Below are positions 1 to 64,000 of a stretch of DNA of 64,000 nucleotides, piece by piece. Where the stretch lies: contig NZ_AYTW01000006.1 in NCBI RefSeq assembly GCF_002752635.1, forward strand, positions 1 to 64,000, written 5' to 3'. This DNA comes from Mesotoga sp. Brook.08.105.5.1. GTDB taxonomy: Bacteria; Thermotogota; Thermotogae; Petrotogales; Kosmotogaceae. How positions within the stretch are numbered: position 1 is the stretch's first letter; every line of letters begins with the position of its first letter. The position numbers and the translations under genes are program-made. Below the pieces are notes generated by a model that saw only the letters and a list, made by a program, of their open reading frames with translations, had not been told where the DNA came from and searched no databases.

Positions 1-121
1 TCAAACCCTCCATCCATGACTCATCTTTTTCGAAACTCGCTGGATTGCTATCCATTTTTCAATGACCCTTCTTCCTTCGCTCGCTCTTCCCGCTAACGCT
101 AACTTCGCGTCAGCAATTCCT

Positions 122-150
122 ATATTACCAGTACCCCTACCCGCTGTCAA
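122..150 (-). promoter_or_regulatory. Strong sigma70-type promoter reading off the left edge
   Basis: On the minus strand a perfect TTGACA (145-150) is followed after 17 bases by TAATAT (122-127), preceded by TGG as an extended -10. It lies downstream of the M16 peptidase and points out of the window. An open reading frame with ATG at 53-55 runs to the window edge, but only 18 codons are visible, so I do not call it as a gene. The rest of 1-204 shows nothing else I can support. Confidence 0.5.
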
Positions 151-204
151 GTTACAGGTTCGTTTCCTCTAACTCCTTCTTATAGTGAATTCATGCGGAT
201 TGGC

Positions 205-1476
205 TCAAATCTCAAAGCTCTCTTCTGAAAGGAATGTTGACTGCTGCTTCTTTTCAGGGAGAAGGAGGGAGACATTCCATTTGCCGGCAATATACTTCTT
301 GATCGAAGCATTCACATCATCAATCGTGAGACGGTCTATCCGTGCAATCAAATCTTCTAGAGAATCGGGCTTCCCGCAAATCACTACATCATCCAGGAAT
401 CTGCTGAGAGTCAGGAGCGTTCCTTCCGTGGACATCAGCAGTTTGCCCCTCGCCCTTTCTTTTCCGTAGTTAAACTGAGCTTCCGTTGCTCCATGGACGA
501 TCAGCCTATCCATTTCCTTTTTCAATGAGCTTACAAGATTATCGAGGTTCTTCGGACTTGTGGTGGCATTTATCATAATGGCTCCAGAATCAGCGTAAGA
601 AACGAACTCCGAACTAATATTGTACACCATTCCCAGTTCTTCTCTAATGTTGTGAAAGAGTATGGAACTCATACCACTACCAAAGAGGGTGTTGAAAATC
701 TTGAACGCATCAAAATCCGCTTTGTTTTTCCTGCCTGGGGCATCTCTTGTCAGCAAAATGTGAACCTGCTGAAGGTCCTTCCTTCTTTCGACAATCCAGA
801 GAGGTTCGTCAGCAATCACCGGAGATTTCGCTGCAGATGTATGACCGTTGCTCTTCATTGAGAGAAGTTTATCTTCCACATTTCTCAGCAACTCATCGCC
901 GTAATTGCCTGAGACTGCAAAGATCGCGTTGTTAGCCACATAGTTTTGGCCGTAGAAGTCGGAGACTTTACTCCTTTCCAGCCCTTCTATCGTTTCTTGA
1001 TAACCAAGGATCGGCCTACCAAAATCCCTATCCCATACTTTCTCAATAGTCATGTCGTATATTCTGTCGTATGGGTCGTCCTCGGCAGAGGCTATCTCCT
1101 CGAGAATTACGCCTCTTTCGAGATCCAGGGACGGTTCATCGAAACGGGGCGAGGTGATCAGATCAAAGAGGATCTCCATAGCTTCTAGAGAATATGTATC
1201 TGGGACCTTTGCGTAATATACTGTAGAGACTCTCCCGGTGTATGCGTTGAGACTACCACCTATTCTCTCTATCGGTTCCTTGATTTCGAATGCGTTTCTT
1301 TTGAGAGTTCCCTTGAATAGAGCATGTTCTATGAAATGGGAAACTCCGCTGATGGCATCATCTTCATCAGCGGAGCCTACCTTCATTGCGAAAGCCATTG
1401 AGACGGTTCTCGTCTCTTCCTTTCGCTCTCCAATAATAACTGCACCATTTGGCAGTTCAATATAGTGATTATTCAT
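205..1476 (-). CDS. M16 family zinc peptidase (insulinase/processing-peptidase-like)
   Basis: A 423-residue single-unit M16 metallopeptidase, about the length of bacterial YmxG-type proteins. The inverted zinc motif HxxEH is seen near residue 48 (HFIEHALFKG), with the expected acidic stretch about 75 residues later (LEEIASAEDD). The C-terminal half has the inactive M16 repeat fold. No signal peptide is seen, so it is probably cytoplasmic. I chose ATG at 1476 over TTG at 1479 because AGGA lies at a better distance. It follows pnp after only a few bases and is probably co-transcribed; the rpsO-pnp-M16 order is common in Gram-positive bacteria and Thermotogota. The physiological substrate is unknown. 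Confidence 0.9.
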   Translation of the reverse strand: MNNHYIELPNGAVIIGERKEETRTVSMAFAMKVGSADEDDAISGVSHFIEHALFKGTLKRNAFEIKEPIERIGGSLNAYTGRVSTVYYAKVPDTYSLEAMEILFDLITSPRFDEPSLDLERGVILEEIASAEDDPYDRIYDMTIEKVWDRDFGRPILGYQETIEGLERSKVSDFYGQNYVANNAIFAVSGNYGDELLRNVEDKLLSMKSNGHTSAAKSPVIADEPLWIVERRKDLQQVHILLTRDAPGRKNKADFDAFKIFNTLFGSGMSSILFHNIREELGMVYNISSEFVSYADSGAIMINATTSPKNLDNLVSSLKKEMDRLIVHGATEAQFNYGKERARGKLLMSTEGTLLTLSRFLDDVVICGKPDSLEDLIARIDRLTIDDVNASIKKYIAGKWNVSLLLPEKKQQSTFLSEESFEI

Positions 1477-1483
1477 CAACTTC

Positions 1484-3667
1484 CTACTTTCTGTTTCGAT
1501 CTCCTCGATTTCTGTCGTTTCTGGGACTAGGTCTTCTGTTGTCTCTCCGCTTATCTTCGGTAACCTCTACACCTTCGAGTTTCAGACTTATCTTGCCCAT
1601 TTGATCAGTCCCTGCAATCTCAACCGGAATAGTGTCACCAACTTTGTGCTCTTTCAAGAAGTCCTTTCCGTTAGCGCCCATCTTCGAAATATGAAGAAGA
1701 CCGGTCTTTCCTGGTGCGAGCTCTACAAAGAATCCGTAGGCTTCTGCTCTAGTGATCTTTCCTTCAAAGAGTTGTCCGGGTTTGACTTCAGATATTATCG
1801 CGTCAATAACCTTCTCAAGCTGGTCAAGCTTCTCTCTATTGCTTCCAACGATTTTCGCCTGGGACTTTTCGTCATCTATGAAGATAGTCGAGTCATACTC
1901 GCTAGAGAGTTTCTTTATTACCTTTCCTCCAGGTCCGATTATTTCTCCGATCTTCTCGTATGGTAGGTTGATTGTTCTGATAATTGGAGCATAGTCAGAG
2001 ACGAATTTCCTCGGTTCTGAGATAGCTTCATTCATAAGGTCAAGAATCTTCAACCTCGCAAGTTTCGCCTGGTCTAGTGCCTTTGTCATTATTTCGCTGG
2101 AAACTCCCGAGACCTTGACGTCCATCTGGAAGGCTGTGATTCCGTCGCGTGTGCCTGTCACCTTGAAATCCATGTCGCCCATGTGATCTTCATTTCCAAG
2201 AATATCGGTGAGAACGACGGTTTTCTCCGGTTCCTGAATCATACCCATTGCCACTCCCGCAACATGCTTTTCCATTGGAACTCCTGCAGCCATCAGTGCC
2301 AGTGATCCAGAACATACCGTGGCCATCGAAGAGGAGCCATTCGATTCAAGAACTTCAGAGACAACCCTAATTGTGTAGGGGAAAGATTCACCTTTGGGAA
2401 CGATGTTCTTGAGGGATCTCTCCGCCAGATGACCATGTCCTATTTCTCTCCGGCCGGGGCTGCGAAGCCTCTTGACTTCTCCTGTGCTGAAGGGAGGAAA
2501 ATTGTAGTGAAGCATAAACGACTTAGAACCCTCTTCAAACATAGTATCGACGATCTGTTCATCCATCGTGGCTCCGAGAGTGACAATACCAAGACTCTGA
2601 GTTTCGCCTCTAGTAAAAAGAGCGGAACCATGAGCCCTTGGAAGAAGATCGAGTTCAATGGTGATTGGACGGATTTCGTTGTGTTTTCTGCCGTCCATCC
2701 TGACATCGTCTTCTATAACTCTCTTTCTCATAACTTCTTTTTCTATGTCGTGAAAGAGATTTTTGACAAAACCAATATTCTCGTCGATCTCTTCTTCAGA
2801 CCACGTCTCCTTTGCCTTTTCAATGAAGAGATCAATTAGCTCGTCTCTGTATGTCTTCAGAGCTCTATCCTTGTTTTTCTTGCCGGAGGTTAGCATGATC
2901 TCGGCAAGCTTCTCTCTGTCCACCATTGCATTGAATGGTTCGAGGAAGCCCTCAGGAGCGACGGGGATTTCTGCTTCCCATTTTTCTATCTCGAACTCGC
3001 TTATGATTTCCTTCTGAAAGGCCACAAGAGACTTAATCGCTTCATGAGCAGCTTCCAAAGCTCCAACCATAACTTCTTCGGAGACTTCTTTTGCCTCTCC
3101 TTCAACCATCGCGACTGCGTTCTCGGTTCCCGCAACTACTATATCGAGTTCTGATCTGTCAAGCTCTTCTGCGGAGGGGAAGATTACGTATTTTCCATCA
3201 ATGTAGCCTACCTGAACTCCCGCAACGATTCCTTCGAAGGGAATAGGCGAAATATTCAGTGCCAGTGAAGAGGCCGTTATTCCCCAAATGTCGGGAGGAT
3301 TATCCGGATCGGCCGAGAGAACGGTTATGATAACCTGGATCTCGTTTCTCATTCCATCAGGAAAGAGAGGTCGGATAGGTCTGTCAATTATTCGCGCAGA
3401 GAGAACCGCGTTGTCACTAGGTCTACTCTCTCTTTTTAGAAACCCCCCCGGAATCTTTCCGGCGGCATAGAACTTCTCCTGATATTCAACAGTTAGCGGT
3501 AGAAAGTCAGTTCCGGGCATTGCCTTCTCATTTCCATTTACTGTAGTAAGCAAGACTGAATCGGCATATCTTAGAACAACGGCACCGTCCGCCTGCTTAG
3601 CCATCTTCCCGTTTTCTATAACGAGTTTCTGGCCGAAGAATTCCCTTTCCCATCTCTTGTAACTCAC
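1484..3667 (-). CDS. pnp: Polyribonucleotide nucleotidyltransferase (PNPase)
   Basis: A 727-residue PNPase, full length for the family. It degrades RNA 3' to 5' by phosphorolysis as a trimer. Two RNase PH-like domains (about 1-235 and 310-550) flank the alpha-helical linker. The catalytic second core has GRREIGHGHLAERSL and the later DxxGxxDHxGDMDFKV region. A KH domain (IIGPGGKVIKKL, about 560-620) and an S1 domain (about 625-700) follow, and the tail is very basic (RRDNRRPSPRNDRNRGDRNR). Start is GTG with GAGGTG upstream. It lies downstream of rpsO behind a terminator hairpin, as in many bacteria, and directly upstream of the M16 peptidase gene. Confidence 0.98.
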   Translation of the reverse strand: MSYKRWEREFFGQKLVIENGKMAKQADGAVVLRYADSVLLTTVNGNEKAMPGTDFLPLTVEYQEKFYAAGKIPGGFLKRESRPSDNAVLSARIIDRPIRPLFPDGMRNEIQVIITVLSADPDNPPDIWGITASSLALNISPIPFEGIVAGVQVGYIDGKYVIFPSAEELDRSELDIVVAGTENAVAMVEGEAKEVSEEVMVGALEAAHEAIKSLVAFQKEIISEFEIEKWEAEIPVAPEGFLEPFNAMVDREKLAEIMLTSGKKNKDRALKTYRDELIDLFIEKAKETWSEEEIDENIGFVKNLFHDIEKEVMRKRVIEDDVRMDGRKHNEIRPITIELDLLPRAHGSALFTRGETQSLGIVTLGATMDEQIVDTMFEEGSKSFMLHYNFPPFSTGEVKRLRSPGRREIGHGHLAERSLKNIVPKGESFPYTIRVVSEVLESNGSSSMATVCSGSLALMAAGVPMEKHVAGVAMGMIQEPEKTVVLTDILGNEDHMGDMDFKVTGTRDGITAFQMDVKVSGVSSEIMTKALDQAKLARLKILDLMNEAISEPRKFVSDYAPIIRTINLPYEKIGEIIGPGGKVIKKLSSEYDSTIFIDDEKSQAKIVGSNREKLDQLEKVIDAIISEVKPGQLFEGKITRAEAYGFFVELAPGKTGLLHISKMGANGKDFLKEHKVGDTIPVEIAGTDQMGKISLKLEGVEVTEDKRRDNRRPSPRNDRNRGDRNRK

Positions 3668-3729
3668 AATAACACCTCTTTTTTCAATTCATCAAATAAC
3701 CAATTATATCAGCTGTGTGAAATCCACGC

Positions 3730-3753
3730 AAAAAAGGAGCGGTATCCCGCTCC
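3730..3753 (-). terminator. Intrinsic terminator between rpsO and pnp
   Basis: Read on the minus strand, GGAGCGG-GATA-CCGCTCC is followed by six T residues. It sits 17 bases past the rpsO stop, so pnp must depend on read-through or on a promoter in 3668-3730. Confidence 0.8.
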
Positions 3754-3770
3754 CAGCGATTTCTACTCTA

Positions 3771-4031
3771 TCAACCTCTCAGCCCGAGTTTGCTTATTAG
3801 TTCGAGATATACTTCAGGCTTCTTGGTCTTTATGTATCTCAACATCTTTCTTCGTCTTCCGACAAGCTTTAGAAGTCCTCTTCTGGTATGAAAATCCTTT
3901 GGATGCTTCTTAAGATGCTCGGTAAGATGCCTGATTCTTGCAGTCAATATTGCAATCTGTACTTCGGTTGAACCGGAGTCGTTTTCGTGGATCTGGAATT
4001 CCTTTACCAATTCTTGTCTGTTGACTTCCAT
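3771..4031 (-). CDS. rpsO: 30S ribosomal protein S15
   Basis: An 86-residue S15, normal for the family; it binds 16S rRNA in the platform of the small subunit. Typical sequence such as [21 protein letters not shown], the [16 protein letters not shown] segment and a final LGLRG is seen. An in-frame upstream ATG at 4103 would add 24 residues, but ATG at 4031 has AGGAGG seven bases upstream and fits S15 homologs. It has its own strong promoter (4103-4131) and is followed by a terminator. Confidence 0.97.
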
Positions 4032-4102
4032 GTATCTGCCTCCTAATATAATCCTCATATCCAGGAATGGGCTGCGCCTCAAACCGAGAATAGGGCAAGG
4101 CA

Positions 4103-4131
4103 ATTCTAAACCTATCAGGCATTATTGTCAA
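4103..4131 (-). promoter_or_regulatory. rpsO promoter
   Basis: On the minus strand TTGACA (4126-4131), 17 bases, then TAGAAT (4103-4108). Transcription would start near 4096, giving a leader of about 65 nt before the rpsO ATG. That is long enough for the S15 autoregulatory structures known in other bacteria, but I could not identify one. Confidence 0.7.
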
Positions 4132-4169
4132 CTCTCCGATTTTGAATAGATTCTATTTTGATGCATTAA

Positions 4170-4207
4170 CTCTCTCTTGAGTAGATTTAATTATGATGCA
4201 TTACGCT
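4170..4207. repeat. 38-bp dispersed repeat, copy 1 (3' end of sdaAA)
   Basis: These 38 bases match 24046-24083 in inverted orientation at 37 of 38 positions. The copy covers the last codons and stop of sdaAA and its downstream flank. A 10-base direct repeat TGATGCATTA is present at 4159-4168 and 4194-4203; only one of these is in the distant copy. Confidence 0.8.
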
Positions 4208-5070
4208 CCGCCCAGGAAATCCGCTACCATCTTCTTTGCCGTCGGAGTAATTGCAATTCCTCCTCTGGCAGTCTCTTTAAGCTCTTCAGGCAATCTTCTT
4301 CCTACTCTTCCAAGAGAGTCTGCAACTTCTTCAAAGGGGATGGCAGACTTTATTCCGGCTAATGCAAGCTCCGCCGCGGTGAAAGCTATCGATACACCAA
4401 AAGCATTTCTTTTAACGCAGGGAATCTCTACGAAGCCACCAACAGGATCGCAGACTAGTCCTAGCAATGACTTCAGAGCGAGAGCGGGGGCGTTTTCCAG
4501 TGCATCGTATTCCTCGGGGTGTGTTGCATAGATTATCGCTACAGAAGCCATCGCAGTGGCAGTTCCCACTTCTGCCTGACAACCGGACATTGCTCCGGAA
4601 ATGGAAGCCCTTCTCTTGATCCTTTCTCCAACTGCTCCGGAAACGAGCAAAGCATTCCCAAGGGTGTCAAGATCAATACCCAGATTCATATGAAGTGAGA
4701 GCAGCGCTCCCGGAACGACTCCGCATGCTCCCGCGGTTGGGCAGGCCACTATTTTTCCCATACTGGCGTTATGCTCCGACATGGAGAGTGCAATTCCGAC
4801 TCCCGAAAAGACTAGCGGGCTTAGAAACTCAGGGGTATGGTTCCTTGCCTTCGCATCGTTATCTCCAACCCAGCCGGTAAGAGACTTCTCAGGCCTGTCG
4901 AGTCTGCTATGATAGGAACCCAGCATTTCTCTTACTAACTCTTTCGCAGTCTCTTCAGCAGCTTTCGGATCGTTCCCCGTATTCATCATATACCAATCGG
5001 AAACCACTTTATGTAGCGGAGTCCTCGAATCTTTTGCGGCCTTCACAAGATCTTCGAACTTCATTATCAT
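4201..5070 (-). CDS. sdaAA: L-serine dehydratase, alpha subunit (iron-sulfur)
   Basis: A 289-residue catalytic subunit of the two-subunit, oxygen-sensitive [4Fe-4S] L-serine ammonia-lyase (serine to pyruvate plus ammonia). Cluster-ligand cysteines are visible in ACPTAGACGVVPG, SGCQAEVG and CDPVGGFVEIPC. Length matches Bacillus/Clostridium SdaAA. Its start overlaps the stop of sdaAB by ATGA, indicating translational coupling. The last codons and stop lie inside a 38-bp element repeated near 24 kb. Confidence 0.95.
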   Translation of the reverse strand: MIMKFEDLVKAAKDSRTPLHKVVSDWYMMNTGNDPKAAEETAKELVREMLGSYHSRLDRPEKSLTGWVGDNDAKARNHTPEFLSPLVFSGVGIALSMSEHNASMGKIVACPTAGACGVVPGALLSLHMNLGIDLDTLGNALLVSGAVGERIKRRASISGAMSGCQAEVGTATAMASVAIIYATHPEEYDALENAPALALKSLLGLVCDPVGGFVEIPCVKRNAFGVSIAFTAAELALAGIKSAIPFEEVADSLGRVGRRLPEELKETARGGIAITPTAKKMVADFLGGA

Positions 5071-5735
5071 ATTGACGAATCTAGCCTTTCGAGATAGGAT
5101 ACTTTCTTTACTACGTGCAGCCTCTTGATTGCACTTAGCAAGCTTTCGTCTGGTTCATTATCGAGTTCAACGACGCAAAGGGCCTCTCTTCTGAAAGGGT
5201 CAACCCTTGAGAGGAAGAGATTGCTGATGTTCATATCGCTTGAAGAGATCTCACCTACTATCTGGGACAGTGCCCCAGGGACGTCAGAGTTCAAGATTAC
5301 GAAGGAAGGGTACTTACCAGAGACGTCAGTATCAAAATCATTTATCGAAGTGATCCTTATCGAACCACCGCCAATCGAAGCGCCGGTCATGCTAAGAAAT
5401 AGCTCTCCAGTACTTCCGTTTATCCTAACTGTGTTTGGATGAAGATCGCCCATATCTTCTTCCTCAAATGTGAAGTAAATTCCCTTTTCTTTGGCAATCC
5501 GGAAGGAATCTCTTAGCTGCGGGTCGGACTCCTTTATTCCCATTATGCCGCCTATGAGGGCTCTATCGGTTCCGTGTCCCCTGAAGGTTGCATACAGGGG
5601 AGAATTGAGGACAAACCCAACCTCCGTAGGTGTTCTAGCAAAGAGGGATCTGAAGGCTCTGCCTAGCCTAGCCATACCTGCCGTATGAGAACTCGACGGA
5701 CCGACAATTGCCGGCCCAATTATGTCTAGCAACAT
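5067..5735 (-). CDS. sdaAB: L-serine dehydratase, beta subunit
   Basis: A 222-residue partner of SdaAA. The N-terminal domain has GPSSSHTAGMARLGRAFR, the family hallmark for substrate/anion binding; the C-terminal 75 residues form an ACT regulatory domain (FVILNSDVPGALSQIVGEIS). GGAGG precedes the ATG. Together with sdaAA it forms a two-gene unit located after the eno terminator, suggesting serine use as carbon or ammonia source. Confidence 0.95.
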   Translation of the reverse strand: MLLDIIGPAIVGPSSSHTAGMARLGRAFRSLFARTPTEVGFVLNSPLYATFRGHGTDRALIGGIMGIKESDPQLRDSFRIAKEKGIYFTFEEEDMGDLHPNTVRINGSTGELFLSMTGASIGGGSIRITSINDFDTDVSGKYPSFVILNSDVPGALSQIVGEISSSDMNISNLFLSRVDPFRREALCVVELDNEPDESLLSAIKRLHVVKKVSYLERLDSSI

Positions 5736-5751
5736 CTTTCTGCCTCCAATG

Positions 5752-5779
5752 AAAACGCGGAACCGTTACGGTTCCGCGT
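5752..5779 (-). terminator. Intrinsic terminator of eno
   Basis: On the minus strand ACGCGGAACC-GTAAC-GGTTCCGCGT forms a perfect 10-bp stem ending in a T run. It lies 15 bases after the enolase stop codon. Confidence 0.85.
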
Positions 5780-5794
5780 CACCATATATATTGG

Positions 5795-7078
5795 TCAAAG
5801 ATTATAAAAGGAGCTCTTTCCTCTATACTCGGCCTGCTCACCAAGTTCTTCTTCGATCCTCAGAAGTTCGTTGTACTTTGCTATCCTATCCGTTCTTGAA
5901 GCAGAGCCGGTCTTTATCATACCTGTATTAGCTGCGACGGCGAGATGAGAGATGAAAGTGTCTTCGGTCTCGCCTGAGCGATGAGAGATCACGCAAGTCA
6001 TCCCGTGCTTTTGCGCATACTCTATTGTGTTTAGAGTCTCAGTAACGGATCCGATCTGATTCAACTTAATGAGGATCGAATTGGAGGATTTTTCTTTCAC
6101 TCCTCGCTCCAGTCGCTTGATGTTTGTCACGAAAAGGTCGTCTCCAACAATCTGAATAGTGTCTCCAATTTCTCTCGTGAACTTTGCGAAGTTTTCCCAG
6201 TCCTCTTCGGCAAAGGGATCTTCAATCGAGATTATTGGATATCTCTTCGTAAGATTTGAATAGTATTCAATGAGCTGATCAGGTGTCAGTTCATTTCCAT
6301 CGACACTGTATAGACCTCTTTCTTCACTGTAAAATTCATTTGCTGCGCAGTCGAGAGCTATCATTATCTCTTCGCCCGCTTTGTAGCCGGCCGCGTCAAT
6401 TGCGTTGATTATGTATTTCAGCGCAGCTTCGTTGTTCTCAAAACTAGGCGCAAAGCCACCTTCATCGCCCACAGCCGTCACGTGACCGTTATCCTTGAGT
6501 ATCTTCTTGAGATTGTGGAAGACCTCGACGCCAGCTCTGAGGGCATCCTTGAAATGACTGAATCCTGCAGGAACTATCATGAACTCCTGAATATCAAGGT
6601 TGTTGTCGGCGTGTTTGCCGCCATTCACAATATTCATGAAAGGAATAGGAAGTGCTTTGGCATTGACGCCGCCAAGATACTTATAAAGAGGAGTATCTAT
6701 GCTGTCGGCAGCGGCTCTGGCAACGGCCATTGACACTGCAAGTATCGCATTGGCCCCCAGCTTGTCCTTGTTTTCTGTCCCGTCAAGCTCAAGAAGAGCA
6801 GTATCCACGGTGATTTGGTCAAGTGCGTTCATACCGACAATCTCTGGAGCTATCACTTCGTTAATATTCTCAACTGCCTTGAGGGTTCCCTTCCCGAGGA
6901 ATCTTTTCTTATCCCCATCTCTGAGCTCTAGGGCCTCAAACTTGCCTGTCGACGCTCCCGAAGGGACGATTGCTCTTCCATGACCGCCGTCATCCAACCA
7001 AACTTCGGCTTCAACCGTAGGTGTTCCCCGTGAGTCCAGAACCTCTCTCGCTATTAGATCTACAATTTGAGCGTACAT
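5795..7078 (-). CDS. eno: Enolase
   Basis: A 427-residue enolase (2-phosphoglycerate to phosphoenolpyruvate, glycolysis, cytosolic, Mg2+-dependent). N-terminal [11 protein letters not shown]-type sequence, the [17 protein letters not shown] loop, GDEGGFAP, magnesium ligands in [16 protein letters not shown] and GDDLFVTN, the catalytic Lys in [10 protein letters not shown] and the SHRSGETED signature are all present. Start ATG has GGAGGTGG upstream. It lies 13 bases after pyrH and is terminated by a strong hairpin, so pyrH-eno form one unit. Confidence 0.98.
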
Positions 7079-7091
7079 TCTTCCACCTCCA

Positions 7092-7793
7092 CTAGTCAGG
7101 TAAAACCACCGTACCTGTTTTCCCGCCTATTATAGCATCGAACAGATTTCCCTTGATAAAGAAATCGATAACTCTTACCGGCAGGCCATACCTCTGGCAA
7201 ATAGAAAAGGCCTCCATATCCATCACGTTGAGCCGATCGCGTATTGCTTCGGAAAAAGTTGTTCTATCGATCTTCTTAGCATCTCCGTTCAATTTCGGGT
7301 CTTTGCTGTAAACCCCGTCAACCTTCGTGCCCTTTATAAGAACATCCGCAGCAATCTCCACTGCCCTGATGGCCGCCGCCGTATCGGTTGTGAAGAAAGG
7401 CAGATATGTTCCTCCGCCAAAAACGACAACCTTTCCATTATTCAGAGCACCTTCGATAATATCGTATCTGTGTTCAACGAGAGACGGAAGTCCAGCTGCT
7501 GAGGATACCGCAATTGCTTCAAGTCCATTCATACATAGTAATTCTTTCAAATAAAGAGAATTCATTATCGTGCCAAGAATACCTAGCTCATCGGCTCTGG
7601 AACTCCTCATCTCCGACAGGTCCCGGCCACGGACAATGTTACCCGCGCCGATTACTATCGCTAGCTGAACACCCTTTTCTATAACGGGTTTTAGCTCTTC
7701 AATCAAGTACTTTGCCATCTCTGAAGCAAAGCCTCTACCACCTTCTCCGCTCAAGACCTCGCCGCTGAGTTTCAAGAGTACTCTCCTATACAT
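7092..7793 (-). CDS. pyrH: UMP kinase
   Basis: A 233-residue hexameric-type bacterial UMP kinase (UMP to UDP), amino-acid-kinase fold. [10 protein letters not shown] at the N-terminus binds phosphate; [11 protein letters not shown], the conserved [10 protein letters not shown]-like stretch (here [22 protein letters not shown]) and [10 protein letters not shown] are seen. A TTG at 7805 is in frame, but the ATG at 7793 has GGAGGTG at proper distance and gives the family N-terminus [12 protein letters not shown]. tsf lies upstream behind a terminator. Confidence 0.96.
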
Positions 7794-7806
7794 AAGCACC
7801 TCCAAT

Positions 7807-7833
7807 AAAAAAGGTGAGCACCGGGCTCACCTT
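7807..7833 (-). terminator. Intrinsic terminator of tsf
   Basis: On the minus strand a 9-bp perfect stem AAGGTGAGC / GCTCACCTT is followed by a T-rich tail (TTTTTTA). It separates tsf from pyrH and eno. Confidence 0.85.
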
Positions 7834-7839
7834 CCTAAC

Positions 7840-8445
7840 TCAATTTTCTGACTCTCCGACTTGCCAGCGGACGAATCTGCTGAGCTTGATGTTCTCTCCG
7901 GTCTTCGCAATAAGCTCAATAAGAAGATCATTTATCGTTTTCCCGCTTTCAAATACGTACTCCTGTTCGAGAAGACAGTTGTCTTTGTAGAAACTCTCGA
8001 GCTTGCTCTCAACAATTCTTTCAACAATATTGGCGGGCTTTCCGCTTTCTTTCATCTGCTCTGCATATATTTCCTTTTCTTTATCAATTACTTCTTGAGG
8101 CACGTGTTCTCGGGAGATGAATCTGGCTCCCATTGCTGCAAGCTGAAGAGAGATCTTATGCGCGAGTTCTTTGAATTCTTCCATTCTTGCCACAAAGTCC
8201 GTTACGCAGTTTAGCTCAAGTAGCACGCCGAGCTTGCCATTGTGATGAATATAAGAGTAAACGAGTCCCTCGGCCGTCTCTCTTCCCGAAACCTTATCTG
8301 CCTTGAGTATACCCTTCTTTCTCAGATAGTCCTTTGCCTGGTCGAAATCACCATCTGTTTCGACTAATGCTCTCTTGCAATCCATCATGCCTGCTTGAGT
8401 GGCATCACGGAGCTTTTTTACCATATCACTGGTAATATTTGCCAT
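7840..8445 (-). CDS. tsf: Elongation factor Ts
   Basis: A 201-residue EF-Ts, the nucleotide exchange factor for EF-Tu. The N-terminal UBA-like domain (LRDATQAGMMDCKRAL) and the core CVTDFVAR motif are clear. The length is that of the short form found in Thermus and Gram-positive bacteria, with one core subdomain instead of two. Start ATG follows GGAGGA. Unusually, rpsB is not its neighbour but lies about 46 kb away; coaD is immediately upstream. Confidence 0.97.
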   Translation of the reverse strand: MANITSDMVKKLRDATQAGMMDCKRALVETDGDFDQAKDYLRKKGILKADKVSGRETAEGLVYSYIHHNGKLGVLLELNCVTDFVARMEEFKELAHKISLQLAAMGARFISREHVPQEVIDKEKEIYAEQMKESGKPANIVERIVESKLESFYKDNCLLEQEYVFESGKTINDLLIELIAKTGENIKLSRFVRWQVGESEN

Positions 8446-8523
8446 CTTTTAAGTCCTCCTCCACTAAAACTCCAAGGAAAATTATAACTCAGTTGAGCCG
8501 ACATTAATTTCCGCGATGTTAAG

Positions 8524-9000
8524 TCATCTTCCGAGTTTCTTTCTGAACTCTTCTCGTACGCAGGGCGGAACCCATTTTGAAATATCTCCCCCGAACGCCG
8601 CAATCTCCCTCACCATGGACGAAGATATGAAGGAGTTTGTGGTCTCAGTCATGAGAAAGAGGGTTTCAAGTTCAGGAAGCATTGCTTTGTTCGCGTGGGC
8701 CATCTGAAGTTCTAACTCAAAGTCAGACACAGCCCTAAGACCACGAATGACTACCTTAACATCATTTTCTCTGGCAAAATCAACGAGTAGACCGCTGTGA
8801 GTTGTTATTGTAACATTTCTTAGATGAGACACTCCCCTTCTAACCATGCCAATTCTTTCTTCATGATTGAAGAAGTGTCTCTTGTTAACGTTTTCCATAA
8901 CCAGTACAACAACTTCGTCGAAGATTTCGCTACACCTTTCGACTAAATCTATGTGTCCATATGTTATTGGATCGAAAGAACCTGGATAGACGGCTTTCAT
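8524..9000 (-). CDS. coaD: Phosphopantetheine adenylyltransferase
   Basis: A 158-residue PPAT, fourth step of coenzyme A synthesis (4'-phosphopantetheine plus ATP to dephospho-CoA). [12 protein letters not shown] carries the nucleotidyltransferase HxGH-type motif, and [20 protein letters not shown] the ISSSxxR signature. An ATG ten codons upstream (9030) is in frame, but homologs start with [11 protein letters not shown], so I place the start at 9000; the ribosome site there is weak. Confidence 0.95.
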
Positions 9001-9062
9001 CTTCAAATAGCGCCAAGTCACTCCGATCATTTGGAGACAGGCGCCCCTCCTTTCATAGTCTG

Positions 9063-9527
9063 CTACTCAGGGTTCTCAAATATTTTATAGGATCCCGGGG
9101 GAGTCTCGCTAATCTTGTCGCCGTAAATAAGAAGATTTTCAAGCGTCATGGAACCCAATTCCCTCATCATTGCGTTATATAATTTAAACCATACATACTT
9201 TACGGTGCAGTCGGGATCTTCAAGACACTTGCCGTTCTGCTGAAGACAGGCATACGAGTTCATTGGTCGGTCGAGTTTGAGTATCACGTCTCTCAGAAGA
9301 ATCTCATTGGCCGGTCTTGCCAAACAGTATCCTCCGTATCTGCCTCTCACTGCCTTTATTATTCCAGCCTGTCTCAACTCTCCGAAGATCTTCTCCAAGA
9401 AGTCTCTTGGGATCTCATTACCCTGAACGATCTCCACAAGCGAGAGCTTTTCCTTTCCTTCGCGGGCCGACTTCGCCATCTTATAAAGCGCTCTCAGTGC
9501 ATAACTGCTCTTCAGCGTAAAACCCAT
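9063..9527 (-). CDS. Rrf2-family transcriptional regulator with three cysteines
   Basis: A 154-residue winged-helix regulator of the Rrf2/IscR/NsrR family. The N-terminus ([14 protein letters not shown]) and the wing ([12 protein letters not shown]) are typical. Cys94, Cys101 and Cys107 are spaced like the Fe-S ligands of IscR (C92/C98/C104 in E. coli), so iron-sulfur or redox sensing is likely. It starts two bases after the ftsY stop with GGAGG upstream and so belongs to the proS-ftsY operon. No isc/suf genes are nearby, so the target is unknown. Confidence 0.88.
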
Positions 9528-9529
9528 GC

Positions 9530-10444
9530 TTATACCTCCTCTGAACCCTCTTCTCCGGAAGATAGAAGGGCGTTCACGAATTCCCTGCTGTCGAAAGGCT
9601 TCAAGTCGTCTTCCTTCTCTCCGACGCCTATGTACCTCACCGGTATTCCGAGTTCCTTGACGATTGCAAAGATTATTCCTCCCTTTGCAGTGCCATCGAG
9701 TTTAGTTAGCACAATTCCGGTAACGTCGACTGCCTCTTTGAACTTCTTTGCTTGCACCAGGCCATTTTGTCCAGTTGTGGCATCCAGAACAAGCAAAACT
9801 TCACTCGGAGCTCCGGGTGATGCCTTTCCGATCACTCTATGCACTTTCTTCAGTTCTTCCATTAGATTGCTTCGAGTATGCAATCTCCCCGCAGTGTCGA
9901 TTATGACGATATCTTTCCCTTTGCTCACCGCATGATTTATCGCGTCGAAAGCAACCGCAGCTGAGTCTGCTCCTTGACCCTGGCTGATGAAATCAACATT
10001 CGCCCTCTCACTCCAGATTCTCAGCTGTTCAACCGCAGCAGCTCTGAACGTATCACAAGCTGCGAGTACAACTTTGTTTCCTTTTCCGGAGTAAAGCTTC
10101 GAAAGCTTTCCTATTGTCGTGGTCTTTCCTGTGCCGTTTACACCTACCACAGAGACCACGTGCGGTTTTGCCTGTGGAACTTCAAATGGTATGTCAAGAA
10201 TTTCTATCAGCACTTCCTTCAGTACCTCTACGGGCTCTCTACCTTTCTCGGTTCTCTCTCTCAGAGCTTCAATTACCTCTTCGACAGTTTCAGAACCCAT
10301 ATCTGATAGTATAAGAAGCTCCTCTATTTCTTCAATAGCATCTGCATCAAGCGTTTCGAGAGAGAGGAGCTTCTTCACTCTCTTGAAGAAACTTTCTCTT
10401 GTTTTCTTTAGGCTATCCTTTAATTCAGAAAAGATACCCATCAT
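9530..10444 (-). CDS. ftsY: Signal recognition particle receptor FtsY
   Basis: A 304-residue FtsY with a short N-terminal helix and the NG GTPase core, lacking the long acidic A domain of E. coli. G motifs GVNGTGKTTTIGKL, DTAGRL and TKLDGTAKGG are seen, with DTFRAAAVEQL between. It docks SRP-ribosome complexes at the membrane for co-translational insertion. Its start overlaps the proS stop by ATGA, indicating translational coupling. Confidence 0.97.
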   Translation of the reverse strand: MMGIFSELKDSLKKTRESFFKRVKKLLSLETLDADAIEEIEELLILSDMGSETVEEVIEALRERTEKGREPVEVLKEVLIEILDIPFEVPQAKPHVVSVVGVNGTGKTTTIGKLSKLYSGKGNKVVLAACDTFRAAAVEQLRIWSERANVDFISQGQGADSAAVAFDAINHAVSKGKDIVIIDTAGRLHTRSNLMEELKKVHRVIGKASPGAPSEVLLVLDATTGQNGLVQAKKFKEAVDVTGIVLTKLDGTAKGGIIFAIVKELGIPVRYIGVGEKEDDLKPFDSREFVNALLSSGEEGSEEV

Positions 10445-12183
10445 TCGTTCTCCAATATGCTAACTGGTTTATACACTGACAACTCTTTCCTTATTTCCTC
10501 GAGAAGAAGGTTGAATCCTTCTTGGATACTGACTTCTAGCGGTTTCTTTTCAGTTCTGGCTTTGACCTCAACAATGCCCTGTTGAAGTTTCTTTCCCAGA
10601 GTCACTCTGATGGGAATCCCAATAAGATCGGCATCCTTGAACTTCATTCCGGGAGAGATATCTCTGTCGTCAAGGAGAACATCGTAGCCCTCCTTAATTA
10701 GAAGCCCATATATTTCCTCAGATTTCTTCAAGACATCAGGATCCTTAGCATTTACGGCAGTTATTATGATTTCAAATGGAGTGACAGACAGAGGCCAGAT
10801 TATTCCGTTTTCATCGTGCAACTGTTCAACTACAGCACTTATTGTTCGCGAGACTCCCCACCCATAACAGCCCATAATATAATTAATACTATTACCCTGA
10901 TCATCGGTAACATATCCGTTCATTTTCTCCGAATACTTGGTTCCAAGCTTGAAGATGTGTCCCACCTCTATGCCTTTCACGGACTTCATAGGGATTCCGC
11001 ACTTAGGACACGGATCTCCCTCTGTCACCATTTTCAAATCATGCCAGGAGTCTATCTCGAAATCACGGCCGGGAAGAACTCCATGGTAATGGTACCCTTC
11101 CTTCAGAGCCCCACAAACGGCATTCTTCAGTCCTTTAATCGTTTTGTCCGCGATTATTGTAATGTTCTTGTTGAGCCCTATTGGGCCTACAAATCCTATC
11201 GGTACACCCAGCAGGTCCATCACTTCCTGTGGCGTTGCCATTACTAGCGTTTGATCCTCAAGAGTAGCCCTAAGTTTCGACTCGTTGAACTCTTCGTTTC
11301 CGCGAATCAAAGCCATATAATAGCCCTTTCTACCTTTATATATAAGGGATTTGACGATTTCCTTTGGAGTTACACTAAGACACTCCGCCACTTCATCGAC
11401 GGTTCTCGAGTTTGGAGTTGGTACCAGCTGCAGCTCTGAGATCGGTCTCTCCTGAGATTCCTCTTTGAAAAGGTATTCGGCCTTTTCGTCGGAGGCCGCA
11501 TAACCGCAGTCGCAATATAGCAGTGTCGATTCTCCGTAGTCCGCGAGAACGTTGAACTCGTGAGACTCGTTACCTCCAATTGCGCCTGAATCGGCTTCAA
11601 CAACCAGAAATTCGAGTCCTATTCTCTCCAAGATCCTGCTATACGCTCCATAAAACTGTCTATATGTTTCGTCAAGAGAAGTCCATGAATCGTGAAAACT
11701 GTAGGCATCCTTCATCAGGAACTCTCTTGATCTCATGAGGCCGAATCTAGGGCGAATTTCATCTCTATACTTCATCGCGATTTGATAGAGTGAAACAGGG
11801 AGCTGCTTGTACGACTTGAGTTCATTTCTAAGCAAATGAGTGATGATTTCTTCGTGAGTTGGCCCTAGCGTGAAGAACCTCTCGTGCCTGTCCTGCATTC
11901 TCATCATTTCGGGGCCATAGTCGTCCCATCTGCCCGTCTCGTGCCATAATTCTGCCGGCTGTATGATTGGCATCAGAATCTCTTGAGAACCGATTGCGTT
12001 CATCTCTTGACGAACGATCTCTTCAATCTTCTTAAGAACCCGGAGACCAAGCGGAAGGAATGAATAGATACCGGCAGCAACTTTTCTGACAAATCCACCT
12101 CTGACAAGAAGTTTAATACTTACTAGGTCGGCATCGGCCGGAGCATCTCTTAATGTTGGAGCATAAAGCCGTGAAAACCTCAT
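10441..12183 (-). CDS. proS: Prolyl-tRNA synthetase
   Basis: A 580-residue class II ProRS of the bacterial type, with the editing (INS) domain between motifs 2 and 3 (about 220-390). Motif 2 is in the MKYRDEIRPRFGLMRSREFLMKDAYSFH region; the C-terminal anticodon-binding domain ends the protein. GGAGAG precedes the ATG. It leads the minus-strand operon proS-ftsY-rrf2 and has a divergent extended -10 promoter upstream (12231-12239). Confidence 0.97.
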   Translation of the reverse strand: MRFSRLYAPTLRDAPADADLVSIKLLVRGGFVRKVAAGIYSFLPLGLRVLKKIEEIVRQEMNAIGSQEILMPIIQPAELWHETGRWDDYGPEMMRMQDRHERFFTLGPTHEEIITHLLRNELKSYKQLPVSLYQIAMKYRDEIRPRFGLMRSREFLMKDAYSFHDSWTSLDETYRQFYGAYSRILERIGLEFLVVEADSGAIGGNESHEFNVLADYGESTLLYCDCGYAASDEKAEYLFKEESQERPISELQLVPTPNSRTVDEVAECLSVTPKEIVKSLIYKGRKGYYMALIRGNEEFNESKLRATLEDQTLVMATPQEVMDLLGVPIGFVGPIGLNKNITIIADKTIKGLKNAVCGALKEGYHYHGVLPGRDFEIDSWHDLKMVTEGDPCPKCGIPMKSVKGIEVGHIFKLGTKYSEKMNGYVTDDQGNSINYIMGCYGWGVSRTISAVVEQLHDENGIIWPLSVTPFEIIITAVNAKDPDVLKKSEEIYGLLIKEGYDVLLDDRDISPGMKFKDADLIGIPIRVTLGKKLQQGIVEVKARTEKKPLEVSIQEGFNLLLEEIRKELSVYKPVSILENE

Positions 12184-12230
12184 CAGATCTCTCCTCTCGA
12201 AATTCAGCTAATCAGGACTAATTCAGTGAG

Positions 12231-12239
12231 ATTATAGCA
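12231..12239 (-). promoter_or_regulatory. Extended -10 promoter of proS
   Basis: On the minus strand TGC-TATAAT is seen, the TGn extended -10 form; the -35 is weak. It lies about 30 bases from the punA promoter on the other strand, so the two divergent promoters probably overlap. Confidence 0.5.
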
Positions 12240-12265
12240 TAGTTCCTGCAAGCTGTTTGACGTTT

Positions 12266-12274
12266 TGATATAAT
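12266..12274 (+). promoter_or_regulatory. Extended -10 promoter of punA
   Basis: TGA-TATAAT, an extended -10 element, about 30 bases upstream of the punA ATG, which itself follows AAGGAGG. No good -35 is seen. Confidence 0.5.
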
Positions 12275-12303
12275 AAAGTATATGACTTATAAGGAGGACG
12301 AGC

Positions 12304-13152
12304 ATGAGTATTTCTGTACTTCAAGAAGAGCTCAGGGAATATGTTGAAAACGTAAAGAGAGCTGCTCGTTTCATTGAAAAGGAAGTTGAGCTGAAGCCAA
12401 AAGTTGCAGTGATTCTTGGCAGTGGACTTGGAGATGTTTCTAATAGCCTTGAGAACGCAGTATCAATTCCTTACGATGAGATTCCCGGCTTCCCGTTGTC
12501 AACTGCTCCCGGTCATAAGGGCGAGCTAACTTTCGGGAATGCCCTCCACCACAATGTGATGCTCATGAATGGACGTTTTCATTTTTACGAAGGTTACTCC
12601 ATGAAAACTGTGACTTTTCCAATAAGGATAATGCAAGAACTGGGTGTAGAAGTACTTCTGATCACCAATGCTTCGGGCGGTTTGAACCCTGATTTCGAGG
12701 TGGGGAGAGTCATGCTGATAAAAGACATCATCAACTTCATGGGCGACAATCCTCTTATAGGTCAAAATGTCGATGAATGGGGTCCACGCTTCCCGGACAT
12801 GAGCGATGCGATAGACAAAGATCTGTTGGACAAGGCGCTTATTTCTGCCAAAGAGCTTGGTATAGGCGTCTATGAAGGAGTTTATGTAGGTGTGGCAGGT
12901 CCGAATTTTGAGACTCCTGCGGAACTCAGAATGCTGAGACGATTCGGTGCGGATTCTGTCGGCATGTCGACCGTACCGGAAGTTATAGTTGCGCGTCACG
13001 CAGGTATCAGGGTGCTCGGCCTTTCTGCGATATCGGACAGAGCCGTTCCGGACGATTTGAAGCCTCTTACAGCCGAGGAGGTCCTTGAAATGGCTAAGAG
13101 GGCTGGAAGCGACCTGAGTAAGCTGATATTGAAGACTTTGGAAAAAATATAG
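12304..13152 (+). CDS. punA: Purine nucleoside phosphorylase (trimeric PNP family)
   Basis: A 282-residue family-II PNP, which cleaves purine nucleosides with phosphate to base plus ribose-1-phosphate. Phosphate-binding GSGLGD and GHKGEL, the purine-site Glu in GPNFETPAE and VGMSTVPEVIVARHAG are seen. At the position of human Asn243 (ITN) this protein has Asp245 (ISD). In human PNP an Asn243 to Asp change is known to let the enzyme accept adenosine, so substrate range may be wider than inosine/guanosine. A GC-containing hairpin (13152-13172) follows the stop. Confidence 0.93.
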   Translation: MSISVLQEELREYVENVKRAARFIEKEVELKPKVAVILGSGLGDVSNSLENAVSIPYDEIPGFPLSTAPGHKGELTFGNALHHNVMLMNGRFHFYEGYSMKTVTFPIRIMQELGVEVLLITNASGGLNPDFEVGRVMLIKDIINFMGDNPLIGQNVDEWGPRFPDMSDAIDKDLLDKALISAKELGIGVYEGVYVGVAGPNFETPAELRMLRRFGADSVGMSTVPEVIVARHAGIRVLGLSAISDRAVPDDLKPLTAEEVLEMAKRAGSDLSKLILKTLEKI

Positions 13153-13172
13153 GGAGAGACAATCTCTCTCCC
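13152..13172 (+). terminator. Possible hairpin terminator of punA
   Basis: GGGAGAGA-CAATC-TCTCTCCC is a perfect 8-bp stem right at the stop codon, but no T run follows, so it may be an RNA-stabilising hairpin only. Confidence 0.4.
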
Positions 13173-13175
13173 CTC

Positions 13176-13250
13176 TGGTGGGTGCGGTAGGGATTGAACC
13201 TACGGCCTCTTCCTCGTCAAGGAAGCGCTCTTCCACTGAGCTACGCACCC
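13176..13250 (-). tRNA. tRNA-Val (anticodon GAC)
   Basis: Reverse complement folds as a full cloverleaf: acceptor GGGTGCG/CGCACCC, D-arm GCTC...GAGC, anticodon stem CTTCC/GGAAG with loop TTGACGA (anticodon GAC, codons GUC/GUU), T-arm GTAGG-TTCAATC-CCTAC, discriminator A and encoded CCA. It has its own promoter at 13262-13291. Confidence 0.97.
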
Positions 13251-13261
13251 GAACAAGATTG

Positions 13262-13291
13262 ATTCTACCATCGTCTTAAGAGCGTTGTCAA
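13262..13291 (-). promoter_or_regulatory. tRNA-Val promoter
   Basis: On the minus strand TTGACA (13286-13291), 18 bases, TAGAAT (13262-13267), with TGG directly before the -10. The predicted start is a few bases before the mature tRNA 5' end. Confidence 0.75.
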
Positions 13292-13351
13292 TACAATTAA
13301 GTCGCGAAGTTGATTTGGATTACGAAATAATACGTGCAAGTTAACGGCATT

Positions 13352-13380
13352 TTGAATTTATAGGCTCCATAGATTATAAT
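13352..13380 (+). promoter_or_regulatory. Promoter of the peptide/sugar ABC operon
   Basis: TTGAAT (13352-13357), 17 bases, TATAAT (13375-13380), about 44 bases upstream of the binding-protein start codon. Confidence 0.7.
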
Positions 13381-13423
13381 TGTACTATCACACTCATCTC
13401 TATTTCGAAAGGGGGCAACATTA

Positions 13424-15265
13424 GTGAAAAAGATTTTGCTGGTAACACTTACTATGCTTTTCTTAGCGTTTACTGCGTTTGCAAGCGACCCAGAAACATT
13501 TGTTACCCTAACCATCAGCGAGCCAGAGACACTAGATCCCCTGCAGTCTTATGACACTGCAAGTGGTGAGGCAATTCAGAACCTCTATGACAACTTGATT
13601 CAGTACGATGGACAGTCCATGAGCGAGTTCCTCCCTATGATCTCCACAGAAGTACCATCGGTGGAAAATGGACTTCTCTCTGCGGATGGAAGAGTCTATA
13701 CTTTTCCGATAAGGGAAGGTGTCAAGTTCCATACCGGAAACACACTTACTCCGGAAGATGTTGAGTACTCCTTCGAAAGATACATCCTTGGAGATCCATC
13801 GGGTGGGCCTCACTGGATGATTATCGAAGCTTTTACCGGTGCCAATTTCGCAAGTATTGAAGACTTGTTCGAAGATTACGCTGGGATGCCCTATTCGGAG
13901 GCTGTGGATGTTGACAGGAACCCGACGTCCGAAGAAGCTAAGGCAAAACTGATCTCTTTCTATGAGGAAGTCGTAGATCCTCTAGTGGAGGTTGTAGACA
14001 ATACTGTGGTCTTCACTCTTGAAAGCGCATTTGCTCCATTCATGAATATCATCTCGCACTTCGGCTCTTGGTCCGCTATTGTGGATTCGAAAACAGTCAA
14101 GGAACTCGGTGGCTGGGACGGAAATGCAGATGGCTGGTGGAAATGGCATGATCTTGAGGTTGAGGAATGTGTGTTGCATAACTTCGATGCGGGATCAGGC
14201 CCATTCAAGCTTGTTGAATGGGACAGGGCACAGCAGAAGGTAATACTTGAAAGATTTGACGATTACTGGGCAGGCCCCGCAAAGCTGAAGACAGTCGTTA
14301 TTTGGGGTGTTGATGAATTCTCCACAAGGAAGGCAATCTTTGAAGCCGGTGACGCAGACATTGTGTATTTTCCTGCACAGTATCTTGATCAAGCCAGAGC
14401 ACTTGAGGCTCAGGGTAAAGCGATAGTCACTCTAGGTTATCCTCAGGCAACCATTACTTCGCTCCACTTCAACTGGCTTGTGGTTGAAGGCAGCGAATAT
14501 GTTGGCAGTGGGAAGCTTGATGGGAAAGGCATTCCGAGAGATTTCTTCTCCGATATTCATGTGAGAAGGGCCTTCACACATGCCTTCGATGCGGTTACAT
14601 TTATCGAAGAAGTAGCAATGGGTCAGGGAAGACTTGTTCCCACAGACCTCCCCGAAGGATTCCTCGGTTTCGATGAGACCCTACCCCTTACCGAATTCAA
14701 TCTAGCGAAGGCAGCTGCAGAATTCAAGCTTGCCTGGGGCGGAGAAGTCTGGGAAAAAGGCTTCACGATGCAGCTGATGTACAACACTGGTAATGAAGCC
14801 AGGCAGACTGCTTGTGAAATGCTTGCCTACTTCGTAAACTCGCTGAATCCGAAGTTCAAAATAACGACACTAGGCGTTCAGTGGCCGACGTACCTCAGCA
14901 CTTATCAGAACGGATTGCTTCCTGCATTTGTAATAGGTTGGCAGGCGGATTATCCCGATCCCCATAACTTCATTGCTACCTACTACGCAAGCAATGGCGT
15001 TTATGGCAAACCTCAGGGAGAGCTTTATCAGGAATGGGCAAGAGAAAATGTTGATGAGTTGATCAGTGCTGCAATCAAGTCAACTGACCTTAAAGAACGA
15101 GAGGAACTCTACAAAGAAATCCAGAGAAGAGTCATTGACGCAGTTGTTGGATTGCCTATTTATCAGCCTACAGGTATCAACGTAAGAGCACCATGGGTTG
15201 AGGGTTGGTATCCGATGCCCGTCAGATCCAATTACTACTACTATCATCTTTCCAAGAGCAACTAA
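13424..15265 (+). CDS. ABC transporter solute-binding protein, family 5 (Dpp/Opp type)
   Basis: A 613-residue family-5 extracytoplasmic binding protein with a clear Sec signal peptide (MKKILLVTLTMLFLAFTAFA) and no lipobox Cys, so it is free in the periplasm/toga space rather than lipid-anchored. SEPETLDPLQSYDT and the YTFPIREGVKFHTG motif are typical of the family. It starts with GTG after AAGGGGG. In Thermotogota this family binds oligopeptides or oligosaccharides; sequence alone does not say which. A terminator lies between it and the permease genes. Confidence 0.92.
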   Translation: MKKILLVTLTMLFLAFTAFASDPETFVTLTISEPETLDPLQSYDTASGEAIQNLYDNLIQYDGQSMSEFLPMISTEVPSVENGLLSADGRVYTFPIREGVKFHTGNTLTPEDVEYSFERYILGDPSGGPHWMIIEAFTGANFASIEDLFEDYAGMPYSEAVDVDRNPTSEEAKAKLISFYEEVVDPLVEVVDNTVVFTLESAFAPFMNIISHFGSWSAIVDSKTVKELGGWDGNADGWWKWHDLEVEECVLHNFDAGSGPFKLVEWDRAQQKVILERFDDYWAGPAKLKTVVIWGVDEFSTRKAIFEAGDADIVYFPAQYLDQARALEAQGKAIVTLGYPQATITSLHFNWLVVEGSEYVGSGKLDGKGIPRDFFSDIHVRRAFTHAFDAVTFIEEVAMGQGRLVPTDLPEGFLGFDETLPLTEFNLAKAAAEFKLAWGGEVWEKGFTMQLMYNTGNEARQTACEMLAYFVNSLNPKFKITTLGVQWPTYLSTYQNGLLPAFVIGWQADYPDPHNFIATYYASNGVYGKPQGELYQEWARENVDELISAAIKSTDLKEREELYKEIQRRVIDAVVGLPIYQPTGINVRAPWVEGWYPMPVRSNYYYYHLSKSN

Positions 15266-15284
15266 ATGAACAGTTAGCTTTTGA

Positions 15285-15316
15285 GAGCCGGGAGTTTGCC
15301 GCCCGGCTCTTTTTTT
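15285..15316 (+). terminator. Strong intrinsic terminator inside the ABC operon
   Basis: GAGCCGGG / CCCGGCTC perfect 8-bp stem followed by seven T. It lies between the binding-protein gene and the permeases and should give more binding protein than membrane parts. A TATAAT at 15333-15338 may restart transcription. Confidence 0.85.
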
Positions 15317-15378
15317 GAGAAGAAATTTGGACTATAATTGGAAATGCAATCTCTTTTGGTAAGAGGGGTGATACTCAG

Positions 15379-16413
15379 GTGACTGCTTTCATAATCAGAC
15401 GGCTCCTACTTATGCCGCTTATACTGATAGGCGTGACTTTGTTAATTTTCTCAATGATCTGGGCGCTGGGACCTGACAGACTTCTAGCTTCGTACATAAA
15501 GAGTCCTGAAGCACTTAAGACTCCGGATGCAGCGGAGAGACTCATCAGAAAGTATGGTTTGGATGAACCGATGCCTGTCCAGTATATCAAATGGCTTGGT
15601 AACATTCTGCAGGGCGATTTCGGTTATTCGATGGTGGGTAAGAAGGGCGTACTTCCAGCCATGCTTGAGCGTTTCCCGCATACTTTGGAGTTGACTATTT
15701 ATGCGATTATTCCAGTAATATTGGTGGCAATATGGTTGGGAGTGATCTCTGCGGTTCATCAAAACAAGTTCATTGACCAGTTCATTAGGGTAGTTGCTCT
15801 AATAGGTTGGTCACTTCCCGATTTTGTCTTTGGACTCTTGCTGCTTATGCTTTTTTACTCAGTTCTGGGGTGGTTCCCGCCAGGAATGGCCAGCACTCAG
15901 TTTGATCTTGTGATGCGAGGCGCGGATTGGAAGACAATTACTTCAATGACTACGTTTGACGCGTTGTTGAATGGAAGATTCGATATATTTGTTGATGCGT
16001 TGCGTCACATCTTTCTCCCTGTGCTGACTCTAGCGTATTTGTGGTGGGCGTATCTTCTAAGAATTACGAGATCAAGTATGCTCGAAGTTCTCAGAAAAGA
16101 CTACATAAGGACCGCAAGAGCAAAGGGAGTATCTGAAAAAGTGGTAATCAAGAAGCACGCAAGGAAGAATGCGTTAATTCCTGTCATAACAGTTTCCGGG
16201 GCTTCGATAATAGGGCTTCTTGGCGGTACTGTATTCGTTGAAACAATCTTCTCACGAGTCGGAATGGGTAGGTTCCTTGCCGATGCTGCGAGCCTTTTGG
16301 ATTACTGGTCAATAATTGGCGGAGCTCTGTTCTTCTCATTTATTATGGTTGTTGGCAATCTGGTTGTTGATATCTCTTACGCCCTTGTTGACCCGAGAAT
16401 AAGGCTAGAGTGA
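15379..16413 (+). CDS. ABC transporter permease (DppB/OppB type)
   Basis: A 344-residue inner-membrane permease with about six membrane segments. The EAA loop is seen as YIRTARAKGVSEKVVIKKHARKNAL, which contacts the ATPases. Start is GTG. Its stop overlaps the region of the next permease start. It pairs with the following DppC-like protein to form the channel of the family-5 transporter. Confidence 0.93.
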   Translation: MTAFIIRRLLLMPLILIGVTLLIFSMIWALGPDRLLASYIKSPEALKTPDAAERLIRKYGLDEPMPVQYIKWLGNILQGDFGYSMVGKKGVLPAMLERFPHTLELTIYAIIPVILVAIWLGVISAVHQNKFIDQFIRVVALIGWSLPDFVFGLLLLMLFYSVLGWFPPGMASTQFDLVMRGADWKTITSMTTFDALLNGRFDIFVDALRHIFLPVLTLAYLWWAYLLRITRSSMLEVLRKDYIRTARAKGVSEKVVIKKHARKNALIPVITVSGASIIGLLGGTVFVETIFSRVGMGRFLADAASLLDYWSIIGGALFFSFIMVVGNLVVDISYALVDPRIRLE

Positions 16414-16427
16414 GGGGGAAGCTATTG

Positions 16428-17309
16428 ATGCCTGCAAAGAGAAAGAGTGAATTCAGAAAGATAATGAAGAAATATTGGACAAACGGAACGGCAGTTCTTG
16501 GTACTTGTCTGCTGATCTTCTTCATAATCATAGCGATCTTTGCCCCTCAGATTGCTGGTGTTAATGAAATGGGTGACAATTACCAGATTCCAAGAGTTTC
16601 GTGGTCGTCGAAACCGATAGCTCCTTCAGCCGAACACCCGTTTGGGGTTATCGGTGGGAGAGATGTTTTCTATGGTGTTGTCTGGGGAACTAGAACTGCA
16701 TTTAGACTGGGTCTAATCATAACAGGCTTTGCATCTTTGATTGGAGTCATTGTGGGATCTATAGCCGCATACTTTGGTGGTTGGGTCGATGAAATCCTCA
16801 TGAGGATAACGGATATATTCTTGTCGATTCCCTTCCTGGTTGCTGCAATGGTTATGACAACGATTCTGGGCAAGGGTCTAGACAAAGTTATAATTGCTTT
16901 GATAATCTTCGGTTGGATGAGCACAGCGCGTCTTATTAGGGGAAATATCCTTCAAGCGAGAGAAGAGCAATATGTGCTCGCAGCAAAAGCTCTCGGACAG
17001 AAGGATTGGAAGATTATTATCAAGCATATCCTTCCAAACACGATCTTTCCGGTTGTCGTTCAGATGTCAATGAGAATAGGTTCTTATGTTATTACTGCAG
17101 CAGGATTGAGCTTCCTAGGGGTTGGGGCAGAACCTGGTTATGCTGACTGGGGAACGATACTTTCCTATTCAAGGAACTGGATGACGATGCTTGACCAGTC
17201 ATGGTTTGCAATTGTCTTCCCCGGTACTGCCATGGTGCTCTTCGTTCTTGCATGGAACCTTGTCGGAGATGCCTTGAGGGATATCTTCGACCCGAGAATG
17301 AGAAGCTAA
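16428..17309 (+). CDS. ABC transporter permease (DppC/OppC type)
   Basis: A 293-residue second permease with the N-terminal segment typical of OppC and the EAA loop (YVLAAKALGQKDWKIIIKHILPN). A GTG at 16410 overlaps the upstream stop, but ATG at 16428 has AGGGGG nine bases upstream and I take it as the start. The ATPase genes follow after 13 bases. Confidence 0.93.
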   Translation: MPAKRKSEFRKIMKKYWTNGTAVLGTCLLIFFIIIAIFAPQIAGVNEMGDNYQIPRVSWSSKPIAPSAEHPFGVIGGRDVFYGVVWGTRTAFRLGLIITGFASLIGVIVGSIAAYFGGWVDEILMRITDIFLSIPFLVAAMVMTTILGKGLDKVIIALIIFGWMSTARLIRGNILQAREEQYVLAAKALGQKDWKIIIKHILPNTIFPVVVQMSMRIGSYVITAAGLSFLGVGAEPGYADWGTILSYSRNWMTMLDQSWFAIVFPGTAMVLFVLAWNLVGDALRDIFDPRMRS

Positions 17310-17322
17310 GGAGGTTTGAGTC

Positions 17323-18339
17323 ATGGTTAAGAAGAAAGCACTGTTGCAGGTTGAAGATTTGAGAACCTATTTTCACACAGAGGATGGAATCGTGAAAGCC
17401 GTCGATGGAGTGACGTTCGAGGTCTTTCCAGGAGAGACGCTTGGAATCGTCGGTGAATCTGGCTGCGGAAAGAGTGTCACCTCTCTTTCGATAATGAGAC
17501 TTCTTGACGAGAAGGGGGAAATTGCAGGCGGTAAGATAATCTTCGACGACCAAGATGTAATGGCGATTCCGGAATCCAAGATGATGAAGATCAGGGGAAA
17601 CGATATGGCTATGATTTTTCAGGAACCCATGACGGCTCTGAATCCAGTTTTTACGATAGGATTCCAGATAATGGAAGCTATCTTGCTTCATCAGGATGTT
17701 GACGAAAAGAAGGCCCGGAAAATGGCAATAGATATGCTTAAGAAGGTTGGAATTCCCGAACCTGAAAAGCGGATCGATGAATATCCCCACGAACTCTCTG
17801 GAGGGATGCGCCAAAGAGCTATGATAGCGATGTCTCTCTCCTGTAATCCCAAACTGCTTTTCGCAGATGAGCCCACGACTGCTCTTGACGTGACTATTCA
17901 GGCGCAGATACTTGAGCTCATGAAGTCTCTTCAGGATCAGTATGGTATGGCTCTAGTAATGATTACTCATGACCTGGGAGTCATTGCCGAGATGGCCCAG
18001 AGAGTCGTAGTGATGTACGCCGGAAAGGTTGTTGAATATGCCGACGTTCATACCCTATTCAAAAATCCAAGGCATCCATACACCTGGGGGCTAATGAATG
18101 CGATTCCCAAGCTGGATGAAGATAAAGAGGTTCTCTATAACATTCCCGGTGTCGTTCCTGACCCTCTTGATTTCCCAGACGGATGCAGGTTCAATACGAG
18201 ATGCCCTCTCGCTACCGATAAGTGCCGAAAGGAAGAGCCGCCACTGGTAGAGATAGAAAACGAACACACTGCTGCCTGCTGGCATATCGATAAGCTCATT
18301 GAAACTATCAAGGTATCTAGGGCAGGTGAGACTGCATGA
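17323..18339 (+). CDS. ABC transporter ATP-binding protein (DppD/OppD type)
   Basis: A 338-residue ATPase. Walker A GESGCGKS (about 44), Q-loop MIFQEP, signature LSGGMRQR, Walker B LLFADEPT and switch His (MITHDLG) are all seen. The C-terminal oligopeptide-transporter extension (PDGCRFNTRCPLATDKCRKEEP) has the cysteines that bind an Fe-S cluster in some DppD proteins. Start ATG follows AAGGAGG. It overlaps the next gene by ATGA. Confidence 0.95.
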   Translation: MVKKKALLQVEDLRTYFHTEDGIVKAVDGVTFEVFPGETLGIVGESGCGKSVTSLSIMRLLDEKGEIAGGKIIFDDQDVMAIPESKMMKIRGNDMAMIFQEPMTALNPVFTIGFQIMEAILLHQDVDEKKARKMAIDMLKKVGIPEPEKRIDEYPHELSGGMRQRAMIAMSLSCNPKLLFADEPTTALDVTIQAQILELMKSLQDQYGMALVMITHDLGVIAEMAQRVVVMYAGKVVEYADVHTLFKNPRHPYTWGLMNAIPKLDEDKEVLYNIPGVVPDPLDFPDGCRFNTRCPLATDKCRKEEPPLVEIENEHTAACWHIDKLIETIKVSRAGETA

Positions 18340-19535
18340 GTAAATCCAGCGAAAGCAAACTGCTTCTCAGATCAGACAGACTAATAAAATATTTCCCAGT
18401 AAAAGCAGGAGTCTTCAGAAGAGTTGTTGATCAGGTGAAGGCCGTGGATGACGTCAGTTTCAATGTATATGAGAAGGAGACACTTGGGCTAGTCGGAGAG
18501 TCAGGTTGTGGAAAGACAACTGCTGGGATGACTGTTCTAAGATTATATGAGCCGACTTCGGGAAGAATAATCGTTGGAGACGAAGATACGACGCATTTCT
18601 TCATGCCGGCTTTGAAGGCAAGAAAGTACCTGAAAAGTACGTATATTGATAAATTCGTCGATTTGAAAGCAAAGGCAGGGACTGTTGAGGGCGCCCTTAA
18701 CTCTATTGAAGATGAGTTCGATAAGAGTATGGCTGAGAAGTATTTCAAAGAGTTCAATGAAGACAGGAGTGAGTTCATCAAGAGTCTTCTGGGAAATAGA
18801 GAAGAGAAGAGGAAGGCTTTTAGAAGAGATGCTCAGATTATCTTCCAGGATCCCTTTTCTTCGCTTAATCCAAGAATGAGGGTTAAGAACATAATCGGCG
18901 AGGGAGCAAGAATTCATGGTCTTGCAACCGGCCGTGACGTTCTGGACAAAGTCGCCGATATTATGACAAAAGTCGGTCTGTCAAAGGATCATATGTCGAG
19001 GTTCCCTCATGAGTTCAGCGGCGGGCAGCGACAGAGGATAGGAGTTGCCAGAGCGCTAATTCTGAATCCAAGGCTTATTGTATGCGACGAGGCCGTCTCC
19101 GCGCTTGACGTTTCGATCCAAGCCCAGATTCTAAATCTTCTAAGTGATCTTCAAAAGGAGTTCGGACTTACATACCTGTTTATTGCACACGATCTTGGTG
19201 TCGTGAAGCATGTCAGTAAGCGCGTTGCAGTAATGTATCTTGGAAAGATCGCCGAGCTATCAGACAAGAAGAAATTATTCGATAACCCTCTCCATCCGTA
19301 CACGGTCTCTTTGATGTCTGCAATTCCCGAGGCTAACCCTGAAAAGAAGAAACAAAGAATACTTCTCGAAGGGGACGTTCCCAGCCCAATAAACCCACCC
19401 TCTGGCTGTAGATTCCATCCGAGATGTCCGATAGCGAAGGACGTTTGCTCAAAGGAAGAACCCAAGCTTCAGGACGTAGGTGGAGGGCATTTCGTGTCCT
19501 GTTTCTTCCCCGGAGAACTGAAGAGAGGTTTATGA
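18336..19535 (+). CDS. ABC transporter ATP-binding protein (DppF/OppF type) with insertion
   Basis: A 399-residue ATPase, partner of the preceding one. Walker A GESGCGKTT (54-61), Q-loop IIFQDPFSSLNPR (about 168), signature FSGGQRQR, Walker B LIVCDEAVSALD and the Cys-containing C-terminal extension are present. About 60 extra, charged, probably helical residues lie between Walker A and the Q-loop (about 92-158), where related OppF proteins have a short turn. The stop lies one base from the convergent priA stop. Confidence 0.94.
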   Translation: MSKSSESKLLLRSDRLIKYFPVKAGVFRRVVDQVKAVDDVSFNVYEKETLGLVGESGCGKTTAGMTVLRLYEPTSGRIIVGDEDTTHFFMPALKARKYLKSTYIDKFVDLKAKAGTVEGALNSIEDEFDKSMAEKYFKEFNEDRSEFIKSLLGNREEKRKAFRRDAQIIFQDPFSSLNPRMRVKNIIGEGARIHGLATGRDVLDKVADIMTKVGLSKDHMSRFPHEFSGGQRQRIGVARALILNPRLIVCDEAVSALDVSIQAQILNLLSDLQKEFGLTYLFIAHDLGVVKHVSKRVAVMYLGKIAELSDKKKLFDNPLHPYTVSLMSAIPEANPEKKKQRILLEGDVPSPINPPSGCRFHPRCPIAKDVCSKEEPKLQDVGGGHFVSCFFPGELKRGL

Positions 19536-19536
19536 T

Positions 19537-21813
19537 CTATACCATTCCGCCGATGCCGTTGATGATTATCTGGATATCGGCGGGATGTTTCTTCTGAATC
19601 TTCTCTAGGAAACCATAGCTTCCATCTATTGGCATCTTCACCACTAATTTCATTCTATAAGAGTTCTTAAGCTTGGAGAGAAGAGGGGCTAGGGGCCCGA
19701 AGACTTCTAGAGAGCTGACTCCTGACTCTTGTATCTCCTTTAAAACCCTTTCTGCCAGTTCTCCGCTTTCATCCTCTGAACTTCCATAACAGATAATCTC
19801 GGCGATTCTACTGAACGGCGGGTTGTTCAGTTTCTTGCGAAGGTTGATTTCGCCTTCATAGAAGGACTCGTAGTCTCTTTCACAGGCTGCTCTCATAATT
19901 CTGTTGTTTGGATTGAAAGTTTGAATGAACGCTTTTCCTACACTTGCCCGGCCTGAGCGCCCACTAACCTGAGCGATATGCTGAAAGGCGGTCTCGGAAC
20001 TGTCGTAACTGGGGAAGCTCATCAGTCTGTCCGCATCGACGATAAGAACCATCTCAACATCCGGAAAGTCAAGGCCCTTCGTAATCATCTTTGTTCCAAC
20101 AATTACCTGGCAGTTTTTTCTGGAGATCTCTAGCAAGGCCTTTTCATAAGCAATCGGGTTGTCGATCGTCTCTCTATCCATCCTCATGATTTTCGTGGAC
20201 GGAAAGAACTTTTGAAGATCGTGTTCCACTCTCTCCGTTCCAAAGCCCCTTGCAGAGAGAGTCATAGATCCGCATTCTGGGCAGACTTTCGGGATCGCGC
20301 TCCTGTGACCGCAGTAATGGCACTTAAGCAAATTATCGTTTCTGTGAAAAGTCATGGATACCGAGCAGTGAGGACAGGTGATAGTCTTTCCACATGTGTA
20401 GCAAACGACGTAATTCGAATAACCTTTCCTATGCACAAAAACGAATACTTGTTTTCCTTCCGAGACAGTCCGCTTTATCTCTTCAAGTGCTTGTTTGCTT
20501 ATTATGGGATTTTTCTCATCTTTCATGTCGATTACTCTAATCGTTGGGAATGAGCCGACAGGTCTTTCGGTAAGAGATAATAAGGAAATCCTGCCTGATT
20601 CGGTAAGATGGTAGTGATCAACTCTTGGAGTCGCAGATCCTAGAATCACAGGTATGTTCCCAAGTTCTGCTTTGCGTATTGCAGCCTGAACCCCGTCGTA
20701 GAAAGGCACACTCTGCTGATAGAAACTCGAGTCATGCTCCTCGTCTACGATTATTAGACCTGTATTCTTCATTGGTACCCAGAGCGAGCTCCGCGTACCA
20801 ACCAGGATGTCTACATTCCCTTCAACTGAATCGAGCCAGATCATCTGGCGCTGTACTCGGGTCATGTAACTGTGGTACTGTCTAACATCTCTTCCCGGAA
20901 AGGCTCCCCTGATCCTTGCGAGGAGTTGCGGAGTCAACGACACTTCGGGGACAAGATACAGTATCTGCCGGCCTCTATTTAGCCAGTATTCCATAACCTT
21001 GAAGTAAACCTCTGTCTTTCCGGTGCCTGTCAACCCGTGGAGAAGAAAGGACTTTGAGTCGCTTTCCATTATCTCTCTGTATACCTCTTTCTGGCTGACA
21101 CTTAGCTCATCGACGGCGGGAATTACCCAGTGGGAGTCGTCTTCCTCAATTTCCTCTACCAAAAGAATTCCTTTTGAGATCAACGTATCAATCGGACTTC
21201 GACTTCTGAGCTTGAGTTTCTTTTCCAGCTCGGTTATCTCTTCCGATTCGACTGAAAGCAGATAATCAACTACGATCTGCCATAGCGGGGTGAGCTCTTC
21301 TTCTATAATCCCTGTCTTCTTTGCTAGCGACACTCTCCGTGTCTTTCGTTTCTTCGGAGTCTTTCGGTCAAAGCTATGCATGATCTTCACTTTTCTGGAG
21401 GCGAGAAGTTTTTTGAGATAGTCTTCGCCAAACTCCTTGATGAATTTATCCTTTTGAGTAGGTGGAAATCCAAGCTCGTCTGAAAAGGCAACAACGTAAT
21501 CATCGATTGAAAGCAGCTTGCCCGGCGGAAAGAACAAATCAAATACTTTGCCTGGGGGTGCCAGATACTCTCTCATTACAAACTTTGCGAGTTCGAGATC
21601 CACTTGTGAAAGAAAGGAACGATCATCGACTTTCTTGTTCACACTCTTGATCTTGAAGGGTCCTCTTTTTTCTTCCAATGATACTACATAACCAATGGTA
21701 TTTCGCCCGGCGAAATTCACTTCGACCCTCTCACCCGGTTCAACAGGGGCGTCGATTTTGTATGTGTACGTATCATGCAGAGGAGAATTGGAAATCGCGA
21801 TCTGAATAAGCAT
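19537..21813 (-). CDS. priA: Primosomal protein N' (PriA helicase)
   Basis: A 758-residue 3'-to-5' superfamily 2 helicase that restarts stalled replication forks. N-terminal DNA-binding domain (1-200), Walker A HGLTGTGKTEV, DEEHD box, and the zinc region with four CxxC pairs (CYTCGKTITCPHC ... CHYCG ... CPECGS) are seen, then helicase motifs GTKMITKGLDFP and QVSGRSGR. It follows tmcAL by three bases. Confidence 0.97.
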   Translation of the reverse strand: MLIQIAISNSPLHDTYTYKIDAPVEPGERVEVNFAGRNTIGYVVSLEEKRGPFKIKSVNKKVDDRSFLSQVDLELAKFVMREYLAPPGKVFDLFFPPGKLLSIDDYVVAFSDELGFPPTQKDKFIKEFGEDYLKKLLASRKVKIMHSFDRKTPKKRKTRRVSLAKKTGIIEEELTPLWQIVVDYLLSVESEEITELEKKLKLRSRSPIDTLISKGILLVEEIEEDDSHWVIPAVDELSVSQKEVYREIMESDSKSFLLHGLTGTGKTEVYFKVMEYWLNRGRQILYLVPEVSLTPQLLARIRGAFPGRDVRQYHSYMTRVQRQMIWLDSVEGNVDILVGTRSSLWVPMKNTGLIIVDEEHDSSFYQQSVPFYDGVQAAIRKAELGNIPVILGSATPRVDHYHLTESGRISLLSLTERPVGSFPTIRVIDMKDEKNPIISKQALEEIKRTVSEGKQVFVFVHRKGYSNYVVCYTCGKTITCPHCSVSMTFHRNDNLLKCHYCGHRSAIPKVCPECGSMTLSARGFGTERVEHDLQKFFPSTKIMRMDRETIDNPIAYEKALLEISRKNCQVIVGTKMITKGLDFPDVEMVLIVDADRLMSFPSYDSSETAFQHIAQVSGRSGRASVGKAFIQTFNPNNRIMRAACERDYESFYEGEINLRKKLNNPPFSRIAEIICYGSSEDESGELAERVLKEIQESGVSSLEVFGPLAPLLSKLKNSYRMKLVVKMPIDGSYGFLEKIQKKHPADIQIIINGIGGMV

Positions 21814-21816
21814 TGG

Positions 21817-23100
21817 CTATCGCTCCTGTCTGTGGTAAACAATTTGTGATAATAGATCAGAGCCTCCTGCTCTGCTTTCGGGATACTTGTAGAGACTTGA
21901 GTAAAATCTTACGGCTGTGAAATCCCTCTTCAGCTGTGCCTCAAGCAAGTCAACATCTATCTTCATTTCATCTTTGAGAGATTTGTCTACTACTTTTCTC
22001 CATAAAGAAGCCGTGGTTATGATTGGGATATTCGTTGAGCGCTTGATGTTCGAAAGATGAGTTCTTCCCTTTTCATTGAAGCCCAGTATCCGAATGTATT
22101 GAGGGCCGAGTTCGTTGCTTCTTCTTATTAGGTCGTCTGTGAATCTAAAGATGGGATAGTACATAAGCCGTCTGATTCTAGATAAGGTGAACCGCTTCGA
22201 TTTGACGCAGTGCAGAAACCCTTCAAGACTACCTTCTATGGAACATTCTTGAAATCTCGCGTCTAGACCTTCGACGAACCCATAATATCGGCAATAGTCC
22301 TCTCTTGATAAGAGCCTGAAAAAGGAAATGAAGAAGGATTCAACATCCTCCTTGAAGACGGGACCTCTTCCGCACCTGATTTCCCGAAGGATTATATCAA
22401 GGGATTCCTTTGGCATTGTTTGAGAAGCGCTCTCGATATTGCCATTTTGAATCAGCCTTCTGATTGCCGTTGCGGAAGAAAATTCTCCACGATGCTCTTC
22501 ATCAGTATAAGAAGCTCCGACTCTCCTTATTGAGTGGGGAATCATCTTGCTCTTTATCTCTTGAATCGCTCTCAAGTATTCCACACCCAGGATGTTGTTG
22601 GATGAACCTATCTCTTCAATTCGGTGTGAAAGAGCCGCATTTTCAGTATGTATAAAGTCTCTCAGAGCATACTTTCTGGCATTAGGAAATGAATGACCTG
22701 TCTTAAGATGTTTCTTCAAAAGATCCTGATAGTGTTCGGGTTCTTTGATCAAAACTTTGGACACGGCCTTCATCAGGTCGATATCGTCTGTCTCGCTTCC
22801 GAAAACGACATCTGTTGCTCCCACATGGTCAAGTGTCCATATTGATCCCGTTGCGAACCCTCCGGCGTCCTGCAAGGAATACACTACCGGCAATTCGAGA
22901 ACCAGGTCGACACCTTGCTCCAGAGCTGCTTCTGCTCTTGCAAACTTCTCGACAATTGCAGGCTCTCCTCGCTGAACAAAATTGCCGCTCATAACCGCAA
23001 CGGTGACATCCGGCTTCACAATCTCTTTCGAATGTGAAAGATGATAAAGATGACCATTATGAAAGGGATTGTATTCAACAACGAGACCAAGCACCTTCAT
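21817..23100 (-). CDS. tmcAL: tRNA(Met) cytidine acetate ligase (nucleotidyltransferase-like)
   Basis: A 427-residue member of the TmcAL/YlbM family, which in Bacillus makes N4-acetylcytidine at the wobble base of elongator tRNA-Met from acetate and ATP. The nucleotidyltransferase motif VEYNPFHNGHLYHL at the N-terminus, VMSGNFVQRGEPA, and the RRVGASYTDE stretch are hallmarks. GGAGG precedes the ATG. It forms a pair with priA. Confidence 0.92.
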   Translation of the reverse strand: MKVLGLVVEYNPFHNGHLYHLSHSKEIVKPDVTVAVMSGNFVQRGEPAIVEKFARAEAALEQGVDLVLELPVVYSLQDAGGFATGSIWTLDHVGATDVVFGSETDDIDLMKAVSKVLIKEPEHYQDLLKKHLKTGHSFPNARKYALRDFIHTENAALSHRIEEIGSSNNILGVEYLRAIQEIKSKMIPHSIRRVGASYTDEEHRGEFSSATAIRRLIQNGNIESASQTMPKESLDIILREIRCGRGPVFKEDVESFFISFFRLLSREDYCRYYGFVEGLDARFQECSIEGSLEGFLHCVKSKRFTLSRIRRLMYYPIFRFTDDLIRRSNELGPQYIRILGFNEKGRTHLSNIKRSTNIPIITTASLWRKVVDKSLKDEMKIDVDLLEAQLKRDFTAVRFYSSLYKYPESRAGGSDLLSQIVYHRQER

Positions 23101-23589
23101 TTACGGACCTCCAATTTGAAGAACATATCGCGTTGCTATTCCTATTATCGATAACACAACCCGTTACTATGGAGCCATTATCACAAGCTCAAGCCAGATA
23201 TCTTCGGTGGAAAAGGGCGTCTTTGGATCAGATCATAATCAATTTAGAGGTGAAAAGGTAGAGGTCCGAAGATCAAGATTAAACGTAACGCCAGGTCAGG
23301 CTGAACTTGATCAAACATCTAGCCCCTGCTTTTTTCCTCTCGAGTGTATATTCACTACCTATTCTGCTATTGATTCAGTCATGACAAAAAGCCTGTCAAC
23401 CGCCCTTTGAAAGAGCCGCTGCACGCTGTATTTAACCTCCTTCGATAAGAGTCGCTCAACGCTTGAGAGAACAAGCTGTTCGCTGAAGACCACGCTGCCC
23501 GTCACAGGTCGCCGTTCTCTGAGAAGACCGGTTAGAAATATCCCATCGGCGATGAAGTGATTGACGCCCCTCTCGAGAGCTCATCATTA

Positions 23590-23810
23590 CCCGCATCATC
23601 TCTTTGATGCCAAATCATTTTGCTTCTTAGTTCCAGAATCAGTCATCACTATCAAATAGACCTGACTATGCGAATATCTACACTCTTGTTCTTTAGCCCC
23701 CCGCTTGAGCACCTTATCATTCAACACATCATCTTCTTTGGAGTTCGATCATCTCGCTTCTTACTTCCAGAATTGTCATCATTAGCAAATGAACCTGGCT
23801 ATATGCTCTT
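23590..23810. repeat. Imperfect tandem duplication (two copies, about 120-bp period)
   Basis: Shared core words GCTTCTTAGTTCCAGAAT / GCTTCTTACTTCCAGAAT, then GTCATCAnTATCAAATAGACCTGACTATG versus a diverged second copy. Copies start near 23594 and 23725. Divergence suggests age. Confidence 0.6.
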
Positions 23811-23981
23811 GATCTACAATCCCAATTTGAGCGGGGCGGGTGTTTGCGGCCTGAAGATCCGCTTATCAAAATACGCTGCACGCTGAGTGTTGTGAAAAGC
23901 CAAGAAGCAAAAACAGAGACTGGCGGGGTCCTGACGTCTGTCCCGTTTTTTGCTATCTATCTTCAAAGGCCAACACCCTCC

Positions 23982-24014
23982 GCCACTGCGTGGCCCTCCT
24001 CCCTCAAGGGAGGA
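23982..24014. repeat. Double palindrome element
   Basis: GCCAC-TGC-GTGGC (23982-23994) followed by TCCTCCCT-CA-AGGGAGGA (23997-24014). The layout resembles short palindromic intergenic repeats seen in Firmicutes; this is an impression, not a database match. Confidence 0.45.
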
Positions 24015-24045
24015 CTTAAGATCAGGATCATCAAGAGCCAAACGC

Positions 24046-24083
24046 AGCGTAATGCATCATAATCAAATCTACTCAAGAGAGAG
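24046..24083. repeat. 38-bp dispersed repeat, copy 2
   Basis: Inverted copy of 4170-4207 with a single mismatch, here in non-coding DNA. See the copy at sdaAA. Confidence 0.8.
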
Positions 24084-24383
24084 CGCACAGCGTACCTTGC
24101 TGAGGGAGAAGGAGTATCATATTATTCCTCACTAACTCCCTAACTAAAGATAATAATGAGTCTCTCGAAAGAGGACTCAAAAGCAAGGTCGTTCTGAGAA
24201 CCTCACATGCCGTCATGCTTAAGAGATCCGTCCTTGGTCCTTCGTCAAGACCATGAAACCGTCCTTCGAAGAACGGTTCTTCGTTCCGACGCCACGCGTC
24301 CAGGTTCTTCGTAAAACTGAGGTCAGAGGACAGAGATGAGAGGTTGGAAGAGCGATAAGATCTTGACTCTCTAACCTCTAACC

Positions 24384-25694
24384 TCACCCCACTCCCACGA
24401 TCTCTCCATACAACGGTCCCGCGGATACTCTATCTACTTTGATCTTAACAGATTTGCCGATCAGTTCGGGTTGTGCTTCGTAGATGACGATTTTGTTGTT
24501 CATTGTTCTTCCGTAGATCTTGCCGTTTCCTTTGATCTTGCCTTCGCCGATTACATCTATAACTTTGTCAAGATACTTCTCGTTTTCTTCCCTGTTGATG
24601 TGTTTTTGCAAAGCGAGAAGATCATTGAGCCTTCTAGTCTTCACTTCTTGTGGAACATCATCAGCCATCTTTCTTGCAGATATCGTGCCTTCTCTGGGTG
24701 AATACATTGCCAGGTTGATTCGTTCAAATCTGATTTCCTTCACAAGCGAAACCGTTTCTACGTACTCCTCTTCTGTCTCCCCGGGAAAGCCGATAATAAT
24801 ATCACTGCTCAAGGTTGCATCAGGAATTCTTGTTTTGACACGTTCGATGAGATCTAGATAGTACTCTCTCGAATAGCCCCTGTTCATTGCTTTCAAGATT
24901 CGATCGCTTCCCGACTGAACGGGCAAGTGGATGGAGCGAGATATCTTTTCGGATGAAGCAATTACTTCAATCAACTCGTCGCTGAAGTCTCTTGGGTATG
25001 AAGTGAGAAACCAGATTCTTTCAATTCCATCTATCTTCGTCGTCTCTCTTATAAGCTCTGCAAGTGAAGACCCATCCTTCAAGTCCTTTCCGTATGAATC
25101 GACATTTTGTCCAAGGTAGGTTATTTCTTTATAACCTTCAGCTACAAGTTTTCTTGCCTCGGATAGGATGTCTTCCATTTCCCTGCTCTTCTCTCTTCCT
25201 CTTGTATATGGCACAATACAGTAAGAACAGAATTTGTCGCAGCCAAATATTATGGTAATCCAGGCGTGATGCGAGCTAGTCCTAATTCTAGGAGTATCCG
25301 AATCGAGTTCATCGATGAAGTCGCCCATCTCTATGAATCTCTCGCCCGACTCCGCTCTTCTGAGCAATTCATCTACTTTCGTAATCGAGCGTGTCCCAAA
25401 CACGAAGTCAACCTCTTTGTGAGTAAGCAGTTCGGTGGCATTCTTCTCGGCTACACATCCGCAGACACCTACCAGAAGTCTCCTATTCTTCTTCTTAAGC
25501 GCCTTCAGTTGGCCTAGTTTGCCGTACAGCTTGTTCTCAGATTTGCCTCTTACGGCGCATGTGTTTACGATGATTGCGTCTGCTTCTTCCTCATTGCCTG
25601 CAATCTTGTGACCGGCGTCAGAGAGAATACCCATCATAGCTTCTGTATCGTTCATATTCATCTGGCAACCGAATGTCCTGAATGCTACTTTCAA
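24384..25694 (-). CDS. miaB: tRNA-2-methylthio-N6-dimethylallyladenosine synthase
   Basis: A 436-residue radical-SAM methylthiotransferase that modifies A37 of tRNAs. The N-terminal UPF0004 domain has the three auxiliary-cluster cysteines (TFGCQM, NTCAVR, GVCGCV), the radical-SAM motif CDKFCSYC, and a C-terminal TRAM domain (VIDVIGEG... region). Start is TTG preceded by AGGAGTG; no ATG competes. A divergent gene begins about 190 bases away. Confidence 0.96.
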   Translation of the reverse strand: MKVAFRTFGCQMNMNDTEAMMGILSDAGHKIAGNEEEADAIIVNTCAVRGKSENKLYGKLGQLKALKKKNRRLLVGVCGCVAEKNATELLTHKEVDFVFGTRSITKVDELLRRAESGERFIEMGDFIDELDSDTPRIRTSSHHAWITIIFGCDKFCSYCIVPYTRGREKSREMEDILSEARKLVAEGYKEITYLGQNVDSYGKDLKDGSSLAELIRETTKIDGIERIWFLTSYPRDFSDELIEVIASSEKISRSIHLPVQSGSDRILKAMNRGYSREYYLDLIERVKTRIPDATLSSDIIIGFPGETEEEYVETVSLVKEIRFERINLAMYSPREGTISARKMADDVPQEVKTRRLNDLLALQKHINREENEKYLDKVIDVIGEGKIKGNGKIYGRTMNNKIVIYEAQPELIGKSVKIKVDRVSAGPLYGEIVGVG

Positions 25695-25880
25695 GTGATC
25701 ACTCCTAATCCGATATCATTGATCAGCTAAATTGTACCGCATTAAGTTAGGACGAGAAACCCCGGTATGTTACCATTCTAATGTGTCTCTTTGTACGAAA
25801 GTGCAAGCGAAAAGTCTCTGGATAGAGACTATCGGCTAAGAGCAGCATCTGAATTCAGGCAACGCTACTGGAGGTGCGAA

Positions 25881-26660
25881 GTGTTTTCGGAAGCTTTTAG
25901 GATAGCAAGTCAGTTCACAAGACCGGTCATAGTTCTGACGAGAAGCGGTACGGGCAAGGTGTCCGCAACTTGCGGGACCTTCATGATACTTAATCGAGAA
26001 GGCTGGATAATAACAGTTGCTCACCTGTGGCAATCGTATTTCTTATACAAACAGCAGCAGACGAAAAAGGAAAACGATCCGGAGAAGAAGATTGAAAATC
26101 ATTCGTTTTGGTGGGGTGGAGATGGAAAGAGCCTGAAGGATATAAAGCCATTCCCAGAGTCCGATCTAGTTGTTGGTAGACTTGACCCGTTCGACCCCTC
26201 TGAGATCATGGAGTATCCCGTTTTCGTGACACCTGAGGAAATGAGTATTGGAACTAGCTTGTGCAGGGTCGGTTATCCCTTTTCTAGAATAAGAGCCTCC
26301 TTTGACAAAAAGAACTCCAGATTTTTGATGGACAGCAAGAGCTTGCCTTCGCTCTATCCGATTGAGGGAATATACACAAGAACCGTAGTGGCTCCTGCAT
26401 TCAAAGAGGCAAAGAAGATTGCGAAATTCGTTGAGACCTCTTCGCCAGGTCTTCTTGGCCAGAGCGGCGGGCCAATAGTGGACATGAAAGGGAAGGTCTG
26501 GGCAATCCAGAGCAGGACGGTTCATCTGCCGCTGGGCTTCAGCCCGAAACTCAGAAGAGGCGGAAAGGAAATTGAAGAGAACCAGTTTCTCAACGCTGGT
26601 TGGGGAGTTCACATAGAAGAAATCCGTGAAGCCCTGCGCTACACTAATAAACCCAAATAA
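25881..26660 (+). CDS. Trypsin-like serine protease without signal peptide
   Basis: A 259-residue chymotrypsin-fold protease. A catalytic triad can be read: His48 (TVAHLW), Asp95 (ESDLVVGRL) and Ser195 (GQSGGPIVD). An in-frame TTG at 25791 would add 30 residues, but GTG at 25881 has GGAGGTG five bases upstream. Neither start gives a signal peptide or membrane segment, so it seems cytoplasmic, unlike DegP/HtrA proteins; no PDZ domain is present. Sequences [18 protein letters not shown] and the [26 protein letters not shown] tail look like uncharacterised S1/S7-type proteases. It opens the surface-protein island; its substrate is unknown. Confidence 0.75.
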
Positions 26661-26689
26661 TCGTTGATATTCTAGGGTACCCCGCTTTG

Positions 26690-26716
26690 TTGAATAAGAT
26701 GACAACATGGTAAAAT
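26690..26716 (+). promoter_or_regulatory. Promoter of the first island lipoprotein
   Basis: TTGAAT (26690-26695) and TAAAAT (26711-26716) with TGG directly before the -10; the 15-base spacer is short, compensated by the extended -10. Confidence 0.45.
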
Positions 26717-26770
26717 ATCTTAATAGCAGGTATTCTGAAATTACATATTTCCTTCAAGGAGTAGATTTCT

Positions 26771-29700
26771 GTGAAAAAGACCTCATCAGTTTTACTGGCT
26801 ATTTTGCTTGTTCTTGTGGTTTTCTCAACCCAAGGTTGCTTTCTTTTTCGAAACGTAACTCTGTCAATAGAGAATTCTGAGCTATCCATTGGGATCGGGG
26901 AGTCAGAACAGATTCAGATCAAGGTGAAACCCGAGGATGCTACCGTGAAGTTCTCTTCCAGCAATGAATTGGTAGCGACAGTTTCAACTTCCGGAATGGT
27001 AACAGGCGTTTCTTTAGGAGAAGCAGAGATTACGATCGAGGCTACCAAAGACAAATACAAGAGCGCTTTGAAGAAAGTCAGCGTTCAAGTTGTGGGAGAA
27101 GAATCATTTTCCGTAACGTTTTCAGTGATTGATTCATCCGGAGCCGTGCAAGGAGCGAACGTCACTTTCAATAGTGAGACAAAGACCACAGACGCGAGTG
27201 GCAAAGCAGTGTTTGATGGTGTGTTGGCGGGGAACAAGGATTACACTGTGAACAAGGCAGGCTACAACGAAGCTATTGGAAGTGTTAACGTGGATGAGGA
27301 CAAAACTGTAGAAGTAACTCTTGAAAGGAAGACTTACATTATCACTGCGACAGCAGGAACCGGAGGAAGCATAAGTCCGGCTGGAAATGTCTCCATCGAG
27401 CATGGGGCGAACCAGACTTTCACTATGTCACCTGCTGTGGGTTATAGCGTAGAAGATGTTCTTGTAGATGGAGAGTCGGTTGGGCCAAGATCTACTTACA
27501 CCTTCAATAATGTGACTTCAAATCATACGATATCTGTTAGTTTCACGACCTTACCTCCCGATACATACACGGTGACCTTCAATGTGAGCGATTCGGAAGG
27601 AGCATTGCAAGGAGCGAACGTCACTTTCAATGGCGAGACAAAGGCGACGAATGATGAGGGGATGGCCGTTTTTACTGGGGTACTTGCGGGAAGTAGAGCG
27701 TACACGGTCAGTAAAGAGGGCTACAATAACTCAACCGGAAATGTAAACGTGGAAAGCGACGAGAGCGTCGATGTCACGCTGACCAAGAAAACCTACACAA
27801 TAACTGCGGGCGCAGGAAGCGGTGGAAGTATAGATCCTACAGGTGAAGTGATAGTTGAGCACGGATCGAGCAAGACATTCACTATGAGTCCTTCAGATGG
27901 TTACAGTGTGAAGGATGTTCTTGTAGATAACGAATCCGTTGGGCCAAGAGCTACTTACACTTTCAACAATATAACTTCAAATCATACGATATCTGTTAGT
28001 TTCACGACCTTACCTCCCGATACATACACGGTGACCTTCAATGTGAGCGATTCGGAAGGAGCATTGCAAGGAGCGAACGTCACTTTCAATGGCGAGACAA
28101 AGGCGACGAATGATGAGGGGATGGCCGTTTTTACTGGGGTACTTGCGGGAAGTAGAGCGTACACGGTCAGTAAAGAGGGCTACAATAACTCAACCGGAAA
28201 TGTAAACGTGGAAAGCGACGAGAGCGTCGATGTCACGCTGACCAAGAAAACCCACACAATAACTGCGAGCGCAGGAAGCGGTGGAAGGATAGATCCTACA
28301 GGTGAAGTGATAGTTGAGCACGGATCGAGCAAGACATTCACTATGAGTCCTTCAGATGGTTACAGTGTGGAGGATGTTCTTGTAGATGGAGAGTCGGTTG
28401 GGCCAAGATCTACTTACACCTTCAATAATATAACTTCAAATCATACGATATCCGTTAGTTTCAAGACCTTGCCTCCCGATACATACACGGTGACCTTCAA
28501 TGTGAGCGATTCGGAAGGAGCAGCTGTTCAAGGAGCGAACGTCACTTTCAATGGCGAGACAAAGGCCACGGATACCGAAGGAATGGCCGTTTTTACTGGG
28601 GTACTTGCGGGAAGTAGAGCGTACACGGTCAGTAAAGAGGGCTACAATAACTCAACCGGAAATGTAAACGTGGAAAGCGACGAGAGCGTTGATATAACAC
28701 TCATCAGACAAACCTATACCCTCACAGTGAATGCTGTCGGAGAGGGGACGGTCACTAAGAATCCCGACAAGGCAACATACACTCACGGAGAAGTCGTACA
28801 GTTAACAGCCAACCCGGCTGAAAATTGGATTTTTGCTGGCTGGAGTGGAGACCTAAACGGCTCCGCGAATCCAATAAACATTACGATGAACACAGACAAA
28901 ACAGTGACAGGTAATTTCGCAAGAGTATATACGGTAAGCTTCAACGTGAGCGATACAGGTGGAGCAGTTCAGGGAGCTAACGTGGCCTTCAACGGAGAAA
29001 CCAGGGCCACGGATGGCCAGGGGAAGGCAGTTTTCACCGGAGTTCTTGCCGGCAGCAAAGCCTATACAATTACTAAAGAGGGTTACAATAACGCCAATGG
29101 AGAAGTCAACGTCGATGGTGACAAGGCCATAAACGTTACCCTCACCAAGAAGACGTATACTTTTACAGTGAACACCGTAGGCAAGGGGACGGTCACTAAG
29201 AATCCTGACAAGGCGACCTATACACATGGTGAGGTAGTTCAACTGACTGCAAACCCGGACTCTGGCTGGAATTTCGACTCATGGAGCGGTGATCTTACTG
29301 GATCGACCAATCCGGTAAACATAACAATGAATGAGAATAAGACAGTTACAGCGAATTTCAGCGAGATAACTTACACCATAACCTTCAATGTGAGCGATTT
29401 GGAAGGAGCAGCTGTTCAAGGAGCGAACGTCGCTTTCAATAGTGTGACAAAGACCACAGATAGTCAGGGGAAAGCCATATTCACGGGCGTCACAGTAGGT
29501 GAAAAACAATATAGAGTGAGTAAAGATGGCTATGGCGATGTCTCGGGGAGTGTCATTGTTGATTCTAGTAAAAGTGTAGATGTTGTTCTGGAGAAAAGGC
29601 CTATGATTGAAGTGGTAGACAAAACCTTCTCAGTGAGCGAGCCTCTTCCAATATTAATTAGGGCTCAGAATCTTGGAGAGGTCAATCTAATTGAAGTTGT

Positions 29701-30031
29701 TATCCAGTATGATACTGAATATTTTGATGCTTCGTGGTTCTTCTCTGTCAGGTTGTCGAAGTGGCAGCCAGTTTTTAAAGATCCTGGCAACGGTATTATT
29801 CATATAGGACTTTCTCCTAATGAGGGGGCCACGAAGCTCATTGATGAGTTAACTAACATACTATCAATAGAGCTAACCCCGAAAAAAGCCGGAACGACAG
29901 AACTTGCATATACAAGTTACACTTCTGAAGGTGGTGTTCCTTTCGAGACGAATATTATCACCACTGGAGGGATAAGACTCAGCGGTTCAGATCTGATACT
30001 TGATGAAGGTAAAATAACCATCACAAACTGA
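26771..30031 (+). CDS. Repeat lipoprotein with Ig-like domains and C-terminal cohesin-like domain
   Basis: A 1086-residue surface protein. Signal peptide ends at STQGC (Cys23), a lipobox of weak form. A BIG2 Ig-like domain follows (about 30-112). Then six carboxypeptidase-regulatory/PEGA-like modules of the type YTVTFNVSDSEGA (starts near 114, 267, 420, 573, 720, 869) alternate with three ITAxAGxGGSIDPTG modules and two InlB-B-type modules (TVTKNPDKATYTHGE). Residues about 945-1086 form a cohesin-like domain (NLGEVNLIEVVIQYD). Modules 2 and 3 share 279 identical bases. GTG start follows AAGGAG. It probably is a surface scaffold or stalk. Confidence 0.85.
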   Translation: MKKTSSVLLAILLVLVVFSTQGCFLFRNVTLSIENSELSIGIGESEQIQIKVKPEDATVKFSSSNELVATVSTSGMVTGVSLGEAEITIEATKDKYKSALKKVSVQVVGEESFSVTFSVIDSSGAVQGANVTFNSETKTTDASGKAVFDGVLAGNKDYTVNKAGYNEAIGSVNVDEDKTVEVTLERKTYIITATAGTGGSISPAGNVSIEHGANQTFTMSPAVGYSVEDVLVDGESVGPRSTYTFNNVTSNHTISVSFTTLPPDTYTVTFNVSDSEGALQGANVTFNGETKATNDEGMAVFTGVLAGSRAYTVSKEGYNNSTGNVNVESDESVDVTLTKKTYTITAGAGSGGSIDPTGEVIVEHGSSKTFTMSPSDGYSVKDVLVDNESVGPRATYTFNNITSNHTISVSFTTLPPDTYTVTFNVSDSEGALQGANVTFNGETKATNDEGMAVFTGVLAGSRAYTVSKEGYNNSTGNVNVESDESVDVTLTKKTHTITASAGSGGRIDPTGEVIVEHGSSKTFTMSPSDGYSVEDVLVDGESVGPRSTYTFNNITSNHTISVSFKTLPPDTYTVTFNVSDSEGAAVQGANVTFNGETKATDTEGMAVFTGVLAGSRAYTVSKEGYNNSTGNVNVESDESVDITLIRQTYTLTVNAVGEGTVTKNPDKATYTHGEVVQLTANPAENWIFAGWSGDLNGSANPINITMNTDKTVTGNFARVYTVSFNVSDTGGAVQGANVAFNGETRATDGQGKAVFTGVLAGSKAYTITKEGYNNANGEVNVDGDKAINVTLTKKTYTFTVNTVGKGTVTKNPDKATYTHGEVVQLTANPDSGWNFDSWSGDLTGSTNPVNITMNENKTVTANFSEITYTITFNVSDLEGAAVQGANVAFNSVTKTTDSQGKAIFTGVTVGEKQYRVSKDGYGDVSGSVIVDSSKSVDVVLEKRPMIEVVDKTFSVSEPLPILIRAQNLGEVNLIEVVIQYDTEYFDASWFFSVRLSKWQPVFKDPGNGIIHIGLSPNEGATKLIDELTNILSIELTPKKAGTTELAYTSYTSEGGVPFETNIITTGGIRLSGSDLILDEGKITITN
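27515..28391 (+). repeat. 459-bp direct tandem repeat inside the lipoprotein gene
   Basis: 27515-27793 is identical to 27974-28252 (279 bases), and similarity continues to about 27932/28391 with few differences. The period of 459 bases is 153 codons, so the frame is kept. A third, more diverged copy follows. Confidence 0.95.
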
Positions 30032-30051
30032 TTCTTTGAGAGGCGATGACT

Positions 30052-30774
30052 ATGAATCGAGCAATTAAGATCTGCCTGATTTCAGTATTTATCATTTCAA
30101 TCATCTCGTTGACCGGATGCATAAAGCCAACATTCCAGGTTGTGGTACAGATAACACCGGCTGGCGGAGGCAATGTGACAGGGAGCGGAAGTTACAAGAA
30201 GGGTGAGATGGTTACATTGAACGCGATTAACTCCGAAGGTTATCGTTTCCTGCATTGGAAAAGCGACGATGCTTTCCTTACAGACCAGAACCCATACTCT
30301 TTTAAGATTACGAGTAATGCCAGTCTGGAAGCAGTTTTTGTTGCTGACGCAGGCGAAATATCGATCGAAGACGCCAATTTTGTTGTTGATGAAGAGGGCC
30401 ACGTAAAAATAAATGGAGTTGGGCTTGGGGCAGTGAATCTGATTGAAGTCGTAATTGATTATGACCCTAATGTTCTCAGCTGGGAAGGTAGTAGTTGCAG
30501 AGTAGCCGGTTGGATAACCATTGAAAAGAATCCCTCCCCTGGAATAGCCCATATAGCCATATCGGGTGTGTCAACCCAAATAAACGAAGAGAAAGAGTTA
30601 ATTCGTATGTATCTTCTGCCTAAGAAAGCAGGAATAAGCGATATCGAATTTGCGACCTACGAAAGTGAGGGTGGCGTGTTTTTTGAGACAAACTACATCA
30701 CCGCCGGAGGGCTGAAAAAGACTTACCCAGAACTGGGGCTTAAGAAAGGTGTAATAACAATAAATGAAAACTGA
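30052..30774 (+). CDS. Small lipoprotein with InlB-type and cohesin-like domains
   Basis: A 240-residue lipoprotein. Lipobox SLTGC (Cys23); one InlB-B-like repeat (VQITPAGGGNVTGSGSYKKGE, about 27-95); then a cohesin-like domain (about 103-240) with GLGAVNLIEVVIDYDPNVL, closely similar to the end of the preceding 1086-residue protein (shared AVNLIEVV, PKKAG, YxSEGGVxFETNxITxGG). Of two near ATG codons (30046, 30052) the second has GAGAGG at correct spacing. The gene starts about 20 bases after the previous stop, so they form one operon. Confidence 0.82.
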   Translation: MNRAIKICLISVFIISIISLTGCIKPTFQVVVQITPAGGGNVTGSGSYKKGEMVTLNAINSEGYRFLHWKSDDAFLTDQNPYSFKITSNASLEAVFVADAGEISIEDANFVVDEEGHVKINGVGLGAVNLIEVVIDYDPNVLSWEGSSCRVAGWITIEKNPSPGIAHIAISGVSTQINEEKELIRMYLLPKKAGISDIEFATYESEGGVFFETNYITAGGLKKTYPELGLKKGVITINEN

Positions 30775-30807
30775 TTCTGAGAAATTCAATGATGGGGGCG
30801 TGCGACC

Positions 30808-31854
30808 ATGAAAACATTCAGAAGTTTTGTTTTTGTGCTTCTCATGGCGATCTTACTTTCCGGTTGCTACATCAAGCTTTATGAAGAGAACGGTTTGGAA
30901 ACAAGGTTAGATGGCAACGACATGGTTTTCATACTAAAATCGGAAGCTGATGCGATTGAATTGTTAATTGACGAGACGATAGATTTCTCAAAATTACTTG
31001 TACCTGATGACTATCTGAAGATAGTCAAGTATATCGATGAAAGTACTCTCATCGCCCTTGCAAGAGGGTCAACGATGAACCAAGGTGAAGAGGTACTGAG
31101 AATTGAAGGACTTACAGAAAAAAAACTTATTACTTCGATCAAGATATGGAATACCCAGGATATTTACCATGAATCAAACGGAACGGAACCAGAATTGCTG
31201 GGCGATTTCACAGGAGATGGTCAGGTCGAGGGATTCGATTTCATACCCTTTGCTCAGAGCTATGGAAATGCGCTTGGTTCTCCAGGTTATGATGCAATTT
31301 ACGACATGAGCTCGTTGGGAAATCTTGCCAGCAAAACATTTTCGGGAATTTGGGAGAAGATATATTCTCAGGAAGGAGTGCCTGACGGAAAGATCGATGG
31401 GCCAGATTTCATTGTCTTCGCCAACAACTACGGCTTCGCCAATCCATATCTCGGAACATGGACGTTCACCGGAGCAATTGATTATGAAAGTTCTTCATTC
31501 GGACAGGTCGATGCAACTGGAGAAGGTACTGCAACTATTCAGTCTTCAAATTTCAACTTCGTTGGAAGTGTAACTATGTCTTTTGAGGCCGATTATGAGG
31601 ACGAGAGTGGAAATCCCCTTCATTCAGAGATGACCACAACGATCAACAATGTCAGTTTTAATTTCGATAACCTTGTAATGACAATTGACGCAACTGTTGA
31701 AGATCCCACAGGTTCAGGCAGTACATACGATGTTCAGTTGAGAGGTTCATTAAGAACCGACGGGAATGCAGTCTATGCCGAAGTACCTTCCGGGGATATC
31801 TATCTTCTGAATCCCGAAAGAAAAATCGGCACTTGGTCTGGAAGCAAACAATGA
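30808..31854 (+). CDS. Lipoprotein with dockerin-like domain
   Basis: A 348-residue lipoprotein, lipobox LLSGC (Cys20). Residues 133-200 hold two calcium-loop segments about 60 residues apart: DFTGDGQVEGFD (133-144), a perfect D-x-T-x-D-G-x-V-x-x-x-D loop, followed by FIPFAQSYG, and PDGKIDGPD (192-200) followed by FIVFANNYG. This duplicated loop-helix is the dockerin type I pattern. The C-terminal 135 residues form a beta-rich domain (LGTWTFTG ... GTWSG) shared with the next gene. It lies in one operon with two cohesin-like proteins. Confidence 0.82.
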   Translation: MKTFRSFVFVLLMAILLSGCYIKLYEENGLETRLDGNDMVFILKSEADAIELLIDETIDFSKLLVPDDYLKIVKYIDESTLIALARGSTMNQGEEVLRIEGLTEKKLITSIKIWNTQDIYHESNGTEPELLGDFTGDGQVEGFDFIPFAQSYGNALGSPGYDAIYDMSSLGNLASKTFSGIWEKIYSQEGVPDGKIDGPDFIVFANNYGFANPYLGTWTFTGAIDYESSSFGQVDATGEGTATIQSSNFNFVGSVTMSFEADYEDESGNPLHSEMTTTINNVSFNFDNLVMTIDATVEDPTGSGSTYDVQLRGSLRTDGNAVYAEVPSGDIYLLNPERKIGTWSGSKQ

Positions 31855-31879
31855 AACTTCATTTGAGAAGGTGAGGATT

Positions 31880-32314
31880 TTGAAGCGAGTACTGCTTCTA
31901 TTAGTTGTTCTAATGATACTTCTGCTATCCGGGTGCATTTTCAAGTCAAATCCCGCCGGTTTTGTGGAAGTTGCCGGCGCCTGGTCCCTCTCGGGAAGGG
32001 TTATCTACGGTGAGACCGACGTATCGGGTACAGGAACTTTATACGTAACGAAGCAGGATGGAAGCTCCTTCAGTGGTACCGGATGGTACTTTGTCCTCAG
32101 TGCACCTGTAGAAGGAACAGTCTCCGAAAGACCCGAAAACTATCTTGTAATGCATGCAACGGTTACTTATGGTGATCAAGAAAGGACAGTCTACTTCACA
32201 GGACATGTTAAGGAATCCGAGAGCAAGGTCTCAGTCGAGGATGGTGAGATCTTCCTTGATAATCTTACGAAAAATGTCGGCACGTGGACTGGAGAGAGGA
32301 CAGTCGCACCGTGA
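31880..32314 (+). CDS. Small lipoprotein, beta-rich domain
   Basis: A 144-residue lipoprotein with lipobox LLSGC (Cys19). The body (AGAWSLSGRVIYGETDVSG ... DNLTKNVGTWTG) resembles the C-terminal domain of the previous dockerin protein, whose end reads YLLNPERKIGTWSG. No known function. TTG at 31880 gives a clean signal peptide beginning MKR and a fair ribosome site; GTG at 31871 is an alternative. Last gene of the plus-strand group. Confidence 0.7.
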   Translation: MKRVLLLLVVLMILLLSGCIFKSNPAGFVEVAGAWSLSGRVIYGETDVSGTGTLYVTKQDGSSFSGTGWYFVLSAPVEGTVSERPENYLVMHATVTYGDQERTVYFTGHVKESESKVSVEDGEIFLDNLTKNVGTWTGERTVAP

Positions 32315-33069
32315 CAGCAGAACTTAGGCCCGTTATTTCCTCATGGTTACCGTGTTTGCTGCAGAATATAAGTAGCAGTTGAGTATTCCTCGCATGTTTT
32401 CCCATGATACTTCGTACGCTTCTGATTGGGTTCGCACTTTGGAAATCAGATAGCTCAAAACTGGAATAGATAGTGTTCGTTCTTACTGTCTCCTTCAGAA
32501 ACGCTACCCCGCAGATCTAACTGCTTCGCGTCTTCGAGCAATAATCCATTTGGTACAGGAACCTCGATATTTACAAAGAATCCTTCTGGCACCAGAACTG
32601 TTTTCACAGCGCATTCACTTCATGAACTTCGGTACCGCGACCCCTACACAGTCTTCACGATTTTCACGTAAATCTTGATGAATAATCAAAAGTACGGTAG
32701 AAAATTCCCGTGTGTTTCTCTTAGAACCTGCTACAAATCCCGAGGTTTTTGGTCCCTTACGCCAACTTTCAGCAGAAGAGTCAAGTGTAATATCTTCCTT
32801 AAGTTAAAATTTACAATTCAGTCTTAGTGAAAGTCTGCAGCGATTAAATACTCATTCGTACGTTCTTAGTTATAGACAGACTTACTTGCATCTCCCTTAA
32901 TGATGTATACACGAACAGAACACTTAGTACAAAGGACAGCGTAAATTGCTGAGAAATTCAAGCAGATGATGATGTCTTTTGTTGTGATCATAGCTATGAT
33001 ACTTATGTATGAAGCGTGTATAATAAAACTGTACTTGAAGTTACTCGCCATCGTTTCGGAGGAGATCCT
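32315..33069. other. Intergenic region before the M30 protease gene
   Basis: About 750 bases with no supported gene. A TATAAT at 33019-33024 lies 45 bases before the next start codon but has no good -35. I see no other structure. Confidence 0.5.
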
Positions 33070-36000
33070 ATGATTAGATACAGGAATGCAATTCTAATGA
33101 GTGCTTTACTTTTCATAGCGTTGATATTCAGCAGTTGCGTTCCCAGGATTCAGTGGTTTACTGTTGAGGTTGTTTCTGAACCGGACACAATTTCGATTGC
33201 CCTTCTAAAAGATATCGAACAGGCGAATTATGAAGCTTCGGATGTTCAGAAAACACCGCTAGTTCTTAACCTAAGACCCCAGGAGACTGTAGTAGTCAAA
33301 GTTATAGATGAAGAACCACTTGAAGAAACCGATGTCGTTCATGTTTTTGATAGCTGGGCTGACGGATCTGTAGCCAACCCAAGGGTGATTACGGCGGATT
33401 CAAACAAGAAATTCGAAATCAAGACGAAGAAAACTGTAAGAGTTTCTATTACATCAAATCCGAAAGGTCTTGTTCAAATCGAAGGAAGCGGTTTCTACCC
33501 TGTGGATACTGTACTGACACTGGTAGCTCCCGGTGAAGTCAGTGAATATCACTTCTCCCATTGGAAGGTCAATGCAATCGCTGATTACAATCACGAACTG
33601 ACCATAAAGCTTGATTCTCCTGTCATGATAGAGGCTGTGTACGAAAAAGAGGTTCTTAGGGCCCTCAAAGTTGAGACGGAGCCGAAAGGACTAGAAGTTA
33701 CCATAGATGGCAAAGAGGTCGGCAGTCCTTATGTTGCTGAGGTTGAAGACGGAGCCTCACGTACAATTGGATTCGTTACTCAGGAGAAGGATCTCAATAG
33801 CTTAGTTGGTGGTCCAGATACTCGGTATTCCTTCAAGTCATGGACTGATCAAGATAGAACCAACCCCAGAAATGTGGTTATGAAAAGCGATCTCTCTCTA
33901 GTAGTGGTTACAGGAACTGAATACCTTGTTCAGGCTTCAACGGTTCCTGAGGGAATTGCTACTCTGAAGGATTCAAACTGGTTTGCAAAGGGATCTTCGA
34001 TTTCCTTCGAGGCCCCGGTGGTATCCGGCTATGAGTTTTCGCACTGGGAAGTGAACGGTGAGCTTATAGATGGCAGAAGCCTAGCGCTGATTGTTGACTC
34101 TCCCAAAAGAGTCACTGCCCACTATGAACAAAACGGGTATGTTTTTTCCGTCAACACAGAACCCTCTGGACTTGAGGTGAGAATCAATGGAGTGACGAAG
34201 ACTTCTCCGGCCTCCTTTTCGGGTACTCATGGTAGCTCTGTGACTGTCGAGATTCCGGGTCCGCAGATGATGGATGGATCGGAGTTCGTCCCTGGATTCG
34301 ATACTCGCTACACATTCAGTAAATGGAGTGATTCCAATACAGCCAATCCGAGAGTAGTCTTACTAGAGGCAGATATGGAGCTTTTCGCAAATCTAAAGAC
34401 AGAGTATCTTGTGCAAACGGCTACCTATCCTGAAGGGATTGCAGAAATCCATGGAACTGGTTGGAAAGTCAGAGGTTCTTCTTTTTCTTACGAGTCAAGT
34501 GATTCAATCGGCTATAACTTTTCACACTGGGAAGTGAACGGTGAGCGCGTAGATGGAAGGATAATCGTCCTGGAAACGAACAGCCCGATGATGATTGTTG
34601 CGGTCTATAAGAGCAAGGAAGAGTCAACGCTTGAGGTTCTATCAGATCCTTCAGAGTTGGTCTTTAATCTCAATTCCGGAACCTATTCATCGCCGAAAAG
34701 TTTCGTTTTTGAGAAGGGCACTTCCGTTCAAATCTCATTCCCTGCTTTGCAGGAGAAGGACATAGATGCGGAGTTAGTTGGAAACGATACTAGATACATA
34801 TTCTCAAAATGGGCAGATGGATCGACAACAAATACAAAGACCTTTGAACTTGGAGCCGATACGGGGCTAAAAGCCATTTACACGACGGAGTTTCTTGTAG
34901 AAGTATCATCTGAATTTGCTCAGATTGATGGGAGCGGCTGGCACAAAAAGGGAAATGTTCTTAGTCTTACGGCTCCAGAGGTATCGGGTTTAAGATTCAC
35001 AGGCTGGCTAGTTAATGGGAGTACAAAAGAGCAAAACCCCGTAGCAGTGACGATTGACTCGCCCAAAAAGGTCGTTGCAGTGTACGAGAAGATAGAGGAA
35101 ACAAATAAGACTCTGAGAGTCTCGACAACTCCTGAAGGACTTTTGATAAAGCTCGATGACAAACAGATTGTGTCACCTTTCGAGTTAGTTGCTGAAGAAG
35201 GAAGCACACATTCTTTCTCGGTCATTTCACCGCAAGAGAAAGACTTATCGAATCTTGTTACGGGCACAGATGTAAGATACGTGTTTACCTCCTGGAACGA
35301 TGGGGGGACTTCTGTAAACAGAACGGTGGAGCTGGATTCAGACTTCTCCTTTACTGCGAACATGAACAAGGAATTAAAGGTAGAAACTGCGACTCAACCT
35401 TCAGGTTTAGTTGAGATAAGCGGCTCAGGTTGGTACTCTGAAGGTACCAATATCTCGTTAAAAGCAAGTTCAGTGGCGGGATATAACTTTATGTACTGGA
35501 TCATCAACGGAGTTAATGCAGGTGACAGTACCTCTATCGAGTATGTAGTAGCCGTGCCTCTTTCAGTGAAAGCCGTCTACAACTCTATTCCTGTTGTATC
35601 CTTTGAGAATGTGAGCATTGCCAAAGGAGATACACTGAGATTAACTCTTTCCGATTATGCAAGCGACAAGGATGGCGACAGCCTAGAGTATACGCTTCTT
35701 AGCGGGCCGGGGTCGGTATCAAAGGGAATATACACAGTTGATTCTTCAGTGATCAATGCGGGAAATTACGACATATCAATCCGAGTAACTGATGGCAGAG
35801 GTGGATCAGTTACAGGGATGTTCACTTTGACCGTTACCGAAGAGAATAGCGCGCCAACTGCTCCAAATACGCCGTTCCCTGTTAGTGGTTCGGTCGATCA
35901 AGAATTGAGCCTAACGCTCTCATGGGAAAGTGTGGATCCAGACGGCGATCAGTTGGTCTTTGATGTTTACTTTGGAACCTCTTCTGATCCAGCAAAAGTA

Positions 36001-37401
36001 GCCACGGGCATTTCTTCCGGAACCTGGCAGACCGGAGAACTAACAGAGGGAACAACCTACTTCTGGAGAGTAGTTTCAAGAGACACTAAAGGAGCCACTG
36101 CTGAGAGCTCTCTTTGGTGCTTCATAACCAGGGACAGCGTTCCTGCTGACGGTGTGGACAAAGTTGGCCCGGTCTACACAGGAGATGTGCTCTTGGTTAG
36201 TAACGAGAGTGAAAGTGGAACAAGCAGAGCATTCACTGGAACTCTTTCTGAAAGCTTCCTCCCGACCTCTTTTACCACTGCTGGCAATCTCGAACGAGAA
36301 GCATATATGGTCAATCCTGAGATTCCGCTTCCGTATGAGGCTTTTCCAGAGAATATCGCTTCTCCATCAGATACGTTTGAGTTGGCTGGTGTAGGCGATA
36401 CAAGATCATTCTGGGTCCTAAACTTTGCGACGAACAAGTATTATCAGCTTACGGCGACACTGCTGTACGTCGGGCAACACTCTGAGGTTTGGGTAGAGAG
36501 CACTGACGTTATTACGGAATCAAAAGCTGCAGAATTGGGAAGTGAATTTGACAGCGCAATTTACCCGCTGGTAGCCGAGTATTTCTACACACCTTCCGAT
36601 GTAGATGGAAACGGAAGGGTTCAGATTCTCTGCTTCGACATACAGGACAACTTCGCGACGACGGGAGCGTATGTGGGCGGCTATTTCTCTTCTGGAGACC
36701 TTTTCAACATCAGTAACTCAAATAGAGCTGAGATATTCTACATAGACACATATCCGACGATGCATTACCCGAAGGACAAACATGTGGATGTTTCAAAGGC
36801 ATACTCCACTCTTGCGCACGAATTCCAGCACATGGTGAATTTCAACAGAAATTACCTGGTAGAAGGCGGAGACCCAATGCCTTCCTGGATAAATGAAGGT
36901 CTTTCGATGGCAGCTGAGCATCTATATAGTGGTGTCCTTACGAGAAGGATCTCCTACTACAACTCCTCGACGAATATCCAGAACGGTCACTCGTTGGTTT
37001 ATTGGGGGGACAACAACGACACATTGTCGAACTACGCGTTGTCATATCTTTTCCTGCAGTACATACGAGCTCAGGTGGGAACTGAGAGTGTATACAAAGA
37101 TATCCTCCTGGATAAGAATAACGGTTCGGGGGCTATCACAAATGCTTTAGCCAAATATGGAATGGTTAAGACACTGGGAGAAATAATGACTGATTTCAGA
37201 CTGGCTCTTCACCTGAAGAATCCTACAGGTCCGTATGGCTTTATGGATGACTCGGACTTCGATGGTATAACTGAGAGACTTTATACAGGTTCGGCAAAAG
37301 AGCTAAGAGGAGGATCCGCGATCTTCAAGAGCATTTCCGACTCATATATAGAGCCAGGCGATCAGGGATCAACTATTCAGTATGCAGGAATAAGCGGGTA
37401 G
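33070..37401 (+). CDS. Giant surface zinc metalloprotease, M30 (hyicolysin)-like, on a repeat stalk
   Basis: A 1443-residue lipoprotein (lipobox IFSSC, Cys23). ATG at 33070 with GGAGGA upstream is preferred over 33016. About five alternating units of a PEGA-like module with the recurring phrase DTRYxFxxWxDxxxxNPR and an InlB-like module (GxGWxxxGxxxxxxAxxxxGYxFxHWxVNG) make a stalk to about residue 830. A cadherin-like domain and a fibronectin-like domain follow. The C-terminal domain (about 1035-1443) has HEFQH at 1250-1254 and Glu1276 in WINEGLS, the HExxH...E zinc site of M30-like peptidases. It ends at a hairpin shared with the convergent next gene. Confidence 0.85.
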   Translation: MIRYRNAILMSALLFIALIFSSCVPRIQWFTVEVVSEPDTISIALLKDIEQANYEASDVQKTPLVLNLRPQETVVVKVIDEEPLEETDVVHVFDSWADGSVANPRVITADSNKKFEIKTKKTVRVSITSNPKGLVQIEGSGFYPVDTVLTLVAPGEVSEYHFSHWKVNAIADYNHELTIKLDSPVMIEAVYEKEVLRALKVETEPKGLEVTIDGKEVGSPYVAEVEDGASRTIGFVTQEKDLNSLVGGPDTRYSFKSWTDQDRTNPRNVVMKSDLSLVVVTGTEYLVQASTVPEGIATLKDSNWFAKGSSISFEAPVVSGYEFSHWEVNGELIDGRSLALIVDSPKRVTAHYEQNGYVFSVNTEPSGLEVRINGVTKTSPASFSGTHGSSVTVEIPGPQMMDGSEFVPGFDTRYTFSKWSDSNTANPRVVLLEADMELFANLKTEYLVQTATYPEGIAEIHGTGWKVRGSSFSYESSDSIGYNFSHWEVNGERVDGRIIVLETNSPMMIVAVYKSKEESTLEVLSDPSELVFNLNSGTYSSPKSFVFEKGTSVQISFPALQEKDIDAELVGNDTRYIFSKWADGSTTNTKTFELGADTGLKAIYTTEFLVEVSSEFAQIDGSGWHKKGNVLSLTAPEVSGLRFTGWLVNGSTKEQNPVAVTIDSPKKVVAVYEKIEETNKTLRVSTTPEGLLIKLDDKQIVSPFELVAEEGSTHSFSVISPQEKDLSNLVTGTDVRYVFTSWNDGGTSVNRTVELDSDFSFTANMNKELKVETATQPSGLVEISGSGWYSEGTNISLKASSVAGYNFMYWIINGVNAGDSTSIEYVVAVPLSVKAVYNSIPVVSFENVSIAKGDTLRLTLSDYASDKDGDSLEYTLLSGPGSVSKGIYTVDSSVINAGNYDISIRVTDGRGGSVTGMFTLTVTEENSAPTAPNTPFPVSGSVDQELSLTLSWESVDPDGDQLVFDVYFGTSSDPAKVATGISSGTWQTGELTEGTTYFWRVVSRDTKGATAESSLWCFITRDSVPADGVDKVGPVYTGDVLLVSNESESGTSRAFTGTLSESFLPTSFTTAGNLEREAYMVNPEIPLPYEAFPENIASPSDTFELAGVGDTRSFWVLNFATNKYYQLTATLLYVGQHSEVWVESTDVITESKAAELGSEFDSAIYPLVAEYFYTPSDVDGNGRVQILCFDIQDNFATTGAYVGGYFSSGDLFNISNSNRAEIFYIDTYPTMHYPKDKHVDVSKAYSTLAHEFQHMVNFNRNYLVEGGDPMPSWINEGLSMAAEHLYSGVLTRRISYYNSSTNIQNGHSLVYWGDNNDTLSNYALSYLFLQYIRAQVGTESVYKDILLDKNNGSGAITNALAKYGMVKTLGEIMTDFRLALHLKNPTGPYGFMDDSDFDGITERLYTGSAKELRGGSAIFKSISDSYIEPGDQGSTIQYAGISG

Positions 37402-37426
37402 GTAGCTAATACAAGTTGAATAGAGC

Positions 37427-37449
37427 AAAGGCCCTCAACGAGGGCCTTT
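37427..37449. terminator. Hairpin between convergent surface genes
   Basis: AAAGGCCCTC-AAC-GAGGGCCTTT is a perfect 10-bp stem, symmetrical enough to serve both strands; U tracts are formed by the stem ends only. Confidence 0.65.
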
Positions 37450-37494
37450 GGCGACAGCTTTCGGAAGTGCTGGATATCGAGTTTACTTGTCTGT

Positions 37495-40400
37495 TTACTG
37501 CTTGACTTCAACATCCAAGTGGATTGCATAATATCTTGCAGGACTTACAGAAATCACAAGATCCGAACCTTTTATTGTCATTTTTCCCGGAGCTGGACTG
37601 CTAGAAGGCAGAGAACCCTCTGCATACCCCTGAATCTTAACGGGGTCAGAAACACTTTGCAACCGCATGTTCGGTCCCAAGACTATCGTCAGTTTGCCAT
37701 TCTTATAGGTAACAGAAGCTCCTTCAACTTTTTTCTGACCTGCATAGATATCTTGAGTAGAAGGCCCCTGCGTGTCGAAGTAATACCACCACGTTGCCCC
37801 AGCTCCTGGATGATAGTCTCCACCCCAGGCGGTCTCTTCCTTCCAGACTTGGGGATCTGTGGGAGTAAGCTTTATCTCGACAACCGCATCGTCCCAGAGT
37901 TCATCAGTCCCGGTTACAAGAGTTGCCGTGTTCTCAAGTGTGAACTCCTGCACTTCGCAAGGCAATACTGCTTCCAGTATCAGGTTCTGCTTGTTTGAAC
38001 TCAATGCACTTATGAGAATCACATCACCACAGCCTGGAAGGAAATCTTCGTCTGCAGTATCAATAATGGTTTCAACGAGCGACTTGTCCCCATCCGGGAC
38101 ATCTGGGTTGAACATAGTTCTCCACGAGCTCCAGTTAATAGAACCTTCCATTATCGTCCATATGGCAATTTGAATGTGCCTGTAATCAACACCCGGATAA
38201 TCACCGTCTCTGAATCTGTTTAGAATATAGTTGATCCTGGCCATCTGTGTACTTGGTGCGCCACCCTCGTAAACGTCCACTATTGTGTATGGACCTTCAA
38301 TACCAGGAACATTTACCTCTGTGCACCAACCGGGGTATGTTCCTTCCATGTAACCCGAAACTGTTGCACTTATGTAGGAATCTACGCCCATTACGTAAGT
38401 AATTCCACCTGAACCGTCGAATGAGAATTTTCTCAACGTGATCGAGAATTGTATAACTGCAGAATCTGTCAGCTCCATCGGGAAAGGCAATGGGTCGGGG
38501 TCGGTACCGACTATCTGGAAGCCTTCAGGAATATACGTGAACTCATCGTCCAGAGTCGCAGTTGCATTTGTTGAGGTACTGTTAGTGATCTGGAGCATCG
38601 AACTGTAGGAATCATCTGCTGTGTTTGCTGGTGCATCAGCCGAAGCTACTACAACTATTCTGTGTTCAGCGGAAGCATCTACTGGTGTGAAGAGTGAAGG
38701 TCCGAAGCCGTGAACAGTGGACAATCCGGATGCCAAATTGCCGAGAGAGACTTGTGGAAGCGTCTCAATGGTGATCCAATTGGTGCCATCGTAGTATTGG
38801 AGTTCTATGAGCAGTTTCACATTCTGAGCTTCACTCAGGCCGCTATTAGTAACCGTTACGGCCCCTTGATAAGAGTGCTCACTAACATCTGATTCAAGTG
38901 TCCTCGTTGCCGTTATTGTGTAGTCGATTTCCTTTTCGAATTCATCCACGTCGTAGGTTATAGAAGTTGGATTAACTTCCTTGTCTATCTCCCATGAATA
39001 TAGCTTGCTTCTATTCCAGAAGAATTCAGCTTCAACTTCAGCTTCTAGTGTGACTGTATCTGGTACGATTATAGTCACAGTCTCGTCGTCAGTATCATAT
39101 TTTGTATTTGTATCTTTACCAAAGATATCGGCTGTGTTGTGTAGAGGGTATTGACCTGGAGCACCGCCCATGTTGGCTACTGAGACAGAGTAGGACTGAG
39201 TCCAGCTAGCAGTCGTCACTTGCCAATCTCTTTTAATATTTCCAGAAAGAGTGAGTCCTGCAACCGAGAATGGATCAAAAGTATCCTCTACATATGCGTT
39301 CTCGTCTATCTCGGTTACATCAGGAGATGGTACTGTCTGAGTTGTTTCAAGAGTATCGGAGGCGCCGTCTATTGCATTTACTACAACCTTGAAAGGAGCA
39401 GCGTAGGCTCCGGGATTGAACCCCTTAAAGGAATATGGAATAGTCTGTTCGTTCCCAGGTGCGAGAGAAATAATTATCGTATTATAACTCTTGATTGTAC
39501 TTCCGTTGAAATCTTTAAGAACTATCGATACAGCTATATTGCTGAGTGTAGTATTGCCTGTATTGGAAACAGTAGCTACACCGGTAAGGGTTGCTATGTT
39601 TGTCTCCTCAACAGACCTGGTAGCCACCAGGGTGTAATTGAAGGTACCGGAATCACCCGTACCTAGAGTGAGACTCTGAGGGGTAACACTCTTGTCTATT
39701 ATCCAGCTGTACTCCTTAGTCTGATCCCACTTCATGTCATGTTCGTTTTCTATGTCTAGATCGTTGTCTGGAGGAACAATAATGAAGACTCTTTCTTCAT
39801 CACTATCGAGTATTTCTTCAGAATCCTCACCGTATATATCTACCGTGTTATCAAGAGGGTATTCATCAGGTGCGGCCCCCGTGTTGGTAGCTCTCACGCT
39901 GTAGCTTACACTCCAGCTGTTAGTGAGAGAATTCCAGTTTGCACTTTCTGTTATGTTGAACCAATCACGATAGATGTTTCCTTCGATCTCAATTCCAGAC
40001 ACACTGAATGAAAGGAAGGTATCCTTTACAAATGCGTCTTCATCATACTCTGTAACATTTGGAAGCGGCAGGGGCTGATCCGTCTCAAGATCATCTGAAG
40101 CTCCGTCATTTGCCTTCGCAAATACCTTAAACGGTGCCTTGTACGAGGTAGGATCAAATGTGAAGGAGTAAGGGAATCCCTTTTCTGCTCCAGTTGCCAG
40201 AGTAGCTATTGTGTCGGTGAAAGTACCTATCTCCACACCGTCTGCATCTTTAAGAACTATTTCGACATTTATGTTTGTAAGAGCTACATTACCCGTGTTA
40301 GTAACAGTGGCAAGGCCTGTTAGAGTTGCGATATTCGTCTCTTCCAGGGTCCTGGTTGCCAGAATGGTATAAGCGAAGGTGCCGTCTTCTCCTTCATTCA

Positions 40401-42597
40401 GTTCTATACTTTCAGGTACTGCGCTCTTTTCAATTTCCCAGCTGTACTCCTTAGTCTGATCCCATTCCATGTCATGTTCGTTCGCTATTGCCAGGTCGTT
40501 GTTTTCCGGAACCAGTATCGTGACAGTTGCATCGTCGCTTCTTTCTTGCTTTGTATCATCTTCAACGAGAGTCACGGTATTTGGAAGCTTGTACTCTCCC
40601 TCTTCTTTTTCCAAGTTCATTATATTAAATGTATAGGTAGTTGCCGCCGGTGTCTCTGAAAGAAGCCAGGGCCATGCATAATCTGAATCGGGAGTAACTT
40701 CAAATCCTACCGGCCCCATATAAGCATCATTCACAGTGGCTGTCTTGTCGAACTCTAAAAGGGTTGTAGGCGAAATCGGACCGGCAAGAGCTCCCGTATT
40801 GGTCTTTGATACAGCGCCGGAAACGACTTCTGCCTTGACGCTATAGTAGTATCCTTCAACAAACGAGTAATTGGAGAAATCGAAGTTTCTGGTTACCACA
40901 TCTCCTGGATTCAGTCCAGATAGTGTCTCGGTGACTGTTGCCTGGACAGGATTGAACGTTCCTCCATCACTTGACTCCAGAAGGCTTATCGTCAAATCGA
41001 CATCTGCTGGAATCGTTGAAACAGAAGAGTTACCTACTTCGACTTGCCCTTTGTAAGAAAAAGTATTAGTAGAGTTCTCGGTCAGCGTTCTTGTAGCATT
41101 AATTGAATATGTGACATTTTTATCTTCCTCTATATCCAGATAAACTGTCTCAGGAGCTACAGATTTTTCAATTTCCCAATCGTATTCGATTTCTTTTGCC
41201 CAGGAGAATGTTCCCGTAACGGTTGCTTCAAGAGTAAGAATATCTTCCTGGGGTTGGGGTGTGGAAACCATGACTCTTGCAAAGGCTTCTCTCTTGGTTA
41301 AGGTGTCATTTTCAGTCAAGGTCGCATCGTTTGTAAGAGTATAACTTCCAAGAGGAGCATCAACATTTGTTATGACAATTGAGTACTTTTTTGATCCACC
41401 ATTTACGTCTGTCAGTACCCAAGGTGAAACGCTCCAAGGCCATGTGCCTGTATTATCGACCGAGAATCCGAGATTCTCGAATTCAACAAGATTTCTCGGC
41501 ATGTCAATTACTGAAGCACTTTCATCAACGAATGTCTGTGATGAAGGCGAAATCGGAATCAGATGATCCTCAAAGTCATCCACGATCTCTGGCCAATTAT
41601 CAGTTGCTTCTGCCAGAATTCTGATCTCTGAATAATTACCTGGATTGAAAACGAAAGTGAAGGGCTTTCCAATTCCAACCAAGTCGCTTGCAGCTACAGC
41701 CGTATTTGAACTCGTTTCTATAAGGGTCTTAGAATCCATCTCAACCCAGTTGCCGCCATTCTTCCCCAAAAGAAATACTTTCAGCCCAAGCTGATCTGCT
41801 TGAAGAGAACCTTCGTTGGTAACGGTAGCGATCCCTGTTAAGCTGTATGTGTCAGTTACCGCAGGGGTGAGTCTGGTCGCGGTCAATGTGTATTCAACGC
41901 TCGCAGAATCTCCTTGCTTGAGATTGCTGATTACTTCCGGACTTGCCTCCTTAGTTATCTCCCAATCGTAATCAGTCACTCTTGAAAGATCAACTTCGCC
42001 TTCAACATCCACTTTTATTAAAGGTCTGACTTCAATATTTGGATCAGTTCTAACAGGCACAAAGTACACACAAGGTCCGAAAGAATAACCCTCGATAGTT
42101 TTGCTGCCAGAAGATCTCTCAAAATAGCCTACTATTGCAAAATATATACCTCTTACATCTTCCGAAAGAATCCCGAGAGGTATAACTATCTCTTCTGTTT
42201 GAGAGAGTGCCGGATCGAATTGAAAGATGTTCGGCAGTCCATCGGGATCAATGAAACCGTTTTTTGAGGGGAAAGATTGATTGTTCAGAGCCGTCGCCGC
42301 TCTTGTTTCCTTTATTCTCCAGCTATCGAACATTTCGTACTTTAAGTAGAGCGATGCGCCGGAATCTACATCGTTCTCAACACGGTAAATAAGCTTACCT
42401 ATAACTGTAAATTTGTTAATATGCACAGAACTCTCATAAAATCCCTCATCGTTCTGCATGGAGTAATTAATCTCAAGTCCTGTATTGAAGTTACCAAGAT
42501 CAATGGAATCGTATTCACTATCTATTGGTCTTACGCAACTACTAAAAAAAACTAAAAGTAGTGAAATCATTCCAGTGAAAATCAAAAACTTTCTCAT
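37495..42597 (-). CDS. 1700-residue repeat lipoprotein with thioester (TQXA)-like domain
   Basis: Lipobox FFSSC (Cys21). Five long repeats of about 245 residues begin near 205, 467, 712, 957 and 1197, each opening with a phrase like EYSWEIEKSxxPxS and then ATRTLEE...NIATLTGLATVTNTGN, ending DNTVDIYGEDxxE. Near the C-terminus, Cys1425 (GWCTEVN) and Gln1476 (HIQIAIW), with ARINYILN and YPG between, match the thioester-domain pattern of Gram-positive surface adhesins. A last domain starts EETAWGGDYHPG. ATG follows GGAGGTG. Likely a long surface fibre or adhesin; not homologous to any enzyme I recognise. Confidence 0.8.
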   Translation of the reverse strand: MRKFLIFTGMISLLLVFFSSCVRPIDSEYDSIDLGNFNTGLEINYSMQNDEGFYESSVHINKFTVIGKLIYRVENDVDSGASLYLKYEMFDSWRIKETRAATALNNQSFPSKNGFIDPDGLPNIFQFDPALSQTEEIVIPLGILSEDVRGIYFAIVGYFERSSGSKTIEGYSFGPCVYFVPVRTDPNIEVRPLIKVDVEGEVDLSRVTDYDWEITKEASPEVISNLKQGDSASVEYTLTATRLTPAVTDTYSLTGIATVTNEGSLQADQLGLKVFLLGKNGGNWVEMDSKTLIETSSNTAVAASDLVGIGKPFTFVFNPGNYSEIRILAEATDNWPEIVDDFEDHLIPISPSSQTFVDESASVIDMPRNLVEFENLGFSVDNTGTWPWSVSPWVLTDVNGGSKKYSIVITNVDAPLGSYTLTNDATLTENDTLTKREAFARVMVSTPQPQEDILTLEATVTGTFSWAKEIEYDWEIEKSVAPETVYLDIEEDKNVTYSINATRTLTENSTNTFSYKGQVEVGNSSVSTIPADVDLTISLLESSDGGTFNPVQATVTETLSGLNPGDVVTRNFDFSNYSFVEGYYYSVKAEVVSGAVSKTNTGALAGPISPTTLLEFDKTATVNDAYMGPVGFEVTPDSDYAWPWLLSETPAATTYTFNIMNLEKEEGEYKLPNTVTLVEDDTKQERSDDATVTILVPENNDLAIANEHDMEWDQTKEYSWEIEKSAVPESIELNEGEDGTFAYTILATRTLEETNIATLTGLATVTNTGNVALTNINVEIVLKDADGVEIGTFTDTIATLATGAEKGFPYSFTFDPTSYKAPFKVFAKANDGASDDLETDQPLPLPNVTEYDEDAFVKDTFLSFSVSGIEIEGNIYRDWFNITESANWNSLTNSWSVSYSVRATNTGAAPDEYPLDNTVDIYGEDSEEILDSDEERVFIIVPPDNDLDIENEHDMKWDQTKEYSWIIDKSVTPQSLTLGTGDSGTFNYTLVATRSVEETNIATLTGVATVSNTGNTTLSNIAVSIVLKDFNGSTIKSYNTIIISLAPGNEQTIPYSFKGFNPGAYAAPFKVVVNAIDGASDTLETTQTVPSPDVTEIDENAYVEDTFDPFSVAGLTLSGNIKRDWQVTTASWTQSYSVSVANMGGAPGQYPLHNTADIFGKDTNTKYDTDDETVTIIVPDTVTLEAEVEAEFFWNRSKLYSWEIDKEVNPTSITYDVDEFEKEIDYTITATRTLESDVSEHSYQGAVTVTNSGLSEAQNVKLLIELQYYDGTNWITIETLPQVSLGNLASGLSTVHGFGPSLFTPVDASAEHRIVVVASADAPANTADDSYSSMLQITNSTSTNATATLDDEFTYIPEGFQIVGTDPDPLPFPMELTDSAVIQFSITLRKFSFDGSGGITYVMGVDSYISATVSGYMEGTYPGWCTEVNVPGIEGPYTIVDVYEGGAPSTQMARINYILNRFRDGDYPGVDYRHIQIAIWTIMEGSINWSSWRTMFNPDVPDGDKSLVETIIDTADEDFLPGCGDVILISALSSNKQNLILEAVLPCEVQEFTLENTATLVTGTDELWDDAVVEIKLTPTDPQVWKEETAWGGDYHPGAGATWWYYFDTQGPSTQDIYAGQKKVEGASVTYKNGKLTIVLGPNMRLQSVSDPVKIQGYAEGSLPSSSPAPGKMTIKGSDLVISVSPARYYAIHLDVEVKQ

Positions 42598-43179
42598 CTA
42601 GTACACCTCCCTAATGTATAAGGAAACTCCACCCCAAAAATTGAAAAGAAAACAGTCGATCTAACTTATTCCTTATTTGCTTATATTCTATAGTAAGTAG
42701 CCGGAGAAATCATACGTACGCTAGACAACGCACAGTAACGTTTGAGTAACTAATACCAGAGTAACTAATAACAACCGAGTGAGATGGAAAGAAATTGAGA
42801 AGGATAGACGAAATTGTATAAGCTTAACTGAAAGCGCGACAGGGAGAACCGCATATTAACAGATTCAGGATTTGTCTGTCAAAGAACGGCAGTCAAATAG
42901 GCAGTTGGTCAAACATATTCTAGATGTGAAATAAACGAACGAAAGATTATATCGCGCAACATTTTAAAGATTACTCGACCACATTATTCTTACTGGGTAA
43001 GGGATCTATGAATTTGGAGATACTCAAGTTATTAGCTATTCTAATCAAAACGGCATCCCATTTCAATACATGTTTGCCAGTTTATCGGGTATCCTCAGCG
43101 TGTACATTCACTATGAGAGTCTTAGAATTATCGATCAATTCTGACGGTGAAAGAATTGCAGTGCAGGCAGCATTAGAAC
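42598..43179. other. Intergenic region, no gene seen
   Basis: About 580 bases of AT-rich DNA upstream of the 1700-residue gene and downstream of the M6 protease. The only notable site is the ribosome site of the former (GGAGGTG at about 42604-42610, minus strand). No RNA or repeat recognised. Confidence 0.5.
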
Positions 43180-45249
43180 TTACTGCTTCGAGTAGATTCC
43201 AAAGAGCGCAAGATCGGTCAAATTGGCGCCAACTGCGTCATCATTGTCTAAATCACACAGAGAGGCAATGGTGTCCCAATTTCCGTCACCAATTCTTTTG
43301 AAGTAATTCTTCTTGAATAGCTGGAAGTCGGCTTCATCTATGTAGCCATCATTGTTGATGTCAGCGGGATTGATTCTTCTTTCGACGACACAGTCGAGAC
43401 TGGGTTCATCCTGATATGAACCGGAGAGTCTGACGGACTTCAAAACGGAACTGCTCGGTTTGCCCGTCAGATGAAGAGTAACGATAGCGCCGGGTATAGC
43501 CGAATCAAGACCGGCGAAGTTCAGAGAAAGCTCGATATGGGTGCTTTCATCAGAAGTGATTATCTTCCTCTGCTTTTCGTCCCACCTCTCGTTTACTGAA
43601 ATCTCTACAATGTCTGCTGCAGCGAGTTCGAGAGAAACCGTAATCGACGATATGGGAAGTGCGGTTTCGAGCATCTTGAGGGCAACAGTTCCTGTACCGT
43701 TCTTCATCAAAAGCGGGCATAGAACGCCTATCTTAGTTTGGCCATTTCCAAGAGTGAAATGAACCTGGTTCTCTTCATAAGTTATTAAAGACATGAAGAG
43801 CCCGCTATCTGTCTCGTCGTACCAGTTAGAATTTGGGCTGGTGTTCGAGTTCAAGGAGGTATTGTTTGTCGAACCGGGGAAAGGATCTCCATCATCGCCT
43901 CTGTTTTCCCGAGACGAGGAATCCATAAGCTCATCCCTCCCGTCGGCCTGGAGCAAATAAACTTGCTTGCGAGTACCGCTATTCCCGTAAACGGAATCGT
44001 CGATATGATAAACAAGGAGACCTTCTCCCGGGAGAGCGTAGTCGAATCCGGATTTTACTCTATTTTCGAGAAGAAAATACTCATCTGGTCTGCTGCTGTT
44101 CGAGAACTTGAAAAGTCTGCCGCCGACTTTTACATCTTCAAGGAAGAAATCGCCACAGAACCCCGAGATCTCAAGAGGTACAGACCAGCCTAGTTTCGCT
44201 TTGGACCACGCGGAGAAATGCGCAGGCAAATCTCCCGGTCTTTCAACGTAGTTCCAACAACCGTAAGCCATAATTCCCCAGTATCCTATGCCCCATGTCG
44301 CTCCCGAATAGTCGTAAAGGTCTGGGAGGCCGAATAGGTGACCTGTTTCATGTGCCATTACACCAATCGTCGCAATCCCTCTCACCGGAGCTCCGCCTAT
44401 TTCCGTTGGCCAGTCAACCCTCTCAGGCTGAATTGTGAAGAGGTCTGCGGTTACTCCGTCATTCGTCGCGTAATCGAACAATCTCGACTGAAAAGACCAA
44501 ATATCCAGCTGATCTCCAGAGAGTTCTCTCCCCATCCCTTCATGAATAACTATTATCATATCGACAACCCCATTATCATTATTATCATAAAGTGAGAAGT
44601 CTATATCCTTGTCGGCCTTTGAAATAGCTTCCCTAACGAGTTCGAATTCATCTTGCGCATAAAAAGCCTTAGATTTGTCAGCGGTATACCAGCCATACAC
44701 TTCTCCGTACAAATTAAGCGAACCATTAGACACTTCGCTATAATAGTCTCTCACAGAACCCAAGGGAGCGAGTTCAGGATAAGAAGAGAAGATTATCTCT
44801 TCAAAGTCCTCTGGCAAATACTGATGGGGGTAATCGGGGTAATCAATGAGAATTACTGGTACCCTGATCGTTCCTTCTTTGTTAACCGGTTCTTCGCGGA
44901 TTTCGAAAGCCGTTTGAGTAGTGAAGTTCAACGATTCGAAAAGCTGCCAAGGTTCAAATGAGGGAATGCCGACAGGCTGATCGATCCCTTTAAGGCGATC
45001 TGATCTGCGTATCTCTCCCTCGACAACTACTCCATAATGCCAGAAACGGCTTGAAGGATCTTGCTTGAGCGGCCTTCCATGAAGATCTAGGATGAAGTTA
45101 TGGTACTCGTCACCAAATTGTCTGAATTCGATCCGCGTACCGTCCGGCTGATAAGCAGCTATGACTCCGTCAAAACTGGGTGCTCCAGTAAGAACAGCTG
45201 AAAAAAGAACGACTGCAATGATGCAGATAAGAAAAGATCTGCCGATCAT
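43180..45249 (-). CDS. Secreted M6-family zinc metalloprotease with C-terminal dockerin-like domain
   Basis: A 689-residue protein with a Sec signal (SFLICIIAVVLFSAVLTGA) and no lipobox. The M6 (immune inhibitor A-like) catalytic domain spans about 100-400, with H300ETGH304LFGLPD310, the HExxHxxGxxD zinc motif, and the following WGIMAYGCWNY Met-turn region. A beta domain follows. Residues 630-679 hold two calcium-loop segments: DINNDGYIDEAD (630-641), perfect, and DLDNDDAVGANLTD (666-679), slightly irregular, forming a dockerin-like tail. Its start overlaps the stop of the upstream cohesin-like lipoprotein by ATGA. Confidence 0.88.
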   Translation of the reverse strand: MIGRSFLICIIAVVLFSAVLTGAPSFDGVIAAYQPDGTRIEFRQFGDEYHNFILDLHGRPLKQDPSSRFWHYGVVVEGEIRRSDRLKGIDQPVGIPSFEPWQLFESLNFTTQTAFEIREEPVNKEGTIRVPVILIDYPDYPHQYLPEDFEEIIFSSYPELAPLGSVRDYYSEVSNGSLNLYGEVYGWYTADKSKAFYAQDEFELVREAISKADKDIDFSLYDNNDNGVVDMIIVIHEGMGRELSGDQLDIWSFQSRLFDYATNDGVTADLFTIQPERVDWPTEIGGAPVRGIATIGVMAHETGHLFGLPDLYDYSGATWGIGYWGIMAYGCWNYVERPGDLPAHFSAWSKAKLGWSVPLEISGFCGDFFLEDVKVGGRLFKFSNSSRPDEYFLLENRVKSGFDYALPGEGLLVYHIDDSVYGNSGTRKQVYLLQADGRDELMDSSSRENRGDDGDPFPGSTNNTSLNSNTSPNSNWYDETDSGLFMSLITYEENQVHFTLGNGQTKIGVLCPLLMKNGTGTVALKMLETALPISSITVSLELAAADIVEISVNERWDEKQRKIITSDESTHIELSLNFAGLDSAIPGAIVTLHLTGKPSSSVLKSVRLSGSYQDEPSLDCVVERRINPADINNDGYIDEADFQLFKKNYFKRIGDGNWDTIASLCDLDNDDAVGANLTDLALFGIYSKQ

Positions 45250-45749
45250 CTGACAGTCACCTCAACTGTCGAAGAATCCGACTTCACATTGACGACGGAC
45301 AAATCAACGTCCAGCGCATAATGCGAACGAATCCTTAACGTGCCACTTTTTGTGGCGCGGATTTCGATTTCGATAAGGGCTTCACTTCTCGCTTCTTGCT
45401 GATCGTAAGGGAAAGCACCGTGGATGACTGCCTGTGAACGGGTATGACAGTCGGCAATCAATAATAGCTCATCCAATAGAGACTTTACGGCTGTTATCTC
45501 AACTCCGCCAAAAGCCTCGAGCACTACTTCAAAAGCGTAGATCCCGTCGAACTTATTCGACACTAGGCGGATTACGGAATCTGAGCCTTCTTCGATTGTG
45601 AATCTCGATCTATCAAAACCTATTTCAGCTTCCTCCGTAGGCTTCTTGATAATCCAGCATCCGGAAGCCAGGAGAAGAATGATTAAGATCTGTATAAGGA
45701 AACACCTCTTAACCCAGTAGCTGCTTTTCGAAGAATTCAAGCTTCTCAT
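45246..45749 (-). CDS. Cohesin-like lipoprotein coupled to the M6 protease
   Basis: A 167-residue lipoprotein, lipobox LASGC (Cys31). The mature part is a single domain (about 40-167) with the strand pattern of cohesins: FTIEEGSDSVIRLVSN, then FDGIYAFEVVLEAFGGVEIT, SEALIEIEIRATKSGTLRI and a final SSSTVEVTV. Similarity to the other cohesin-like domains here is in pattern more than residues, so the call is moderate. The ATGA overlap with the dockerin-tailed protease suggests it anchors that protease to the membrane. There is no ribosome site before the ATG; a TATAAT lies only seven bases upstream. Confidence 0.65.
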   Translation of the reverse strand: MRSLNSSKSSYWVKRCFLIQILIILLLASGCWIIKKPTEEAEIGFDRSRFTIEEGSDSVIRLVSNKFDGIYAFEVVLEAFGGVEITAVKSLLDELLLIADCHTRSQAVIHGAFPYDQQEARSEALIEIEIRATKSGTLRIRSHYALDVDLSVVNVKSDSSTVEVTVR

Positions 45750-45756
45750 AATACGA

Positions 45757-45762
45757 ATTATA
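45757..45762 (-). promoter_or_regulatory. -10 element just before a start codon (possible leaderless mRNA)
   Basis: TATAAT on the minus strand ends seven bases before the ATG at 45749. A start of transcription at or next to the ATG would give a leaderless message, in line with the missing ribosome site. The -35 is weak. Confidence 0.35.
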
Positions 45763-46167
45763 CATTAATTAAGTGTGGAGGATTCAGAAGTTTCGCTATG
45801 CTAAGGAAGATCGATTCGTATTATCGACAAGGGAAATCACAGAATATCCTCCAAAGACATTAACCAAAGCGAACAAATGAATCTTGAATCCAAGAAGAAA
45901 GGATGATAAATGTCCGAGCTACCCACTCTTTCCGGAGTTACTCTCTCGAATTTCATCCAATAGTGATTTGCGCCTTCTAAGAGTTCTGCTAGCTCAGCAA
46001 AATACTGTGAGAACACGAAGGCATAATCTGCGCTCAGTTGGTGTATAATTTATCTCACGAAGGCTATTCGAAGCAAGATGAACCATCCAGCAGTACTCGT
46101 AGATCTAGCAGTTGGCTTTGTTATTGCTTTGACTCGCTCAAAGAGACGGTTTAGCCGCGAAAATAGT

Positions 46168-46197
46168 TTGACATGTGCTTATTGGAAATGGTACAAT
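46168..46197 (+). promoter_or_regulatory. Promoter of the Cys-rich lipoprotein gene
   Basis: Perfect TTGACA (46168-46173), 18 bases, TACAAT (46192-46197) with TGG before the -10. It implies a leader of about 200 nt. Confidence 0.65.
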
Positions 46198-46402
46198 ACT
46201 CTTGATTCATCTTGTTTCTAGTCGTTTCATTGTGGTATATAATTATTGAGATGTGTTCGCGATTTACAAGTTATCTTTAGCTTTTCACCTAAATTCGGGA
46301 TTGTTCAAAGTGCTTTTGAGTCAATATATGAGTCTCTATATGTTCTTTATGTTCTTTAGCAAATACTTTTCACAACCAAACGCCTTATAGGGGGTGTGTG
46401 CA

Positions 46403-49400
46403 GTGGCAAAGAAACTTTTGAAACTTACTACGTTGCTTTCTGTTCTGCTATTAATGCTCATGCTGACTGGTTGTCCACCAAAGGTGGTCTACTATCAGCT
46501 GACAGTAACGACAGAAGGTGATGGTCATGTCGACAAGAATCCCGAGCCTGAAGAAAAGGGATATTTGGAGGGAGTGACAGTTGAGCTTACAGCAGTTGCT
46601 GATGAAGGCTGGGAATTCGAGAAGTGGGTAATTGGCGAGGAGCAGGATACAAATAATCCTTACACAATTACCATGGATTCTGACAAATCAGTTAAAGCGG
46701 TCTTTAAGGCAGAGGAACCACCTGTCGATCAATTCACTTTGACCGTTGCAAAGGCCGGAGACGGAGACGGGGCGGTCGACCCAGCGGTTGGCGATCACGT
46801 TTACAATGAGGGCACCGTAGTAACGCTGACGGCTACGCCCGACGCAAACAGCGACTTCGTCATGTGGGTAGTCGATGGTGTAGAGTTTGAAGAGGCTACA
46901 GTGGTCGCAACGATGACGAAAGACATTCTCGCAACCGCTCACTTCGATCTCAAGGAAACAGAGAAACCCGAGGTTTACGTTGAATGGATAGGCGGTTCTC
47001 TGATGATAGTCGAAGCGCCGTGCACTTATCCGGCCAACGGTACTGGACTTCAGTTCCAGTACAAGGTTGACGATACTAAGAAGTCCCTGACAGCCGCTTC
47101 CTGGAGTATCCTTAAAGGGGAAGAGATTGTCTATACCAAAGCCATAGAAGCCGCCAAATTCTACAATTTCGTCTTCGGAAATCTACTTGCGGATTTCTTG
47201 GGCGAAAACCCGGAAGGTGGACTCTATCATCTGGCGGTAACGGCAACGAACTCCGGTGGAGGAACGACCACCGTAAAGATCCCGTTCTATGTTCATGTTG
47301 ACCTCGCACAAATCGTTGATTACGAGTTCACCAGCGGTATAGTCACTTATGACGGCATGAACATAATACCGATAGCCGGAACCCCTTCAGCTACGCTTGA
47401 AGCCACGATAACCCTTGATTCGAAAGTGAGAGTTAGAATTGTAGCTTTCGTTGGTGAAGAATGGGATTGTGAGTGTCCTGATAATGTAATACTTTATGAC
47501 AAAGTCATAACCAGAGATGCCTCTTCTACCGAGAAAGAGACTTTCGATCTCGATCTAACCAAGCTCAAGGAGGGCGTCACATATCGTGGAATACAGATAG
47601 TCCTTTACAACGAAGGCTGTGGACCGTGGCCATGTGGCGTCTGCCCCGATGACATGGAAACTATAAGCATCTACTTCGATACCGAAGTAAGCCTGGAATG
47701 TATTCCCTGCGTTTGCAATCCATGTGATCCCTGCTGGCCGGGCTATGTTGAACCGGGTCTAGAAATCTCAGGACTACTCTTTGCGGACCTCGGCGAATTC
47801 TTCGAAGTTTCCGCCACCGTAAACGGTCAAACCGTCCCAGAAGGAGATATAACTTACTCCAGCGGCAAGGCATTCTTCAAGATATTCGAAGGCATGTTCG
47901 ATCCTGAACTGAACGGCGATGTTTCAGTGCTCTGGGAAGTCACCACGATAACCGGTCAGGCTACCGAAGTGGAATGCGAGTGCGAAATCGACTTCGTTCC
48001 TCCGGAAGTCGAAATCGATCTCGATTGCTGGCCTTGTGATGATGCTACGAAGGTCGTTTCCTTTGATTTCCGCGATGATGTTGGTCTGAGAAAGGTTGGA
48101 GCTAAGTTTGAAAACGTCGCCGAAGTTACGTTCAGTGCAACTCCGACCGGAAAGACAAAGACAACATTTACCGATCCTGCGGGATGGTTCTTCTTTGACC
48201 GCAAATTCGCAACTATCGATGCCACAATAACTGTCAATACTGTCGGCGAGGGTCAGATAGAGGAAGTCGAGTACTCTGTTTACGGTTGGGCAGAAGATAC
48301 TTTCTGCAACACATTCGAGGCTTCAAAGACGTGTACTCTCGACACGACTCCTCCCAACGTCCACTTCGGTCTTGAATGCGAACAGTGTGTTCTCGAATGC
48401 GACGCGACCAATACTGTTCTGGCTTGGTACATAGAGGATGCGGGAGACATTTCCGGTACAATAGAAGTCAATTTCGGCAAGTTGAACGGCAAAGCCGAAC
48501 CATTCGAGTTTGAGACTAAGTCCGGAACGGTTCTCTGGGAATTCGAGGATTTCGAGTGTGGTACGATCGTTGCCACCATAACAGTTCTCGATGACTGCCT
48601 GAACGAGACTGAAAAAACCTTCTCAGCCGAGATTGATAATGTTGATCCCGTAATAATCCTCAACGCGGACAACTGTTTTGATTTACTAGAATGTGATTCG
48701 ACAAATACGACGCTCTTCTGGGAGGCCAGTGGTGAATGTGATGTAGAAGTGTTCATATCCGTGAATGTTGGAGAACTCTACATTGATGGCAAGTTAGTTT
48801 CCACCTACGCTACCACGACGCTCATGGGTGAGATAGAATGGCGATTCGGACCTGAATACGAGTTCGATTGCACCTATATTGAAGCTCGCGCACTTGTTAA
48901 GGACGATTGTGGTAACGAAGGTAAGGACTCTGTAACGAGCTATGACGTTGGTGTGAAGGTCGATCATCTTCCCCCAGCTGCGACCATTTCGGTTGTTGAT
49001 GCAGACGAAGATGCCCCCAGTTGTGACGCCAGTTGCGTTTATATCGACTGGGAAGTCGAGGAGAACTGTCTTGAATCGGTAGAAATCTGGGCGAACTACC
49101 CGAATGTCACCTGTGGTACGAATGTTCCCGCAATCGAAGGCGAATACCTTATCTTCAAAGCCGTCGGTGCTGAGTTGGACGAATACAGGCAAGACTACCC
49201 TCCTCAGGGTGGGAATGGTTCCGATAGAACTTTGTACGGTGATGAAATAAAGATCTGCCTGCCGATGATTGATTGTGATACCTATGTTGCAACCATCGTT
49301 GCCTATGATACCTGCGGCGCATCAGATACTGATTTTGACGTAACTCACAGCATCGACAGGTTGCCGCCGGTTCTTGAATTCGGTTGGGAAGAAGTGCCGA

Positions 49401-50455
49401 CTTCATGTGCGACGGAGGCTACCCTTACAGTTAGTATTACAGACGGTTCCTTCCCATGCAAAGTATGTGGTGAAGGTGAATGTCAGATCGGTTTACTTGA
49501 ATGGGAATTCAGGCCGGTTAATGGCAATGTCATACCTGGCTCGCCACTCGAGATATTCGACAATGATTTGGATATCTTCCCTGATACACATACTTACTCA
49601 GGTTCTCTATATCTCGAGGCTCCATTGAACGTCGATTGCGGAACTTATGTAGCGACCTTCACTGCATACGACTGCTGTTGCTCGCTGGACCTTTCAAACA
49701 AAGTTTCTAAAGCGGTAAGTGTTTACGTCGATACTAAACCCCCAGTAGTAGGACAATTCGACTTCTCCGACAAAGATGGAGGTACTGTACAATTTGCAGG
49801 GTGTAACGCGACAAACACCTACCTCACGTGGGATGCTACCGATGCTTGTTTTGACAGAATTGAGATCGAAGTCAGCCACGGCGAGCTGGTGTGGGGAGAC
49901 TGGACCACACTTGACGCAACAGGCGTAGTTGAGTGGAGATTCGGGCAGGTATCCGGTGAGACAGTGATAGCAACCTTGACCGCCTACGATGAATGCAACA
50001 AGACGGTCAAAGAACCATCTTTGAGTGCTTATATCAGAAACACCGGACCGGTGCTTTGGAGTGGTACCAGTTTCAGATTTGACGCTCAGTCAGATACGGT
50101 AGTGCTCAGGTTCAACGAAGAAGTCGTGACAGATGATGCGACTGCCGTTCTGTACTTCAGAACAAATCCCAACGATGATTGGCTGGCGATGGCGACTTAC
50201 AGCGGCTCCAACGTCGGTGGCACTAACGGTATCCATTCAGGTGGAACTGGACCTGACTACGTTGTCGTAGATGTCAATGTATATGATGAAAAGAATATCG
50301 TGAGCGATCCCGAGATAGTTCTTGGAACTCAGTATAAGCTTGAACTCTTTGACGTCTATGCAGCTGATGAAAAATGTTTTGGTGAAGAGTTCTATACTGA
50401 ACCAAATCCAATAGTCGTTGAAGGGCAGGGAACTGCTCTGTCTCCAGAGTTATAG
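46403..50455 (+). CDS. Cysteine-rich Ig-like repeat lipoprotein
   Basis: A 1350-residue lipoprotein, lipobox MLTGC (Cys24). GTG at 46403 has AGGGGG upstream and is preferred to GTG at 46394. Two InlB-B-like repeats (about 27-190) are followed by modules unusually rich in cysteine, about 46 besides the lipid Cys. At least five C-terminal modules of 100-130 residues repeat the pattern CxATNTxLxWxxxxxC ... EWxF ... C(G/D)TxVATxTAYDxC, ending in xDxxPPV linkers. Short dense clusters such as CIPCVCNPCDPC occur near 435. Disulfide-stabilised surface fibre is my inference; a thiol-handling membrane protein is encoded close by. Confidence 0.78.
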   Translation: MAKKLLKLTTLLSVLLLMLMLTGCPPKVVYYQLTVTTEGDGHVDKNPEPEEKGYLEGVTVELTAVADEGWEFEKWVIGEEQDTNNPYTITMDSDKSVKAVFKAEEPPVDQFTLTVAKAGDGDGAVDPAVGDHVYNEGTVVTLTATPDANSDFVMWVVDGVEFEEATVVATMTKDILATAHFDLKETEKPEVYVEWIGGSLMIVEAPCTYPANGTGLQFQYKVDDTKKSLTAASWSILKGEEIVYTKAIEAAKFYNFVFGNLLADFLGENPEGGLYHLAVTATNSGGGTTTVKIPFYVHVDLAQIVDYEFTSGIVTYDGMNIIPIAGTPSATLEATITLDSKVRVRIVAFVGEEWDCECPDNVILYDKVITRDASSTEKETFDLDLTKLKEGVTYRGIQIVLYNEGCGPWPCGVCPDDMETISIYFDTEVSLECIPCVCNPCDPCWPGYVEPGLEISGLLFADLGEFFEVSATVNGQTVPEGDITYSSGKAFFKIFEGMFDPELNGDVSVLWEVTTITGQATEVECECEIDFVPPEVEIDLDCWPCDDATKVVSFDFRDDVGLRKVGAKFENVAEVTFSATPTGKTKTTFTDPAGWFFFDRKFATIDATITVNTVGEGQIEEVEYSVYGWAEDTFCNTFEASKTCTLDTTPPNVHFGLECEQCVLECDATNTVLAWYIEDAGDISGTIEVNFGKLNGKAEPFEFETKSGTVLWEFEDFECGTIVATITVLDDCLNETEKTFSAEIDNVDPVIILNADNCFDLLECDSTNTTLFWEASGECDVEVFISVNVGELYIDGKLVSTYATTTLMGEIEWRFGPEYEFDCTYIEARALVKDDCGNEGKDSVTSYDVGVKVDHLPPAATISVVDADEDAPSCDASCVYIDWEVEENCLESVEIWANYPNVTCGTNVPAIEGEYLIFKAVGAELDEYRQDYPPQGGNGSDRTLYGDEIKICLPMIDCDTYVATIVAYDTCGASDTDFDVTHSIDRLPPVLEFGWEEVPTSCATEATLTVSITDGSFPCKVCGEGECQIGLLEWEFRPVNGNVIPGSPLEIFDNDLDIFPDTHTYSGSLYLEAPLNVDCGTYVATFTAYDCCCSLDLSNKVSKAVSVYVDTKPPVVGQFDFSDKDGGTVQFAGCNATNTYLTWDATDACFDRIEIEVSHGELVWGDWTTLDATGVVEWRFGQVSGETVIATLTAYDECNKTVKEPSLSAYIRNTGPVLWSGTSFRFDAQSDTVVLRFNEEVVTDDATAVLYFRTNPNDDWLAMATYSGSNVGGTNGIHSGGTGPDYVVVDVNVYDEKNIVSDPEIVLGTQYKLELFDVYAADEKCFGEEFYTEPNPIVVEGQGTALSPEL

Positions 50456-50470
50456 AACTCCGAGTTCTGC

Positions 50471-50500
50471 AAAAAAACCCCGGCGGTGCCGGGGTTTTTT
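50471..50500 (+). terminator. Intrinsic terminator after the Cys-rich gene
   Basis: CCCCGGC-GGT-GCCGGGG stem flanked by an A run and six T; a strong, symmetric hairpin about 15 bases after the stop. Confidence 0.92.
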
Positions 50501-50604
50501 CTTACCAGGAATCGATTTTTAATCTAACTTTCCCGTTGTTATTTCCAACAGAAGAGGGTCAGGGCTCACCTTAAACGGTTGGTGCTGATTCAACTCCGTC
50601 TTGA

Positions 50605-50613
50605 TGGTATAAT
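50605..50613 (+). promoter_or_regulatory. Extended -10 promoter TGGTATAAT
   Basis: TGG-TATAAT 30 bases before the next gene; the -35 is poor, as expected for an extended -10 promoter. Confidence 0.6.
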
Positions 50614-50642
50614 ACTTTAAATCCTCTCAGGGAGTGGTGTTT

Positions 50643-52430
50643 ATGCGTACAGGCAAAACTTCAATCGGTATTTCTCTTATTTTGTTTGTGCTTATCTCGA
50701 TTCTAATCTCATCGTGTGGTGCTTCAACAGCACCAGAAGTTGTCATCCCCGACCAGAGCGCAAAGCAACATGAAACGCTAAGGGTCGATCTTTCAGGCTT
50801 TGTTTCGGACAGCAAGAGCGATCTGCTCTTCTCTCTGGAGCAAGGACCGGGAAGGATCGTCGGGTCTGTCTATGAACTCACTCCCGGCTCCGACCTTTCC
50901 GGGCGGGTTCGGGTGTCCATTAGACTAAGAGACAAAAAGGGAAACGACGGCAACTCGTCCTTCTTTGTGAATGTTGCCCAGGTCAAAGCCTCCGTGGCTG
51001 AAGGGCATGAACTCGGATTCGCCGTCCCCGAACAGTATGCCGAAGTTGGTGATGTCGTCAGGATAGGGCTTAATGGGTTCAGAGTAACTGGTGAAGAGCT
51101 GCGATTTGAGATCGTCGAAGCGAACGCTTCACTCAACGCCAGAATAGAGGAGGGGATACTAACGCTAAATCCTGCAGACGGCGCGGTCGGTCAGGAGAAA
51201 GTCATAATAAGGGCTTCGGCTGGCGAAGAGTCTGTCGAATTCGAAGTGCCTTATCTTGTGAGGAAGAGAAACATGCCGCCGACTCTGAATGTTGGAGATC
51301 AGAGAGTTGTAGAAGGTGGCACGCTTAATGTCGATCTTACGCTGGGGGCGAGGGATGTCGATGGCAGTATAGTCTCTTACAGTCTGGTTAGCGGTCCCGG
51401 TAAGGTTAGCAGAGAAGGAATTTTCACTCTCGAGGTACCTGTCGGGTCGATTGGGACGCATACGGTGGCGGTCGAGGTTCTGGACGATCGTGGCGGAACG
51501 GGCCGCGCCTCTTTCAATATAGTCGTCATGCCCGGCGAATCGGCAGACAGGCGCACCCTTTCCGTAGGCGGAGACAACTCCCTTTACACCACAATACAGA
51601 GTGCCATAGATCAGGCGGGCGACGGCGATCTGATCCTGATTCAACCGGGTTCTTACAAGGAAAACCTTCTGGTGAATAAGGCCGTCGAGATAAGAGGGGT
51701 GTCCATAGATGAAGTCATCCTTGAAGCAGCTAATATAACAACACCGGCAATACTCGTGAGAACGGGAACAGGCTTTTTGATCTCAAATATTACCGTAAAG
51801 ACTGCTTCTAGCGGTATACAGGTTTCGCGAGTCTCGGGAGAGATAAGGAATTGTGATATTGTGGGTGGCAGATACGGGATCGCTTTCAGCGGTTCTGACA
51901 GCTCTGATTTGCTTGTAAGTGGATGCAGGATCTCTTCTTATGATGCACTCACTACGGGCGATGTCCCGCCGACTAGAAACGTCGGTATTTACGCGTACGG
52001 TTCCGGTGTCGTAAGAATTGAAGAGAGTATTTTCGACAGGAACGGAACTGCGGTGCACGTGAGCAACGACATTGTTTTCAGAGTCGCTTTAAGCGAATTT
52101 ATGAGTAATAGAATAGCCATAACAGTTGGGAGCAACTCGTCCGGTAGTTTTGTGGGAAACTCCGTGACCCGCAGTATAGAGAACGGAGTCCTTCTCAATA
52201 CGACCGGCCATGTTGAGCTTATCAATAATGAGATTTTCGCCAACGTAAGGCACGGGCTCGACCTCTATCTAAGAGAGTGCACTGATTGCGGTTGCGGTGG
52301 AACTGTCTTCCGCGGCACAATAAGCGGTTCGGGAAACATCCTTGATCAGGTGGCTTCAATCTGCCCTGCAAGCTTCGCGTGGCCCGAAGACTTTTACACT
52401 CTCGACGAGTCTCTCGGAAAACCTCAATAA
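50643..52430 (+). CDS. Lipoprotein with cadherin-like domains and parallel beta-helix
   Basis: A 595-residue lipoprotein (lipobox LISSC, Cys25). Three Ig/cadherin-like domains of about 80-90 residues (VIPDQSAKQHETLRVDLSGF; a divergent second; LNVGDQRVVEGGTLNVDL) occupy the first 300 residues. The C-terminal half starts YTTIQSAIDQAGDGDLILIQ PGSYKE and is a right-handed beta-helix like NosD/pectate-lyase folds (repeated GI/NxI/xNxI turns). No catalytic residues are evident, so carbohydrate or surface binding is a guess. ATG 50643 follows AGGGAG; GTG 50634 is less likely. Confidence 0.8.
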   Translation: MRTGKTSIGISLILFVLISILISSCGASTAPEVVIPDQSAKQHETLRVDLSGFVSDSKSDLLFSLEQGPGRIVGSVYELTPGSDLSGRVRVSIRLRDKKGNDGNSSFFVNVAQVKASVAEGHELGFAVPEQYAEVGDVVRIGLNGFRVTGEELRFEIVEANASLNARIEEGILTLNPADGAVGQEKVIIRASAGEESVEFEVPYLVRKRNMPPTLNVGDQRVVEGGTLNVDLTLGARDVDGSIVSYSLVSGPGKVSREGIFTLEVPVGSIGTHTVAVEVLDDRGGTGRASFNIVVMPGESADRRTLSVGGDNSLYTTIQSAIDQAGDGDLILIQPGSYKENLLVNKAVEIRGVSIDEVILEAANITTPAILVRTGTGFLISNITVKTASSGIQVSRVSGEIRNCDIVGGRYGIAFSGSDSSDLLVSGCRISSYDALTTGDVPPTRNVGIYAYGSGVVRIEESIFDRNGTAVHVSNDIVFRVALSEFMSNRIAITVGSNSSGSFVGNSVTRSIENGVLLNTTGHVELINNEIFANVRHGLDLYLRECTDCGCGGTVFRGTISGSGNILDQVASICPASFAWPEDFYTLDESLGKPQ

Positions 52431-52534
52431 GAGAGCGGGTGAGGCTAACCCGCGTTGTTAATGTAAGGATAAGCAGGGTAAAAAGAAGTCCTTCCGGTAG
52501 CTACTCCGGGGAGTTCGGCAGCCTGTCTCCCGGG

Positions 52535-52543
52535 TGGTATAAT
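52535..52543 (+). promoter_or_regulatory. Extended -10 promoter TGGTATAAT of the DsbD-like gene
   Basis: TGG-TATAAT, 50 bases before the ATG. A weak hairpin GCGGGT/ACCCGC (52435-52453) between it and the previous stop may end the upstream transcript. Confidence 0.6.
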
Positions 52544-52592
52544 CTTGGAAATCCACAACCGACAAACTTTGTATGATTAACGGGGTGCATGT

Positions 52593-53750
52593 ATGAAACG
52601 GAGTCTACTTCTTATTTTCTTTAGTCTTATTTGTCTTTCGGCAGCCGCTTCGGTGATTATCGACTTTTTCGGAGTTGCGACATGTCAGGAATGTCTCGAG
52701 GCCGAGATGATGATAGACAGTCTGAGTTACGAAGTTGAAGAGGCTGTGGTCGTCAACAAATTCATGCTCAATGAGTCCAAGAATCAAGAGCTAAAGCTTA
52801 AGTATGCCAGAGTTTACGGTGTAGATGAAAGCGAGCTGGACTTGTATCCAATGATTTTTGTCGGCAAGGACGCTTTTACTCCCTCAAATATGAGACCGGA
52901 CTTACTTCTTGAGAGCATGATGAACTACTCTCAAGAGGAAAGAGACATAAAGCTCTCAGAGATAGAAACTTTTGGCGAAGATGTGAGTCAGAGGATTACA
53001 GATCGTTATGAGCAGTTCAGTGTCTTCGTCGTTCTCGGTGCTGGACTGATAGACGGTATAAACCCTTGCGCTTTTGTTGTGCTGATATTTCTTGTCTCAT
53101 ACCTGTACTACGTTGGCAGGGGAAGAAATGAGATTCTAGTTGCAGGGGTTTTCTTCGCTATTGGCATCTTTGTAGCGTACTTGGCAATGGGAACAGGGCT
53201 GCTAGGTGCAGTAGGCTACATTGAAAGCATCTCTAGGTTATTTCAGCTAATCTTTTATCCTGCGATGGCAGTTTTCACCGGCGTTCTTGCCATACTGTCG
53301 GTAGTAGACTTCTACAGAATGAGATACAAGAACAAGAAGGCTATCCTGGAGCTTTCACCGGGTTTGAAGAAGAAGACACATGAGATAATTCGAAAGAACG
53401 CCAGGGCGAAGACCATATGGATTGCTTCACTTGTTACCGGGATTCTAGTTTCTTTTGTCGAGTTCATGTGTACCGGGCAGGTCTACCTACCGACGATCGT
53501 TTATATAATCAACAGTGCCGGAGTTTCGGGAAGGGCTCTTGGTTTCCTCGTGACATACAATCTTGGGTTCACTGCCCCGATTATTGCGATAACACTCGTC
53601 GCTTACTTTAGCTCCTCGACCAAGAAAATACAGGAGTTCATGACATCGACTCAGGCAGCTGCAAAGATCAAGCTGCTTATGGGGGCGCTGTTTGCCGTGT
53701 TTTTTGTGATAATTCTGAACATAACATTGAGAACCTTCAATCTGATTTGA
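52593..53750 (+). CDS. DsbD/CcdA-like membrane thiol transporter with N-terminal CxxC domain
   Basis: A 385-residue protein. A signal peptide is followed by a thioredoxin-like domain (about 20-125) with CQEC near residue 30. The membrane half has about six segments; the paired cysteines expected of CcdA/DsbD lie in GINPCAFVVLIF and EFMCTGQVYLPTI, within membrane segments 1 and 4, each next to Pro or Gly. Such proteins carry electrons from cytosolic thioredoxin to outside targets. Fusion of an outer thiol domain in front of the CcdA core differs from E. coli DsbD order only in lacking the C-terminal domain. Close to the Cys-rich lipoprotein gene. Confidence 0.82.
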   Translation: MKRSLLLIFFSLICLSAAASVIIDFFGVATCQECLEAEMMIDSLSYEVEEAVVVNKFMLNESKNQELKLKYARVYGVDESELDLYPMIFVGKDAFTPSNMRPDLLLESMMNYSQEERDIKLSEIETFGEDVSQRITDRYEQFSVFVVLGAGLIDGINPCAFVVLIFLVSYLYYVGRGRNEILVAGVFFAIGIFVAYLAMGTGLLGAVGYIESISRLFQLIFYPAMAVFTGVLAILSVVDFYRMRYKNKKAILELSPGLKKKTHEIIRKNARAKTIWIASLVTGILVSFVEFMCTGQVYLPTIVYIINSAGVSGRALGFLVTYNLGFTAPIIAITLVAYFSSSTKKIQEFMTSTQAAAKIKLLMGALFAVFFVIILNITLRTFNLI

Positions 53751-53812
53751 TTGCAGAAGTCTGTTCTAGAAATGCCCAGATGTCTCTAACAACTCCTTCA
53801 TCTATGAGAGTT

Positions 53813-54592
53813 TCACCAATCGATAATATTCCGAAGAAGCTTCAGGTTGTCCATGATATCTATGTAATCGTCGATTCCTGGAAAATCATCCTCAGTGTCA
53901 TTTGCGAAAACATTTGTATCTCCAATAGCGATTACCCTTCCTGAGGCGGAGTTTGCAGCAGCGATTATCGTCAACGACGCGACACTATCTTCACCCTCAG
54001 GGTGAGCAGTGGTTTCGGCATAGGAAAGGGTCTCTGCGCTGCTTCCAACTCTGAGCTAGCAAGCTCCAAAGAGAGCAATCTCATCAAGACCCGAAGTGAT
54101 TCTGTGAGACTCAAAAAGAGAAGTTGTAACCCAATACTCAACGAAGCCGTAATTGTTGCTTTCATCGACGATCTTATTGTTGCTGAACTGAATATCTATT
54201 CCGAGTGCACTGAGAAGAGTATTCAGTATTGTATTGTCGTAATACTCAAACCATTCTCCAAGGACTATGATCTTTCCTCCCCTACTAAGAAGAGCAGAGA
54301 GATCCGCGATTTCTCCAGCCGAGAAGGCATCGCCTGGTGTTGCTACTAGTACTACTCCGTAGTTCTCAGGTGAGAATCCTTTTACTGATGCCAGGTCCAC
54401 TGTATAACCTTTCCCCCTGAATTCTTGTATGAGTGTTTCGTATCTTTTTGATGGTTCAAACTCCTCAGTATAGTTTGAGTGGATATCATCTATTAGCAGA
54501 GACTTCGGAACTTTCGGGCCTGACCCGGGGAAACATGAAGACAATACTAGCAATGCCATAGTGATGGAAAGAACGATGATCAACCTTTTCAT
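53813..54592 (-). pseudogene. Lipoprotein gene interrupted by in-frame TAG
   Basis: The frame opens with MKRLIIVLSITMALLVLSSC (lipobox Cys20) and a GATase-like/DUF4350-like domain (KSLLIDDIHSNYTEEF, YGVVLVATPGDAFS, GGKIIVLGEW). It meets TAG at 54056-54058 (codon 179), yet the same frame continues with good coding character for 80 codons: EDSVASLTIIAAANSASGRV, IAIGDTNVFANDTEDDFPG, DNLKLLRNIIDW, TGA at 53813. A further stretch in the +1 frame (GETLIDEGVVRDIWAFLEQ) suggests a second lesion. Best explained as a recent pseudogene; sequencing error or read-through are alternatives. If only the first part is translated, the product is 178 residues. Confidence 0.7.
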
Positions 54593-54838
54593 CAGACACC
54601 TCCCGATTCACCAATAAGCTTCCATTAAACCGGTAGATTCTACGAGCATCCGTATCAGGCTATTCCACTATAATATAGCCTATCAGAAAGCGAACCTAAT
54701 ACTCGCTAGCGTTGCAGACTCGTTCTGGGGGTTTCGCGGCCGGAATCTTCTTCGCTCTGCAATCATGGGAGTATGAGCAGCAAATACAGGGGTTTTCAGA
54801 TAATAGCTTCATTGTGCTAGTTCCTGTCAATCAGAAAT

Positions 54839-54856
54839 GGGAGCCAAAAGGCTCCC
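54839..54856 (-). terminator. Intrinsic terminator of rpsB
   Basis: On the minus strand GGGAGCC-TTTT-GGCTCCC followed by ATTTCTG; 30 bases after the rpsB stop. The rest of 54593-54885 shows only a partly palindromic AGGCTAT...ATAGCCT segment. Confidence 0.7.
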
Positions 54857-54885
54857 CGACTTACTAAAGGCGCAAATTGCTTCTA

Positions 54886-55695
54886 TTATTCTTCGTCCTC
54901 TGAATCATCTGAGTCATCGACTAATTCTTCGGAGGGTTTTTCTTCATCTGAAGAGATTTCGACAGTTTTTTCGGCAGTCGATTCTTTCTTAGTTTCGAGA
55001 GCAGCGGCGTTTAGACCCTCTCTGCCCTCAAGAATAGCATCGGCCATGGTATGAACGATCAACTGAATTGCCCTTATGGCGTCGTCGTTTCCGGGGATAA
55101 TGAAGTCTATTACATCTGGATCACAGTTGGTGTCTGCGATACCGATAACCTTAATGCCAAGTTTGTTGGCTTCTGCAACGGCAATTTCTTCCTGTTTGGG
55201 ATCAACTATGAAGATCACGTCTGGAAGCTTCTGCATTTCCTTAACACCGCTGAGATTCTTTCTAAGCTTATCGAGCCTCTTGTTGATCATACTCTGCTCT
55301 TTCTTGGGTAGGGCGGCGAGCTTCCCCGACTCCTCCATTTCTTCGAAGTTCTTGAGAGCCTCGATTCTCTTCTTGATCGTGGTGAAATTCGTCAAAAGGC
55401 CACCGAGCCAGCGGCTGTTGACGTAAAAGGAGTCACATCTCTTCGCTTCTTCCTGTACGATTTGCTGAGCCTGCCTCTTTGTGCCAACAAAAAGGAACGT
55501 AGCACCTTCCTGAGCAGAATTTCTCACATACTCATAGGCCTCTTCAATGAGCTTAAGTGTCTTCTGAAGGTCTACGATGTAGATGCCTTTTCTCTCACCA
55601 TAAATATACGGCTTCATCTTGGGGTTCCATCTTCTCGTTCTGTGACCGAAGTGAACTCCGGCTTCGAGAAGCTGTTTCATAGATACTACCGACAC
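54886..55695 (-). CDS. rpsB: 30S ribosomal protein S2
   Basis: A 269-residue S2. [22 protein letters not shown] and the [12 protein letters not shown] / [10 protein letters not shown] motifs are typical. The last 35 residues are a very acidic tail ([19 protein letters not shown]) absent from most S2 proteins. Start is GTG seven bases after GGAGG. It is last in the yceD-rpmF-plsX-glmS-rsfS-rpsB run and, unlike in most bacteria, not next to tsf. Confidence 0.97.
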
Positions 55696-55722
55696 AAATA
55701 CACCTCCGTTTTGGTTTTCCTC

Positions 55723-55766
55723 CGGCTTTGCGCCGATCGACCCCTACAGAAGGGGCACCGGGATCG
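55723..55766 (-). promoter_or_regulatory. rpsB leader hairpins
   Basis: Two hairpins between rsfS and rpsB: CGGC-GCAAA-GCCG (55723-55735) and CCCC/GGGG with 7-base loop (55741-55755), the latter extendable with CGATC/GATCG. No T run, so not a terminator; possibly a translational control element for S2. Confidence 0.35.
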
Positions 55767-55773
55767 ACTGCGA

Positions 55774-56160
55774 TTACTGCCGTGTGTTGTCCTCGTCAGC
55801 GACGAGATCTCTATATGTGTATCTCTTTGCATTCAACCAAAGGTCTTCGAGAGAATAGAACTCTCTTCCCTTCTTACTGAATATGTGGACGATGAAGTAA
55901 CCACCGTCGATTACCATCCAGTCATATCCCTTTCCTTTGTCGTAGTAGATGATCTCGACGGTTTCCTTTTCGATGTACTCGAGTATCGCCTCTCGAAGAG
56001 CACCCATATGGGGGTCAGAATTGGCAGTTGCTACGACAAAGTAATCAGATAGATTTGACACCTTGGAGACGTCCAGTATTACGATGTCTTCCCCATGCTT
56101 TTCATCCAAAATGTCTGCGATTTCCTTAACTACGTTATCCAAATTGATTCTCCTGTTCAT
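55774..56160 (-). CDS. rsfS: Ribosomal silencing factor RsfS
   Basis: A 128-residue RsfS/Iojap protein that binds L14 on the large subunit and blocks subunit joining in starvation. LSDYFVVATANSDPHMGAL, the YDWMVIDGGYFIVHIFS core and REFYSLEDLW are hallmarks. It lies just upstream of rpsB, which places an anti-association factor and a small-subunit protein in one unit. Confidence 0.95.
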   Translation of the reverse strand: MNRRINLDNVVKEIADILDEKHGEDIVILDVSKVSNLSDYFVVATANSDPHMGALREAILEYIEKETVEIIYYDKGKGYDWMVIDGGYFIVHIFSKKGREFYSLEDLWLNAKRYTYRDLVADEDNTRQ

Positions 56161-56267
56161 ATTATGGTCATCTGTTGACAGTTCAACGTACTCCGCAAAA
56201 ACCCTTCAGAAAACGATCCATGCAAAATCACTTCCAAAACCGCGCCAAAATCGATCTTGATACTTAT

Positions 56268-58094
56268 CTATTCAACAGTGACGCTCTTAGCCAGGTTTCT
56301 CGGTTTGTCTGGATCTAGCCCTCTCTTAACCGCGATGTAGTATGCGAAGAGCTGCAGATAAGGTGACATCACCAGCGGATATAGGGGATCGAGAACACGA
56401 GGAACCTCGATACGGCTATTAACGGTCTTTGAGACTTCTTTGTCGTTCTCTGAACAGATAGCCAGAACCTTTGCATCTCGAGCTCTGGTCTCCATTATGT
56501 TGGAAATCATCTTCGACTTCAATTCATCCTCAGGAACTATAGCAAAGACCGGAAAGTCCTTATCCAGTAAAGCTATAGGGCCATGCTTAAGCTCTCCGGC
56601 TTGATAACCGCTTGCGTGAATATAACTGATCTCTTTGAGCTTCAAGGCGCCTTCCAGGGCAGTTGCATAGCTATACCCTCTGCCCATGTACATGAAATGT
56701 TTGAAATCGGAGTATTCCGCTGCCAGTCTTTTACACTGTTCGTTAGCGGCTGGGAGTGTATTCTCAAAAACCGTGGGCATCCCTTCCAGCTCATTAACAA
56801 TCTTTGCGATATCTGAACTGCTTTGACCTATGATGCTGGAGATGCCGGCTCCCAGAAGAACCAGGACTGCAACCTGTGCGACGTAAGTTTTGGTGGCTGC
56901 CACACCTATCTCCGGACCGGCATTTATATAAATCACTGCGTCGCTCTCTCTCGAAATTGTGGACCCAACAACATTTGTAAGAGATATGATTCTGGTTCCA
57001 AGTCTCTTCGCCTTACGAATCCCCTCAAGAGTATCTGCCGTCTCACCTGATTGGGAAATAGCTATGACAAGGTCACTGAATCCTTCCGGCAATCTTCTGT
57101 AACGAAATTCTGAAGCCACTTCAACTTCTATCCGAATTCCAGAATAGTCCTGTATGAATCTCTGGAAGACTAATCCTGCGTGGTAACTTGTTCCGCAAGC
57201 CAGTACAGTTATCGATCTAGCCTTCGCGATCTCTTCTTTCAGATGATCAATCTCTTTGAAACTGGGAGCTCCATCCTTGATTCTGGACATGAGAGCATTT
57301 CTAAGAGTCTGTGGCTCTTCGAATATCTCTTTGAGCATGAAATGATCATAGCCGCCCTTTTCAGCCGAGTCCTCGCCCCAGGTTATCCTTGTTGATGATT
57401 TTCTAACAGATGTGCCGTCCAATCTGGATATACTTACACTGCCTGGACGAATTACGGCAAGTTCTCCATCATCGATGAAGTAGACGTCTCTAATATGCTT
57501 CAATAGAGGCGTAACGTCTGAGGCAAGATAGCCGCTTTCGCCAGTAGATCCTACGACAAGGGGACTCCCTTTGCGAGCTGCTACGATCACGTCGGGATGG
57601 TCCTGATGAACAACGCCAATCGCATACGCACCTTCAAGATCCACCAAAGTATGCCTTACGGCTGAAACAATGTCACCGGAATAATGGTCTTCAATGAGAT
57701 GGGCTATTACCTCTGTGTCGGTCATCGATTTGAAAATGTGGCCCTTCTTTTCTAGATCTATTCGCAGAACGTCGAAATTCTCGATAATACCATTGTGCAC
57801 AACCGCTATCTTTCCCGTGCAATCGGTATGAGGATGTGCATTGAAATCGGAAGGCCCTCCATGAGTTGCCCATCTGGTGTGGGCAATTCCCTGAACAACG
57901 TTCGAATCCAGCTCTTCTCCAAGAACCTTTTCGAGAGCGGAAATCCTTCCAACGGCCTTCGTTACTCTTAGACCTTCTCGACCGTTCACGGCAACTCCTG
58001 CGGAGTCGTAGCCTCTATATTCGAGCTTCTTCAGGGCATCTACAAGTTTTCTTATTGTGAGGTCTTCTCCAACCATTCCAACAATGCCGCACAT
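56268..58094 (-). CDS. glmS: Glutamine-fructose-6-phosphate aminotransferase
   Basis: A 608-residue GlmS, which makes glucosamine-6-phosphate for cell-wall sugars. The N-terminal glutamine amidohydrolase needs Cys directly after the initiator Met; ATG at 58094 gives MCGIVGMVG and has GGAG upstream, so the ATG at 58109 is rejected. Two SIS sugar-isomerase domains follow (CGTSYHAG, ISQSGETADTL, LKHGPIALLD) and the C-terminus KSVTVE closes the active site. It starts two bases from the plsX stop. No glmS ribozyme leader is apparent in the short gap. Confidence 0.97.
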   Translation of the reverse strand: MCGIVGMVGEDLTIRKLVDALKKLEYRGYDSAGVAVNGREGLRVTKAVGRISALEKVLGEELDSNVVQGIAHTRWATHGGPSDFNAHPHTDCTGKIAVVHNGIIENFDVLRIDLEKKGHIFKSMTDTEVIAHLIEDHYSGDIVSAVRHTLVDLEGAYAIGVVHQDHPDVIVAARKGSPLVVGSTGESGYLASDVTPLLKHIRDVYFIDDGELAVIRPGSVSISRLDGTSVRKSSTRITWGEDSAEKGGYDHFMLKEIFEEPQTLRNALMSRIKDGAPSFKEIDHLKEEIAKARSITVLACGTSYHAGLVFQRFIQDYSGIRIEVEVASEFRYRRLPEGFSDLVIAISQSGETADTLEGIRKAKRLGTRIISLTNVVGSTISRESDAVIYINAGPEIGVAATKTYVAQVAVLVLLGAGISSIIGQSSSDIAKIVNELEGMPTVFENTLPAANEQCKRLAAEYSDFKHFMYMGRGYSYATALEGALKLKEISYIHASGYQAGELKHGPIALLDKDFPVFAIVPEDELKSKMISNIMETRARDAKVLAICSENDKEVSKTVNSRIEVPRVLDPLYPLVMSPYLQLFAYYIAVKRGLDPDKPRNLAKSVTVE

Positions 58095-58095
58095 A

Positions 58096-59094
58096 CTACT
58101 TTTCTCCAATCTTCATTTCGAGGCTCTTAACTAGATCGCCCTTGACTCCCTGGTAAGCAACTCGAATTGCGTTCTTTATGGCGAGGGCATTAGAATTGCC
58201 GTGGGCCTTCACAACGGCCCCTTTAACACCAAGGATGAAAGCACCTCCGTACTCACTCGGGTCCATAGCTCTTTTCAGCCGTCCCAGCGCACGTTTGAGA
58301 AAGAGAGCACCGATCAGTCCGAAAAGACCGCTCCTCTTGATTTCTTTCTTAAGCGTTGCTGAAATCAGCTTTCCCGCTCCTTCCATCGACTTCATAGCTA
58401 TGTTGCCGTCGAATCCGCTGCAGACAACTACATCTACATCTCCGTAGTTGATATCACTGCCTTCAACATTCCCAACAAAATCATCGCCAAGTTCAGCTTT
58501 CAGATAGTCAAATGCCTGCTTAGTGAGTTCAGTACCTTTCTCTTGCTCTTCACCAACATTAAGCAGCCCAACCTTCGGGTTGGTTCTTCCGAGAAGCTTC
58601 GCGTATTCATAGCCCATTGTGCCGAAGTCGCGCAGGTGCTCTGACCTGACTTCGGAGTTTGCCCCGGCATCGACCAGTATGGTGAATCCATTCTTGGAGG
58701 GAGCTAGAACGGCGATAGCGCCTCGATCAACGCCTTTTATTCTTCCCACAACAAAAAGTGCGGCGGCAAGAACCCCACCCGTATTCCCTGCAGAAACAAG
58801 AGCATCGACCTTTCCGTCTTTCACCTGCTGTGCGGCTTTGTAAAGAGAGGTCTCCTTTTTTCTTAACAAAAGAGAGGGCTTCTCCGACATCGGAAAAACC
58901 TCTCCAGCATCAACTATTCGAATTCTTGAGCTTTCAGGCGTCTCTTTCAGCAAAGGCTTGAGACTTTCTTCTTTTCCTACCAGAACTATCTCAAGATCGT
59001 GAAACTCTTCGATAGCAAGAAAAGCACCGTCTATGTTAACTTCGGGAGCATTATCTCCACCAAAAGCATCGAGGGCAATTCTTACGCCTTGCAT
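58096..59094 (-). CDS. plsX: Phosphate acyltransferase PlsX
   Basis: A 332-residue PlsX, converting acyl-ACP to acyl-phosphate for phospholipid synthesis. ALDAFGGDNAPE, SAGNTGGVLAAALFVVGRI and VCSGFDGNIAMKSMEGAGK are typical. The start is four bases after the rpmF stop, the common rpmF-plsX pairing. It lies between L32 and glmS, linking ribosome, lipid and wall synthesis in one transcript. Confidence 0.96.
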   Translation of the reverse strand: MQGVRIALDAFGGDNAPEVNIDGAFLAIEEFHDLEIVLVGKEESLKPLLKETPESSRIRIVDAGEVFPMSEKPSLLLRKKETSLYKAAQQVKDGKVDALVSAGNTGGVLAAALFVVGRIKGVDRGAIAVLAPSKNGFTILVDAGANSEVRSEHLRDFGTMGYEYAKLLGRTNPKVGLLNVGEEQEKGTELTKQAFDYLKAELGDDFVGNVEGSDINYGDVDVVVCSGFDGNIAMKSMEGAGKLISATLKKEIKRSGLFGLIGALFLKRALGRLKRAMDPSEYGGAFILGVKGAVVKAHGNSNALAIKNAIRVAYQGVKGDLVKSLEMKIGEK

Positions 59095-59097
59095 CTG

Positions 59098-59280
59098 TTA
59101 CTCACCAATCTCAAGAATCTGTCTTCCTCCATAATAGCCACAGTGCAGGCACACTCTGTGTGGCTGTTTTGGTTCGCCACAGTTTGGACATGTAGAAACA
59201 GCCACTTTGATCGCACTATATGTCTTTGCGCGCTTCAAGCGGGTTCTGCTCCTGCTTCGCTTTTGCTTTGGAACGGCCAC
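59098..59280 (-). CDS. rpmF: 50S ribosomal protein L32
   Basis: A 60-residue L32. MAVPKQKRSRSRTRLKRA and a zinc ribbon CPNCG ... CLHCG are seen, so this is the zinc-binding (C+) form. GTG start with AGGAGGG upstream. Confidence 0.97.
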   Translation of the reverse strand: MAVPKQKRSRSRTRLKRAKTYSAIKVAVSTCPNCGEPKQPHRVCLHCGYYGGRQILEIGE

Positions 59281-59297
59281 TCTAATCCCTCCTATAT

Positions 59298-59834
59298 CTA
59301 ACTCTTCAATTTCTCTCTCAGGTCGGAAATAGCCTTATGCCATTCATCCTGAATCTCTTCCCTCTTCTGGCACGAATGGTTTTGCTCATCGTTAAGGTTT
59401 GCTCCACAATACGGACACAGACCTGCACAGTCTCTTTTGCACAGAACCTTCTGAGGAACCTCAACAATTATAGCCTCAATAACGCGTTCTGACAAGTCCA
59501 GCAGATCTCCCTCAAGCCTCAGAACATTATCCAGGTCGGCGCTTGTGCGGTCTTCTTCAAAAACAACACTGTCTTGAAGGACGTAGGTGGCTTCAATTGT
59601 TCCTTCAATCGGGATTGAGACTTCTTTCAAACACCTTGCGCAGTTCTCTTCGAGGATTGTTTTCACCGAACCTGTTACAATGATCGAATCCTTATCTTTA
59701 TACAATTCAATGTGGGTCTCTGCAGCGCTTGTCAGTTTTATCTCTTCTGTGAAATCAGGGTCCAGAACGACATCTATCGTCTTCTTGAATTCGAAGCTGT
59801 TCAGATCAACGATTAACTCATGGATTTTCGCCAT
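59298..59834 (-). CDS. YceD/DUF177 family protein
   Basis: A 178-residue YceD-family protein, needed for 23S rRNA/L32-related functions in plants and bacteria and nearly always upstream of rpmF. The CxRCLKEV motif and the C-terminal cluster CKRDCAGLCPYCGANLN, a likely zinc site, are typical. ATG at 59834 with GAGGTG upstream is preferred to GTG at 59843. Confidence 0.9.
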   Translation of the reverse strand: MAKIHELIVDLNSFEFKKTIDVVLDPDFTEEIKLTSAAETHIELYKDKDSIIVTGSVKTILEENCARCLKEVSIPIEGTIEATYVLQDSVVFEEDRTSADLDNVLRLEGDLLDLSERVIEAIIVEVPQKVLCKRDCAGLCPYCGANLNDEQNHSCQKREEIQDEWHKAISDLREKLKS

Positions 59835-59892
59835 TTCAATCACCTCTGTGCCAGCAAATACTACATCATAGCTATTTCAATTTACTCACGTT

Positions 59893-60582
59893 TCATTGAA
59901 CAAATGAAGAAGATTCCTTCATTCTAGATAACAGGCTCCGAGCTATTCGATCGATTTCGTCCATTGTTCTCTCTTCCGGACTGCCGAGATCTATAGAATC
60001 AGTCTTCGAAAGTTTGTCCTGTATGATTATTATGTCTGTCGAGAGCCTCGCTGCTTCCGCAGGATCATGTGTAACCATTATCACACTGATTCCCCGCCTC
60101 ATCCAGATTTTCTGGATGTCTTCCATCAGCCTGTCCTTAATTACAACATCTAGAGAACTGAACGGCTCGTCCAAAAGAATGATATCAGGGTTGAAGGCTA
60201 ACGCCCTCGCTATATTGACTCTCCTGCGCATCCCGCCGCTTAGCTGAGAAGGATACTTGCTCTTATGCTTCTTCAGTCCAACAAATGAGAGAAACTCAAC
60301 CGGGTCGCACCCAGGTGAGACAATGGATATATTCTGGGCAGCCGTCAACCACGGGATTAACCTATCGTCCTGGAATACAAATCCCAAGCGTTTGCTGTCA
60401 AGTTCAACAGTTCCGCTATCGGGCTTCAGGATACCGCCGATGATTCTCAGTAGTGTGGTTTTACCGCAGCCGGAGCTGCCGAGGATCGTTAGGAAGAAAT
60501 CACCGTCTATAGAGTAGCTGAAACCATCTATTATCTTCTCCCCGTCAAACTGCTTATGCAGGTCTCTAATTCTTAAGTGCAT
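59893..60582 (-). CDS. ABC transporter ATPase (SsuB/TauB/nitrate type)
   Basis: A 229-residue ATPase: Walker A GSSGCGKTT, Q-loop FQDDRLIPW typical of the nitrate/sulfonate/taurine family, signature LSGGMRRRVNIARAL, Walker B ILLDEPFSSLD and switch His VTHDPAEA. ATG at 60582 with AAGGAG upstream is chosen over GTG at 60591. It overlaps the permease end by 17 bases. The substrate is not predictable from the ATPase. Confidence 0.92.
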   Translation of the reverse strand: MHLRIRDLHKQFDGEKIIDGFSYSIDGDFFLTILGSSGCGKTTLLRIIGGILKPDSGTVELDSKRLGFVFQDDRLIPWLTAAQNISIVSPGCDPVEFLSFVGLKKHKSKYPSQLSGGMRRRVNIARALAFNPDIILLDEPFSSLDVVIKDRLMEDIQKIWMRRGISVIMVTHDPAEAARLSTDIIIIQDKLSKTDSIDLGSPEERTMDEIDRIARSLLSRMKESSSFVQ

Positions 60583-61327
60583 AGCGGGCACTCCTTCCTA
60601 TTAGCAGATCTAGAAGCTTCTCGGTAAGTATGCCGAGAATCACAAGGATCAGAGTGTAAGCGAAGACTCTGGTAGTGTTTATTGAGTACTTCGCATCGGA
60701 CATTGCTCTTCCTATACCGGATGCCCCAACCATGAACTCAGCTACTGCGACTGATTTCCACATGATTCCAACCCCCACTCTCATTGACGACACTATGAAG
60801 GGAAAGGCAGAGGAAAGATAGATCTTCCTGAGAACAACCTTCCTGGAGAGCCTGTAAACTTTTGCCATCTCTACCAACTTCTTGTCTACGTTTCTGACTC
60901 CCTCTGCAATATTGATTGTGAAGATAGGAAATAACGTAAGCAATACAATATATACTGGAGAAGAGAACCCTACCCCCCACCAGAAGATCGCCAGAGCAAG
61001 CCAGGATACGATAGGAATAGACTGGAGAATCACTACCAACGGTCTGAGCAATTTATACAATACATCGATCAGACCCATAAGAAACCCGGTCACCATGGCC
61101 ATCCCCAGCGCGAGAAAAAGCCCAATAAAAGCCTTTGAGCATGTTTCGGCAATATTCGACCAGCCTCTAGCGCTTGAGAGTATTTTCGTGAATTCCGCTA
61201 TTGTTTCGCCTGGACCAGGCAATAGAAGGTTGCTTGAAACCAGCAGAGATGCGACAAACCACACCAGTAGAAGAAAACCTACCGAGAGAATTGGCGCAAG
61301 CTGTTTTCTTCTAGAAGAAGAGAGCAT
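60566..61327 (-). CDS. ABC transporter permease (SsuC/TauC type)
   Basis: A 253-residue permease with six membrane segments and the EAA-like loop (KVYRLSRKVVLRKIYLSSAFPF). IPIVSWLALAIFWWGVGFSSPVYIV is typical of sulfonate/pyrimidine-precursor transporters. Its start lies within the 3' end of the binding-protein gene, so the three genes are tightly coupled. Confidence 0.92.
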   Translation of the reverse strand: MLSSSRRKQLAPILSVGFLLLVWFVASLLVSSNLLLPGPGETIAEFTKILSSARGWSNIAETCSKAFIGLFLALGMAMVTGFLMGLIDVLYKLLRPLVVILQSIPIVSWLALAIFWWGVGFSSPVYIVLLTLFPIFTINIAEGVRNVDKKLVEMAKVYRLSRKVVLRKIYLSSAFPFIVSSMRVGVGIMWKSVAVAEFMVGASGIGRAMSDAKYSINTTRVFAYTLILVILGILTEKLLDLLIGRSARYALKN

Positions 61328-62231
61328 CTAGATCAATATCACCCGTCAGTTCCTGATCGAGTTCCCGCAGCTTTTCAATATATATCGTTGTTTCTTCCCT
61401 GGCTTTCTCGGAGTCTGCAAATAGAAAGCCTGCTGTATCCATTGCCTTTTGCAGTACAGGAATGGGGAAGCCACCCATTTTTTCTGACACTATCTCTGCA
61501 GTCTTCTCCCTATTAGCGAGCGACAGGCTCATGGACTGCTGGTAAAGGAGAAGAAATGATTCGACAACACTTCTATCGAGAGAACCGCTTACGAATATCC
61601 CCGATGTAGGAATGTTGATTCTCCTATCGTTGAAGCTTTCCCATAGATCTTCAATCGGCATGGACCTTATTACACTCTGAACACGAGCCTCGGCAAGAGA
61701 AGCAAACGGTTCAGGTACAAGTATGAGCTTGGCTTTTCCGCTCGCAAGAAGCTGCACAGCCTCGGCGCCGCCTACGTAGACTATCGACACGTCTCTTCCG
61801 ACTTCATATCCACGGGACTCAAGGGCGCCGCGAAGAATGGTGTCTGCTGTCTGACCGGGTGCCTGCAAGGTGTAGATCACCGTTCCTACCAGGTCTTTTA
61901 TATCATCTATCGACTTCTCTGTAGATAAGAAATAGAAGCCATTCCACATGCTCACTGCCGCGAGCTTAATATCTACTCCAGAAGCTGCCAGCTTAACTCC
62001 AACGGTTACGGGAAGAAGGCTTATCTGTGCCCTCCCTGTAACCAGCATTGAAATCGCTTCGTCGACGCTTCTCCACAAATTGATTTCGAGACCCGGGATT
62101 TCATTAGAGATATCCGAGGAGAGTAATTCAGCAATCGGAATTAGAGTAGGACCAACTGGATTCATGTAATTGATGCCAAAAGACACGAGGGCTAGAGACA
62201 GCACAAAAACTGTAATAACGAGTTTCCTCAT
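61311..62231 (-). CDS. ABC transporter solute-binding protein (NMT1/SsuA-like)
   Basis: A 306-residue binding protein with a signal peptide (MRKLVITVFVLSLALVSFG) and no lipobox. The fold is that of the NMT1/THI5/SsuA family (PVGPTLIPIAELL, TGRAQISLLPVTVGVKLAASG, VPEPFASLAEAR). Ligands in this family include sulfonates, nitrate, thiamine precursors and riboflavin, and I cannot choose. GGAGGTGG precedes the ATG; a TATAAT is at 62253-62258 on the minus strand. It lies first in its operon. Confidence 0.9.
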   Translation of the reverse strand: MRKLVITVFVLSLALVSFGINYMNPVGPTLIPIAELLSSDISNEIPGLEINLWRSVDEAISMLVTGRAQISLLPVTVGVKLAASGVDIKLAAVSMWNGFYFLSTEKSIDDIKDLVGTVIYTLQAPGQTADTILRGALESRGYEVGRDVSIVYVGGAEAVQLLASGKAKLILVPEPFASLAEARVQSVIRSMPIEDLWESFNDRRINIPTSGIFVSGSLDRSVVESFLLLYQQSMSLSLANREKTAEIVSEKMGGFPIPVLQKAMDTAGFLFADSEKAREETTIYIEKLRELDQELTGDIDLDALFF

Positions 62232-62385
62232 ATAGAACCACCTCCACTAACAATTATACACTCAATTCACCAGCCTGACGACGGCTTAACAGCTTTGAAG
62301 GCCAAATCGCGAGCCTGAAGCAGAATCAGCACTCTCAGGGCCGATTTCTTCCCGATGAAGGCTAGAATCGCCCTCTATAAGGAGT

Positions 62386-62414
62386 TTGGTAATTTGGGCT
62401 CTGAGTGGTAGAAT
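62386..62414 (+). promoter_or_regulatory. hup promoter
   Basis: TTGGTA (62386-62391), 17 bases, TAGAAT (62409-62414), with TGG before the -10. Confidence 0.6.
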
Positions 62415-62447
62415 AATAGCGACATCTCATGCGAAGGGGGGAACAGT

Positions 62448-62720
62448 ATGAACAAAAAAGAACTCATCGCTGAAATCGCTGAGAAAACGGGTGTTACTAA
62501 GAAAGATGCTGGAAAGACCCTTGACACAGTGATCGAGATCATCGAGAAGACACTGTCTAAAGGTGATGTTGTGAGACTCGTTGGTTTTGGCACATTTATG
62601 GTAGCTACAAGGAAGGACAGAAAGGGTGTCAATCCGAGAACCAAGAAGCCCATTACGATACCGGGCGGAAAAGTTCCTAAATTCGTACCTGGAAAGGAAC
62701 TGAAGGAAAAGGTAAAATAG
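62448..62720 (+). CDS. hup: Histone-like DNA-binding protein HU
   Basis: A 90-residue HU that bends and compacts DNA as a dimer. MNKKELIAEIAEKTGVTKKD, GDVVRLVGFGTFMVATRKDR and the beta-arm GVNPRTKKPITIPGGKVPKF are typical. Good ribosome site AAGGGGGGAACAGT before the ATG, single-gene unit with its own promoter and terminator. Confidence 0.97.
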   Translation: MNKKELIAEIAEKTGVTKKDAGKTLDTVIEIIEKTLSKGDVVRLVGFGTFMVATRKDRKGVNPRTKKPITIPGGKVPKFVPGKELKEKVK

Positions 62721-62733
62721 TGTCGTAGACTCT

Positions 62734-62766
62734 GCGGCGGCCGGAGTTGCCGCCGCTTTTGTTTTG
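62734..62766 (+). terminator. Intrinsic terminator of hup
   Basis: GCGGCGGC / GCCGCCGC stem with 7-base loop and TTTTGTTTT tail, 14 bases after the stop. Confidence 0.88.
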
Positions 62767-62777
62767 GAGTGAAAGAC

Positions 62778-63665
62778 TTGAAAGGAATCTGGGTTCTCTT
62801 TGTTATCTTCATTATTATTGTGGCTTTGGGTGCTTTCTTGAACATCTACTTTCTCAGGCAGTTTGGCGACGAAATGGTTTCGAGTCTCAGCACAAAGGAA
62901 ATAGAGAACAAACTTCAAACTATGTCTGAAAGAGTTTCCCAGCTCAACATGAATCTCGACTCCCTCTCTTCGTTTGAAGTGAGACAGGATCTTTCGAAGA
63001 TAATCACTGATTTTCAGGGGATAATTACGAGCCTGAACTCTGTCTCGGCTGCAGTTAGCAGTTCTTCAGTTCTGGACTCATTGACAAATCTCTCAAATGA
63101 TATGCAAAACATTCGGAATCAGCTCGCTTCACTGGACAGAAGAGAGACTGTAGACTACTCGACCCAGATAGAGGGAATAAGAGGAAAGATTGTCTCTCTT
63201 GAGTGGCAGGTGGAAGAGCTCAAGACGCTTGTAGAATCCAGTATGGTTGATGTCAAAAACGCCGTTTCGGGAACAGTTGTCTCTAACAGTCCTCGGAGTG
63301 TATTTTACGAGGAAGAGGTTGGAAAAGGCGTTCGAATAAGAATTGAATCTGGCTTCAAAGGAAGTAGCATTATCCATGACAGCGATATCCTTATGATTTT
63401 GAACGAAATATACGCTTTGAGAGCTACGAAGATTTCGTTAAATGGGAAGAGAGTATTACCATATACATACGTACGCTGCGTTGGGGCAACTGTTATAATA
63501 GATGGTGAGCCAACTCAAATTACGCCAATAGTTATTGAGGTGTTGGGCGATTACGATTATCTTGTATCCGGTCTGGGTCTCTTGAAGGAGTTTTTCAAGG
63601 GCAGGGAGATTGACATGACTTTTCTGCCTCTTGAGTTTATTACCATTCCCGCGGGAGGGGGTTGA
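62778..63665 (+). CDS. DUF881 family membrane-anchored coiled-coil protein
   Basis: A 295-residue protein with one N-terminal membrane segment (WVLFVIFIIIVALGAFLNIY), a long coiled coil (about 35-160) and a C-terminal DUF881 domain recognisable from the phrases HDSDILMILNEIYALRATKI, SLNGKRVLPYTYVRCVGATV, IDGEPTQITPIVIEVLGD. In Firmicutes such proteins (YlxW/YlxX) lie near division genes; their role is unknown. TTG at 62778 has GGAG eight bases upstream, whereas GTG at 62769 has none. Confidence 0.78.
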   Translation: MKGIWVLFVIFIIIVALGAFLNIYFLRQFGDEMVSSLSTKEIENKLQTMSERVSQLNMNLDSLSSFEVRQDLSKIITDFQGIITSLNSVSAAVSSSSVLDSLTNLSNDMQNIRNQLASLDRRETVDYSTQIEGIRGKIVSLEWQVEELKTLVESSMVDVKNAVSGTVVSNSPRSVFYEEEVGKGVRIRIESGFKGSSIIHDSDILMILNEIYALRATKISLNGKRVLPYTYVRCVGATVIIDGEPTQITPIVIEVLGDYDYLVSGLGLLKEFFKGREIDMTFLPLEFITIPAGGG

Positions 63666-63670
63666 TTCAG

Positions 63671-64000
63671 TTGAAAAAGGTTACCCTTCTTACTCTTCTT
63701 ATACCTGTTTTCGTGCTCTTCACGGGGTGTAACTCTCCGTTCATTACTAGAGATGATTTTCTTGCAAAGATGGATGCTATTGAAGAGAAGATTGACTCTA
63801 TTGCTCTTAGTCAAAGGAAGATAGTTGAGCTTGAAGATGCTGTACAGGAGCTTGCCTTTCGCATAAACTTTGTTCAAGCAATAGAGCCCACCTATACAGG
63901 CTATGATGAGCTTGAAGCGCTGAGAGCAGAACTTCAGATAATAAAGAATATGCTTGCTGAATCGGTTATAGACTCCGCCTCGTCTGCAGCAATCGTTAAG
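63671..64000 (+). CDS. Partial lipoprotein with coiled coil (3' end outside window)
   Basis: The frame opens at TTG 63671, with GGGAGGGGG about nine bases upstream, six bases after the DUF881 stop. It reads MKKVTLLTLLIPVFVLFTGC, a clear lipobox (Cys20), then a helical, charged stretch (DDFLAKMDAIEEKID, LEDAVQELAFRIN, ELEALRAELQIIKNML). 110 codons are visible and no stop occurs before the window edge. Probably works with the DUF881 protein; function unknown. Confidence 0.75.
   Translation, partial: MKKVTLLTLLIPVFVLFTGCNSPFITRDDFLAKMDAIEEKIDSIALSQRKIVELEDAVQELAFRINFVQAIEPTYTGYDELEALRAELQIIKNMLAESVIDSASSAAIVK

Follow-up and report, generated by a model that had tools for sequence, protein, structure and literature searches.

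Cohesin–dockerin interactions are best known from cellulose-degrading machines, rank among the tightest protein couplings, and serve as a standard tool in bioengineering; to our knowledge, their function beyond cellulosomes is largely open. Non-cellulosomal cohesins and dockerins were reportedly treated by Peer and colleagues in 2009. In cellulosomal bacteria, some surface proteases carry dockerins, for example an S8 protease of C. thermocellum whose double dockerin binds ScaD and a papain-like protease of R. flavefaciens whose X-dockerin binds ScaE (PMC12484212). In the non-Firmicute 'Ca. Stygibacter' (Cloacimonadota), a cellulosome-like complex has a 3755-aa scaffoldin that carries tandem cohesins together with CBMs, two glycoside hydrolase families, and dockerin-bearing peptidases of families S8 and C25 (PMC8542988). 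The locus described here lies in a 64,000-nucleotide stretch of DNA from Mesotoga sp. Brook.08.105.5.1 (the window), and we consider it quite likely that it encodes a non-cellulosomal cohesin–dockerin system of the Thermotogota envelope with two probable binding pairs, for which binding is predicted.

This system shares the cohesin fold with type I and type II cellulosomes; its cohesin profile is nearest in sequence to type II, and its best dockerin match (2y3n_B) comes from a cellulosomal GH48. Unlike the cellulosome, it is anchored to the membrane by lipid and lacks both a tandem-cohesin scaffoldin and a dockerin-bearing glycoside hydrolase: in the whole genome we found four A3-type cohesin matches, with no tandem array, and three dockerin proteins, none of which is a glycoside hydrolase. 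Pfam also finds no glycoside hydrolase among the proteins of the 26771–45749 interval, in agreement with an earlier note on this DNA. With the non-cellulosomal cohesins of solved structure (2xdh, 2vo8, and 2jh2) the system has in common the fold, the paired dockerin-like loops, the placement of single modules on surface proteins, and the lack of a scaffoldin carrying cohesin arrays, but it differs in its conserved co-encoded lipoprotein pairs, in its dockerin bearers (M6 proteases, propellers, and beta-helices), and in an interrupted second dockerin loop. The closest cohesins by structure, those of C. perfringens glycoside hydrolases (2vo8 and 2w1n), also occur singly on a surface or secreted protein, but on glycoside hydrolases of a Gram-positive. 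The 'Ca. Stygibacter' complex is similar in having peptidases with dockerins outside the Firmicutes, whereas here single cohesins sit on lipoproteins and the peptidase is of the M6 family. As in the surface proteases of cellulosomal bacteria, a dockerin and a cell-bound cohesin are predicted to hold a protease on the cell, but those proteases are accessory to a cellulosome, while here a small lipoprotein encoded in the protease's own operon is proposed as the receptor, and we found no cellulosome. The literature that we covered, which is incomplete, yielded no paper describing dockerins in surface systems of Mesotoga or Petrotoga, nor any that joins M6 proteases with dockerins.

Two lipoproteins of the locus have C-terminal domains that, judged from profiles and a structural model, are cohesins, with dockerin binding predicted. 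The first is a 1086-aa stalk protein (26771..30031, forward strand; ORF list, Pfam, and cohesin profiles), in which a signal peptide and the lipobox STQGC, bearing out the lipoprotein setting proposed earlier, are accompanied by Big_2, CarboxypepD_reg, and InlB B-repeats (Pfam), with the cohesin at the C-terminal tip (residues about 943–1086; 29600..30028, forward strand, from profile searches). The second is a 242-aa protein (30046..30774, forward strand; ORF list, Pfam, and profile), in which one InlB B-repeat is followed by the cohesin (residues 102–241; 30352..30765, forward strand; AF2 model, PDB matches, and leave-out profile). It is the 240-residue protein of the earlier note with a start two codons earlier; all open reading frames named there are present in the window's ORF list. 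The cohesin beta-sandwich fold of the 242-aa domain is confirmed by its AF2 model (pLDDT 97.7, pTM 0.90): all 50 of the 50 best PDB matches are cohesins with either structural aligner, the best being 2vo8 (Z 17.5, 1.6 Å rmsd over 127 residues), and the non-cellulosomal cohesin 2xdh scores Z 16.5. Structure prediction, one of the checks proposed earlier, places this domain among cohesins and not in an unrelated beta-sandwich family. The 1086-aa domain is 39% identical in alignment to the modelled one; its profile E-value of 2.2e-47 comes from a profile with the domain itself in the seed, but a leave-out profile that excludes the window's own families still gives 1.8e-8 for this domain and 1.1e-10 for the 242-aa domain. 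Against the PDB, the cohesin profile retrieves cohesins only (best E 4.7e-6). PF00963 is the sole Pfam family matched by the 17 cohesin-family members, 11 of which match it; the 242-aa domain reaches 13.1 bits against a cut-off of 24.1, and L091, a homologue from a genome of the same order, passes with 26.9 bits. In the HMM search proposed earlier, Pfam at its own cut-offs misses every window cohesin and dockerin; custom profiles built at the level of genus, family, and phylum were therefore used, and these find both.

Dockerins are expected to have two calcium loops of the pattern D-x-[ND]-x-D-G-x(5)-D with F-helices; those of the window fit it in part and differ in subtype. Profile A4 finds the dockerin chain 2y3n_B first (E 2.1e-8), and a profile of three M6 domains alone finds the same chain at 6.6e-7, its nine best matches all being dockerin chains, while Pfam Dockerin_1 scores the window members below cut-off. 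The calcium-loop chemistry read from the letters alone in the earlier note is supported. Both the M6 protease and the 348-aa lipoprotein resemble known dockerins above other EF hands, and on these profile matches we regard them as dockerin bearers. The 348-aa protein (30808..31854, forward strand; ORF list and profiles) consists of a small beta-rich N-terminal domain, the dockerin (residues 128–213; 31189..31446, forward strand; profile A4), and a C-terminal domain common to a neighbouring 147-aa protein. Its first calcium loop, DFTGDGQVEGFD, fits the pattern except for T at position 3, and this loop is well conserved among dockerin homologues; the second is degenerate and broken after position 4 by an insertion (YDM...PDGKIDGPDF), so two-site binding is not assured. 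In the M6 protease (residues about 627–689, DINNDGYIDEAD ... DLDNDDAVGANLTD; 43183..43371, reverse strand; three-row M6 dockerin profile), loop 1 is perfect and loop 2 is extended by 2 residues, without the long insertion. Other dockerin bearers in Thermotogota are mostly beta-propellers and beta-helices, with one caspase-like peptidase.

Across a sample of 103 Thermotogota genomes, cohesins of the 1086/242 type occur in 21, and dockerins occur in all 21 of these versus 16 of the 82 others (Fisher 3e-12 with genomes treated as unrelated, a count that is inflated by their kinship). The linkage is conserved: of the 45 cohesins in the 103 genomes, 43 have a dockerin no more than 2.3 kb away, and nearly all lipoprotein-dockerin genes adjoin a cohesin gene. 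Every one of the ten intact dockerin proteins without a lipobox of its own adjoins a same-strand gene for a 165–213-aa lipoprotein, versus 3 of 107 controls, and part of this adjacency may merely mirror lipoprotein-rich islands. By gene order, the constant client of the 1086/242 cohesins is the dockerin lipoprotein encoded beside them, a binding that is predicted. In the first pair, then, the 1086-aa stalk and the short 242-aa lipoprotein would present a cohesin at their C-terminal ends that clasps, via calcium, the 348-aa dockerin near its lipid anchor, all from the same gene run, and lipoproteins of the envelope would thereby be cross-linked to form an assembly resembling a stalk. Because the cohesin sits at the far tip of the stalk and the dockerin near its partner's lipid anchor, this pair could conceivably bridge two membranes, those of the cell and its detached 'toga' or of two cells, as a calcium clasp between layers or cells, with the long insertion marking the 348-aa dockerin as a subtype with its own recognition rules; we consider this extension improbable.

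The second pair involves the protease. The 689-aa protein (43180..45249, reverse strand) belongs, by its matches to PF05547 (E 9.7e-25) and TIGR03296 (E 2.1e-56) and its HETGH active site (HExxH motif), to the M6 (immune inhibitor A-type) metalloproteases, in keeping with the enzyme class assigned earlier; it has a signal peptide without a lipobox. Overlapping its start by four bases is the gene of a 167-aa beta-rich lipoprotein (45246..45749, reverse strand), which we take, from the swap of partners described below and its restriction to 3 genomes, as the probable cohesin-like receptor for the protease dockerin. The M6 protease would be secreted without a lipid anchor, carrying its dockerin at the C-terminus, and the lipoprotein from the overlapping upstream gene would keep it on the membrane. 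Of the three cohesin-like lipoproteins proposed earlier, the 1086-aa and 242-aa proteins stand, by leave-out profile and by model with PDB matches, respectively, while for the 167-aa protein a cohesin identity is no more than probable. Neither Pfam nor the PDB gives a match to it, and its AF2 model, built from three rows, has a pLDDT of 49, with structural matches to antibody and MHC folds (Z about 3) that are uninformative at this low confidence. Of 1908 shuffles, 10 reach its cohesin-profile score, but 537 reach the score of the homologue L028, and hhalign of the cohesin profile against the 167 set gives a probability under 3%. No convincing hhalign probability was obtained for the N-terminal beta-domain, M6 pre-dockerin, or Thermotogaceae lipoprotein sets either, and we therefore do not call these four sets cohesins. 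The 167 family is confined to the three genomes that have this type of M6 dockerin; other matches in the phylum are mainly to the signal peptide.

A lipoprotein of its own is encoded together with the protease, and two distinct pairs are therefore probable, in which the 1086-aa and 242-aa cohesins are predicted to bind the 348-aa protein, and the M6 protease is predicted to be bound by the 167-aa protein. A single shared platform, on which the 1086/242 cohesins would hold the 348-aa protein and the M6 protease alike and of which the 167-aa lipoprotein would be one more cohesin, would fit the clustering of all genes inside 19 kb, seen both in the window and in genome G008; promiscuity of cohesin–dockerin pairs inside one species is, moreover, established for cellulosomes. 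This reading, and with it the earlier proposal of a platform built around proteases, is unlikely given that, among the 21 cohesin genomes, just 2 have a dockerin-bearing M6 protease and that two further genomes (G015 and G101) have one without a 1086/242-type cohesin; the M6 dockerin is moreover of another subtype and has its own overlapping partner gene.

In relatives, the M6 dockerin and its putative socket protein change together. Among 13 Thermotogota M6 proteases, the four that carry a dockerin are each paired with a beta-rich lipoprotein and the nine that lack one with a TPR-like lipoprotein, and well-supported branches of the M6 tree require at least two joint changes of dockerin and partner lipoprotein family. 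We had first supposed that all small partners of M6 proteases are cohesins, but rejected this because the partners of dockerin-less proteases are TPR-like; this contrast is the strongest control. A weak relationship links the partner of the G101 M6 protease to the partners of proteins that combine a propeller and a dockerin (E 0.064; none of 1000 shuffles scores as high), which leaves the dockerin as the common element. That dockerin-less M6 proteases are also co-encoded with a small lipoprotein suggests that a small partner is general among these proteases, and could mean that it is a protease-specific inhibitor, chaperone, or maturation factor unrelated to the dockerin and not an anchor. We think this doubtful, since the partner family switches exactly at dockerin gain, at least twice, and members of one lipoprotein family also accompany beta-propellers with a dockerin but without a protease. 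Least likely of all is that the cohesin and dockerin modules act in cis or as simple structural units, the dockerin packing on a preceding beta domain or cohesin of its own chain, in the manner of an X-dockerin dyad, and stiffening a stalk with no partner in trans: the presence, in at least a dozen dockerin proteins, of a cohesin directly N-terminal to the dockerin makes binding within one chain possible, and the degenerate second loop suggests altered function, yet no cohesin is detectable in cis in the 348-aa family or in the M6 protease, both of which have a linked gene for a cohesin or a lipoprotein, and dockerin gain coincides with the switch of partner gene.

In the model that we favour, small lipoprotein receptors would keep secreted dockerin proteins on the envelope and cohesins at stalk tips would clasp dockerin lipoproteins, so that the protease and sensor- or scaffold-like proteins are held at the surface and not lost to the medium; the membrane face involved and this physiological role we infer. 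One phylum would then use a simple recurring arrangement, a secreted cargo with a dockerin and a small co-encoded lipoprotein as its probable receptor, for cargo from proteases to propellers. The co-encoded pairs make non-cellulosomal function testable gene by gene, the M6 proteases provide natural controls with and without a dockerin, and, because relatives of thermophiles are included, thermostable orthogonal pairs are likely.

The four-gene run that begins with the stalk protein ends with the 147-aa lipoprotein (31871..32314, forward strand; ORF list). It is related to the 348-aa protein's C-terminal domain: a profile of that domain scores it at 19.8 bits (E 3.8e-5), whereas the best of 1000 shuffles reaches 8.1 bits.

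The interval is a lipoprotein island in a genome of 2.99 Mb (61 contigs; family Kosmotogaceae). A run of four plus-strand genes, separated by gaps of 14-33 bases, encodes proteins of 1086 (26771-30031), 242 (30046-30774), 348 (30808-31854) and 147 aa (31871-32314). It is followed by genes for lipoproteins of 1461 aa (33016-37401, plus strand) and 1700 aa (37495-42597, minus strand), and then by a minus-strand pair with a four-base overlap, encoding the 689-aa M6 metalloprotease (43180-45249) and a 167-aa lipoprotein (45246-45749).

Pfam recognises no cohesin or dockerin of the window at its cut-off, all of them scoring below it. We therefore gathered relatives from the genus and family and built profiles from 17 cohesin-like domains (the 1086/242 type) and 13 dockerin-like domains. 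Against the PDB, the cohesin-like profile finds solely cohesins (22 chains at E up to 1, best 4.7e-6); PF00963 is the sole Pfam family matched by its members (11 of 17), and a profile lacking the window's own families recovers both the 242-aa (1.1e-10) and the 1086-aa domain (1.8e-8). An AlphaFold2 model of the 242-aa domain, from a 29-row alignment, has pLDDT 97.7 and pTM 0.90; its best 50 Foldseek matches and best 50 VIA-align entries are all cohesins, the closest having Z 17.5 and an rmsd of 1.6 A across 127 residues. By fold, the 242-aa domain, of which the model was made, and the 1086-aa domain are cohesins. In cohesin-only genes at the retrieved loci the cohesin is C-terminal, frequently behind a long repeat stalk.

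The dockerin-like profile matches the dockerin 2y3n_B at 2.1e-8 over two aligned stretches. A profile of three M6 domains alone matches it at 6.6e-7, its top nine matches being dockerin chains, above calmodulins; a dockerin profile without M6 rows gives the M6 domain no more than a weak match (E 0.17), so the protease's dockerin forms a subtype of its own. In the type borne by lipoproteins, which at the retrieved loci usually lies 130-290 residues from the lipid anchor, loop 1 agrees with the dockerin pattern D-x-[NTD]-x-[DN]-x(6)-D, and loop 2 starts with YDIxPA and continues through about 12-30 more residues to PDGxIDxxDF. In our own alignment, loop 2 reads as a dockerin loop interrupted by an insertion; the M6 type has no such long insertion.

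Cohesins of the 1086/242 type occur in 21 of 103 Thermotogota genomes, and dockerins in 21/21 of these versus 16/82 others (Fisher 3e-12, counting genomes as independent despite their kinship; none of our genome counts is independent of phylogeny). Within these genomes, 43 of 45 cohesins lie at most 2.3 kb from a dockerin; of the two exceptions, one is close to a contig end and the other beside a weaker dockerin. Four genomes of the genus, two of them incomplete, lack both. The window's genome has a second such locus (L004, 1410-8356, on contig 59), which encodes a stalk-cohesin of 746 aa and a cohesin-dockerin-beta-helix lipoprotein of 1558 aa. In its vicinity are an integrase-like gene and a long CRISPR-looking repeat array.

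The earlier note had placed all these domains on a single calcium-dependent platform around proteases. This is not supported across genomes, where the 1086/242-type cohesins and the M6 dockerin are uncoupled: they coincide only in this genome and G008, and such cohesins are absent from two further genomes with the M6 dockerin, G015 (same family) and G101. From this distribution we read the window as encoding two putative separate pairs, the 1086/242 cohesins being set apart from the M6 dockerin. The protease is one of several dockerin clients in the phylum, alongside propellers, beta-helices and a caspase-like peptidase. The last, a C14 domain, belongs to a cohesin-dockerin lipoprotein of a relative from another family (G022, locus L096, 9064-13803).

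Ten intact dockerin proteins lack a lipid anchor: four M6 proteases and six proteins with lengths of about 840-920 aa, among which some are recognisable beta-propellers. All ten are adjoined by a same-strand gene for a lipoprotein of 165-213 aa, as against 3 of 107 control genes, which suggests a general rule in which the small lipoprotein is the receptor for secreted dockerin cargo. The best evidence here that it would recognise the dockerin is a natural control among the phylum's 13 M6 genes, all with a small lipoprotein partner. The partners of all nine dockerin-less proteases are mutually related TPR-like lipoproteins (Pfam TPR matches mostly fall below cut-off, and the partner at L162 was included by BLAST only), and those of all four dockerin-bearing proteases are beta-rich. 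Well-supported branches of the M6 tree force two changes for the dockerin group, so on at least two occasions the gain of a dockerin went together with a change of partner. The M6 partner in G101 is weakly related to propeller-dockerin partners (E 0.064, 0/1000 shuffles as high), and the element common to the G101 protease and the propeller proteins is the dockerin. The 167-aa protein has a length that fits a cohesin and a beta-rich composition; it has no database match and a poor AlphaFold2 model (pLDDT 49, 3 rows), and 10 of 1908 shuffles score as high against the cohesin profile. It is a probable cohesin only.

Non-cellulosomal cohesins and dockerins were already known (Peer et al. 2009, cited through PMC8542988), and PMC8542988 itself reports dockerin-bearing peptidases in Cloacimonadota. 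Clostridial and ruminococcal cellulosomes include peptidases with dockerins, for which anchoring to the cell has been proposed (PMC12484212), and cohesin/dockerin proteins of ANME consortia have been proposed as adhesins (PMC10553843). The window's system differs from these in its lipoprotein-based, co-encoded predicted pairs, its lack of a dockerin-bearing glycoside hydrolase and its unusual dockerin loop. Fusion of a dockerin to a protease may extend beyond the Thermotogota; M6 proteases of Ignavibacterium (L116) and Zixibacteria (L130) carry C-terminal dockerin-like paired loops missed by the dockerin profile.

Among the neighbours, the 1461-aa lipoprotein, with no detectable dockerin, is probably a second metalloprotease of the interval; it carries HExxH within AHEFQHMVN and a weak match to the NCBIfam MXAN_6640 family. 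The 1700-aa lipoprotein is made up of repeats, and a relative (L022) has 2654 aa, so repeat number differs strongly among species. Loci of several relatives (L022, L023, L025) have a trypsin-like/HtrA-like protein, 289 aa in the window (25791-26660, plus strand) and without an obvious signal peptide, encoded immediately 5' of the cohesin run.
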